DNA of 40,411 bases, taken from positions 1 through 40,411 of the forward strand of contig CACWZI010000079.1 of NCBI GenBank assembly GCA_902765305.1. The letters run 5' to 3'. This DNA comes from an uncultured Eubacteriales bacterium. GTDB lineage: Bacteria; Bacillota; Clostridia; Christensenellales; Aristaeellaceae. Positions within the stretch are counted from its first letter, which is position 1, and every line of letters begins with the position of its first letter. The position numbers and the translations under genes are program-made. The notes under the pieces were generated by a model. That model worked only from the letters and a program-made list of their open reading frames with translations. It had not been told where the DNA came from and did not search any database. This document shows positions 1 to 40,411 of this stretch, one piece after another.

Positions 1-171
1 CTTCGCGGCCCACCTTCCCCTGAACCGCTCCCTTCGGTCGCTGGGGAAGGCTTTGGGAGGCGACGCTGTTCTCCCTAACCCCTAAAACCTAACCCCTAAA
101 ACCTAACCCCTAAAACCTAACCCCTAACCCCTCAAATACTGATTTGTCGCTCCGCGACAAATCAGTATTTG
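1..171. repeat. Repeat element E1, right half only
   Basis: The a-type end of the dispersed repeat family. Positions 74-115 are three exact copies of a 14-bp unit CCTAACCCCTAAAA, followed by CCTAACCCCTAACCCC to about 132; this is a mixture of the heptamers CCTAACC and CCTAAAA. At 134-170 there is a perfect hairpin with arm AAATACTGATTTGTCGC (17 bp) and loop TCC; flanking C133/G171 add one more pair. Positions 13-20 and 43-50 form another 8-bp inverted repeat (CCTTCCCC/GGGGAAGG). The b-type half would lie upstream of the window. Copies E2-E5 are described at their own positions. Confidence 0.85.
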
Positions 172-208
172 TTAACCCCTCTTTCCCTCATTCCCAACAA
201 TGAGGTAC

Positions 209-264
209 TATAATAAAGTACGATAATACCCGGCAATGGGTCGGGAATAACCAATCGGGAAGGA
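209..264 (+). promoter_or_regulatory. Possible serC promoter and RBS
   Basis: A TATAAT hexamer at 209-214 lies between repeat E1 and serC, but no convincing -35 box sits 16-18 bp upstream. GGAAGGA at 258-264 is a Shine-Dalgarno site 4 bases before ATG 269 and 10 before the in-frame ATG 275. Confidence 0.35.
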
Positions 265-268
265 CTGT

Positions 269-1357
269 ATGACCATGAAGCGCGTTTATAACTTTGCCCC
301 CGGTCCGTCCACGATGCCCCAGGAGGTCCTGGAGCAGGCGGCGCGGGAGATGCTGTGCTACGGCGATACCGGCATGAACGTCATGGAGATGAGCCACCGC
401 TCCAAGCAGTACCAGGCCATTTTCGACGAGACCGAGGCCACCCTGCGGGATCTGATGCACATATCCCAGGACTACGCGGTGCTGTTCCTCCAGGGCGGCG
501 CGACGGGCCAGTTCGCGGCCATTCCCATGAACCTGATGACCGGCAGCGGCACGGCGGATTACGTGGACAGCGGCAACTTTGCCCACGGCGCGCTGGTCGA
601 GGCGGGCAAGTACGGCAAGGTGAACGTGGTGGCGTCCTCGAAGGACGACAAATACGCCTACATCCCCGAGCTGGACGCCTCGAAGTTCAATCCCGACGCG
701 GATTACTTCTATATCACCACCAACAATACCATCTACGGCACCCGCTACGCCAAAATCCCCGAGACCGGCAAGGTGCCCCTGGTGGCGGACATGTCCTCCA
801 ACATCCTCAGCGAGGTCTATGACGTCAACCGCTTCGGCGTGATCTACGCCGGCGCCCAGAAGAACGTGGGCCCTGCGGGCCTGACCATCGTGATCGTGCG
901 CCGCGACCTGCTGGGCCGCGCCATGCCCATCACCCCCAAGATCATGGACTGGAAGATCATGGATGAAAAGGGCAGCATGCTGAACACCCCGCCCACCTAT
1001 GCCATCTACATGGCGGGCCTGTGCATGAAGTGGCTGAAGCGGCAGGGTGGCGTGGAGGCCATCGAAAAGGTCAACATCGAAAAGGCGAAGCTGCTCTACG
1101 GCCTGCTGGACGACAGCGACTTCTATCGCCCCACCGCCCGGCCTGAATCCCGCAGCCGCATGAACGTCACCTTCACCACCCCCAGCCCCGAGCTGGACGC
1201 CGAGTTCGTCAAGGCCGCCGCGGCCAGGGACCTGGTGAACCTGAAGGGCCATCGCGTGGTGGGCGGCATCCGCGCCAGCATCTACAACGCCATGCCCATC
1301 GAGGGCGTGCAGGCGCTGGTTTCGTTTATGAAAGACTTTGAGACGGAGCATAAATAA
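269..1357 (+). CDS. serC: Phosphoserine aminotransferase
   Basis: Class V PLP aminotransferase that converts 3-phosphohydroxypyruvate and glutamate to phosphoserine, the second step of serine synthesis, in the cytoplasm. The N-terminus RVYNFAPGPSTMP is the family signature and the PLP lysine is K198 in GAQKNVGPAG; the length (362 aa) is normal. The first ATG (269) is 4 bases from the Shine-Dalgarno site; ATG 275 (MKRVYNF) is better spaced and matches the usual family start, so the true protein may be two residues shorter. serA follows after one base, so the two are co-transcribed and probably translationally coupled. Confidence 0.97.
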   Translation: MTMKRVYNFAPGPSTMPQEVLEQAAREMLCYGDTGMNVMEMSHRSKQYQAIFDETEATLRDLMHISQDYAVLFLQGGATGQFAAIPMNLMTGSGTADYVDSGNFAHGALVEAGKYGKVNVVASSKDDKYAYIPELDASKFNPDADYFYITTNNTIYGTRYAKIPETGKVPLVADMSSNILSEVYDVNRFGVIYAGAQKNVGPAGLTIVIVRRDLLGRAMPITPKIMDWKIMDEKGSMLNTPPTYAIYMAGLCMKWLKRQGGVEAIEKVNIEKAKLLYGLLDDSDFYRPTARPESRSRMNVTFTTPSPELDAEFVKAAAARDLVNLKGHRVVGGIRASIYNAMPIEGVQALVSFMKDFETEHK

Positions 1358-1358
1358 T

Positions 1359-2528
1359 ATGTACAACATTCAAAAGCTGAATTCGATCTCGCCGGTGTAC
1401 CACGGCATACTGCCGGACACCGAATACAACGTCGCCTATGAGATGGACAACCCGGACGCCATCATGGTGCGCAGCGCCGGCATGCACGACATGGCCATCC
1501 AGGAAAACCTGCTGTGCGTGGGCCGCGCGGGCGCGGGCGTGAACAACATCCCGCTGGACAAGATGGCCGAGCATGGCGTGGTGGTGTTCAACTCTCCCGG
1601 GGCCAACGCCAACGCCGTGAAGGAGCTGGTGCTGGCGGGCCTGCTGCTGGCCAGCCGCAAGATCGCGGAGGGCATCGAGTGGTGCAAGGGCCTGACCCCC
1701 GGCGAGCAGACCATTGAAAAGCAGGTGGAGGCCGGCAAGAAGCAGTTCGTCGGCCCCGAGCTGGCGGGCAAGACCCTGGGCGTCATCGGCCTGGGCGCCA
1801 TCGGCCTGCAGGTGGCCAACGCGGGCGTGGCCCTGGGCATGGACGTGCTGGGCTACGACCCCTACATCTCCGTGGACAACGCCTGGCGGCTGTCCCGGTC
1901 GGTGGCCCACGCCCTGAGCCTGGACGAGGTCATCGAAAAGAGCGACTACATCACGCTGCACGTGCCGCTGACCGACGGCAACCGGGGCATGATCGACGCC
2001 GGTGCCATCTCCCGGATGAAGAATACCGCCGCGCTGCTGAACTTCGCCCGCGGTCCTTTGGTCAACGTCGACGACGTGAAGGAGGCCCTGGAGCAGGGCC
2101 AGCTGCGCGTGTACGTCACCGACTTCCCGGAGGCGGCGCTGATCGGCGTGCGCAACGTGGTGCTCACGCCCCACCTGGGCGCTTCCACCCCCGAGAGCGA
2201 GGACAACTGCGTGCGCATGGTGGCCAGGCAGATCAACGATTACATCAAGTACGGCTCCATCGTGAACAGCGTGAACTATCCCAACTGCGCGCTGGAAAAG
2301 CAGACCATGCCCCGCATCTCCATACTGCACAAGAACGTGCCCAACGTGCTGGGCGCGATCACCCAGGTGATTTCCGGGGAGCGCCTGAACATCGAAAACA
2401 TGGTCAACCAGTCCCGGGGCGCCTACGCCTATACCGTGCTGGATGTGGACGAGAAGCCCAGCGCCCAGCTGCGCACCAAGCTGCTGGCGCTGGATACGGT
2501 CTTCCGTGCGAGGCTGTTGATGCCGTAA
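1359..2528 (+). CDS. serA: D-3-phosphoglycerate dehydrogenase with ACT domain
   Basis: NAD-dependent D-2-hydroxyacid dehydrogenase, first step of serine synthesis (3-phosphoglycerate to 3-phosphohydroxypyruvate). Rossmann motif GLGAIG at 144-149 with acidic D167 for NAD, catalytic R231 (NFARGPLV), probable catalytic acid E259 and H272 (LTPHLGAST). The C-terminal part, about 316-389 (RISILHKNVPNVLGAI...), is an ACT domain, the usual site of serine feedback. At 389 aa it is the short form without the intervening domain of long SerA enzymes. ATG 1359 lies one base after the serC stop; an upstream TTG at 1338 would overlap serC and is less likely. Confidence 0.97.
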   Translation: MYNIQKLNSISPVYHGILPDTEYNVAYEMDNPDAIMVRSAGMHDMAIQENLLCVGRAGAGVNNIPLDKMAEHGVVVFNSPGANANAVKELVLAGLLLASRKIAEGIEWCKGLTPGEQTIEKQVEAGKKQFVGPELAGKTLGVIGLGAIGLQVANAGVALGMDVLGYDPYISVDNAWRLSRSVAHALSLDEVIEKSDYITLHVPLTDGNRGMIDAGAISRMKNTAALLNFARGPLVNVDDVKEALEQGQLRVYVTDFPEAALIGVRNVVLTPHLGASTPESEDNCVRMVARQINDYIKYGSIVNSVNYPNCALEKQTMPRISILHKNVPNVLGAITQVISGERLNIENMVNQSRGAYAYTVLDVDEKPSAQLRTKLLALDTVFRARLLMP

Positions 2529-2543
2529 AGCTTTATCGTCTAA

Positions 2544-3308
2544 ATGCAAACTTCTGAAAAAGAAAGCAGGAAGCGCAGGGCCGCGCCGGTCCGGTCGGCC
2601 GATGGCCGCAGGGAACCGGCGCGGCCTGTGCGCGCTCTGCCGCTACGCGCCAAACCGGCTTGGGTGCGCCCGGAATACCGGCGCAGGGCGCGGCTCAGGA
2701 ACAGGCTGATCGCCGGACTGATGGCCGTCGCCGTGGTGCTGGTCGTGGCCCTCCTCGCCAACAGTTCGGTGCTTCGCTCGAACGGCGCGGTGGTGCTGGC
2801 CCGGCGGGAGCTGCCCAGCGTGCCGGTGTTCTTCTGCCAGACGGACGCGGCCTGGGCAGGCGAGCCCATGGGCGACTCCGGCAGGACGCTGGGGGAGGCC
2901 GGGGACGGCGTGACCTGCCTGGCCGCGCTGATCGAGATGCAGCAGATCAAGACGCCCGTCGAGGGCGAGGTCAACCCCGGCACGCTGAACGCCTGGCTTT
3001 CCGAAAACGGCGCCTATGACGCAAGCGGCGGCCTCAACTGGCAGAGGGCCGCCGGGCTGCTGGGCGTCAGCCTGACCCAGCGGCAGCCCGGCTGGGGCGT
3101 CGGCGGCACGCTGGAGATGCTGATCCGGCAGGAGGTCTATCCCGTGGCCCGCGTGAAGCAACCGGGCACCGGCGCGTATCACGACGTGCTGCTGGTGGGC
3201 ACCGTGCACGGGGAATTTCAGATCATGGACCCCCTGGACCCCAGCGGCGAACCCAATTCCCTGAGCGTCTACGGCAACCGGATCTATGATGTCAGATATT
3301 TGAAATGA
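2544..3308 (+). CDS. Membrane-anchored C39-like papain-fold protein, key Cys replaced
   Basis: 254 aa. A basic, Arg/Pro-rich cytoplasmic tail (1-53), one membrane helix (about 54-73), then an extracellular domain resembling Peptidase_C39_2. The oxyanion Gln (Q99 in FFCQTDAAW), His (H213 in YHDVLLVG) and Asp (D229 in IMDPLD) are present, but the nucleophile position is Asp: family members read G-C-x-V-T-x-L-A and this protein reads GDGVTCLAALI (D121, with a Cys only at 125). It may be inactive, use C125, or be a binding domain. It starts 15 bases after serA, with no clear Shine-Dalgarno site, and is followed 10 bases later by the DUF1015 gene, so it sits inside the serine operon for no obvious metabolic reason. 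Confidence 0.75.
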   Translation: MQTSEKESRKRRAAPVRSADGRREPARPVRALPLRAKPAWVRPEYRRRARLRNRLIAGLMAVAVVLVVALLANSSVLRSNGAVVLARRELPSVPVFFCQTDAAWAGEPMGDSGRTLGEAGDGVTCLAALIEMQQIKTPVEGEVNPGTLNAWLSENGAYDASGGLNWQRAAGLLGVSLTQRQPGWGVGGTLEMLIRQEVYPVARVKQPGTGAYHDVLLVGTVHGEFQIMDPLDPSGEPNSLSVYGNRIYDVRYLK

Positions 3309-3318
3309 GGCATGAAAA

Positions 3319-4542
3319 ATGGACAACGCCCTGCATACCGCCAAAATCCTGCTGCCCCGCGCGGGCATCGACCCCGAGAAGTGGGCGGTGGTGGCCTGCG
3401 ACCAGTTCACGGCCCAGCCGGAATACTGGCGCAAGGCCGACGCCCTGGTGGGTCAGGCCCCTTCCGCGCTGCGCCTGATCCTGCCGGAGGCCTGGCTGGT
3501 CGAGGGCGAGGCGCGCATACCGGCCATCCACGCCGCCATGGCCAAATATCTTTCGGACGGCACCCTTGAAACGGCGGTGGAGGACGGCTTCGTGCTCGTG
3601 GAGCGCGACACCCCCGCCGGCGCGCGCCCGGGCCTGGTGGTGGCGCTGGACCTGGAGGCCTACGACTACAACCCCGGCTCCGCCAGCCTGATCCGCGCCA
3701 CCGAGGGCACGGTGCTGGAGCGGGTGCCCCCGAGGGCCCGCATCCGCGCCGGCGCGCCGGTGGAGCTGCCCCATGTGATGATGCTGATCGACGACCCCGG
3801 CATGACGGTGATCGAGCCGCTGCTTCAGCGCCGCGCCAGCCTGCGCCCGCTGTACGACTTCGAGCTGATGCTGGGCGGCGGCCACCTGCGGGGCTGGGCC
3901 GTGGAGGGAGCGGACACCCGGGGCGTGTTCGACGCCATCGACGCGCTGAACGCGAAGGCCGACGGCCTGCTGTACGCAGTGGGCGACGGCAACCACTCGC
4001 TGGCCGCGGCCCGCAGGTGCTGGCTGGACCTCCGGGACACCCTGCCTGCCGAGGCCCGGGCGAACCACCCGGCCCGCTATGCGCTGGTGGAGCTGGTGAA
4101 CCTGGCCTGCCCGGCGCTGGTGTTCGAGCCCATCCACCGGGCGCTGTTCGGCGTAAATCCCTCTGAATTGATGGACGCGTACCGCGAGACCCTGCGCGCC
4201 GACGGCGCGGAGCTGGGGGAGGGGGACGACCTGGTCGCCTTCGATGCCGCGGGTCACACCTGGCGCTTCAAATCCGAAGAGCACCCCCTGGCCCGCCTTC
4301 AGGCCTTCCTGGACCGCTGGCTGAGTGCCCACTCCGAGGCCCGCATCGACTACATCCACGGCGAGGCCGCCCTGCGGGGCCTGATCGACCGCCCCGACGC
4401 CCTGGGCCTGATGCCCCGCCCCTTCGACAAGTCCGAGCTGTTCGCCGCCATCCGCCGCCACGGCGTCCTGCCGAGAAAGACCTTCTCGATGGGGGAGGCG
4501 ACGGAGAAGCGGTATTACATGGAGGCGCGGGGGATACAGTAG
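3319..4542 (+). CDS. DUF1015 family protein of the serine operon
   Basis: 407 aa, full-length PF06245-type protein. The N-terminus (LPRAGIDPEKWAVVACDQF, PEYW) and the GDGNHSLAAAR motif at 222-232 are the family hallmarks. The biochemical role is not known to me. DUF1015 genes commonly travel with serC-serA in Firmicutes, which suggests a role in serine or phosphoserine metabolism. The DGNHS motif resembles the DGHHR-type motif of ParB/Srx-fold serine kinases, but that is inference. GAGG at 3307-3310 precedes ATG 3319. Last gene of the operon. Confidence 0.9.
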   Translation: MDNALHTAKILLPRAGIDPEKWAVVACDQFTAQPEYWRKADALVGQAPSALRLILPEAWLVEGEARIPAIHAAMAKYLSDGTLETAVEDGFVLVERDTPAGARPGLVVALDLEAYDYNPGSASLIRATEGTVLERVPPRARIRAGAPVELPHVMMLIDDPGMTVIEPLLQRRASLRPLYDFELMLGGGHLRGWAVEGADTRGVFDAIDALNAKADGLLYAVGDGNHSLAAARRCWLDLRDTLPAEARANHPARYALVELVNLACPALVFEPIHRALFGVNPSELMDAYRETLRADGAELGEGDDLVAFDAAGHTWRFKSEEHPLARLQAFLDRWLSAHSEARIDYIHGEAALRGLIDRPDALGLMPRPFDKSELFAAIRRHGVLPRKTFSMGEATEKRYYMEARGIQ

Positions 4543-4560
4543 GAAAATAGAATCCGTTGC

Positions 4561-4634
4561 GAAAGGTCCTTCGCCGTGCTTGGCACGATAGGAATGGGAT
4601 ATCCTGTTGTACCTGGTGCGGGGAAGGGCCTTTC
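4561..4634. terminator. Hairpin after the serine operon
   Basis: Arms GAAAGGTCCTTCGCC (4561-4575) and GGGGAAGGGCCTTTC (4620-4634) pair over most of their length, with wobbles. There is no T-run, so a factor-dependent or imperfect terminator is possible. A smaller stem CTGTC/GACAG follows at about 4653-4668. Confidence 0.35.
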
Positions 4635-4681
4635 AGTATCTCAGCCGGTTCCCAACTGTCTGTTTGGACAGATTGTTTCAG

Positions 4682-4710
4682 TTGCTATTTAGTTCTGTTG
4701 GTGGTACAAT
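4682..4710 (+). promoter_or_regulatory. Promoter of the Rpn-type nuclease gene
   Basis: TTGCTA (4682-4687), 17-bp spacer, TACAAT (4705-4710). Transcription would begin near 4717, after the upstream in-frame GTG at 4715, which supports ATG 4751 as the start codon. Confidence 0.7.
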
Positions 4711-4750
4711 ATAAGTGAGAAGATGGGCTTGTGGAGTGAGGTGCGGCGAT

Positions 4751-5659
4751 ATGGCCGAGGAAATGCGGGCGTACAAGGACCGATTGTTCTGCTTTATCTT
4801 TGGCAGTGAGGCGCACAAGGACTGGACGCTGAGCCTGTACAACGCTGTAAACGGCACGGCGTATACCAATCCGGACGACATCATCATCACGACGCTCACA
4901 CAGGTCGTCTATATGGGCATGCACAACGATGTCGCGTTTCTCATTGCGGACGAGGTGAATATGTATGAGCAGCAGTCGACGTTCAATCCCAACATGCCGC
5001 TGCGCCTGATGCAATATACGGGAAATGTTTACGAAAAGCTGATCATGCTCTGGCAGAAGAACAAGTTCGGGAAGAAGCTCATCCAGCTGCCGGCGCCAAA
5101 GCTGGTCGTGTTTAATAACGGCACGACAGAAGAGCCGGACGAGACGGTGCTGAATCTGTCGGATGCCTTCCCGGAGGACAAGAGGAACGTTGCCGACATC
5201 TCGGTTCGTGTACGGATGATAAATATCAATACCGGCAGAAGCCCTGAGGTTGTCGAGGCGTGTAAACCGCTGGACGAATACACCTGGCTGGTCGGCAGGA
5301 TTCGTGAACGCGAGAAGGTCATGCCGCTGGAAGCCGCGGTGGATGCGGCGCTCGACGAAATGCCGGACGACTTTTTGATCCGGCCATACCTGGAAGCCAA
5401 TAGGGTGGAGGTGAAGAAAATGCTGTTGACCGAGTACAACGAGACCAGGACGATGGAGATGTTCAAGAACGAAGGACGGGAAGAAGGCCGACAAGAAGGC
5501 CGACAAGAAGGCCGACAAGAGGGCCGACAAGAGGGCGAGACCAGGCTCGGCACCCTGATGACGAAACTGAAGGAACTCGGAAGGGTTGACGACGCATTCA
5601 GAGCGGCCTCCGATCCCGCCTACCGCGAAAAGATGTATGCCGAGTTCAGTATGGCATGA
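4751..5659 (+). CDS. Rpn-type PD-(D/E)XK nuclease / transposase-like protein
   Basis: 302 aa. It belongs to the Rpn / 'PD-(D/E)XK nuclease family transposase' group. The core shows D60 (MHNDVAFLI) and the E73-x-Q75 signature in MYEQQSTFNPNMPLR. In known Rpn proteins such residues bind metal and cut DNA, promoting RecA-independent recombination. The tail carries GRQE repeats encoded by an exact 12-bp tandem repeat, a common and length-variable feature of this family. ATG 4751 is chosen because the promoter's start site is downstream of the alternative GTG 4715 and an AGTGAGGTG ribosome site lies 8 bases away. Base composition looks poorer in GC than the serine operon, so horizontal acquisition is plausible. 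Confidence 0.85.
   Translation: MAEEMRAYKDRLFCFIFGSEAHKDWTLSLYNAVNGTAYTNPDDIIITTLTQVVYMGMHNDVAFLIADEVNMYEQQSTFNPNMPLRLMQYTGNVYEKLIMLWQKNKFGKKLIQLPAPKLVVFNNGTTEEPDETVLNLSDAFPEDKRNVADISVRVRMININTGRSPEVVEACKPLDEYTWLVGRIREREKVMPLEAAVDAALDEMPDDFLIRPYLEANRVEVKKMLLTEYNETRTMEMFKNEGREEGRQEGRQEGRQEGRQEGETRLGTLMTKLKELGRVDDAFRAASDPAYREKMYAEFSMA
5483..5530 (+). repeat. 12-bp tandem repeat in the nuclease gene tail
   Basis: Four copies of GAAGGCCGACAA (the last has one A-to-G change), encoding repeated GRQE. The unit is a multiple of three, so copy-number changes keep the frame. Confidence 0.9.
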
Positions 5660-5670
5660 TTGGCCAGTTT

Positions 5671-5717
5671 TTCCCTGGTTTCTTACCTGCTTTTAAAAGA
5701 GGAAAGGTGCCAGGGAA
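5671..5717. terminator. Hairpin between convergent nuclease and WG genes
   Basis: Arms TTCCCTGG (5671-5678) and CCAGGGAA (5710-5717) enclose a smaller CCT..TTTTAAAA..AGG stem. The position between two convergent genes suits a bidirectional terminator. Confidence 0.35.
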
Positions 5718-5768
5718 TTCTTTCCAATCAATGCCACTCAATTGGCGGCTCCAAAGCGATTCTCGTTA

Positions 5769-7190
5769 TTACCATTCATCTTCTTCCGACATGTATGGCG
5801 CCGGACCGACCACTTGCCCGGCAAGGTCCATACATACGCCTGTACCATCCGACAGATTGACCTGCCAGCCACCGCCTTCCAATCCGTTAACCATTGTGGC
5901 GCAGGGTTCAATCACCCAATCGCCAGATGTCCCGGAGAGATTCAATTGGCCCCAAAGGCCATCCATCTGCGCCCAGAATGCGCCAGAAGGATAATATGTC
6001 CAGCCTTCCAAATGAACACGTCGGGCTACGTCCCCGGTCCGTCCGTCCACCAGGCAGGTCGCTGCGTTGTGATCCATCAACATAAACCAGCGGTCGCCGA
6101 TGAAGCGTCCGGAGTTCTTCCCGCCGCCAACAAACACCTCGTCGTTCACAAATGCGCCGGTGCGGTCGATCAGTCTTATCCCTTCACCGATGCCCACAGG
6201 AATCACTGGCTGGTCCATCTGCGGATATTCCGGCCATTGCCACTGCCATTCCAGGTCCCCCACGCGCTGAACCTGCGTATCAATCAGATACCAGCGATCC
6301 CCTTCCCGCACTGCCGCCGCGCCATTTACGAAGGCGAAAGCATTATCGTAGATCGGAGGTATCATGAGCGCGCCCATCTCATCCATGTAACCATGCTTTT
6401 CGCCGACCCAAACGCAATACGGGGCCTCCGGGCCCTGTATGTGCGCATAGTCAACGTCGGCCTTCTGCTCGATTTGCGTTCCATCTGCGTACCGCACTCC
6501 AAAGTGACAGACAGGATCTGTCGAATTCTCCTCACGCCAGGTATAGAAGGCACAACCGTTTTCCAGATGCAGACTGGTCATATCCTTCATCAGCACATTG
6601 CCTGCCTCGTCTATCAGGTCGTAGCGAGTAAAGTCGACCGTCACAATGGCCAAACCGTCTGCGTATTCAACCACGTTGCCATCGGCATGGAGAACCAGAT
6701 TGCCCTGCAGATCATAGATATCATCTCCGCCGTTATCATCCCACCGGCTGAATGAAGGCCTTTCCGCAATCAAGCGCCCCTGACACAGTTCAAAGTGATC
6801 ATATTGTGAATCCCCGATCACCGTTTTACCCGTGGCGGTGTCAAACAGCCATGCCCAGGAGTGATCATGGGATACCACGCTGACGAAATCCGAATCTTCC
6901 AGGCAGCTTAAGCGCCTCATCTCGCAGGGAATCACAGTAGAGCCATCCCGGCGAACGAGTCCCATTTTGTCTTTCCGGTGTACAATGGCAACACTCCTGT
7001 CGGCGAAAGGTTCGATCCACTCATACTCGGCAGGGAGTACGATCTCGCCCCTGGCATCCACCAGTCCCACCTCTCCGTCCTCCATGAACACGGCAACCCC
7101 GCCTTGGTCGGCATATACTGTGCGTTCGGCGAGGGCAAAGTTCGTGAAGATGAAAAGCAGAACCAAGAGCGATATCCAGAATCTTCTCAC
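5769..7190 (-). CDS. Secreted WG-repeat (beta-propeller-like) protein
   Basis: 473 aa. Signal peptide 1-21 (MRRFWISLLVLLFIFTNFALA, cut before ERTVY), then degenerate WG/KWG-type repeats of the form '(G)x-x-G-h-h-(D/N)-x-x-G-x-h-h-(h)P-x-(Y/E)'. Examples are DGEVGLVDARGEIVLPAEYEW, DKMGLVRRDGSTVIPCEM and EKHGYMDEMGALMIPPIYD. Such repeats form beta-rich, probably ligand- or protein-binding surfaces; no enzyme residues are seen and no function can be assigned. GTG start at 7190 is preceded by GGAGG about 8 bases away. Codon use is less GC-biased than in the flanking operons. Confidence 0.8.
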   Translation of the reverse strand: MRRFWISLLVLLFIFTNFALAERTVYADQGGVAVFMEDGEVGLVDARGEIVLPAEYEWIEPFADRSVAIVHRKDKMGLVRRDGSTVIPCEMRRLSCLEDSDFVSVVSHDHSWAWLFDTATGKTVIGDSQYDHFELCQGRLIAERPSFSRWDDNGGDDIYDLQGNLVLHADGNVVEYADGLAIVTVDFTRYDLIDEAGNVLMKDMTSLHLENGCAFYTWREENSTDPVCHFGVRYADGTQIEQKADVDYAHIQGPEAPYCVWVGEKHGYMDEMGALMIPPIYDNAFAFVNGAAAVREGDRWYLIDTQVQRVGDLEWQWQWPEYPQMDQPVIPVGIGEGIRLIDRTGAFVNDEVFVGGGKNSGRFIGDRWFMLMDHNAATCLVDGRTGDVARRVHLEGWTYYPSGAFWAQMDGLWGQLNLSGTSGDWVIEPCATMVNGLEGGGWQVNLSDGTGVCMDLAGQVVGPAPYMSEEDEW

Positions 7191-7264
7191 TGCGCAGGCC
7201 TCCTCTATTGACCGTCTCGAGGCAACAAAAGTATGTCCTTCTGCCTTATGATTGTTCCATCTCT

Positions 7265-7672
7265 CTATTCATACTCAATCCCGTTCTCCTCGCACCACTC
7301 AATCGCCTTTCGCCGGTAGGCGTCGTCGTGCCAGGCGTACCACTGCTCCTCAAGCCCCAGCCGCCGCACCTCGTCCTTGAAGCGGCGGAAGGCGCCGCGG
7401 CCGGAGATGGCGGTGGCCAGGCGCTCCTGCGCGGGGCCGGACAGGTTATCCACAAAGGCCTCCATGGTGTCGTAGTCCCTGAGCTCCCACTGGGTGGGCA
7501 GGCGGTAGAAGCCGTGTTCATCCAGCGCTTCACAGGCTGCTTCCTTTTCTTCGGAGGTCATCGTCATGTCGCTGATCATCACGATCTCGCCGGTCTCCTG
7601 GTCCAGGAAATACTCGATATCGTCACTGGCGAATTCGATGGCTTCAATGATGTCTTCAAGCTTCACTTTCAT
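7265..7672 (-). CDS. UPF0158 family protein
   Basis: 135 aa small acidic cytoplasmic protein. It matches the UPF0158 pattern: N-terminal ahelical KLEDIIEAIEFASDDIEYFLDQETGEIV, a middle FVDNL, and C-terminal GRGAFRRFKDEVRRLGLEEQWYAWHDDAYRRKAIEWCEENGI. Function unknown. The start at 7672 (MKVKLED) has an AAAGGAA ribosome site; a longer in-frame reading to 7789 would overlap the toxin gene's 3' end and is rejected. It lies downstream of the toxin gene on the same strand, 110 bases away, and may share its transcript. Confidence 0.85.
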   Translation of the reverse strand: MKVKLEDIIEAIEFASDDIEYFLDQETGEIVMISDMTMTSEEKEAACEALDEHGFYRLPTQWELRDYDTMEAFVDNLSGPAQERLATAISGRGAFRRFKDEVRRLGLEEQWYAWHDDAYRRKAIEWCEENGIEYE

Positions 7673-7782
7673 GTAATTATTCCTTTCTCTGCAGGGATTG
7701 CGATACCTTGTCATACCGGGCTCGGAGAAAGACTGCTCTGTATTGCTGACATTCAAGCAACTGGGCTGTGATAGTACCATTG

Positions 7783-8112
7783 TTACCATTCAATAGTTTC
7801 TTCGAGCTGCTTACCGATGTCGCGTCCACCGTACATGATTCTTGCGATAGAAACTGTTTCCGTTTCATTCTTCACCGTATAGAAGACGAGATAGTTTTTG
7901 ACCGGTAAAAAGCGAACACCCTGGCTGTACCATGGCTCATCCTTGTACAAAGGATTTCGCTCAGGGAACTTCTCCAAGGAGCGTATATCGGCCATGATCC
8001 TGTCTGTAAGGGAACGCGCTGTATCCGGGACGAGGAGTGTATAGGCGATATATTCATAAATATCCCTCAGGTCCTGTCGGGCTGCGTGAGTATAAACGAT
8101 TTTCATGCTCAT
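7783..8112 (-). CDS. RelE/ParE-superfamily toxin
   Basis: 109 aa. Typical fold signature: N-terminal MKIVYTHAARQDLRDIYEYIA, a central R/K-rich stretch, and the C-terminal strand pattern RFLPVKNYLVFYTV...VSIARIMYGGRDI. ParE members poison gyrase and RelE members cut mRNA on the ribosome; the sequence alone does not settle which applies here. It starts at 8112 with a 4-base ATGA overlap with the antitoxin stop, i.e. translational coupling. A start at 8106 (MKIVY) is also possible. Confidence 0.88.
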   Translation of the reverse strand: MSMKIVYTHAARQDLRDIYEYIAYTLLVPDTARSLTDRIMADIRSLEKFPERNPLYKDEPWYSQGVRFLPVKNYLVFYTVKNETETVSIARIMYGGRDIGKQLEETIEW

Positions 8113-8426
8113 ACGCCATACAAGCTCCGCATCTCTGCTTCAACCGCATCGGCGGTTATAACACGACCAGCTGCAATGTCGTCCATACCCTTCTGCAACT
8201 CCATATCGAACTGTTCCCTGGTCATATTGCCGACAGCTACAGGTACGGATGAGGGTAGCTTCATATCAAAGGGAATGCCGCGTTGCATGACGATCTGCTT
8301 CAAAAACATGCCGATGGCATTGGACATGGGAATGCCCAGCTGATTCAGAATGGCTTCCGCCTGTTCTTTTGTTTTAGGATCAACGCGCGTGTAGACATTT
8401 GCTGTCCTTGTTGCTGCTCTGGCCAT
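8109..8426 (-). CDS. RelB/DinJ-type antitoxin
   Basis: 105 aa. N-terminal ribbon-helix-helix (TANVYTRVDPKTKEQAEAILNQLGIPMSNAIGMFLKQIV) as in DinJ/RelB, which binds its own operator as a dimer; the C-terminal part (about 55-105) should wrap the toxin. Start 8426 (MARAATRTA) has a GAGGTG ribosome site at about 8436-8441; the frame continues upstream to 8468 but that is beyond the predicted transcription start. The first gene of a two-gene operon. Confidence 0.88.
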   Translation of the reverse strand: MARAATRTANVYTRVDPKTKEQAEAILNQLGIPMSNAIGMFLKQIVMQRGIPFDMKLPSSVPVAVGNMTREQFDMELQKGMDDIAAGRVITADAVEAEMRSLYGV

Positions 8427-8458
8427 GAGATACACCTCGCTTTCGGATTTCTGGGTAT

Positions 8459-8489
8459 AGTATAGCATATTTGATTGCTAAAAGCAATC
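8459..8489 (-). promoter_or_regulatory. Toxin-antitoxin promoter with overlapping operator
   Basis: On the minus strand: TTGCTT (8487-8482), 17-bp spacer, TATACT (8464-8459). An inverted repeat GATTGC-N5-GCAATC (8473-8489) covers the -35 box, as expected for autorepression by the ribbon-helix-helix antitoxin. Confidence 0.7.
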
Positions 8490-8506
8490 TGTTGGATGCT
8501 TTTATT

Positions 8507-8559
8507 GACTTGTCGTCTTTGGTACGGTGATCTTTGCCAGAGTCGATAAGACGAGAGTC
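8507..8559. other. Imperfect hairpin between divergent promoters
   Basis: GACTTGTCGTCTT (8507-8519) pairs with AAGACGAGAGTC (8548-8559) with one bulge. It lies between the divergent toxin-antitoxin and nrtR promoters. Role unclear. Confidence 0.35.
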
Positions 8560-8593
8560 AGCGGAAGTTTCTCGTTGACCCATATTTTTTATG

Positions 8594-8662
8594 GTCAAAC
8601 TGACAAAAAACACTTGACAACCGTCTTCCCAACTGCTATAATCTAATTACAGTCAACTTGAC
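8594..8662 (+). promoter_or_regulatory. NAD operon promoter with two NrtR operators
   Basis: A perfect promoter, TTGACA (8614-8619), 17 bp, TATAAT (8637-8642). It is bracketed by GTCAAACTGAC (8594-8604) upstream and GTCAACTTGAC (8652-8662) at the expected start site, both GTCA-N3-TGAC palindromes. This is the half-site pattern of NrtR operators. The downstream copy would block initiation, and the upstream copy could allow a looped or cooperative complex. An AGGAGG site at 8670-8675 then serves ATG 8683. Confidence 0.85.
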
Positions 8663-8682
8663 CGAAAAAGGAGGTGGGGCGC

Positions 8683-9405
8683 ATGGCTGAGGTATTGCGC
8701 CAGGACCAGGTGTTCGTCTCGGTGGACGACCTGATCCTGACGGTTCGGGAAGGCCGGCTGAACCTGCTGCTGTCCCGGCGGGCCGGCCCGCCCTTCAAGG
8801 GGTGCTGGGCGCTGCCGGGGAAGCTGGTGGAGCGGGCGGATTCCGCCGAGGCCACGGCGCTGAAGCTGCTTCGCCAGATGCTGCCCATCCGGGAGGCGTT
8901 CATGGAGCAGCTCTACACCTTCACCGAACTGAACCGGGATCCCCGGGGGCGGGTGATCTCCATCGCCTACCTGGCGGCGGTGCCGTGGGAGCGGCTGTCG
9001 CCCCTGCTGCCCGCAGAAGGGCAGGGTCCCCGACTGTTCGGCGTCTCGCTGAACGGCGGCGCGCTGGGCCTTGAAGGCGGGGAGGGACTGCGCCTGACCG
9101 GCGGCGACCTGGCCTTCGACCACGGAAGGATCATCGAAACCGGGGTGCAGCGGCTTCGGGGCAAGATCGACTACACCGACATCGCCTTCCACTTCCTGAA
9201 CGATCCCCGGGCGTTCACGCTGGGGGAGCTGCAGACCGTCTACGAGGCGGTGCTGGAGAGGACGGTGGACGCCAGCAACTTCCGCAGGACCATACAGAAC
9301 CGCTATGAGGAAACGGGCCGCATCGCCCAGACCGACCGGGCGGAGGTCCCCCGCAAGCGCGGGCGGGGCAGGCCTGCAGCCATCTACCGATTGACCGATC
9401 AATGA
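8683..9405 (+). CDS. nrtR: NrtR, Nudix-related NAD repressor
   Basis: 240 aa. The N-terminal Nudix-like domain (about 8-150) binds ADP-ribose or a related NAD product. The Nudix box region 46-68 (GKLVERADSAEATALKLLRQML) lacks the REUxEE glutamates, so it should sense and not hydrolyse. The C-terminal winged helix (about 175-240) has the family signature FTLGELQTVYEAVL...ASNFRRTI...GRGRPAAIYRL. It heads the operon it very likely controls. ATG 8683 is preferred over GTG 8674 because AGGAGG ends 7 bases before it. Confidence 0.93.
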   Translation: MAEVLRQDQVFVSVDDLILTVREGRLNLLLSRRAGPPFKGCWALPGKLVERADSAEATALKLLRQMLPIREAFMEQLYTFTELNRDPRGRVISIAYLAAVPWERLSPLLPAEGQGPRLFGVSLNGGALGLEGGEGLRLTGGDLAFDHGRIIETGVQRLRGKIDYTDIAFHFLNDPRAFTLGELQTVYEAVLERTVDASNFRRTIQNRYEETGRIAQTDRAEVPRKRGRGRPAAIYRLTDQ

Positions 9406-9420
9406 CAGGAGGAATTCACC

Positions 9421-9954
9421 ATGAAAAAGCGCTTTTTGATCGTCGTGGACATGCAGAACGACTTCATCGACGGCAGCCTGGGGACCCCCGAGGCCCAGAC
9501 CATCGTGCCCGCGGTCATCCAGCGGGTCAGGGACGCCAAGGCGGCGGAGGACACCGTCATCGCCACGCTGGATACCCACGGCGACGACTACCTGGAGACC
9601 CGGGAGGGCCGGTGGCTGCCGGTGCCCCACTGCATCCAGGGCACCGAGGGCTGGCGCGTCCATCCCGGCCTGGCGGCGCTGCTGGAGGGCTGCGAGCAGG
9701 TGCAGAAGACCAGCTTCGCCGCCGTGCGGCTGCCGGAGGTCATCTTCAGGGAGGCCGGCGACGCCGACGAGGTCGAGATCGAGCTGATCGGCCTGTGCAC
9801 CGACATCTGCGTGGTGTCCAACGCACTGGTGCTGAAATCCGCCTTCCCCGAGGCCGACATCTCGGTGCGCCGCGACTGCTGCGCCGGCGTGACCCCCGAG
9901 AAGCACGAGGCCGCCCTCACGACCATGGCCAGCTGCCAGATCGACGTGATCTGA
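9421..9954 (+). CDS. pncA: Nicotinamidase
   Basis: 177 aa isochorismatase-fold amidase converting nicotinamide to nicotinate and ammonia, the entry of the salvage route. Catalytic triad D10, K96 and C130 (LCTDICV); metal ligands D51, H53 and H70 (DTHGDDY ... VPHC). Ribosome site AGGAGG precedes ATG 9421. It starts 15 bases after nrtR. The family includes other amidases, but the neighbours make nicotinamide the clear substrate. Confidence 0.95.
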   Translation: MKKRFLIVVDMQNDFIDGSLGTPEAQTIVPAVIQRVRDAKAAEDTVIATLDTHGDDYLETREGRWLPVPHCIQGTEGWRVHPGLAALLEGCEQVQKTSFAAVRLPEVIFREAGDADEVEIELIGLCTDICVVSNALVLKSAFPEADISVRRDCCAGVTPEKHEAALTTMASCQIDVI

Positions 9955-10015
9955 CGATATACTGCCTGTTATAAAACGCGGCAAGCACATTCCAACCGAC
10001 AGGGAGGCAAGCGAT

Positions 10016-10804
10016 ATGGAGCAATACACATTCGACCCCGAAAGGGCCAGGGACGGCCTCGTCGAGGCGCTCAGGGCGCTGGCGAAGGCACAGAATTTCA
10101 ACAGGGTGGTGCTGGGCATCTCCGGCGGCAAGGATTCCACGGTCTGCGCGGCGCTCTGCGTCCGGGCGCTGGGCGCTGAAAACGTCTACGGCGTGATGCT
10201 GCCCGACGGCGAGCAGAAGGACATCTCCGACAGCGTCCGGGTCTGCAAGGCCCTGGGCATCCGGCAGCGCACGATCAACATCGGCCCCATGCATGAGGCG
10301 CTGAAGGCCGCCACCGACCAGCGGGAAACCACCGCCGCCGAGGGCGAGTTCGCCATTCCCTACAGCCACGAGAGCGACATCAACGTGGGCCCCCGCCTGC
10401 GCATGACCACGCTGCGCTACATCGGCCAGGCCCTGGGGGCGCGGCTGGTGGGCACCGGCAACCTGTCCGAGGCCACCGTGGGCTATTGCACCAAGGACGG
10501 CGACACCTCCTGCGACTTTTCGCTGCTGGGCGCGGTGACCAGCGTCGAGGTGGTGCAGATCGGCCTGACGATGCCCGAGCTGCCCCGGGACCTGGTGCAG
10601 AAGACGCCCACGGACGGCCTGTCCGGCAAGAGCGACGAGGAGAAGCTGGGCCTGCGCTACGCGGACATCCACGCCTTCATCCGCCTGGGCACCTGCGGCG
10701 ACGCTGAAATCGACGAGAAGATCCGGGCCAGGGAACGGGGCAACATGCACAAGCGGCGCATGCCCGTCGTGCTGCAGCCCTTCGGGGAGGGGGAAAGGCC
10801 GTGA
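10016..10804 (+). CDS. nadE: NH3-dependent NAD synthetase
   Basis: 262 aa, the short form without a glutaminase domain, so ammonia is the amide donor. It converts nicotinate adenine dinucleotide, ATP and NH3 to NAD. The P-loop SGGKDS at 36-41 is the adenylation site; EATVGYCTKDGDTSCDFSLLGAVTS is the substrate-binding segment typical of NadE. AGGGAGG precedes ATG 10016. Its stop overlaps the nadD start by four bases (GTGA). Confidence 0.96.
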   Translation: MEQYTFDPERARDGLVEALRALAKAQNFNRVVLGISGGKDSTVCAALCVRALGAENVYGVMLPDGEQKDISDSVRVCKALGIRQRTINIGPMHEALKAATDQRETTAAEGEFAIPYSHESDINVGPRLRMTTLRYIGQALGARLVGTGNLSEATVGYCTKDGDTSCDFSLLGAVTSVEVVQIGLTMPELPRDLVQKTPTDGLSGKSDEEKLGLRYADIHAFIRLGTCGDAEIDEKIRARERGNMHKRRMPVVLQPFGEGERP

Positions 10805-11466
10805 AGCGCGTACTGGCCTTCTTCGGGGCCTTCAATCCGCCCACCATCGCCCACATCGAGGCGGCCCGCATCGCCATGGAGGCGACCGGGCGGGAGGGCG
10901 TGGTGTACGTGCCCTCCAAGGCGGTCTATATCCGGGACGAGCAGGATAAGGATTTCGCCTACAGCGACTGGCAGCGCCTGGAGATGCTGCGCCGCGCAGC
11001 CGAGAGCCGGCCGTGGATGGCGGTGACGGACTGGGAGCTGCGGCAAGCGTCACAGCCCCGCACCTACGAAACCCTCTGCCACCTGCGGGACGAGGGCTAC
11101 GCGCCTGCGCTGCTCATCGGCTCGGACAAGCTGCCGGAGCTGGAGCACGGCTGGAAGCACGTCGGGGAAATCGCCCGGGAATTCGGCTTCGTCTGCAACG
11201 GCCGGGGCACCGACGAGTGCGAAGCCATGATCCGCCAGGACCCCTACCTGTCCACGCTGGCGGAATACATCGAGGTGGTCCGGTCCTCCGACCTGTTGCG
11301 GGGCGTCTCCTCCACGGGGGTGCGCCGGCGGCTGTCCCGGATCCGGGCGCTGAAGCGGGAGGTGCAGGCCCTGGTGCCCAACGAGGTGCTGCCGCTGCTG
11401 GACCTGGAGGACGAAAACCCCTCGGAGAAATGGCAGATCAACTCTGCGATGAACGGCCGGCGCTGA
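10801..11466 (+). CDS. nadD: Nicotinate mononucleotide adenylyltransferase family
   Basis: 221 aa nucleotidyltransferase. GAFNPPTIAH (9-18) is the GxFxPx(H/T)xxH ATP-binding motif, with the first His replaced by Thr and Gly by Ala, and SSTGVRRR (170-177) is the C-terminal ISSTxIR motif. By context it joins NaMN and ATP to NaAD. The GTG start overlaps the nadE stop, so it is coupled to nadE. The T-x-A-H version departs from textbook NadD, but operon position makes another substrate unlikely. Confidence 0.9.
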   Translation: MKRVLAFFGAFNPPTIAHIEAARIAMEATGREGVVYVPSKAVYIRDEQDKDFAYSDWQRLEMLRRAAESRPWMAVTDWELRQASQPRTYETLCHLRDEGYAPALLIGSDKLPELEHGWKHVGEIAREFGFVCNGRGTDECEAMIRQDPYLSTLAEYIEVVRSSDLLRGVSSTGVRRRLSRIRALKREVQALVPNEVLPLLDLEDENPSEKWQINSAMNGRR

Positions 11467-11638
11467 TACTAATCTCAACCTAAACCTATACAATCCTGCG
11501 GCGCCTTTTCCGCCATACCGGCGTTGAAGTCCCTTGACTTGCCGCCAGCAAGCCTGCGGGCCAAGCCTGCGGGCCTTCGCCTTGGTATGGCGAAAAATGC
11601 CCTCGCATGCTTGTACATATTTAGATTGAGATTAGTAT
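11466..11638. repeat. 173-bp long-hairpin element inside the NAD operon
   Basis: Terminal inverted repeats of 19 bp with one mismatch, ATACTAATCTCAACCTAAA at 11466-11484 and its complement at 11620-11638. The pairing continues inward, with mismatches, to about CGCCATACC/GGTATGGCG, giving arms of nearly 60 bp. The apex (11550-11575) holds an exact 13-bp tandem duplication AAGCCTGCGGGCC. No coding capacity is seen. It begins on the last base of the nadD stop codon and ends about 30 bases before pncB, so it is transcribed with the operon unless it terminates it. It looks like a MITE- or REP-like insertion. Confidence 0.8.
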
Positions 11639-11668
11639 GAGAACCGGCGACAAACAGGAGGAAAAAAG

Positions 11669-12868
11669 ATGAAACTCGACCCCATCGTCGTATCCCTGCT
11701 GGATACCGACCTGTACAAGTTCAACATGGACCAGGTGATCTTCCACAAGCACACCGACCTGAACGGCGAGTATTACTTCCGCTGCCGCAACGAGGGCGTG
11801 GTGTTCACCCGGGAGATGTTCGATGAGATCAACGCCCAGATCGACCACCTCTGCACGCTGACCTTCAGGCGGGAAGAGCTGGACTACCTGCGCTCCATCC
11901 GCTTCATCAAGCACGACTACGTGGAATTCCTGCGCCTGTGGCGGCCGCTGAGGGACTATGTGGAGACCTCGCTGTCCCCGGAGGGCGAGCTGGGCATCGT
12001 GGTGAAGGGCCCGCTGTTCTCCGCCATGCAGTTTGAGATATACCTGCTGGAGATCGTCAACGAGGTCTATTTCCGCATGCGCTACGACTACGACACGCTG
12101 CTGGCCTCGGCCAAGGAACGGCTGGACGCCAAGATCCGGGATTTCCAGTTCGGCAAATACACCTTCACCTTTGCCGAGTTCGGCTGCCGCCGCCGGCTGT
12201 CCAGGGAGTGGGAGGACGAGGTGGTGCGCCGCTTCGCCACCGAGACCGAGAACTGCATGGGCACCAGCAACGTGTATCTGGCGATGAAGTACAATTTGAA
12301 GCCCATCGGCACCTACGCCCACGAGTTCGTGCAGATGTACCAGGGCATCGATTCGATCCCCCTGGCCTACACCAACCACTGCGCCCTGGAGGACTGGTAC
12401 GACGAGTACCGGGGCGACAACGGCACCGCGCTGACGGACACCATCACCACCGACCTGTTCCTGCTGGACTTCAACCGGGCCATGGTCAACAACTTCAACG
12501 GCGTGCGCCACGACAGCGGCGACCCCTACGCCTGGGGCGAGAAGATGATCGACCACTACAAGCACTACGGCGTCGATCCCCGCACGAAGATGCTGCTGTT
12601 CAGCGACAGCCTGAACTTCGACCGGGCCCAGGCGTTGTACGACTACTTCCGGGATCGCGTGAAGGTCTCCTTCGGCGTCGGCACCTTCTGCTCCAACGAC
12701 ACCTGCGAAACCCCGCTGAACATCGTCATCAAGCTGCAGACCGTGAACGGCCGGGCCGTGGCGAAGCTGTCCGACACCCCCGGCAAGGCCATGTGCCGGG
12801 ATATGGAATACCTCGAGTACCTGAAGCGCTCCGTGGCGTTCCGCCTGGGACGGGTCCAACTGGAATGA
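11669..12868 (+). CDS. pncB: Nicotinate phosphoribosyltransferase
   Basis: 399 aa. It converts nicotinate, PRPP and ATP to nicotinate mononucleotide, between PncA and NadD. GTSNVYLAMKYNLKPIGTYAHE (198-219) contains the His that is autophosphorylated in the enterobacterial enzyme (here H218); RHDSGDP (280-286) and the GTFCSNDTCETPLNIVIK segment bind the substrate. AGGAGG lies 7 bases before ATG 11669. The last gene of the NAD salvage operon, separated from nadD by the hairpin element. Confidence 0.96.
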   Translation: MKLDPIVVSLLDTDLYKFNMDQVIFHKHTDLNGEYYFRCRNEGVVFTREMFDEINAQIDHLCTLTFRREELDYLRSIRFIKHDYVEFLRLWRPLRDYVETSLSPEGELGIVVKGPLFSAMQFEIYLLEIVNEVYFRMRYDYDTLLASAKERLDAKIRDFQFGKYTFTFAEFGCRRRLSREWEDEVVRRFATETENCMGTSNVYLAMKYNLKPIGTYAHEFVQMYQGIDSIPLAYTNHCALEDWYDEYRGDNGTALTDTITTDLFLLDFNRAMVNNFNGVRHDSGDPYAWGEKMIDHYKHYGVDPRTKMLLFSDSLNFDRAQALYDYFRDRVKVSFGVGTFCSNDTCETPLNIVIKLQTVNGRAVAKLSDTPGKAMCRDMEYLEYLKRSVAFRLGRVQLE

Positions 12869-12898
12869 ACACGCGGTTGTAATGCCGCAAACCCTGTA

Positions 12899-12944
12899 CG
12901 CCCCTGTCAAAACTATTGACAGGGGCGCTTGGGCGTGGTAAAGT
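12899..12944 (+). promoter_or_regulatory. Perfect palindrome overlapping a promoter
   Basis: A 12-bp perfect stem, CGCCCCTGTCAA (12899-12910) with its complement at 12916-12927 and a 5-base loop. The right arm contains TTGACA (12916-12921), followed after 17 bp by TAAAGT (12939-12944), a plausible promoter for the GH13 gene. It may be the operator of a sugar-responsive repressor, the pncB terminator (no T-run), or both. Confidence 0.55.
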
Positions 12945-13003
12945 GAAATACAGCGCTGTCCCTGTTCGGGTGACAGTATAACGACGAAAGCGGGTGCGAT
13001 ACC

Positions 13004-14545
13004 ATGGCAAAAAAGTGGCTGGGGGACGCGGTATTCTACGAAATCTATCCCCAATCGTTCCGGGATACCAACGGGGACGGCATCGGCGACATCGAGGGCA
13101 TTGTCGAAAAGCTGGACTACGTCAAATCCCTGGGCTGCAACGCCCTGTGGATCAACCCCTGCTTCGATTCGCCCTTCAGGGACGCGGGCTACGACGTGCG
13201 CGACTATAAGAAGGTCGCCGCCCGCTACGGCACCAATGAAGACCTGTACCGGCTGTTCGACGCGGCCCACGCTAAGGGCATCCGCGTGCTGCTGGACCTG
13301 GTGCCCGGCCACACCAGCGAGGAACACCCCTGGTTCCGCGCCAGCGCCAGCGCCGACCAGCCCAACCCGTACACCAACCGCTATATCTGGACGGACCAGT
13401 GGTATGCCGGCTGTGGCGATCTGCCCTACATCGCCGGCGAGGCCGAGCGCTCCGGCAGCTACATCATCAACTTCTTCAAGTGCCAGCCGGCGCTGAACTA
13501 CGGCTTCTTGGAGCCCCGCCAGCCCTGGCAGTTGCCGATGGACCATCCCGACGTCCTTGCTACCCGCGAGGCCATGAAGGACGTGATGCGCTTCTGGCTG
13601 GGCCACGGCTGCGACGGCTTCCGCGTGGACATGGCCGCCTCGCTGGTCAAGTACGACGACGGGAACAAGTCCGGCACCTGCGCCATCTGGAGGGACGTGC
13701 GGCGGATGCTGGATGCCGAGTTCCCCGAGGCGGTGCTGGTGGCCGAGTGGTGCCGGCCGGACCTGTCGCTGCCCGCGGGCTTCGACGCGGACTTCATGCT
13801 CAACGATCCCCACAGCCACTATTCCGCGCTGCTGCGGGATTACAACAGTCCGGTGGACAACACCTACTTCCGCAAGGACGCCCCCGACCGGGACATCAAC
13901 CGCTTCTTCGACGTCTACCTGAAGTGGTACGCGGCCACGAAGGGCGTGGGCCACATCGCCCTGCCCACCTGCAACCACGATACCCTCCGCCCGGCCTACC
14001 GGCTGGACGCGGAAGAGCTGAAGCTGGCCTATGCCTTCCTGTTCACGATGCCCGGCGTGCCCTTCCTGTACTACGGCGACGAGATCGGCATGCGCTACCT
14101 GGAGCTGCCCACCAAGGAGGGCGGCTACTTCCGCACTGGCTCCCGCACGCCGATGCAGTGGAAGGCCGGGAAGAACCTGGGCTTCTCCGAGGGCGACGCC
14201 GACGCGCTGTACCTGCCCGTGGACCCGGCGTCGGACGCGCCCACCGTCGAGGGGCAGGAGGGCGACCCCGATTCGCTGCTGAACACCGTGCGGGCGCTGT
14301 TGAAGCTGCGCCACGCCGAGGCGGACCTGCAGGCTGACGGGCCCTTCGAGGTGCTCTGTGCCGAAAAGGGCCGGCCCCTGGTGTACCGCCGCGGCAGCCT
14401 GACTCTGGCGGTGAACCCCTCCGGCGAGAAGCTGTTTACCGACCTGGAGGGCGAGGTCTCCGAGGCGCTGTACATGCGGGGCATGGCGGACGTGAACGCA
14501 GGGCGGCTGGTCATGGGGCCGCAGTCGTTCGTGGTGTTGAGGTAA
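13004..14545 (+). CDS. GH13 alpha-glycosidase (alpha-amylase family)
   Basis: 513 aa, cytoplasmic (no signal peptide). (beta/alpha)8 barrel with GH13 regions: DLVPGHTS (98-105), nucleophile D209 (GFRVDMA), acid/base E248 (VAEW) and transition-state D326 (NHD), followed by a short C-terminal beta domain. The N-terminus DAVFYEIYPQSFRDTNGDGIGDI is typical of exo-acting alpha-glucosidases, trehalose-6-phosphate hydrolases and trehalose synthase-like members. Region II, GFRVDMA, is not specific enough to name the substrate. The NSS transporter follows after 25 bases and may be co-transcribed. Confidence 0.93.
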   Translation: MAKKWLGDAVFYEIYPQSFRDTNGDGIGDIEGIVEKLDYVKSLGCNALWINPCFDSPFRDAGYDVRDYKKVAARYGTNEDLYRLFDAAHAKGIRVLLDLVPGHTSEEHPWFRASASADQPNPYTNRYIWTDQWYAGCGDLPYIAGEAERSGSYIINFFKCQPALNYGFLEPRQPWQLPMDHPDVLATREAMKDVMRFWLGHGCDGFRVDMAASLVKYDDGNKSGTCAIWRDVRRMLDAEFPEAVLVAEWCRPDLSLPAGFDADFMLNDPHSHYSALLRDYNSPVDNTYFRKDAPDRDINRFFDVYLKWYAATKGVGHIALPTCNHDTLRPAYRLDAEELKLAYAFLFTMPGVPFLYYGDEIGMRYLELPTKEGGYFRTGSRTPMQWKAGKNLGFSEGDADALYLPVDPASDAPTVEGQEGDPDSLLNTVRALLKLRHAEADLQADGPFEVLCAEKGRPLVYRRGSLTLAVNPSGEKLFTDLEGEVSEALYMRGMADVNAGRLVMGPQSFVVLR

Positions 14546-14570
14546 GAAGAAACACAGGAGGAACACGACT

Positions 14571-15935
14571 TTGAAACAGGACAACGGACGGGGCAGCTTT
14601 TCCGGAAAGCTGGGCTATGTGCTGGCCACGGCGGGCTCGGCGGTGGGGCTGGGCAACATCTGGCGGTTTCCATACCTGGCGGCCAAGTACGGCGGCGGGG
14701 CCTTCCTGCTGGTGTACATACTGCTGGCGCTGACCTTTGGCTATACGATGATCATGTCGGAGACGGCCATCGGCCGCATGACGGGCAAGAGCCCCGTCAG
14801 CGCCTTCGCCCACTTCAGCAAAAAGGGCTGGGTGCGGGCCGGCGGCTGGATCAACGCGATCATACCGATGCTGATCGTGCCCTACTATTCGGTCATCGGC
14901 GGCTGGGTGTGCCGCTACCTGTGGGGCTACCTGTCCGGGCAGGGCGAGACCATGGCGCTGGAGGGCGCCTTCGAGGGCTTCCTGGGCAGCCCGGCGGCCA
15001 CGGTCGTCTGCTTCCTGATCTTCGCGGCCATGACCATGGCGGTCATATTCGGCGGCGTGCGCAACGGCATCGAAAAGGTCTCCCGGATCATGATGCCGAT
15101 GCTGGCGGTGCTGACGCTGGTGGTGGTGGGCTTTTCCGTCACCCGGCCCGGCGCGCTGGCGGGCGTGCGCTATTTCCTGGTGCCCGACCTGCGCAACTTT
15201 TCGCTGATGACGGTGGTGTCGGCGCTGGGACAGATGTTCTATTCGCTGTCCATCGCCATGGGCATACTGATCACCTTCGGCTCCTATACCGGCAAGGACG
15301 TGGACATCGAGCAGACCACCGTGCAGGTGGAGATCTTCGATACCGCCATCGCCGTGCTGGCAGGCCTGATGGTGATCCCGGCGGTGTTCGCCTTCTCCGG
15401 CGGCGACGCGGCGGCGCTGGGCAAGGGTCCCTCGCTGATGTTCGTGACGCTGCCCAAGGTGTTCGAGTCGATGGGCGGGGCCTGGACCGGCGTGCTGTTC
15501 TTCCTGCTGGTGCTGATGGCCGCGCTGACCAGCTCGGTCTCCCTGGCGGAGACGGCCTGCGCCACCTTCGAGGACGAGCTGAACTGGAGCCGCCCGAAGG
15601 CCGCGGCGCTGGTGAGCGTGATCCTCGCGGCGCTGGGCTGCCTGTCCTGCCTGGGCTTCAACGCCCTGTCCCACATCGCGCCGATGGGCATGGACATCCT
15701 CAGCTTCTTCGACTTCCTGACCAATTCCGTGATGATGCCCGTCGCGGCGGTGGCCATCATCGCCCTGGTGCTGCGTCAGATCGGCCTGGAAAACATGGAG
15801 CGTGAGATATTGCGATCCTCCGCCTTCCGCCGCCGGGGGGTGTACCGCTTCGTGGTGAAATACCTGGCGCTGGCCATGCTGGCGGTGATCCTGATCAGCT
15901 CGGTTTGCGACGCCTTCGGGTGGATCCACATCTGA
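14571..15935 (+). CDS. Sodium-dependent NSS/SNF family symporter
   Basis: 454 aa, about 11-12 membrane helices. It begins with the family motif AGSAVGLGNIWRFPYL (21-36), which forms the unwound TM1 Na+/substrate site in LeuT-type transporters. Bacterial members import amino acids (Leu, Trp, Tyr) or amines with Na+; the substrate here cannot be told. TTG start with CAGGAGG ribosome site about 8 bases upstream. Placement after a glycosidase is not functionally informative. Confidence 0.94.
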   Translation: MKQDNGRGSFSGKLGYVLATAGSAVGLGNIWRFPYLAAKYGGGAFLLVYILLALTFGYTMIMSETAIGRMTGKSPVSAFAHFSKKGWVRAGGWINAIIPMLIVPYYSVIGGWVCRYLWGYLSGQGETMALEGAFEGFLGSPAATVVCFLIFAAMTMAVIFGGVRNGIEKVSRIMMPMLAVLTLVVVGFSVTRPGALAGVRYFLVPDLRNFSLMTVVSALGQMFYSLSIAMGILITFGSYTGKDVDIEQTTVQVEIFDTAIAVLAGLMVIPAVFAFSGGDAAALGKGPSLMFVTLPKVFESMGGAWTGVLFFLLVLMAALTSSVSLAETACATFEDELNWSRPKAAALVSVILAALGCLSCLGFNALSHIAPMGMDILSFFDFLTNSVMMPVAAVAIIALVLRQIGLENMEREILRSSAFRRRGVYRFVVKYLALAMLAVILISSVCDAFGWIHI

Positions 15936-15938
15936 GCA

Positions 15939-16003
15939 AAACGGAGCGTGCCCTCCGCTTTTCCCGTGATATTGTCGGGAATGGTGGAAGGCACGCTCCG
16001 TTT
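15939..16003. terminator. Long-stem terminator after the symporter gene
   Basis: A perfect 14-bp stem, AAACGGAGCGTGCC (15939-15952) with 15990-16003, enclosing a small CCCG/CGGG hairpin and followed by T-rich sequence. It lies between convergent genes and could act both ways. Confidence 0.65.
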
Positions 16004-16055
16004 CTGGGCTTTGGCCTTTGTTTGTTTGGACCGGGGCTTCGCCGTTTGTGCGCTT

Positions 16056-16096
16056 GCCAGCCTGGCCCTGTCCGCGCCTTTAACGCGGACGCTGGC
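16056..16096 (-). terminator. Nested hairpin after the small HhH-like gene
   Basis: Outer stem GCCAGC/GCTGGC (16056-16061, 16091-16096) and inner stem GTCCGCG/CGCGGAC (16070-16076, 16084-16090), just 4 bases past the stop of the minus-strand gene. No T-run. Confidence 0.4.
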
Positions 16097-16100
16097 CCGA

Positions 16101-16418
16101 TCAGCCCGCGCAATAGACCGCTAAAGGACTTGCTTCGCTTCGCTGCGCCGGGGAACCGCTTTGTCGGACGACCTCGTCCAGCGCCCAGCGGAGGGCCGCA
16201 ATGGGGATGCCGTTGACCGCCTGTACGCTGTCGATGTCGTAGCGTCCGCTGGTGATCGTTTTAAAGGCGTCCGTATCCAGCAGGGCGCCCACCGTATGGA
16301 TGCCCTTTCCGGCCAGGGAATGCACCACGCCGGTGGGTATGCTGGTGGCGCCGATGGCCTGCTGCCTGTCGAGGGACGGGCTGGACTGCGCCATAGCGGC
16401 AATTTCAGACATTGACAT
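16101..16418 (-). CDS. Small protein with HhH / alpha-CTD-like segment
   Basis: 105 aa, not recognised by name. The N-terminal 30 residues are polar. The middle reads SLAGKGIHTVGALLDTD ... SVQAVNGIPIAALRWALDEV, resembling the two-helix pattern 'L-x-x-x-G-I-x-T-V-x-x-L-L ... V-x-G-I-G-x-x-S-L' of helix-hairpin-helix and RNA polymerase alpha C-terminal domains; DNA binding is therefore possible but unproved. Start 16418 (MSMSEIA) has AAAGGAAG upstream. The last 11 residues (SEASPLAVYCAG) are encoded by a fragment resembling the repeat-family core (16123-16138). It has its own promoter with repeated half-sites. Confidence 0.55.
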   Translation of the reverse strand: MSMSEIAAMAQSSPSLDRQQAIGATSIPTGVVHSLAGKGIHTVGALLDTDAFKTITSGRYDIDSVQAVNGIPIAALRWALDEVVRQSGSPAQRSEASPLAVYCAG

Positions 16419-16493
16419 AGTTTCACTTCCTTTCATTTGAATGGTTGGGCTGTCTTACATATTACTCGCCGAGGCGAGGTTTCTTGATCGACA

Positions 16494-16528
16494 GCTTTCA
16501 TTTTAACACACATTTAAATGAAAGTCAA
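16494..16528 (-). promoter_or_regulatory. Promoter and candidate operator of the HhH-like gene
   Basis: Minus strand TTGACT (16528-16523), 17 bp, TAAAAT (16505-16500). A 9-bp inverted repeat CTTTCATTT (16494-16502) / AAATGAAAG (16516-16524) spans it, and a third copy of the half-site lies at about 16430-16438 near the start codon, suggesting repressor control. The short 5' leader also contains a CTCGCC/GGCGAG hairpin at about 16465-16478. Confidence 0.6.
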
Positions 16529-16573
16529 GCCGTGGTTTACTGATATTCTGATTTATACGAAGGAGGCGATACC

Positions 16574-19165
16574 ATGCCACCCATCATGGTTCCCATACAG
16601 CGGGATCTGGACCTGGATGCGGACGTGGGGCAGTTTTCGATCTACACCCGAATGGAGGGCTTCGTGACCGTGGCGGCCCTGGCGCGGATCGCCCCGGGGC
16701 ACGGCGCGGCGACGGCGGACGGTGTGAAGCTCAGCCGCTGGGAGAGCGTGGACCTGAAGGGCGTCACGCTGCTGTTCTTGCCCCTTTCGGAGGTCATGCC
16801 GGACTACGGCCAGCGCTGCCGCGTGGCGCTGAGGGGCTTTCGCACCCCCGGCGGCCTGCCCTTTGCCCCCTGCGCCTTCACGGTGACCGTCCTGCCCCGC
16901 AGGCAGCCGGACCCGGCGTTTGCCCAGCACGACGCGGCGGCCCTGGAGGCGGCCCGGGAGGGCATGGTGCTGCTGCGCAACGAAAATGGCGCGCTGCCCC
17001 TGCCCGCGAACATCACGCTCAACTGTCTGGGCTCGGCCCAGCACTGGTGGCGCTGCTCGATGGCAGGGGCCTCGCGGATCAACCCCCGCCAGAGGCCCGG
17101 ATTTCACCAGGCCGTGGCGGAGCACAGCGGCTTCCGGGTGAATGCCGCGCTGTCGGACTTCTACCGCCGCGCCCGTGTGGACGAGCTGCCCGGCGAAGAC
17201 CTGCTGGCCGGGGCGCGGGTGAACGGCGGTCCGGCGCTGGTGTTCATCGCTCGGCAGTGGGGCGAGATGATGGACCTGCGGGATATCCCCGGGGAGTTTC
17301 GCCTGAGCGACGCTGAGCGGGCGCTGTTGCGCCTGGCCCGTGAAAGCTTCGACCGGGTGATCGTGATCCTGAACACCGGCGGCCCGATCGACATGGCCTG
17401 GCTCAGGGAAATCGACGTGGACGCGGTGCTGTTCACCGGCTACGCGGGCATGCTCTCGGCCCACGCGCTGGTGGAGCTGCTGGACGGACGGGTCAATCCC
17501 TCCGGCCACCTGCCGGATACCTGGCCCTGGCGCTTTTCGGACAATCCCGTAAGCCGGAACTTCCCCCAGCGGCCGGCGGACGCGCCTTACGTCCACGAGG
17601 ACGCCATCGGGGTGCGGGTGGTTTACGAAGAGGACATCTACATGGGCTACCGCTGGTTCGACAGCTTCGCCGTACCCGTGGCCTTCCCCTTCGGGCACGG
17701 GCTGAGCTATACCGACTTCGAGCTGACGCCCGCCGGCGTGCAGCGGCGGGGGGACGACGTGCGCGTCCGCGTATCGGTGCGCAACAGCGGCAAAAGGGCG
17801 GGCAAGGCCGTGGCCCAGCTGTACGTCGCGCCACCCAGGGGCATAATTGAAAAGCCCGACCATGTGCTGGTGGGCTTTGAGAAGACGGCCCTGCTGGCGC
17901 CGGGGGAGTCGCAGGCGCTGGAAATCCCCATGCGCCTGGAGGACGCGGCCTCCTTCGACGAGGCCCGGAGCGCATGGGTGCTGGAGGCGGGGGAATACGG
18001 CCTGTTTGTCGGCCAGAGCCTCGGCTGCCTCATCCCGGCGGGAAAGCTGGCGATCGAGGCGCGGACCCTGCGCCGGGTGGCGGCGGTGGCCCCGCCGATG
18101 GAGGACTTCAAGCGCCTGACCCGCGCCGACCCGACGGTGGACGGCTCGAAGTCCCACACCGTGCCCCTGGGCCAGCAGATCACCGTGCCCGCGCCGCGGG
18201 TGAAGGCGCGACGCGAAGATAGTCCTTTAGGGGATGGCGGGACGCCCACGAAGCGGAGGCAGGGGGAGCGCATCCTGTGGCAGGCGGTGCGTCAGGTCCC
18301 GTCGAAGCTGCCGGCCTTCGTGGGCCAGCTGTCGCTATTGGACCTGTGCCGGCTGAACGTCTGCGCCGGGTCACGGTGGCTGCCGGGGCAGGACGGCATG
18401 GCGGGGCACACGCCCCGAATGGAGGCCTACGGGCTGCCCGAATTCTGCGCTTCGGACGCCAACCCGGGGCTGAACCTGAAGCGGCGGAACGTGGGCTTTC
18501 CCGCCAGCAGCGTGATCGCGGCCACCTTCAATAGATCCATCGCCGAAGGGGTGGGCCGGGTCGTGGCGGCGGAATGCCCCGCCCACGGCGTGGACCTGGT
18601 GCTGGCCCCGGGCATGAACCTGCACCGCAGCCCGCTGTGCGGACGCCACCCGGAATACTTCTCCGAGGACCCCTTCCTGACCGGCGTGATGGCGGCCTGC
18701 CATGCCCGGGGACTGGAGGCAGGCGGCGTGGGCAGCTGCTACAAGCACCTGTTCTGCAACAACGCAGAGCTGGGCCGCATGGGCAGCCACAGCATTGTCT
18801 CCCGTCAGGCCCTGCGGGAGCTGTATTTCCGCGCCTTCGAGATCGCCTTCAGGCTGCACAGCCCCCGCTCGGTGATGACCAGCTACAACGCCCTGAACGG
18901 CATCTATCCCGGCGAAAGCCGGGCCCTGTTGGATAACCTGCTGCGCGGGGAGTGGGGCTTTACGGGCTTCGTGATGTCCGACTGGGGCAGCGTGCGCACC
19001 GTCAGCGCGGTGGAGATGGTCAACGCCGGCAACAGCTGGATCACCCCCGGCGGTCCCCTGTGGGTCCAGCGCATCTGGAATGCCGCCCGCCGGGGCGAGA
19101 TCACACGGGAGGCGCTGGAGGAGAATGTGATGTGGCTGCTACGGGGGATGGAGGGCAACTACTGA
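16574..19165 (+). CDS. GH3 glycoside hydrolase with permuted domain order
   Basis: 863 aa, no signal peptide. The order is reversed relative to most GH3 enzymes: after an N-terminal about 110-residue beta domain comes the GH3 C-type alpha/beta sandwich (about 115-390, ending FPFGHGLSYTDFELTP), then a fibronectin-III-like domain (about 395-520), a linker (about 530-565), and last the TIM-barrel catalytic domain (about 570-863). The nucleophile is D803 in MSDWGS. The same order is known in Ruminococcus albus and Butyrivibrio beta-glucosidases. Beta-glucosidase is likely but xylosidase or other specificity cannot be excluded. The linker residues about 546-563 are encoded by a repeat-core fragment. 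AGGAGG precedes ATG 16574. The final Tyr codon and stop come from repeat E2. Confidence 0.92.
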   Translation: MPPIMVPIQRDLDLDADVGQFSIYTRMEGFVTVAALARIAPGHGAATADGVKLSRWESVDLKGVTLLFLPLSEVMPDYGQRCRVALRGFRTPGGLPFAPCAFTVTVLPRRQPDPAFAQHDAAALEAAREGMVLLRNENGALPLPANITLNCLGSAQHWWRCSMAGASRINPRQRPGFHQAVAEHSGFRVNAALSDFYRRARVDELPGEDLLAGARVNGGPALVFIARQWGEMMDLRDIPGEFRLSDAERALLRLARESFDRVIVILNTGGPIDMAWLREIDVDAVLFTGYAGMLSAHALVELLDGRVNPSGHLPDTWPWRFSDNPVSRNFPQRPADAPYVHEDAIGVRVVYEEDIYMGYRWFDSFAVPVAFPFGHGLSYTDFELTPAGVQRRGDDVRVRVSVRNSGKRAGKAVAQLYVAPPRGIIEKPDHVLVGFEKTALLAPGESQALEIPMRLEDAASFDEARSAWVLEAGEYGLFVGQSLGCLIPAGKLAIEARTLRRVAAVAPPMEDFKRLTRADPTVDGSKSHTVPLGQQITVPAPRVKARREDSPLGDGGTPTKRRQGERILWQAVRQVPSKLPAFVGQLSLLDLCRLNVCAGSRWLPGQDGMAGHTPRMEAYGLPEFCASDANPGLNLKRRNVGFPASSVIAATFNRSIAEGVGRVVAAECPAHGVDLVLAPGMNLHRSPLCGRHPEYFSEDPFLTGVMAACHARGLEAGGVGSCYKHLFCNNAELGRMGSHSIVSRQALRELYFRAFEIAFRLHSPRSVMTSYNALNGIYPGESRALLDNLLRGEWGFTGFVMSDWGSVRTVSAVEMVNAGNSWITPGGPLWVQRIWNAARRGEITREALEENVMWLLRGMEGNY
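18208..18232 (+). repeat. Repeat-core fragment read in frame within GH3 gene
   Basis: 24 of 25 bases identical to 19517-19541 in repeat E2 and nearly identical to the complement of 25477-25501 in E4. Here it encodes part of the interdomain linker (RREDSPLG) and the reading frame avoids the TAG in the motif. Confidence 0.85.
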
Positions 19166-19619
19166 TTTGTCGCTCTGGCGACAAATCAGTAGTTAGGTTT
19201 TAGGTTTTAGGTTTTAGGTGTTAGGGAAGGTAGAAATCCTGACGGATTTCTTTTATTCAAAGGACCGAGAAACGTAGTAACTACTGCTGTTTCCTTTGAA
19301 TCAAACAAATCCCGTGGCCGAAGGCCTAGCGAAGCGTTAAGGAAATACCGCGCAATTAAGGTGGTCAGCTGGCGAGTGAATTTTTCGACAGATGCAATTG
19401 TAGATTTCGAAGGTTTACTGGCGGTAAATCGAGAAATCTGCAAGCAGCAGATGTCGGAAAAGGCACCGCCAGATGTGCCGCCGTATTGTGCGGTATTTCC
19501 TTTCCTTAAGGGATTTGCGACGCGAAGATAGCCCTTTAGGGCACCACCCCTAAAACCTAACCCCTAACCCCTAAAACCTGAATACTGATTTATCGAGCAA
19601 AGCTCGATAAATCAGTATT
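19157..19619. repeat. Repeat element E2 (a-left, b-right)
   Basis: The whole 454-bp gap between convergent GH3 and ABC-F genes. Left hairpin a: arm AACTACTGATTTGTCGC (19157-19173), loop TCTG, partner 19178-19194. Left heptamers AGGTTTT x3 plus variants (19195-19225). The core (19226-19545) holds hairpin-forming GAAATCC/GGATTTC-like and GGCC-gaa-GGCC segments, the conserved TTTGAATCAAACAAATCCC stretch, and GCCCTTTAGGGC. Right array (19548-19579) is CCTAAAA/CCTAACC. Right hairpin b: arm AATACTGATTTATCGAGC (19581-19598), loop AAA, partner 19602-19619. The left arm contains the GH3 stop codon and the right end touches the ABC-F stop. The core is interrupted by a 160-bp nested element. Confidence 0.88.
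19341..19500. repeat. 160-bp inverted-repeat element nested in E2
   Basis: Terminal inverted repeats GGAAATACCGCGCAAT (19341-19356) and ATTGTGCGGTATTTCC (19485-19500), one mismatch. Inner parts also pair imperfectly (CTGGCG..CGACAGATGC with GCAGATGTCGG..CGCCAG), so the whole unit can fold as one long hairpin. It splits a core that is continuous in E4 at the CGAAGCGTTAA / TTAAGGGATTTGCG position. No open frame of note. MITE-like. Confidence 0.7.
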
Positions 19620-21281
19620 TTACTGTCTCTTCATCTCCCTCAGCGCCTTGGCGAGGGCGTCGTACTCCTTGGCCAGTGCCTGGGGATTGTCGCCCTTTCG
19701 CGGCGCGGCCATTCTGCCGGCCAGGGCGGCCAGGCGCATCTCGAGGGCGGAGATTTGAAGCCGCACGGCTTCGGCGGCGCGGTCCCGGCTGGCATCGGCC
19801 TCCATCTCGTCGAGCGTTCCCTCGAACGCGGAGAGACGGCCCTTGTCGAAGGTCAGCACCCGGGTGGCGACGGCGCGGACGAAGGCGCGGTCGTGGCTGA
19901 CGAACAGCAGCGTGCCGCCGTAGCCCGCCAACAGCGCCTCGAGGGCCTGCATCGTGAACAGGTCCAGGTGGTTGGTGGGCTCGTCCAGTATAAGCAAGTT
20001 GGAATCGGAAAGCAGCAGCTTCGCCAGCGCGACCTTGGCCCGTTCGCCGCCGGAGAGCACCCGCACCGGCTTGAATACGCTGTCGCCCCGCAGGTTCAGC
20101 CGGGCCAGCACCGTCCGGGCCGTGGCTTCAGGGTGGGGTGAATCGGCGCGGGCGTTCTCCAGCGCGGTGTCGTCGAAGCGCAGCGCCTTTGCATGGTCCT
20201 GGTCGAAGACGCCGACCCGGGCCTCCGGGTTCAGCCGAACGGCGCCGGTGAAGCGGGTGCCGGGGGAGGGGCTGCCGGCCAGCGCCCGCAGCAGCGTGGT
20301 CTTGCCGCAGCCGTTTTCGCCCAGCAGCGCCGTGCGCGAACCCGTGGGCAATGTGAATTCCGATCCGGCCAGCAATGTCCGGCCGCCGGCTGTCAGCTGC
20401 CTGCAGCGCACGGCCAGGGCCGTCTTCGCCGCGATGGGATGGGCCACGCCCAGCGCCATGCGGATATCGGGCAGGTCCCGGGGCCGTTCCTTCCGCTCCA
20501 GCCGGGCCATGCGGCCCTCCAGCACCTTCTTTGCGTGGCTCTGGTGTAGCACTGCGTTGGTGTATTCGTGGGTGTGCAGCCGCGCCTCGCTGTTGCCCAT
20601 GCGCTTCGGGGCCTTTTTGACCGAGGCGGCCCACTCGGCCTTCTTCTGCATCGCTTCCCGCAGGCGCGCCTGCTCCGCGCGGTAACGGTCGTATTCGAAC
20701 TGCTGGCGCTCCCGCTTACGCGCCTGTTCGGCCTGCCAGTCGGCGTAGCCGCCGGGAAAATCCGTCAGACTGCCGTCCTCCAGATACAGCACCCGGTTGC
20801 ACAGCGCCTCCAGCAGCGCCCGGTCGTGGGAGACGAGCACCAGCGCGCCGGTGTGGGCCGCCAGGCGCTTTTGCAGGCGGGCGATGCCTGGGGCGTCCAG
20901 GTCGGTGGTGGGCTCGTCGGCCAGCAGCAGCGGCGCGTCCGTGGACAGCGCCCCCGCGATGCGCCGGCGGGTCCGCTCTCCGCCGGAAAGCCCCTCCCGT
21001 GGGTCGGGCGCGCGGAATTCCGAGGCGAGGCGGGCGCTGGCCTCAAGTCGGGCGTCCCCGGACTGTCGGATCAGTGTCGCCGGGGCATAGCGCCGCACCG
21101 TGCCGCCGTCCGGGGCCAGCTCCCCTGCGAGGATCGCCAGCAGCGTGGACTTCCCCGCGCCGTTTTCGCCCACCAACGCCACCCGCTCGCCGTCGTACAG
21201 GTGCAGCCGGTCGATATTCAGCACGACCTGTTCGCCGTAGGATTTTGAGATGTGATTCGCTTCCAATAAGATTCTGGACAT
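19620..21281 (-). CDS. ABC-F family ATPase, probable ribosome protection
   Basis: 553 aa, two fused ABC domains and no membrane segments. Walker [10 protein letters not shown] (38-46) and GENGCGKTT in the second half; signatures LSGGERTRRR and LSGGERAKVA; the interdomain linker is basic and helical (about 190-290, KRERQQFEYDRYRAEQARLREAMQKK..), the part that reaches into the ribosomal E site in ABC-F proteins. It could be an antibiotic-resistance type or a housekeeping translation factor; the attenuator-like leader favours the former. Start 21281 (MSRILLEANHISKSYG) has GGAAGGAG. The same frame is open further upstream but is inside the leader. Confidence 0.9.
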   Translation of the reverse strand: MSRILLEANHISKSYGEQVVLNIDRLHLYDGERVALVGENGAGKSTLLAILAGELAPDGGTVRRYAPATLIRQSGDARLEASARLASEFRAPDPREGLSGGERTRRRIAGALSTDAPLLLADEPTTDLDAPGIARLQKRLAAHTGALVLVSHDRALLEALCNRVLYLEDGSLTDFPGGYADWQAEQARKRERQQFEYDRYRAEQARLREAMQKKAEWAASVKKAPKRMGNSEARLHTHEYTNAVLHQSHAKKVLEGRMARLERKERPRDLPDIRMALGVAHPIAAKTALAVRCRQLTAGGRTLLAGSEFTLPTGSRTALLGENGCGKTTLLRALAGSPSPGTRFTGAVRLNPEARVGVFDQDHAKALRFDDTALENARADSPHPEATARTVLARLNLRGDSVFKPVRVLSGGERAKVALAKLLLSDSNLLILDEPTNHLDLFTMQALEALLAGYGGTLLFVSHDRAFVRAVATRVLTFDKGRLSAFEGTLDEMEADASRDRAAEAVRLQISALEMRLAALAGRMAAPRKGDNPQALAKEYDALAKALREMKRQ

Positions 21282-21282
21282 G

Positions 21283-21520
21283 AAAAACGCTCCTTCCCGC
21301 CGGGAAGGAGCGCAAAAAGCCGAACGGCAATGCCACCGCGAACGCCAGGGGCGTCCGGCCGTGAAAAAACGCAACCTCCACGCGGCGGCAAAATACACCC
21401 CTCTTCACAGAACAGGGGCCATTTTTCTCGCCGGATGTCAGTTGCGGATCTTCATCAGTCGTTGTATACCTGCCTTTCATCGGATGGGTGCATTATAGCA
21501 GACGGTGGGGGGATTGTCAA
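21283..21520 (-). promoter_or_regulatory. Promoter, structured leader and attenuator of ABC-F gene
   Basis: Minus strand promoter TTGACA (21520-21515), 17 bp, TATAAT (21497-21492); leader about 200 nt. It ends in a perfect 12-bp hairpin (arms 21288-21299 and 21301-21312) followed by five T, then C and the ABC-F ATG. The ribosome site GGAAGGAG is inside the hairpin's 3' arm, so both transcription past it and translation need it open. An ATG at 21480, only about 5 nt from the expected transcription start, opens a frame through the leader that could act as a sensing peptide. The design matches attenuators known for ABC-F resistance genes. Confidence 0.75.
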
Positions 21521-21554
21521 CCCCGGTTCTGCCGCCGGGACGGCAAACCCAAAG

Positions 21555-21929
21555 TCAATCAGGTTTCTGTTCCTTTCCCTTCAGGAATTCTCCAACCTTG
21601 CCGGTCAGGTTCTTTGCGCCGTCCACGATCTTCTCGTCGATGTCGGTCCTGTCCAGAAGCGCCTGCACCTTGCCGGGGATGCCCTTTACGGCCTCCACGA
21701 CCTTTTCGTCGACGTCGGTCTTGTCCAGTAGCGCCTGCACCTTGCCGGGGATGTCCTTCACGGCCTCCACGACCTTTTCGTCGACGTCGGTCTTGTCCAG
21801 CAGCGCCTGCACCTTGCCGGGGATGTCCTTCAGGGCCTCCGCAACCTTCTCGTCGACGTCGGTCTTGTCCAGGACCTCCTGCACCTTGCCCTTCACATTC
21901 TCAATCACTTTGTTCAGCTCTTCGTTCAT
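21555..21929 (-). CDS. Protein of four 24-residue amphipathic repeats
   Basis: 124 aa. After a 14-residue head come four repeats at 15-38, 39-62, 63-86 and 87-110, consensus KVQALLDKTDVDEKVVEAVK + DIPG, then KVGEFLKGKEQKPD. Repeats 2 and 3 differ at one residue and the 72-bp DNA units are nearly identical. Each is a charged amphipathic helix pair, reminiscent of apolipoprotein/late-embryogenesis-like or CsbD-like small proteins; no signal peptide and no named family recognised. AAGGAG precedes ATG 21929. It is monocistronic with its own strong promoter. Confidence 0.75.
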   Translation of the reverse strand: MNEELNKVIENVKGKVQEVLDKTDVDEKVAEALKDIPGKVQALLDKTDVDEKVVEAVKDIPGKVQALLDKTDVDEKVVEAVKGIPGKVQALLDRTDIDEKIVDGAKNLTGKVGEFLKGKEQKPD

Positions 21930-21979
21930 CTGATAAAACTCCTTTCACCTGCGCGGCGCCCACCGCGCCAACTGGCAAC

Positions 21980-22008
21980 ATTATACAGCAGTTAACCAAG
22001 TACGTCAA
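21980..22008 (-). promoter_or_regulatory. Promoter of the 24-residue-repeat protein
   Basis: TTGACG (22008-22003), 17 bp, TATAAT (21985-21980) on the minus strand. Confidence 0.75.
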
Positions 22009-22028
22009 GGAAATGGATGCAAGTGGCC

Positions 22029-22303
22029 AGGGCTCACGCATGAATGCTTGAGCCTGTCACACAAAATCCGAGGAAGCAGCGAGGTAAATACTGATTTGTC
22101 GAGCTATGCTCGATAAATCAGTATTCAGGTTTTAGGTTTTAGGTTTTAGGGGTGGTGCAAATCCCTTCGGGATTTGTTTGATTCAAAGGAAACGGCAGTA
22201 GTTACCTAAAACCTATAACCTAAAACCTAAATACTGATTTGTCGCAGCGCGACAAATCAGTATTTGAATGCGACTGTTCCGTCTGGCAATTCATGCGTGA
22301 GCC
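22029..22303. repeat. Repeat element E3 with outer flanks (b-left, a-right)
   Basis: Core unit 22087-22265. Left hairpin b: arm AATACTGATTTGTCGAGC (22087-22104), loop TAT, partner 22108-22125 with one G-T wobble, a hybrid of the a and b types. Left array AGGTTTT x3 (22126-22150), shortest core (22151-22204) with CAAATCCCTTCGGGATTTG and TTTGATTCAAAGGAAAC, right array CCTAAAA/CCTATAA (22205-22228), right hairpin a: arm AAATACTGATTTGTCGC (22229-22245), loop AGC, partner 22249-22265. Outside it, 22031-22054 is a nested 24-nt palindrome (GGCTCA..GCAT..ATGC..TGAGCC) and 22289-22303 is an inverted partial copy of it. It lies between two divergent promoters. Confidence 0.87.
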
Positions 22304-22325
22304 GTGCATTCCTCAATCCCCGCCC

Positions 22326-22355
22326 TTGACGCTGCCTGCCCGATGATGCTATAAT
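22326..22355 (+). promoter_or_regulatory. Promoter of the glycosyltransferase-prmA group
   Basis: TTGACG (22326-22331), 18 bp, TATAAT (22350-22355). The expected start near 22362 supports GTG 22396 as initiator. Confidence 0.75.
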
Positions 22356-22395
22356 AGACCGTACTTTGTGGAATCCCGACGGGAGGTGTCGACCG

Positions 22396-23700
22396 GTGGA
22401 CCTGGATACGATCGGCAGGTGGCTGGGCTGGGTGGTGATGGCCGGCTATGTGGTCCTGACCGCCACGGAGGTGCCCCGGTATTTTATTTCCGCCTTGAAG
22501 CCTGCGCCGGCGATCGACGCGCCCGCCGCCCGGCGCCTTGAAGGACTTGCTTCGCGGCGAAGGCTGATGGGCGAGGTGCTCGTCGCCTTCGCGCTCTCCC
22601 GTCTGCTGGTGGTGCTGGTGTGCGCGGTGGGCTACTGGATCACGGAAAAGAGCCTGTCGGGCTTTTTCCCGGCGCTTTGGGAAAACCTGTTCCCATGGGA
22701 CGCCCGCCACTACCTGGACATCATCGACAGCGGGTATGTCGCCGAGGGGGAGGCGCGGCTGTTCATCGTGTTCTTTCCTTTTTATCCGATGCTTGGCCGG
22801 TGCCTTACGCTGATGACGGGCATCTCCTCCACGGCGGCGGGCCTGATCGTGTCGAACGCGGCGCTGGTGGGCTGCGGGGCGGCCATGTACCGGCTGGCGG
22901 AGATCGACGGTGGCCCCACGCTGGGCCGGCGGGCCATGCTGCTTCTGATGTTCTGCCCGATGACCTATTTCTTCTCCATCACCTATTCGGAATCCGCATT
23001 TTTGCTGGTGACGCTGCTGGCGGTGCTGTTCGCCCGCAGGCGGCGCTTCTTCCTGGCGGTGCTGTTCGGGGCGCTGGCCTCCGGGGCGCGGCTGCTGGGC
23101 ATGGCCACGGCCATACCGATCTTCTGGGAGCTGCTGCGCGACTGCCGGGAGAAGCGCGGGGACACGGAAACCCCCGTTACCCCGGGGGAGTACGCCCGTT
23201 GGATCCTTGTGAGCGCGCTGAAGGTGCTGCCGGTCAGCCTCGGCTTCCTGGGCTACCTGAGCCTCAACTGGCACCTGTTCGGCAACGCGACCCAATTCAT
23301 GGTGTTCCAGCGCGAGCACTGGTACCAGGAATTCGGCCACCTGGGCAACACGTTCCAGTATTGCCTGTACAATTCGGTGATCTACGACGATCCCTTTTAC
23401 CAGCTGGGGGTCTGGCGGCCCCAGCTTTTGCTGCTGGTGGCCGTGCCGCTGCTGGTGCTCTTACGGAGGAAGCGGGCCAGGCCGGGGGACGTGGCCTATA
23501 CGCTGGTCTACCACTACGTCTCATTCGCGCCCACCTGGCTGCTCAGCGGGCCGCGCTACGCTGCCTGCAACTACGCGCTGTACCCGATGCTGGCGGACAT
23601 CCCGAAGCGCCGTCGGGGCTTTGCCGTCATGCTGGCGGCGGAATGCGCCCTGCTGGCCTACATGACCTGGATCGGGCTTTGGCTGGGGAAAGTTTATTGA
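22396..23700 (+). CDS. PIG-V-like integral membrane glycosyltransferase
   Basis: 434 aa with about 8-10 hydrophobic segments. The WDARHYLDI motif (101-109) in the first outer loop corresponds to the W-D-x-x-(W/H)-Y catalytic-type motif of GPI mannosyltransferase II (PIG-V, GT-C fold). PFYPMLGR and FFSITYSESAFLL are also characteristic. It probably transfers a sugar from a lipid-linked donor outside the membrane; donor and acceptor unknown. GTG 22396 follows GGGAGGTG; TTG 22366 lies at the transcription start and is rejected. Residues about 48-57 (LEGLASRRRL), in a basic cytoplasmic loop, are encoded by GAAGGACTTGCTTCGC (22540-22555), which also occurs in the HhH-like gene. prmA follows after 19 bases. 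Confidence 0.8.
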   Translation: MDLDTIGRWLGWVVMAGYVVLTATEVPRYFISALKPAPAIDAPAARRLEGLASRRRLMGEVLVAFALSRLLVVLVCAVGYWITEKSLSGFFPALWENLFPWDARHYLDIIDSGYVAEGEARLFIVFFPFYPMLGRCLTLMTGISSTAAGLIVSNAALVGCGAAMYRLAEIDGGPTLGRRAMLLLMFCPMTYFFSITYSESAFLLVTLLAVLFARRRRFFLAVLFGALASGARLLGMATAIPIFWELLRDCREKRGDTETPVTPGEYARWILVSALKVLPVSLGFLGYLSLNWHLFGNATQFMVFQREHWYQEFGHLGNTFQYCLYNSVIYDDPFYQLGVWRPQLLLLVAVPLLVLLRRKRARPGDVAYTLVYHYVSFAPTWLLSGPRYAACNYALYPMLADIPKRRRGFAVMLAAECALLAYMTWIGLWLGKVY

Positions 23701-23719
23701 CAACGAAAGGCATATGATT

Positions 23720-24664
23720 ATGGACTGGATGGAATATACAATACTGACGACCACCGAGGGCTCTGAGCTGATCTCCCAGGTGCTGGAGGACGCAGGCAGC
23801 ACCGGCACGATGATCGAGGACAAAAACGACGTGGCCGCGAACCAGCGCCCCGAGGGGCAGTGGGACATCATCGACGAGGCCATCGCCGAGCGCATCGGCG
23901 ACGACGTGAAGGTGACGGGCTATTTTGAGGTCGACGGCAGGCTGCCCGACCGCATCGCCTACATCGAGAGCGAGCTGCGCCGCCTGAAGGGCATGGACCT
24001 GGGCATGGACCTGGGCAAGCTGGAGACCCTGCGCCACGACGTGGCCGAGCAGGACTGGACCGAGAGCTGGAAGGCCGCCTTCAAGCCCTTCCGGCTGGGC
24101 AATCACATGGTCGTCCGTCCCAGCTGGGAGACGGTGGACCTCCGGCCGGGGGACCACGAGATCGAGATCGACCCGGGCATGGCCTTCGGCACAGGCTCCC
24201 ACGAGACCACGGGCATGTGCGTCGAGCTGGTGGAGAAGTATGTGAAGCCCGGCGACCGGGTGATCGACATCGGCACCGGCACCGGCATACTGGCCATCGC
24301 GGCGGCCCATATGGGGGCGAGACCCGTGCTGGCCACCGACCTGGACGCCATCGCCGTGCGCGTGGCGGCGGAGAACGCGCGGATCAACGGCTTCGGCGAC
24401 GTGATCGAGACGCGCTGCGGCGACCTGCTGGAGGTGGTGCAGGAGACCGCCGACGTGGTGATCGCCAACATCATCTCCGACGTCATCATCATGCTGGCCA
24501 AACCCGTGCGCCAGCGGATCGTCGACGGCGGCCTGTTCATCTGCTCCGGCATCTCCGCAGAGCGCCGCGACGACGTGCTCAGGGCCCTGGCCGAGGCCCG
24601 CTTCGAGGTGCTGGAAGCGCCGGTCAAGGGCGAGTGGTGCGCCATGGCGGCGAGGAAGAGATAA
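23720..24664 (+). CDS. prmA: Ribosomal protein L11 methyltransferase
   Basis: 314 aa. It trimethylates L11 using SAM. The N-terminal substrate domain starts MDWMEYTILTTTEGSELISQVLEDAG, as in PrmA. The C-terminal Rossmann methyltransferase has DIGTGTGILAIAAAHMG (motif I) and ANIISDVI in place of N-P-P-Y-like motif IV, also as in PrmA. ATG 23714 is in frame, but GAAAGG is only 3 bases from it and 9 from ATG 23720, which also matches the family N-terminus. rsmE starts 5 bases after the stop. Confidence 0.95.
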   Translation: MDWMEYTILTTTEGSELISQVLEDAGSTGTMIEDKNDVAANQRPEGQWDIIDEAIAERIGDDVKVTGYFEVDGRLPDRIAYIESELRRLKGMDLGMDLGKLETLRHDVAEQDWTESWKAAFKPFRLGNHMVVRPSWETVDLRPGDHEIEIDPGMAFGTGSHETTGMCVELVEKYVKPGDRVIDIGTGTGILAIAAAHMGARPVLATDLDAIAVRVAAENARINGFGDVIETRCGDLLEVVQETADVVIANIISDVIIMLAKPVRQRIVDGGLFICSGISAERRDDVLRALAEARFEVLEAPVKGEWCAMAARKR

Positions 24665-24669
24665 ATATC

Positions 24670-25398
24670 ATGCACAGCTTTTACATCGATTCCCCCATCG
24701 ACGGTGCGGCCATGCTTCCCCCGGAGGAGGCCAGGCACGCGCTGAAGGTGCTGCGCCTGCGCCCCGGGGACGCGGTCTGCGCCATGGACGGCGCGGGGCG
24801 GCGCTGGCGGGGGAAGATCGGCGGCATAGACGGCGGCAGCGTCCGGGTGAATCTGCTGGAGCAACTGCCGGACAACGAGGCCCCGGTGCGCCTGACCGTG
24901 TACGAGGGCCTGCCGAAGGCCGACAAGCTGGATTTCATCGCCCAGAAGCTGACGGAGCTGGGGGCGGCGGCGCTGGCGCCCGTGCGGATGGCGCGCTGTG
25001 TGGCGAAGCTGGACGCCAGGGACGGCGAAAAGCGCCGGGAGCGGCTGGAGAAGATCGCCCGGGAGGCCGCCAAGCAGTGCGGACGGGGCATGCCCCTGCG
25101 GGTTGCCGCGCCGATGGACTGGCGCAAAGCCCTTGAGGCGATGGCCGCCCACGACCTGCTGCTGATCCCCTGGGAGGCGGCCGAAGGCACGCGGCTGAAG
25201 GACATATTCACACTGAACCCCGACGCCCGGGACATCGGCATCGTCGTAGGCCCGGAGGGCGGCATCACTGCCGACGAGATCGACGATATGGCCGCCGCCG
25301 GGGGGCGGTGCGTCACCCTCGGCCCCCGCATATTGCGCACGGAGACCGCCGCCGTGGTCTCCGCCGCGCTGGTCATGCAGCTGTGGGGAGACGTGTGA
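24670..25398 (+). CDS. rsmE: 16S rRNA m3U1498 methyltransferase
   Basis: 242 aa SPOUT methyltransferase acting on helix 44 of 16S rRNA. The N-terminal PUA-like RNA domain has LPPEEARHALKVLRLRPGD. The trefoil-knot SAM site is IGIVVGPEGGIT and LGPRILRTETA at the C-terminus. There is no strong ribosome site; translation is probably coupled to prmA 5 bases upstream. The stop codon TGA (25396-25398) overlaps the left hairpin of repeat E4. Confidence 0.95.
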   Translation: MHSFYIDSPIDGAAMLPPEEARHALKVLRLRPGDAVCAMDGAGRRWRGKIGGIDGGSVRVNLLEQLPDNEAPVRLTVYEGLPKADKLDFIAQKLTELGAAALAPVRMARCVAKLDARDGEKRRERLEKIAREAAKQCGRGMPLRVAAPMDWRKALEAMAAHDLLLIPWEAAEGTRLKDIFTLNPDARDIGIVVGPEGGITADEIDDMAAAGGRCVTLGPRILRTETAAVVSAALVMQLWGDV

Positions 25399-25692
25399 AT
25401 TCTGATTTATCGAGCTTTGCTCGATAAATCAGAATTCAGGTTTCAGGTTTCAGGTTTTAGGTTTTAGGTGGAGGTGCCCTAAAGGGCTAGCTTCGCGTCG
25501 CAAATCCTTTTAACGCTTCGATAGGCCTTCGGCCACGGGATTTGTTTGATTAAAAGGAAACGACTGGGCTAACAACGATCGTTAATCATTTAGTCAAAGA
25601 AATCCGCAAGGATTTCCACATCCCCTAACACCTATAACCTAAAACCTAAAACCTCAAATTCAGATTTGTCGCCCTGCGACAAATCTGAATTT
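25397..25692. repeat. Repeat element E4 (b-left, a-right)
   Basis: Left hairpin b: arm GAATTCTGATTTATCGAGC (25397-25415), loop TTT, partner 25419-25437 (19-bp perfect). Left array AGGTTTC x2 then AGGTTTT x2 (25438-25469). Core 25470-25621 is the fullest uninterrupted copy: GCCCTAAAGGGC, the GCGACGCGAAG-type block, GGCC-ttc-GGCC, GGGATTTGTTTGATT, and GAAATCC/GGATTTC. Right array CCTATAA/CCTAAAA (25622-25655). Right hairpin a: arm AAATTCAGATTTGTCGC (25656-25672), loop CCT, partner 25676-25692. It fills the rsmE-mtaB gap, about 20 bases before the mtaB start, inside a gene order that is usually tight. Confidence 0.88.
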
Positions 25693-25712
25693 ACCGGATT
25701 GGAGCGTGAAAC

Positions 25713-27032
25713 GTGGACAGAGCAAAGACGATCGCCACCTACACCCTCGGCTGCAAGGTGAACCAGTACGACACCGAGGCCATGCTGGAGCGCTTCGAGG
25801 CGGCGGGGTATCGGGCGGTGGGGTTTCAGGACGCGGCCGACGTGTACCTGATCAATACCTGCACCGTCACCGGCACCGGCGACCAGAAGTCGCTGAAGAC
25901 CATCCGCCGGGTGGCCCGGGAGCACCCCGGCTGCGCCATCGTGGTCTGCGGCTGCCTGGCCCAGCGGGAGGCGGAGCGCCTGGCCGCCATGGACAACGTG
26001 GCGCTGGTGCTGGGCGTGCAGCGCCGGGGCGAGGTGGTCGATCTGCTGGAATCGGCGCTGGCGTCGGGGCAGACCGTGAACGCCGTGGCGCCCCTGAAGG
26101 GCGCGGGGTTTGAGAGCCTGTTTATCTCCCGCCACGAGGGCAAGACCCGGGCCACCATGAAGATCCAAGAGGGCTGCGACCGGTATTGCAGCTACTGCAT
26201 CATCCCCAGCGTCCGCGGGCCGGTGCGCTCGATGCCCCTGGAGGCGGTGGCCGCCGAGGCCGCCCGGCTGGGTGAGGCCGGGTATCGGGAAATCGTGGTC
26301 ACGGGCATCCACCTGGCCAGCTACGGCCGGGGGACGAACGATACCCTGATGGACGCCATACGCGCCGTGCACGACGCGCCGGGGGTGCGTCGGGTGCGCC
26401 TGGGCTCACTGGAGCCGGTGACGGTGACGGAGGATTTCGCCCGAAGCGCGTCCGGGCTGCCGGGGCTGATGCGCCAGTTCCACCTGTCGCTGCAATCCGG
26501 CAGCGCGGGGGTGCTCAAGCGCATGCGCCGCCGCTACACGCCCGGGGAATACCGCCAGGCCGTGGAGACGCTGCGGCGGTACATGCCCGACTGCGCCGTC
26601 ACCACCGACGTGATCACCGGCTTCCCCGGCGAGACGGAGGCGGAGTTTGCCGAGACGCTGGCCTTCGTGCGGGATATCGCCCTGGCCCGCATCCACGTGT
26701 TTCCCTATTCCCGGCGCAAGGGCACCGTGGCCGACGCCATGGAGGACCAGGTGGACGAGGCCACCCGACGCGCCCGGACAAGGAAATTGATCGAAGTGGG
26801 GAACCAATTGGAACAGCGCTTCGTCCAATCACTGGTGGGCACCTGCCAGCAGGTGCTGTTTGAGCAGGCCGCGGGCGATGGACTGAGCGAGGGCTATACC
26901 GGCCAGTACGTGCGCGTGCGGGCGGCGGCCCGGCCTGGCGAGCTGTGCCGGGTGCGCATCGACGGCGCGGAGGGCACGCTGGCCCACGGCACCGTCATCG
27001 AACACGAACAGGAGGAAGATACCGATGAGTGA
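25713..27032 (+). CDS. mtaB: tRNA t6A37 methylthiotransferase
   Basis: 439 aa radical-SAM enzyme that converts t6A to ms2t6A at position 37 of ANN-decoding tRNAs. The N-terminal methylthiotransferase domain carries C14 (TLGCKVNQYD), C50 (INTCTVT) and C81 (CGCLAQ), the auxiliary cluster ligands. The radical-SAM motif CxxxCxxC is C155, C159, C162 (EGCDRYCSYCIIP). A C-terminal TRAM domain (about 370-435) follows. GTG start with GGAG at 25700-25704. It overlaps the HIT gene by 8 bases. Confidence 0.95.
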   Translation: MDRAKTIATYTLGCKVNQYDTEAMLERFEAAGYRAVGFQDAADVYLINTCTVTGTGDQKSLKTIRRVAREHPGCAIVVCGCLAQREAERLAAMDNVALVLGVQRRGEVVDLLESALASGQTVNAVAPLKGAGFESLFISRHEGKTRATMKIQEGCDRYCSYCIIPSVRGPVRSMPLEAVAAEAARLGEAGYREIVVTGIHLASYGRGTNDTLMDAIRAVHDAPGVRRVRLGSLEPVTVTEDFARSASGLPGLMRQFHLSLQSGSAGVLKRMRRRYTPGEYRQAVETLRRYMPDCAVTTDVITGFPGETEAEFAETLAFVRDIALARIHVFPYSRRKGTVADAMEDQVDEATRRARTRKLIEVGNQLEQRFVQSLVGTCQQVLFEQAAGDGLSEGYTGQYVRVRAAARPGELCRVRIDGAEGTLAHGTVIEHEQEEDTDE

Positions 27033-27360
27033 CTGTCTGTTTTGCAAGATCATCGCGGGGGAGATCCCCGGAAACGCCGTATTTGAGAACGATCAGATCT
27101 ACGCCTTCCGCGACATCAACCCCCAGGCCCCGGTGCACGTGCTGGTGGTGCCGAAGAAGCACATGGACAATATATTGCAATGTGATGCCGGGACCGCCGC
27201 GGCCCTGACCGACGCCGTCAAGCAGATCGCCGCCAGCGAGGGCGTGGCCGAAAGCGGCTTCCGCATCATCAGCAACTGCGGCAGGGACGGCGCCCAGTCG
27301 GTCAACCACCTGCACGTCCACCTGATGGGTGGCAGGAAGCTGCCCGAGCGGATGGGGTGA
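27025..27360 (+). CDS. HIT (HINT-type) nucleotide hydrolase
   Basis: 111 aa. Histidine triad HLHVH at 95-99 (nucleophile H97) and the family start CLFCKIIAGEIP. Such proteins hydrolyse nucleoside phosphoramidates and acyl-nucleotide side products such as aminoacyl-AMP. ATG 27025 lies inside the mtaB 3' end, with GGAGGA at 27011-27016. Conserved neighbour of mtaB and rpsU in Firmicutes. Confidence 0.95.
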   Translation: MSDCLFCKIIAGEIPGNAVFENDQIYAFRDINPQAPVHVLVVPKKHMDNILQCDAGTAAALTDAVKQIAASEGVAESGFRIISNCGRDGAQSVNHLHVHLMGGRKLPERMG

Positions 27361-27401
27361 GGAGGAATAGGTTAAATAATTGGGTCATACTCATTCAAGG
27401 G

Positions 27402-27431
27402 TTGACGAGTACACGCCTTATGCGGTATAAT
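27402..27431 (+). promoter_or_regulatory. Promoter of rpsU
   Basis: TTGACG (27402-27407), 18 bp, TATAAT (27426-27431). Confidence 0.75.
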
Positions 27432-27496
27432 AACCATTGTGGCGAACCCCATGCTACATTGGCTATGCCATTCAATCGCGAGGGGAGGGAAAGCAC

Positions 27497-27590
27497 ATGT
27501 CCGAGGTACGCATTCGGGAAAATGAATCATTGGAAGCCCAGCGTAAAGCGTAAAAAGAAGGCTGAAGCTGCTCGTAAGCGCAAATATTAA
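27497..27590 (+). pseudogene. rpsU: Ribosomal protein S21 gene, internally deleted
   Basis: ATG 27497 (good ribosome site GGGAGGG) reads MSEVRIRENESLEAQRKA and then a stop at 27551-27553. The first 13 residues are the S21 N-terminus. From about 27532 another frame reads KPSVKRKKKAEAARKRKY to a stop at 27590, exactly the S21 C-terminus. The middle of about 25-27 residues (normally ..ALRRFKRxCxxxGVLxExRKREHYE..) is absent and the frame is shifted. The junction is GGAAGCCC, where an intact gene would be expected to have GAAGCCC-like sequence at both ends (L-E-A-L and x-K-P-S), so a short-homology deletion or an assembly collapse is likely. The intact promoter, ribosome site and terminator argue for a recent event. 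Confidence 0.85.
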
Positions 27591-27599
27591 ACCAATGAA

Positions 27600-27631
27600 A
27601 GCCCCTCTGGTCGCCCCGGAGGGGCTGTTTT
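27600..27631 (+). terminator. Rho-independent terminator after rpsU
   Basis: An 11-bp stem, AGCCCCTCTGG (27600-27610) with CCGGAGGGGCT (27616-27626), one wobble, then GTTTTC. Confidence 0.85.
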
Positions 27632-27683
27632 CAATCCTTTGGTCTCTTCATACGATTCCCTACATATGTTGAATTGAATCAAC

Positions 27684-27745
27684 GTTTCGGCCATGGCGCG
27701 TGAAGCGCCGTTTCGGCACACGCGCCGAAACGGGATGGCCGGAAC
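27684..27745. other. Three-way-junction-like palindromic structure
   Basis: Outer stem GTTTCGGCCAT (27684-27694) with ATGGCCGGAAC (27735-27745), one mismatch. Inside are two adjacent hairpins: GGCGC-gtgaa-GCGCC (27695-27709) and GTTTCGGC-N6-GCCGAAAC (27710-27731, perfect 8 bp). It lies between the rpsU terminator and the methyltransferase gene; could be a small structured RNA or a compound palindromic repeat. Confidence 0.5.
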
Positions 27746-27821
27746 ATCATACGCTGAATTAATTGATTGTTCGGGTACGTTGTTTTTGGCGAACCCTATA
27801 TAGTTTATCGGAGAACTGCAT

Positions 27822-28841
27822 ATGCATTACAGGATGCTGCTCTGGCCCCACGCCAACGCCCGCTATCAAAGTGAAACGCTGAAGCTGGCGACGGCTGAGC
27901 TTGAATTGATGCTGGCGCGACTTGCCCCCGGCGCTGAAATCGCCGCGGACGAGCGCTTGGGCATGCCCTGCCTTGGCATCCGCGTGTACGCACCGCTGGA
28001 CGCCGCCGCCGTCGGGGCGCTGCGCCGCCATTCGCTGCTGTACGGGCTGTTCGAGGATCAGGACGGCCTGCTGAAGCCTGTGGCCGGGCGGGGGGAGGCC
28101 GCCGTGGGGCGGGACCTGCCCGCGATTTTGAAATACAAGGGCAAGACCAACGAGCTGTTTTTGCAGCTGCTGATCAACGCGGCGCTGTATGCCGGCGATT
28201 ATTGGCGCGAAGGCGGCCCCCTGTCGATGCTCGACCCCATGTGTGGCCGGGCCACCGGGCTCTTCGTCGCGGCCAACTACGGCTGGGACGCCCTTGGCGC
28301 GGACGTGGACCGGGGCGATCTGAAGGAGGCGGAGCAGTTTTTCAGGCGCTATCTGGAATATCACCGCTTCAAGCATACCGTCACCCGGCTGTCGCGTACC
28401 CTGAAAAGGGGCGGCAGCGCGGCGGAATGCCGTTTTGAGTACGCCCCACAGGCCCATGCCCCGAGGCGCGCGCTGAGCCTCGTCAGCCTGGACGCCGCCC
28501 TCTGCGGCGGGGCGCTGGGCAAAAACGCGTTCCACCTGATCGCCTGTGACCTGCCCTACGGCGTGCGCCACGACGCCCAGCTGGAGCGGGGCCAGCGGGC
28601 GAAGGGCAACTGGCTGGAGGCGCTTCTCGAAAAGGCGCTGCCCGACTGGAGGGCGGCCCTGAAGCCCGGCGGCGCGATGGCGCTGTCCTTCAATGCCCAG
28701 AATATGAAGCTGGAGCGCCTGCGGGCGCTGATGGATGGCGCCGGGCTGGAGGTGCTGTCGGGCGGCGCATATGACGGCTTCGCCCATTGGGTCGAGCAGG
28801 CCATCACCCGGGACATCGCCGTTTGCAGAAAACCGTTATAA
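27822..28841 (+). CDS. SAM-dependent (probably RNA) methyltransferase
   Basis: 339 aa. The Rossmann domain has motif I DPMCGRATGLFVAANYGWDALGADVD (about 139-165) and catalytic-type DLPYG (motif IV, about 246), as in N2-guanine methyltransferases of the TRM11/RlmL kind. The first 100 residues are a separate domain without a clear THUMP signature. RNA substrate likely but unproved. ATG 27822 has CGGAG about 10 bases upstream. rho follows after 33 bases on the same strand. Confidence 0.75.
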   Translation: MHYRMLLWPHANARYQSETLKLATAELELMLARLAPGAEIAADERLGMPCLGIRVYAPLDAAAVGALRRHSLLYGLFEDQDGLLKPVAGRGEAAVGRDLPAILKYKGKTNELFLQLLINAALYAGDYWREGGPLSMLDPMCGRATGLFVAANYGWDALGADVDRGDLKEAEQFFRRYLEYHRFKHTVTRLSRTLKRGGSAAECRFEYAPQAHAPRRALSLVSLDAALCGGALGKNAFHLIACDLPYGVRHDAQLERGQRAKGNWLEALLEKALPDWRAALKPGGAMALSFNAQNMKLERLRALMDGAGLEVLSGGAYDGFAHWVEQAITRDIAVCRKPL

Positions 28842-28874
28842 TTTATCCCTTTATTTTCCCATCGGAGGTAACCT

Positions 28875-31016
28875 ATGGATTATCAATCCCTGAACCTGAA
28901 GACCGTCGTCGAGCTGCGCAGCCTGGCAAAGGAAATGGGCGTTCGAATTCCGGCGGGCACAAACAAAAGCACGCTGATCGATATGCTGATGGAGGCGGAA
29001 AAGGCCGGCAAGGGCGCCCCAGCCAGCCAGGCGCCCGCGGCAAAGCAGGGCGACGAGGGCGATAAGCCCGCGCGCCGGCAGGGCAGGCCGAGGCGCGAGG
29101 CGTCTGACAAGCCGGGGACGAAGAAGGACCGGGATGCCGCCGCGGAAGCCAGGCCCGAGCCGCGTTCAAGCGCGGCGCGAGGCGGCGGGAAGGCCGCCGA
29201 CGCCCCAAAGCCGGAAGCCCAAAAGCCGGAAGCCCCAAAACCTGTAGCGCCAAAGACAGAAGCGCCGAAGCCTCAGCTTCCGGGCGCCGCGGCATCCAGC
29301 GCCGGGGAACCCCGGATGGCGGGGCCGGCAGCCAACGCTGCCAAGGCGGCTGAAGCGCCCCGGGAAGCGCCGACCCCTGCGAAGCCCGAGTTGAAGCCTG
29401 AGCAGGCCCCGGGCGCGGACCCGGCGGGTGAACAGCCCCAGGCCGCGCCTAACGACGTTCGTCCCGGGTTCAAGGGCAGGCCGACGCCCGCGACCCGAAC
29501 CTTCCAGCGGCCCATGAGCGACGCCCAGCCGCGGCAGAACCGCTATCAGAACTGGAACGCGGGCCGCGCCCCCCAGGGCGACGCGCGGCCCCAGCGGGTG
29601 CAGCAGGTCGGCCAGGCAAGCATCTCCCGCCCCCTCAATCCCCGCTTCAATCGCCAGGGGGACGGGCGCGCGCCCCAGCAGGCCTGGGACAACCGGGATT
29701 TCCAGCGCAGCGCACCCCAGCCGCAGGCCCCGGCGGCGGCACAGGCGGAGAACGACGCCCAGCCGGCGGAGCAGCCGGAGCGGGCCGAGCGCCAGCGCCC
29801 CGAGGGCTATTACAATGCCGAGCTGAAGACCTCCAATCCCGCCGTGCCGGAGATGCTGGCCTCGGGCGAGTGCGGCGACGGCGCGGGCGTGCTGGAGATC
29901 CAGCCCGACGGCTACGGCTTCCTGAGGGCGGAAAACTGCCTGCCGGGGCCGAATGACGTCTACATATCCATCGCCCAGATCCGCCGCTTCAACCTGCGCA
30001 ACGGCGACCACGTGACGGGCAAGACCCGCGCCCAGCGGGAGGGCGACCGCTACAGCGCCATGATGTACATCACCGAGGTCAACGGCGAAAGCCCCGAGAA
30101 GGCCGCCGAGCGCCCCCGGTTCGAGGACCTGGTGCCCGTCTATCCCGACGAGCGGCTCAGGCTGGAGCCGCCGGAGGGCAGGGGAGATTTGTCCCTGCGG
30201 CTGATCGACATGCTGGCCCCCATCGGCAAGGGCCAGAGGGGCATGATCGTGTCCCAGCCCAAGGCGGGCAAGACCACGTTGCTCAAGAAGGTGGCCAACG
30301 CCATCACCGCCCAGTATCCCGACGTGCACCTGATCGTGCTGCTGATCGACGAGCGCCCCGAGGAGGTCACCGACATGCAGCGCTCCATCAAGGGCGAGGT
30401 GATTTACTCGACCTTCGACGAGGAGCCCGAGCACCACACCCGCGTGTCGGAGATGGTGCTGGCCCGGGCCCAGCGCCTGGTGGAGATGGGCAAGGACGTG
30501 GTGGTGCTGCTGGATTCCATCACCCGGCTGGCCCGGGCCTACAACCTGACCATCACCCCCACGGGCAGGTCACTGTCCGGCGGCCTGGACCCGGGGGCGC
30601 TGTTTAAGCCCAAGCGCTTCTTCGGCGCGGCCCGAAACATCGAAAACGGCGGCAGCCTGACCATCATCGCCACTGCCCTGGTGGAGACCGGCAGCCGCAT
30701 GGACGACATCATCTTCGAGGAATTCAAGGGCACCGGCAACATGGAGCTGCACCTGGACCGCAAGCTCTCCGATCGCCGGGTATTCCCGGCCATCGACCTG
30801 CTGAAGTCAGGCACGCGCCGGGAGGAGCTTTTGCTGACCGAGGACGAGATGAACGGCGAATACCAGGTGCGCAGGATGCTGGGGGGCCGTCAGCAGGAGA
30901 TGTACGAGCAGCTGATCGACCTGATGACCAAGACCGCCAGCAACGCCGAGTTCTTCAACAAGCTGAAGGGCTGGCTGGCCGTGTATGAAAAGGAAGGGTA
31001 TTCGCTGGGGAAATGA
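28875..31016 (+). CDS. rho: Transcription termination factor Rho with long disordered insert
   Basis: 713 aa, against about 420-430 for standard Rho. The order is the Rho N-terminal helix bundle (1-40, [19 protein letters not shown]), then an about 270-residue Ala/Pro/Lys/Gln/Arg-rich, low-complexity insert (about 42-310, with KPEAxKPEAPKP repeats and later RNxxR/Q-rich parts), the cold-shock-like RNA-binding domain (about 315-395, [19 protein letters not shown]), and the hexameric helicase ATPase with P-loop PKAGKTT (462-468) and the Q- and R-loop regions. All catalytic parts look intact, so termination activity is expected. GGAGG precedes ATG 28875. Confidence 0.96.
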
Positions 31017-31075
31017 GCGTATGCCTTCAATATTGACGCTCCTTCGACGAAGCTATTAACAACTGTGACAATCGC

Positions 31076-31104
31076 TTGAAATCCTATCTCTGTGACGGTA
31101 TAAT
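31076..31104 (+). promoter_or_regulatory. Promoter of the aquaporin gene
   Basis: TTGAAA (31076-31081), 17 bp, TATAAT (31099-31104). AGGAGGGAG near 31137-31145 serves ATG 31152. Confidence 0.75.
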
Positions 31105-31151
31105 CCGTATCGTACATGGACGACCGTCCGACGACAAGGAGGGAGATATCA

Positions 31152-31844
31152 ATGAGCAAGAAACTGATTGCGGAGGCCATCGGCACGGCGACCCTGGTCA
31201 TACTGGGCTGCGGCACGGCGATGCTGGTGGGCTGCGACGCCGCCGCGGGCGGCGGTTACATCCTCACCGCGCTGGCCTTCGGCCTGACCATCGTGGCCAT
31301 GGCCTATTCCATCGGCAACATCTCCGGCTGCCACATCAACCCGGCGGTGTCCCTGGGCGTGATGCTCAGCGGCGGCATGGACGTGGGCGAATTCATCGGC
31401 TACGTGATCGCCCAGTGCGTTGGCGCGATCTGCGGCTCCGCGGTGCTGGCGGCCATCTTCGGCCTGGGCCACGTCACCGACATGACCGGCGGCTTTGGCG
31501 CCAACGGCCTGGCGGGCGTGGGCGGCAACGTGCTGGCGGGCCTGCTGGTGGAGATCGTGCTGACCTTCATCTTCGTCATCGCCATACTGGGCGTCACCAG
31601 CAAGCGGGCCGGCCATGGCAGCTTCGGCGGCCTGGTGATCGGGCTTACCCTGGTGGTGGTGCACATCCTGGGCATCGGCCTGACGGGCACCTCCGTCAAC
31701 CCCGCCCGCAGCTTCGGCCCCGCCCTGTTCGCCGCCTTCAGCGGAAACCTGGCGCCCCTGGGCTGCCTGTGGGTGTTCATCGTGGGCCCCATGATCGGCG
31801 CGGCCCTGGCGGCGGTCACCTACAACTTCCTGCAGAACAGGTAA
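31152..31844 (+). CDS. aqpZ: Aquaporin Z-type water channel
   Basis: 230 aa MIP-family protein, six membrane helices and two NPA half-helices (HINPAV, NPA 63-65; SVNPARS, NPA 183-185). The aromatic/arginine filter positions are F43, H171, T180 and R186, the water-selective set of AqpZ; glycerol facilitators would have Gly in place of this His. Start 31152 follows a strong ribosome site; an in-frame ATG at 31116 lies 12 codons upstream without one. Monocistronic: own promoter and terminator. Confidence 0.94.
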   Translation: MSKKLIAEAIGTATLVILGCGTAMLVGCDAAAGGGYILTALAFGLTIVAMAYSIGNISGCHINPAVSLGVMLSGGMDVGEFIGYVIAQCVGAICGSAVLAAIFGLGHVTDMTGGFGANGLAGVGGNVLAGLLVEIVLTFIFVIAILGVTSKRAGHGSFGGLVIGLTLVVVHILGIGLTGTSVNPARSFGPALFAAFSGNLAPLGCLWVFIVGPMIGAALAAVTYNFLQNR

Positions 31845-31858
31845 ACGAACGGTTCGAG

Positions 31859-31894
31859 GCGAACGCCCCCGGAATGCATTCCGGGGGCGTTCGC
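31859..31894. terminator. 36-bp perfect palindrome after aqpZ
   Basis: Arms GCGAACGCCCCCGGAATG (18 bp) meet with no spacer (centre TGCA). Very strong stem, no T-run. Terminator-like, possibly also an mRNA 3'-end stabiliser. Confidence 0.7.
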
Positions 31895-31957
31895 AATGCT
31901 TATCGCAAGCGGTGAATGCCCTTCGCAAATTGTGAGAAGAAAAATTGTGAAAAACAG

Positions 31958-31986
31958 TAGACAACCTCGGATCATTGTGTTATAAT
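31958..31986 (+). promoter_or_regulatory. Promoter of the sugar ABC importer
   Basis: TAGACA (31958-31963), 17 bp, TATAAT (31981-31986). Just upstream is a direct repeat of AATTGTGA (31927-31951 region) that might bind a regulator. The about 140-nt 5' leader contains a TTGTGCG/CGCACAA hairpin (32027-32043). Confidence 0.65.
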
Positions 31987-32131
31987 ATTATGCGTTGGTT
32001 GATGTGCTGTAATTTTTGGAGCTTGCTTGTGCGGCACGCACAATCCGTTCCGCAGAACCGGCGCATCGGCCCGATGATCGGATGCAAGGCCGCATGGCCT
32101 GCACAATATAATCAAAGGAGTGTACCCGAGT

Positions 32132-33181
32132 ATGAAGAAGATTCTTGCATTGGTACTCTGCGCGATGCTGGCTCTGGGCTGCGTCGCGGCCCTGGCCGAA
32201 GGAGAACTGGTCGGCGTTTCCATGCCCACCAAGGACCTGCAGCGTTGGAATCAGGACGGCGCCTACATGGAAGAGAAGCTGAAGGAAGCCGGTTATGCGG
32301 TTGAGCTGCAGTTTGCCTCCAACGACGTTCCCACCCAGCTGAACCAGATCGAGACCATGATCGACAATGGCTGCCAGGTCGTTGTCATCGCCGCTATCGA
32401 GGGCTCCTCCCTGGGCACCGCCCTGGACAAGGCCGCCGAGAAGGGCGTCAAGGTCATCGCTTATGACCGCCTGCTGATGGACAACGGCAATGTTGACTAC
32501 TATGCCACCTTCGACAACTACAAGGTCGGCACCGTGCAGGGCACCTATGTGAAGGACGCTCTGGATCTGGACAACGCGGAAGGCCCGTTCGTGATGGAAA
32601 TCACCGCTGGCGATCCCGGCGACAACAATGCCCGCTACTTCTATCAGGGCGCCATCGACGTGCTGAAGCCCTACATGGACGCCGGCAAAATCACCGTGCC
32701 CTCCGGCCAGATCGAGTTCGACCAGGTTGCCACCCCCACCTGGAAGACCGACGTCGCCCAGAAGCGCGCTGAGGATATCCTGACCGCCAACTATGCCAAT
32801 GGCGAGAACATCGACGTGTGGCTGTGCTCCAACGATTCCACCGCTCTGGGCGTAACCAACGCGCTGGAGGCCAACTACGGCGGCGAGAACTGGCCCATCA
32901 TCACCGGTCAGGACTGCGACGTTGCCAACACCAAGAACATGATCGCCGGCAAGCAGAGCATGTCCGTGTTCAAGGACACCCGCACCCTGGCGGCTCAGGT
33001 CGTGAAGATGGTCGGCCAGATCCTGGCTGGCGAAGAGGTTGACGTGAACGACACCGAGACCTACGACAACAACGTGAAGGTTGTTCCCTCCTTCCTGTGC
33101 GATCCCGTGTTCGCGGACGCCAACAACTACAAGGAGATCCTGATCGACTCCGGCTACTACACCGAGGACGATCTGAAGTAA
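32132..33181 (+). CDS. chvE: ChvE-type monosaccharide-binding protein
   Basis: 349 aa periplasmic-binding-protein type I fold. The signal segment MKKILALVLCAMLALGCVAALA can be read as a signal peptidase I site (ALA/EG) or a weak lipobox (ALGC). The mature start GVSMPTKDLQRWNQDGAYMEEKL, then ASNDVPTQLNQIETMIDNG and AYDRLLM, are ChvE-like; these proteins bind aldoses such as glucose, galactose, xylose or arabinose. AAGGAG at 32115-32120. Less GC-extreme, highly expressed-looking codon use (many AAG, GTT, GCT). First gene of the importer operon. Confidence 0.92.
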   Translation: MKKILALVLCAMLALGCVAALAEGELVGVSMPTKDLQRWNQDGAYMEEKLKEAGYAVELQFASNDVPTQLNQIETMIDNGCQVVVIAAIEGSSLGTALDKAAEKGVKVIAYDRLLMDNGNVDYYATFDNYKVGTVQGTYVKDALDLDNAEGPFVMEITAGDPGDNNARYFYQGAIDVLKPYMDAGKITVPSGQIEFDQVATPTWKTDVAQKRAEDILTANYANGENIDVWLCSNDSTALGVTNALEANYGGENWPIITGQDCDVANTKNMIAGKQSMSVFKDTRTLAAQVVKMVGQILAGEEVDVNDTETYDNNVKVVPSFLCDPVFADANNYKEILIDSGYYTEDDLK

Positions 33182-33200
33182 TCCGGGCTTATGCTCATTG

Positions 33201-33231
33201 TGATGCAGGCGGGGCTCTCCCGCCTGCATCA
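33201..33231 (+). terminator. Intra-operon hairpin after chvE
   Basis: Perfect 13-bp stem TGATGCAGGCGGG (33201-33213) with 33219-33231, 5-base loop, weak T-run. It probably allows partial read-through and protects the chvE transcript, giving more binding protein than transporter. Confidence 0.7.
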
Positions 33232-33318
33232 TTTGGGCATATTCCGGGTTCCGCCGACAGGAAGGCACGATAGAACGACAGGTCTGCTCGCTGAACGAAG
33301 GTCATTCAGCAGCGTTGC

Positions 33319-33391
33319 GTACAGATCCTTCGCTTCGCTGGGATGACGGCTTGACGGCGTTGTCGTCCTGAGCGAAGCGAAGGATCTGTAC
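33319..33391. repeat. Long inverted repeat in chvE-gguA gap
   Basis: Perfect 21-bp arms at 33319-33339 and 33371-33391, containing GATCCTTCGCTTCGCT and its complement, separated by 31 bases. The flanks show the GGGATGAC / GTCGTCCTGAG continuation. It is a different family from E1-E5. The rest of the 322-bp gap (33182-33503) shows no gene; minus-strand open frames here only read through the repeat. Confidence 0.75.
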
Positions 33392-33503
33392 ACAGAGGCG
33401 ACATATCGTGTGCCGGCAGCGTGAAACCGCGGCGGGGCTGTGTCGGAATTGATCTGCGGCAGCTTTGGGTTTTCCCATTTGACTGGAAAGCAGGAGGAGA
33501 GCA

Positions 33504-35048
33504 ATGGCAAAGATACTGCTGGAAATGAAGAACATCACCAAGACCTTCCCCGGTGTGAAGGCCCTGGACAATGTCAACCTGCAGGTGGAGGAGGGCGAGA
33601 TTCACGCCCTGGTGGGTGAGAACGGCGCGGGCAAGTCCACGCTGATGAACGTGCTCAGCGGCATCTACCCCTACGGCACCTATGAGGGCGATATCGTCTA
33701 CAACGGACAGGTCTGCAAGTTTTCAAACATCAAGGATTCGGAAAAGCTGGGCATCGTCATCATCCACCAGGAGCTGGCGCTGGTGCCCGAGATGACCATC
33801 GGCGAGAACATGTACCTGGGCAACGAGCGCGGGAGCAAATTCGCCATCGACTGGAATACCACCTACGCCGAGGCCGACAAATACCTGAAGATGGTGGGCC
33901 TGCAGGAGAGCAGCAAGGTGCAGGTCAAGACCATCGGCACCGGCAAGCAGCAGCTGGTGGAAATCGCCAAGGCCCTGGCCAAGCAGGCCAAGCTGTTGAT
34001 CCTGGACGAGCCCACCTCCTCGCTGAACGAGGAGGATTCAAAGGCACTTCTGGACCTGATGCTGGGCTTCAAGAAGCAGGGCATGACGATGATCATCATT
34101 ACCCACAAGCTCAACGAGGTGGCCTACGTGGCGGACAAAATCACCGTCATCCGCGACGGCACCACCATCGAGACCATCGACAACCACGGCCCGGAGCCGG
34201 TCAGCGAGGAGCGCATCATCAAGGGCATGGTTGGCCGCGAGATGACCAACCGCTTCCCGCCGCGGCAGAACGTGAAGATCGGCGACATCATGATGGAGGT
34301 GGACCACTGGACGGTGCACCATCCGCTGTACCCCGAGCGCAAGGTGGTGGACGACGTGTCCATGTACGTGCGCAAGGGCGAGGTCGTGGGCATATACGGC
34401 CTGATGGGCGCGGGCCGCACCGAGCTGGCCATGTCCATCTTCGGCCAGAGCTACGGCGTGAACTTCTCCGGCGAGTTGAAGATCGACGGTAAGCCGGTAA
34501 AGATGAAGAAGAGCGTCACCGACGCCATCAAGCACAAGATCGCCTACGTCACCGAGGACCGCAAGGGCAACGGCCTGATCCTCAGCCAGTCCATCAAGGT
34601 CAACACCTCCCTGGCCAACCTGTCCAGCCTGGCCAGCATGGGCGTCATCGACCAGGACAAGGAATATGCCGTGGCCGAGGAATACCGTGACAAGCTGCGC
34701 ACCAAGACGCCCACGGTGGAGCAGCTGGTGGGCAACCTCTCCGGCGGCAACCAGCAGAAGGTGCTGCTGGCCAAGTGGATGTTCGCCGAGCCGGATATCA
34801 TGCTGCTGGACGAGCCCACCCGTGGCATCGATGTGGGCGCGAAGTACGAAATCTACTGTATCATCAACGACCTGGCGGCGGCAGGCAAATCCGTGGTTAT
34901 GATCTCCTCGGAGCTGCCGGAGGTGCTGGGCATGAGCGACCGCATCTACATCATGAACGAGGGTAAGATGGTCGGCGAGATGAAGGCGGAGGACGCCACC
35001 CAGGAGAACATCATGGCGCTGATCCTCCAGTCGGGAAGGGGTGCATGA
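33504..35048 (+). CDS. gguA: Sugar ABC importer ATPase (CUT2, GguA-like)
   Basis: 514 aa, two ABC domains in one chain as in MglA/RbsA/GguA. The first half has Walker [10 protein letters not shown] (38-46) and [23 protein letters not shown]. The second half has the degenerate [13 protein letters not shown] and signature [14 protein letters not shown], so one canonical and one degenerate site as usual. It powers uptake of the ChvE-bound sugar. AGGAGG before ATG 33504; stop overlaps the permease start (ATGA). Confidence 0.93.
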
Positions 35049-36238
35049 CGATGAGTGAACGCAAAATGAGCCTTGGCGCTTTTTTCCAGAAGTATACCAT
35101 GGTGATCGCGCTGGTGGTTGTGGTCGTTTTCTTCGCCATCGCCACTGGTGGCGGCTCACTGAAGCCGGGTAGCATCAACAACCTGATTTCCCAGAACGGC
35201 TATGTTTTCGTGCTGGCGGCCGGTATGCTCTGCTGCATACTGACCGGCGGCAACATCGACCTGTCTGTCGGCTCGGTGGTCTGCTTTACGGCCTCCATCG
35301 GCTGCGTCATGATGGACAGGGGCGCAAACATGTGGCTGGCGGTGCTGATCATGCTGGCCATTGGCCTGGCCATCGGTGTGTTCCAGGGCTTCTGGATCGC
35401 CAAGGTGCATGTGCCGGCCTTTATCGCCACACTGTCGGGCATGTACGCCTTCCGAGGCCTGTCCAATGTGGTACTGCAGGGCTACCGCGTCGACATCAGC
35501 AATGAGAATTTCCTGTTCCTCTTCGGCGGCGGCAGGGATTGCTACATTCCTGATTTTGTTCGCCAGTGGACGGGGTCGGAGGGCAAGCCCAACCTGACCT
35601 GCATGGCCATCGGCATCATCGCGATCGTGATCTACATCCTGATGACTGTCCGAAGGATTCACGTCCAGAAAAAGCTGAATCTGCACCAGTCTGTCCTCGG
35701 CCAAGTGGTCACCACGGCCGTCATTTCTGCGGTGATCCTGTTTGTGACCTGGCAAATGGCCAGCTTCAGGGGCCTGCCCACCGTGCTGATCTGGATCGCG
35801 CTGGTGCTGGGAATCTACCAGTACATCACCACCAAGACCGCCATGGGCCGCCATCTGTATGCGGTGGGCGGCAATGAGAAGGCCACGGCGCTGTCCGGCG
35901 TCAAGACCCGCAACGTATATTGGTTCGCCTATGCCAGCATTGGCCTGATGGCCGGCCTGGCCGGTATCCTAACGGCGGCTCGCGCCAAGGGCATTGACCC
36001 GACCTATGGCGAGGGCTATGAGATGGACGCCATCGCTTCCTGCTTCATCGGCGGCGCTTCCGCTTACGGCGGCATCGGCAAGGTGTCCGGCATGATCATT
36101 GGCGCGGTGCTGATGGGCGTCATCAACCAGGGCATGAACATGGTGGGCGTCGACTCCAACCTGCAGCGCGTGGTCAAGGGCTTGGTGCTGCTGGCGGCCG
36201 TCATCTTCGATGTCGTGTCCAAACGGCAGAAGCGATAG
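35045..36238 (+). CDS. gguB: Sugar ABC importer permease 1 (GguB-like)
   Basis: 397 aa, about 10 membrane helices. The CUT2 permease hallmark [22 protein letters not shown] and the ATPase-contact region [26 protein letters not shown] are present; [29 protein letters not shown] is the conserved end. ATG 35045 overlaps the gguA stop by four bases, hence coupled. A second paralogous permease follows after 19 bases. Confidence 0.92.
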
Positions 36239-36257
36239 GAAAGGAGGATGGCAATTC

Positions 36258-37457
36258 ATGGAGAATAAAGTGGTAAATCGTTCCAATATCAGGCAATCGA
36301 ATCCGGTTGCCATGTTGAAAAAGAATGCCATGCTCATTATCCTGGTGCTGGTGTACATCTTTTTCACGATCATGACCAAGGGGCGCATGTTTAAGTCGAC
36401 CAGCTTTGCTTCTCTGATCAACCAGAACGCTTACGTGTACATCCTTGGCTGCGGTATGCTGATGTGTATGCTGACCGGTGGCAACATCGATCTGTCCTGC
36501 GGCGCTTTCGTGTGCCTGCTGGGTGCGCTGGGCGGCATGATGATGGTGGTCTGGAAGTGGGGAACCGCCTTGTCTCTGGTGGCCATGCTGGCCGTCGGCA
36601 TCATCTACGGCTGCAGTCTTGGCGCGCTGATCGCATATGTGATGGTTCCGCCGTGGATCGCGACCCTGGCAGGCTATCTGGCTTTCCGGGGCTTGGGCAC
36701 GTCCATACTGGGTGTCTCCTCCACGAACTCCATTTCGTTCAAGGACAGCCCGGATTTCCTGAGAATCTTCTCCGGAACGATGTTCAAGACGCCGGAGGGC
36801 CAGTTGAATATGCCCTGCCTGATCGTGGGTATCGTCGCCGCAGCGCTGGTGGTGCTGATGGTTTTCAAGAATCGCGCGACGCGGCTGAGGAAGGGGTATG
36901 AGGTGGATGCTCTGGAGATGGATGCAGCCAAGAGCATTCTGGGCGCTTTCGTCATCCTGCTGGTTATGTACAAGCTGGCGATGGCTGGCGGCATTCCAAC
37001 CGTGCTGGTTTGGGTGGCGGCGGTTGTGTTGATTTATGCCTTCATTACCGGCAAGACCACCATAGGCCGCCACTTCTACGTGGTGGGCGGCAACATCGAG
37101 GCCGCGCGTCTGTCCGGCGTGAATACCAAGCGTATCATGTTCCTGGCTTATCTGAACATGGCGATACTGACCTCGATCTCCGCCATGACGGTCATCTCCC
37201 GCTTTACTGCGGCCAATGCCGACGCGGGCAAGAATTTTGAGATGGATGCCATCTCCGCCTGCGTGGTGGGCGGCGTCTCCGCCAGCGGCGGCTCGGGCAC
37301 CGTACTGGGCATGGTCATCGGCGCCACGCTGATCGGCGTGATCAACCTGGGCATGTTCCAGATCAACCTGGATGCCAACTATCAGAGGGTCGTCAAGGGC
37401 TTCGTGCTGCTGGCCGCCGTGGTATTCGACATCCTGTCGAAGAAGCGGGAAAGGTGA
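36258..37457 (+). CDS. Sugar ABC importer permease 2, paralogue
   Basis: 399 aa, same topology and motifs as the preceding permease ([77 protein letters not shown]). The two align end to end but are clearly diverged. CUT2 importers normally use a homodimer of one permease, so this pair suggests a heterodimer or two alternative transporters sharing one ATPase. AAGGAGG at 36241-36247 decides ATG 36258 over upstream in-frame codons. The last gene of the operon. Confidence 0.92.
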   Translation: MENKVVNRSNIRQSNPVAMLKKNAMLIILVLVYIFFTIMTKGRMFKSTSFASLINQNAYVYILGCGMLMCMLTGGNIDLSCGAFVCLLGALGGMMMVVWKWGTALSLVAMLAVGIIYGCSLGALIAYVMVPPWIATLAGYLAFRGLGTSILGVSSTNSISFKDSPDFLRIFSGTMFKTPEGQLNMPCLIVGIVAAALVVLMVFKNRATRLRKGYEVDALEMDAAKSILGAFVILLVMYKLAMAGGIPTVLVWVAAVVLIYAFITGKTTIGRHFYVVGGNIEAARLSGVNTKRIMFLAYLNMAILTSISAMTVISRFTAANADAGKNFEMDAISACVVGGVSASGGSGTVLGMVIGATLIGVINLGMFQINLDANYQRVVKGFVLLAAVVFDILSKKRER

Positions 37458-37464
37458 TAGAAAT

Positions 37465-37510
37465 GCACAAAGAGGTCGCCGGCTTTTGAACCCGGCGACT
37501 TTCTTTGTGC
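37465..37510 (+). terminator. Terminator of the sugar importer operon
   Basis: GCACAAAG..GTCGCCGG (37465-37482) pairs with CCGGCGAC..CTTTGTGC (37492-37510), a long two-part stem with an internal loop. Confidence 0.75.
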
Positions 37511-37516
37511 GTGAAT

Positions 37517-37833
37517 GAACAGTCGGGTAAATACTGATTTGTCGCGCTGCGACAAATCAGTATTTGAGTGGCTAGTGGCTAGTGATTAGTGGCTAGTGAA
37601 GGATGAAATCCTCACGGATTTCTTTTGATTTAATAGACCTATAAACGTTGAAACCCCTATCGTTCCCCTTGAATCAAACAAATCCTGAAGGGATTTGCAC
37701 CACCACTAACCACTAGCCACTAACCACTAATCACTCAATTCTGATTTATCGAGCCCAGCTCGATAAATCAGAATTTATCGCACTGCATCTTCGGATTATG
37801 TGTGACAGGCTCAAGCATTCATGCGTGAGCCCT
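37517..37833. repeat. Repeat element E5 with outer flanks (a-left, b-right)
   Basis: Unit 37529-37775. Left hairpin a: arm AAATACTGATTTGTCGC (37529-37545), loop GCT, partner 37549-37565. The left array (37567-37598) is AGTGGCT AGTGGCT AGTGATT AGTGGCT AGTG, a different heptamer from E1-E4. The core (37599-37702) keeps GAAATCC/GGATTTC, CTTGAATCAAACAAATCC and GGGATTTGCACCACC. The right array (37704-37735) is CACTAAC/CACTAGC/CACTAAT, the complement-type of the left one. Right hairpin b: arm AATTCTGATTTATCGAGC (37737-37754), loop CCA, partner 37758-37775. The right flank 37776-37833 is an inverted copy of the left flank of E3 (first 34 bases identical), including the GGCTCA..TGAGCC palindrome (37808-37831). 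CGACTGTTC outside hairpin a is also shared with E3. Confidence 0.87.
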
Positions 37834-37853
37834 GACAGTGCCCCTGGATAACA

Positions 37854-37882
37854 TTGACAAACACCCGCCCGCTCGATATAAT
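37854..37882 (+). promoter_or_regulatory. Promoter of the cobalamin riboswitch transcript
   Basis: TTGACA (37854-37859), 17 bp, TATAAT (37877-37882). Confidence 0.85.
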
Positions 37883-37889
37883 GATATAA

Positions 37890-38056
37890 ACGCCGCAGTG
37901 CCCCGCCCGTGCGGGGATGATAGGGAACCGGGTGGAAATCCCGGGCGATCCGGTCACTGTGAGCGGGGAGCGGGCCGCATTTGCCATTGCGTATTCACGT
38001 GAGAAGGCGTGGCGCCGCCGTGATCCGCGAGCCAGGAAACCTGCTGCCGCGTGGGT
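37890..38056 (+). ncRNA. Cobalamin riboswitch aptamer
   Basis: Conserved core segments in order: GGGAACCGGGTGGAAATCCC (37923 region), GGTCACTGTGAGCGGGG, and the B12 box GCCAGGAAACCTGC (38031-38044), with closing stems around them. It binds a cobalamin and, with the downstream terminator, switches off uptake when B12 is plentiful. It directly precedes a FecCD-type permease. Confidence 0.93.
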
Positions 38057-38109
38057 GAAGCGCTTCCGATGAAGGCGGCTTGCCCCGGCGACGCGCCGGC
38101 TGGCTTTGC

Positions 38110-38151
38110 CATGCCCGTCTCTCTTCGGAGGCGGGCATGTTTTACGTTTTT
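38110..38151 (+). terminator. Riboswitch-controlled intrinsic terminator
   Basis: 12-bp stem CATGCCCGTCTC (38110-38121) with GAGGCGGGCATG (38128-38139), one wobble, followed by TTTTACGTTTTT. It lies just before the permease ribosome site GGAGG (38152-38156), so the switch acts by transcription attenuation. Confidence 0.88.
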
Positions 38152-38163
38152 GGAGGTTGTTCT

Positions 38164-39225
38164 ATGCCCAATCCAACCGATCCGGGCGCGCGCAGCGCCT
38201 TCCTCAGCGAAAACCTGCGCCGGCGGGGGCGCTATCAGCTGGTGTTTGTGCTGCTGGTGGCGGCGCTGGTGGTGATCACGGTGCTGAACGTCAACACCGG
38301 CAGCGTGGCCATACCGGTGGGGGAGATCTTCCGCATACTGCTGGGCCAGGCCCAGGATTCGCCCCAGTACAGCATCATCTGGAAGATTCGCCTGCCCCGC
38401 ATACTGATGGCGGCGCTGCTGGGCGGCGGGCTGTCGCTGTCCGGCTTTTTGCTGCAAACCTTCTTCGGCAACCCCATCGCGGGCCCCTTCGTGCTGGGCA
38501 TATCGTCCGGCGCGAAGATGGTGGTGGCGCTGACGATGATCTACGCGCTGCACTTCTTCAGCCATGTCTCCTCCTGGGCGCTGATCATCGCGGCCTTCGC
38601 CGGGTCGCTGATGTCGGTGGGCTTCATACTGCTGCTCTCCCGGCGGTTGAAGCACATGGCGATACTGCTGGTGGCGGGCATCATGATCGGCTATATCTGT
38701 TCGGCGGTGACCGACTTCGTGGTCACCTTCGCCGAGGACGCCGACATCGTGAACCTGCGGGGCTGGAGCCTGGGCAGCTTCTCCGGCATGGGCTGGGACA
38801 ACGTGGCCGTGGCGGCCGTGGTGGTGGGCATCACGGCGGCGGTGACCTTCACGATGGCCAAGCCCATCGGGGCCTACCAGCTGGGCGAGGCCTACGCCCA
38901 GAGCATGGGCGTGAACATCAAGGCCTTCCGGGTGGCGCTGATCGTGGTGTCCAGCCTGCTCTCCGCTACGGTGACCGCCTTCGCCGGGCCGATCTCCTTC
39001 GTGGGCATCGCGGTGCCCCACCTGGTGAAGCGGGCGCTGAACACGTCGAAGCCGCTGATCGTCATCCCAGCGGTGTTCCTGGGCGGCGCGGTGTTCTGCA
39101 TGGGCTGCGACCTGATCGCCCGCACCGCCTTCGCGCCCACCGAGCTGAACATCAGCACCGTCACCAGCGTGTTCGGCGCGCCGGTGGTCATCGCCATGAT
39201 GCTCAAGCGGCAGAGCGGGAGGTGA
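38164..39225 (+). CDS. btuC: Vitamin B12 ABC importer permease (BtuC-like, FecCD family)
   Basis: 353 aa, about 10 membrane helices. FecCD signatures: RLPRILMAALLGGGLSLSGFLLQTFFGNPIAGPFVLGISSGAK near the N-terminus, the MGVNIKAFRVALIVVSSLLSATVTAFAGPISFVGIAVPHLVK ATPase-contact loop, and the ending SVFGAPVVIAMML. FecCD permeases also carry haem or siderophores; the riboswitch makes a cobalamin or related corrinoid the likely cargo. ATG 38164 follows GGAGG. The ATPase gene follows after 5 bases. No substrate-binding protein is seen before the window ends. Confidence 0.9.
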   Translation: MPNPTDPGARSAFLSENLRRRGRYQLVFVLLVAALVVITVLNVNTGSVAIPVGEIFRILLGQAQDSPQYSIIWKIRLPRILMAALLGGGLSLSGFLLQTFFGNPIAGPFVLGISSGAKMVVALTMIYALHFFSHVSSWALIIAAFAGSLMSVGFILLLSRRLKHMAILLVAGIMIGYICSAVTDFVVTFAEDADIVNLRGWSLGSFSGMGWDNVAVAAVVVGITAAVTFTMAKPIGAYQLGEAYAQSMGVNIKAFRVALIVVSSLLSATVTAFAGPISFVGIAVPHLVKRALNTSKPLIVIPAVFLGGAVFCMGCDLIARTAFAPTELNISTVTSVFGAPVVIAMMLKRQSGR

Positions 39226-39230
39226 GCGGC

Positions 39231-40316
39231 ATGAGCAACTATTACTTCAGGACCCGACAGCTGACCGTCGGCTACGACGGGGTGCCGCTGATCCGCGACA
39301 TCACCATCGACATCGAAAAGGGCGAGATCGTCACGCTGATCGGCCCCAACGGCTCGGGCAAGTCCACCATCCTCAAGAGCATCACCCGCCAGCTGCGCAT
39401 GGTGGGCGGCCAGGTGTTCATCGAATCGGAGGAGCTGCGCAGGCTGTCCTACAAGGACCTGTCCACGAAGATGGCCGTGGTGCTGACCGAGCGCATGAAG
39501 CCGGAGCTGATGACCTGCCGGGACATCGTGGCCACGGGCCGCTACCCCTACACGGGCCGCCTGGGCATACTCTCGGCTGAAGACGAGGCGAAGGTGGAGG
39601 AGGCCATGGCCGCCGTGCACGTCCTGGACCTGCGCAACCGGGACTTCAACGCCATCAGCGACGGCCAGCGCCAGCGGGTGCTGCTGGCCCGGGCCATCTG
39701 CCAGGAGCCGGAGATCATCATACTGGACGAGCCCACCTCGTTCCTGGACGTGCGCCACAAGCTGCAGCTGCTGAGCATACTGCGCGGCATGGCCAAGCAG
39801 AAGGGCATCACCGTCATCATGTCGCTGCACGAGATCGACCTGGCCCAGAAGATCTCCGACAAGATCATCTGCGTGCAGGGGGACCACGTCGCCCGGGCGG
39901 GCACGCCGGAGGACGTGTTCGACGAGGACGCCATACGGAACCTGTACCAGATCGACCAGGGCACCTTCGACCCGGTGTTCGGCAGCATCGAGCTGCCCCG
40001 ACCCGAGGGCGACCCCCAGGTGATGGTGCTGTCCGCCTGCGGCACGGGCATACCGGTGTTCCGCCGCCTGCAAAAGCAGGGCGTGCCCTTCGTGGCGGGC
40101 ATACTCTACACCAACGACATCGACTACCGCCTGGCCCGGGTGCTGGCCATGGAGGTCGTCGAGGCCAGGCCCTTCATGCCCATCCCCGACGAAGCCTTCA
40201 ACCGCGCCCTCTACTGGATCGACCGCTGCCCCCGCGTCATCAACGCCGGGGTGGAGATCGGGGAATGTAATAAGAGGATGGGGGAGCTGATTGAAAGGGC
40301 GAGAGATAAATACTGA
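39231..40316 (+). CDS. btuD: B12 ABC importer ATPase with C-terminal extension (BtuD-like)
   Basis: 361 aa. ABC domain 1-255: Walker A GPNGSGKST (38-46), signature ISDGQRQRV (142-150, Asp for the second Gly as in many FecE-type ATPases), Walker B IIILDEP (162-168), H-loop H200. The last about 100 residues (262-361, PQVMVLSACGTGIPVFRRLQ...) are not part of a standard ABC domain; they look like an independent alpha/beta domain with a glycine-rich turn (CGTGIP), perhaps nucleotide- or corrinoid-related, not recognised. The final Lys-Tyr-stop (AAATACTGA) matches the start of the a-type repeat hairpin. Confidence 0.88.
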   Translation: MSNYYFRTRQLTVGYDGVPLIRDITIDIEKGEIVTLIGPNGSGKSTILKSITRQLRMVGGQVFIESEELRRLSYKDLSTKMAVVLTERMKPELMTCRDIVATGRYPYTGRLGILSAEDEAKVEEAMAAVHVLDLRNRDFNAISDGQRQRVLLARAICQEPEIIILDEPTSFLDVRHKLQLLSILRGMAKQKGITVIMSLHEIDLAQKISDKIICVQGDHVARAGTPEDVFDEDAIRNLYQIDQGTFDPVFGSIELPRPEGDPQVMVLSACGTGIPVFRRLQKQGVPFVAGILYTNDIDYRLARVLAMEVVEARPFMPIPDEAFNRALYWIDRCPRVINAGVEIGECNKRMGELIERARDKY

Positions 40317-40411
40317 TTCAAACTTCCCACACCGAAAATGCGTGAAAACGCCTGTCAGTACGGGGAAGTAAGCGAAAAAATAGTCAGGAAGCGCCTAATA
40401 GAGCACGAAAA
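40308..40411. other. End of window: solo half of repeat arm, no gene
   Basis: AAATACTGATT (40308-40318) equals the first 11 bases of hairpin a, then the match stops. ACTTCCC (about 40322) and GGGAAGT (about 40362) can pair around a GCGT-gaaa-ACGC stem, a possible terminator. Nothing coding is recognisable in the last 95 bases. Confidence 0.4.

Follow-up and report, generated by a model that had tools for sequence, protein, structure and literature searches.

What are the hairpin-bounded repeats that lie between the genes of this contig, and how might they have spread? The window, by which we mean the whole stretch of DNA analysed (40,411 nucleotides), is one entire contig (C79) of the 3.88-Mb genome of an uncultured Clostridia bacterium (G000), which holds well over 100 copies of a small non-coding element. 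A preliminary description had listed four whole copies (E2–E5) and one half copy (E1) of a single design: hairpin, heptamer array, conserved core, inverted heptamer array, second hairpin. The positions of E2–E5 were confirmed, with the start of E4 moved from 25397 to 25396:

1..171, minus strand: E1, element truncated by the contig end; a-hairpin 133-171, heptamer array 73-132
1-72, minus strand: second core type of E1, CCTTCCCC..GGGGAAGG
19157..19619, plus strand: E2, a-to-b; a-hairpin 19157-19194, b-hairpin 19581-19619
19233..19250, plus strand: E2 core hairpin H1 (GAAATCC..GGATTTC)
19337..19502, strand not given: distinct 166-bp repeat inside the E2 H3 region, ends GGAAATACCGC / GCGGTATTTCC
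22087..22265, minus strand: E3, deletion form without H1; b-hairpin 22087-22125, a-hairpin 22229-22265
25396..25692, minus strand: E4; b-hairpin 25396-25438, a-hairpin 25656-25692
25599..25616, minus strand: E4 core hairpin H1
37529..37775, plus strand: E5, cleanest complete copy; a-hairpin 37529-37565, b-hairpin 37737-37775
~37566-37600 and ~37700-37736, plus strand: left and right arrays of E5
37605..37622, plus strand: E5 core hairpin H1
37623..37678, plus strand: E5 core stem-loop H2 (TTTTGATTTAA .. TTGAATCAAA), loop variable
37679..37697, plus strand: E5 core hairpin H3 (CAAATCC..GGATTTG)

Each of E2, E3, E4 and E5 carries inverted 7-nt arrays and, as had been proposed, one a-type and one b-type hairpin; the claim that the copies encode no protein also holds, with no ORF of at least 80 aa inside any of them. 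The conserved core blocks survive only in part: GTGGCCGAAGGCCTA and GCGACGCGAAG..GCCCTTTAGGGC occur in E2 and E4 only and are absent from E3 and E5, and the GAAATCC..GGATTTC hairpin is missing from E3. Nor is E1 a half copy of the common core, its bases 1-72 being of another core type (AAAGCCTTCCCC..GGGGAAGG) at the contig end where the window begins. E2 owes its extra length to the foreign 166-bp repeat nested in its core, which has 80–100% matches in genus genomes without an a-hairpin (e.g. G015, G009, G007, G023 and, over 97 bp, G004).

Exact a-hairpins (n = 143) and b-hairpins (n = 98) recur throughout G000 while reversed-pattern controls give 0; the repeat elements are real and far beyond chance, and the earlier view that two distinct palindromes bound a polar composite unit extends beyond this contig. 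An a-hairpin is joined with a b-hairpin in 33 of 33 pairs spaced 60–420 bp (746 kb of G000 sampled) and in 23 of 25 pairs from 31 stretches of RUG14340/RUG340; one G019 copy (L192) has, by eye, a-like hairpins on both ends, and 1 of 32 analysed hairpin pairs (L119 4102-4297) is a probable mis-pairing by the script. Among 28 genus genomes, exact a-hairpins number 143 in G000, 111 in G008, 80 in G025 and 14 in G017, one in each of three genomes and none in 21; they are absent from all 172 genomes sampled outside the genus. These end hairpins, or caps, consist of AAATWCTGATTTRTCG plus a mini-hairpin and are carried by the unit in four species. They form long-range terminal inverted repeats in some elements and perfect local hairpins in many G000 copies, and over 97 hairpins their stem positions show paired changes (AT 72/TA 18 and AT 68/CG 16). 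One end pattern of the terminal-inverted-repeat type occurs 71 times in G025, 41 in G008, 5 in G000, 4 in G017 and never in the 24 other genomes, and at 14 of 20 places examined a whole small element lies between two such caps. Since caps, as true terminal inverted repeats, flank several different interiors (~110–350 bp), they look like the recognised ends. A solo hairpin with A- and T-tracts lies at L144 986-1026.

Beneath the caps lies a more widespread unit. The basic unit is a heptamer array, an H1 hairpin, an H2 stem-loop (with a variable loop, and sometimes absent), an H3 hairpin and an inverted heptamer array, and the caps are add-ons to this deeper unit; the common design first described fits E2–E5 and fails across the genus, where the hairpins are no fixed part. 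It had been suggested earlier that related Clostridia be searched for copies: the array–core–inverted array unit finds matches in all but one of the 28 genus genomes (27 of 28) and, with a patchy distribution, in the rest of the class, and heptamer-rewritten cousins occur in scattered related bacteria. Core-match counts are rough, as an element can score on each strand and the number of candidates scored per genome was limited. The elements themselves served to build R1 and R2, the R2 seed mixing both strands: R1 matches E5 at 37595-37710 with 122.5 bits, E5 itself being in the seed, and R2 under strict filters matched its own genome alone in a phylum sample of 398 genomes. An order-level match (G370, L251) was counted as false, arrays being absent by eye.

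Identity at lag 7 is 0.73, versus 0.26–0.28 at lags 4–6 and 8–10, and the heptamer word varies by species while its length stays 7 nt and both arms of one element match: over 20 elements the arm match is 20.65 within and 9.36 between elements (0 of 10,000 permutations). A single strand forms a branched stem, with z from -15.6 to -16.4; for E3 (-15.7) and E5 (-16.4), folded as DNA, 0 of 200 shuffles fold as well. Over 20 cores, 94.8% of cells are paired versus 29–65% in slid controls, and two-sided changes affect 3 of the 4 pairs in the arrays and 2 of the 7 in H3; none was seen in H1 or H2, the latter just 88% paired, and covariation by further pair types was no better than in shuffles (266/500). 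Stem swaps, e.g. GAAAAGCC..GGCTTTTC, are found in family and class relatives. Counter-cases among class relatives are L302, with unlike heptamers on its arms, and L298, L300, L301 and L310, with one arm short or degenerate.

Empty sites had been suggested as a further check, and element-free sites do exist in sister species. By eye, 7 of the 28 genomes have an element with two arms at the E4 site, capped in G000 and uncapped in G002, G013, G014, G015, G018 and G020; G008, G022 and G027 have one-armed arrays there, and the remaining genomes have remnants or nothing, G025 with just one flank matched. No transposition event was observed, and with flanks only ~71–89% identical between these species the differences may come from loss as readily as from gain. 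A cap or its remnant is present at the E2 site in each of G000, G008, G025 and G017, a pattern that repeated insertion and old shared insertions with later homogenisation fit equally well.

The copies are intergenic, often against stop codons, and a cap can supply a gene's TGA. The stop of ORF 16574-19165 (TGA 19163-19165) lies within the E2 a-hairpin, the E2 b-hairpin adjoins the stop of ORF 19620-21398 on the minus strand, and E4 starts with the TGA stop (25396-25398) of ORF 24217-25398. With longest-ORF guesses as gene calls for all location and orientation counts, no capped element among those examined fell within an ORF (49 of them with a neighbour on either side), distances of 18 bp or less were found on 27 of 58 stop sides versus 5 of 40 start sides, and 12 of 31 capped pairs, versus 100 of 453 gaps, fell between convergent genes. 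A wider set of 77 places, drawn from 192 rows on the best strand with weaker or cut places left out, gave 25 convergent pairs among 56 classified; of the 77, crude ORF calls enclosed 4, a further 10 lay at the edge of a locus and 7 were far from genes. A putative bidirectional brake on transcription at gene ends is plausible.

BIMEs have two palindrome kinds within one unit, as do the present elements, and the STRR of cyanobacteria are heptanucleotide repeats, 7-nt units in intergenic DNA. REPINs and BIMEs with their RAYTs, in the available excerpts of two papers (PMC3116915, PMC3733652), are likewise intergenic, high-copy, gene-free inverted doublets that fold as one strand, whereas 7-nt inverted arrays and a branched core are not described in those excerpts; moreover, RAYTs here mostly lie beside another repeat, and the arm sequence of the present elements changes from one species to the next. 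BOX elements of Streptococcus pneumoniae, as excerpted in PMC3049150, are also modular and folded, with internal repeats in variable number; a BOX repeat encodes the stop codon of 36 annotated genes, and BOX terminal inverted repeats were likened to those of ISSpn2. That excerpt describes no inverted 7-nt arrays, a distinction of description and not of sequence. A Porphyromonas gingivalis MITE containing a minisatellite resembles our elements, by description only, in having tandem repeats in a MITE (PMC4596501), and the TAACTGA repeats of Beggiatoaceae are intergenic 7-nt units (PMC4679880); unlike ours, in the partial accounts at hand, both these and STRR are direct repeats and not inverted pairs around a folded core. 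At gathering score, Rfam found only Cobalamin (RF00174) in the whole window, outside the elements; when E5 and four loci were scanned permissively, all matches stayed below the gathering score, the best to a microRNA model (E 1.1e-4, 30.8 of 200 bits), which we took as chance. The E5 query had no match in phage or plasmid records, and an origin there was set aside. The label "undescribed" stands only in this sense, together with our recognising no named family in the titles and abstract openings that literature searches on repeats listed.

Which enzyme, if any, moves these elements? They could, as the preliminary description hinted, be REPINs or BIMEs moved by RAYT (Y1) transposases that the genus itself encodes, a reading we consider quite unlikely. 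It would account for an inverted palindrome pair with hairpin-bearing ends, foldable as a single strand, intergenic, at high copy number and without target duplication, and of the 28 genus genomes 16 have Y1_Tnp matches, among them the four hairpin-rich genomes with at least two apiece; a cap lies ~180 bp downstream of one G008 Y1 gene. REP palindromes bear a GTAG (or CGTC) tetranucleotide at one end; the outer-flank consensus of 32 pairs shows no GTAG, a consensus beside which other tags may exist. Against RAYTs, 22 of the 30 Y1 loci read (from 45 matches listed, those left out including C53, one of three in G000) carry 2–7 copies of a different repeat, GGGAC(A)GGTTC (background, 17 in 746 kb), and 1 of 30 carries the cap motif. 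No Y1 clade is common to the four cap-rich genomes in a tree of 26 rows, three fragments left out, in which L094/L097 join G000 and G025 while L091/L093 join G017 and G008. Two core-rich genomes, G001 with 131 core matches (counting both strands) and G004 with 101, lack any Y1_Tnp match. The check proposed earlier, a Y1/RAYT-type gene whose presence tracks copy number, thus fails, and RAYT mobilisation is not supported. A second possibility is that they are plain MITEs derived from a DDE insertion sequence that has the cap as its terminal inverted repeat. The genuine terminal inverted repeats that enclose several interiors, a trait of capped elements only, agree with this; we judge it unlikely, as 46 elements show no target-site duplication (none exact in the best 12 rows of a symmetric scan; the best of a free-offset scan, 12 of 46 4-mers, lies in the cap itself, AATT), no insertion sequence with cap ends appears in 746 kb of G000 and 31 stretches up to 8 kb, and uncapped elements are equally abundant in other species. 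In the sequence read, inspection by eye showed no transposase enclosed by two caps or by two inverted arrays. Among 51 inverted-array pairs the spacing between arrays exceeds 170 bp in nine; the three long ones, at 1.5–4.8 kb, were rejected as autonomous copies, their ORFs looking, by eye, like host genes. Facing caps 1.3 kb apart (L067 4947-6233) were also rejected: a short element there ends in a degenerate cap, and what remains of the interval is an ORF made up of repeated units with no transposase look.

Alternatively, the elements might be dispersed and selectively kept for the host as bidirectional terminators or mRNA 3'-end protectors, as their share of convergent pairs, their stop-hugging, their strong folds and the solo hairpin with its A-/T-tracts would suggest. 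This too seems improbable to us: whether an orthologous site is occupied varies erratically, caps are missing in most sister species, and insertion best tolerated past stop codons gives the same pattern. Orientation relative to gene direction (14 versus 7) is not decisive, and an RNA-level function argued from orientation bias was not retained. An assembly or binning artefact, to which the many copies at contig ends and the two capped G019 copies on one contig might point, is scarcely credible given mid-contig copies between conserved genes in several assemblies and the same architecture in two-contig assemblies of the relatives G817 and G234.

We favour a reading in which these are probably non-autonomous palindromic mobile elements, with a MITE/REPIN/BOX-like way of working and established membership in none of these families. 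Both arrays would zip into a long stem on one DNA or RNA strand, the core hairpins branching at its tip; the folded strand would be moved in trans by some enzyme that makes no target duplication, and template switching within the palindrome during copying may keep the arms complementary. Such copying errors would explain both the concerted rewriting of 7-nt blocks and the perfect cap hairpins, and selection for pairing could yield the same covariation. More tentatively, the elements may belong to a Clostridia-wide, unnamed superfamily of "heptad palindromes", mobile and single-strand-folding, defined by geometry over sequence, in which the 7-nt period and arm complementarity persist, the word is replaced per species and the end caps, recruited or evolved, are interchangeable.

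If this is true, what recurs between the genes of some Clostridia genomes is a family of mobile elements, one that would have stayed unnamed since it keeps its shape but has its sequence rewritten from species to species. The elements would mark break points of draft assemblies in these genomes, would offer a natural test of template switching keeping palindrome arms alike, and would raise the question of why the period is always seven.

The whole copies E2-E5, read directly, and the partial copy E1, at the contig end, matched the preliminary description in their hairpins, heptamer arrays and coordinates. The window is a complete contig (C79) of the source genome, G000, an assembly of 177 contigs and 3.88 Mb that is 93% complete. 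Genome-wide counting of exact end hairpins in G000 gave 143 of the a type and 98 of the b type, and the backwards-read hairpin pattern, our control for both counts, gave 0 matches. Within 746,427 bases (the window and 40 stretches), a loose finder listed 105 hairpins, including a few false ones, along with 32 a-b pairs of 131-463 bp; a separate spacing-based count found both types in 33 of 33 hairpin pairs.

Folded as a single DNA strand, E5 forms an a-hairpin, then a long heptamer-array stem, then a b-hairpin (z = -16.4), the stem enclosing three core parts: H1 (GAAATCC..GGATTTC), the H2 stem-loop (TTTGATT..AATCAAA) and H3 (CAAATCC..GGATTTG). The z-score was -15.7 for E3 and -15.6 for E5 folded as RNA. 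Over 20 cores, pairing held in 94.8% of cells, as compared to 29-65% with the partners slid; two-sided changes occurred at 3 of 4 pairs of the array helix and 2 of 7 pairs of H3, and at none in H1 or H2. E2 shares the plan of E4 once its nested 166-bp insert is disregarded. This insert (window 19337-19502; ends GGAAATACCGC / GCGGTATTTCC) is a different, separate, MITE-like repeat found genus-wide in genomes with and without hairpins, and also in the fetched stretches L194, L195, L197 and L199; TTAAGG adjoins several copies.

The hairpins are caps, and the core is a separate part. Among the 28 genus genomes, exact a-hairpins were abundant in G000, G008 and G025, numbered 14 in G017, and were 1 or 0 elsewhere. 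Scanning named-species genomes yielded 31 stretches: 29 lie in RUG14340 and 2 in RUG340, and each genome bears the label uncultured Clostridiales. RUG14340 is judged to be G008, and RUG340, from equal hairpin positions in C361 and L048, to be G017. In other species the same core occurs with heptamer arrays but without hairpins; the heptamer of G001 is (GGAGAAT)n, that of G013, G018 and G002 is (GGAATTA/GGAATGA)n, that of G003 is (GTGTGGA)-like, and there are others. A covariance model of the core matched 27 of the 28 genus genomes. In the larger samples, searched under strict filters, matches came from 20 genomes of the family (n = 200; 11 of the genus, 9 from other genera), 7 of the order (n = 396; G444 alone convincing outside the family, and a match in G370 that looks false), 8 of the class besides the source genome (n = 391), and the source genome alone in the phylum (n = 398). 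The ten class loci read each had 7-nt arrays flanking one or both sides; one arm was short or degenerate in L298, L300, L301 and L310, and L302 had different heptamers on its two arms.

The caps can also be read as element ends. By eye, four G018 elements (L254-L257) have as cap a degenerate long-range terminal inverted repeat, not a local hairpin; in local-hairpin caps, the outer stem bases vary pairwise. The same cap flanks other non-coding interiors in G000, G008 and G025. One TIR-type end pattern occurred 71 times in G025, 41 in G008, 5 in G000, 4 in G017 and 0 in the 24 others, and a whole element lay between two caps at 14 of 20 places fetched.

At the E2 and E4 sites of G025 (L102, L200), two caps give way after ~20 bases to another repeat, close to contig ends. 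The interior of this repeat looks like the element that accounts for most of the 71 TIR-type ends of G025, and many of those ends fall at contig termini. A solo a-hairpin directly after a stop codon (L144 986-1026), its arms ending in A- and T-tracts, looks like a bidirectional terminator derived from a cap. A GGCTCAAGCATTCATGCGTGAGCC hairpin is common to E3 and E5 and adjoins them. Just outside some caps, and within the H2 loops of elements in G001, stands a further repeat, GTAACTGTTCAGTC..GACTGAACAGTTAC; the locations noted for this repeat and the hairpin are:

window, about 22030-22053
window, about 22266-22310
window, about 37505-37527
window, about 37800-37833
fetched stretches L185-L188, L289 and L293

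No capped element examined lay inside an ORF. Flanking the 49 with both neighbours called, stop codons were within 18 bp in 27 of 58 cases and starts in 5 of 40; convergent gaps held 12 of 31 capped pairs, versus 100 of 453 gaps. A TGA inside the E2 cap terminates the upstream gene, and at the E2 site in G008, G025 and G017 a TGA at the same place is, by eye, supplied by the cap or a remnant. BOX elements are reported to have a comparable relation to stop codons (PMC3049150). None of 46 elements examined showed a target duplication. Just downstream of E5 lies a Cobalamin riboswitch (window 37879-38062; RF00174, 113.6 bits), and a 72-bp tandem repeat of 3.7 copies (21622-21890) lies inside ORF 21555-21929(-).

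The arrays are themselves regular, with a lag-7 identity of 0.73 versus 0.26-0.28 at neighbouring lags (20 elements, at least 16 genomes). Left and right arms matched at 20.65 within an element versus 9.36 between elements, 0 of 10,000 permutations being as good (20 elements). The contrast was smaller within G000, where one heptamer type is common to most elements (20.75 versus 18.32, 28 of 32 pairs used), and was still beyond 10,000 permutations. Heptads are rewritten in concert, both arms of an element together.

Mobilisation by RAYT genes, as hinted at in the preliminary description, is disfavoured as far as it is testable by loci, clades and core-rich genomes. Y1_Tnp matches occurred in 16 of the 28 genus genomes and were absent from core-rich G001 and G004; no Y1 clade was common to the cap-rich genomes; and the 30 Y1 loci read, of 45 matches listed and with two of the three in G000 among them, had GGGAC(A)GGTTC repeats at 22 and a cap at 1. 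Around the RAYT-like genes of the genus (L075-L100), repeats of the GGGGACGGTTCC or GGGGACAGGTTCC type flank 22 of 30 loci read, with 2-7 copies at each, which is likely a separate RAYT-repeat pairing. The DNA read for autonomous or paired-cap copies held no other candidate mobiliser. The literature consulted, mostly titles and abstract openings, contained no description of a clostridial hairpin core set between inverted 7-nt arrays, and its silence is therefore weak evidence of novelty. We favour, with moderate confidence, the reading that the E1-E5 family are mobile elements, for which we infer transposition and template switching.
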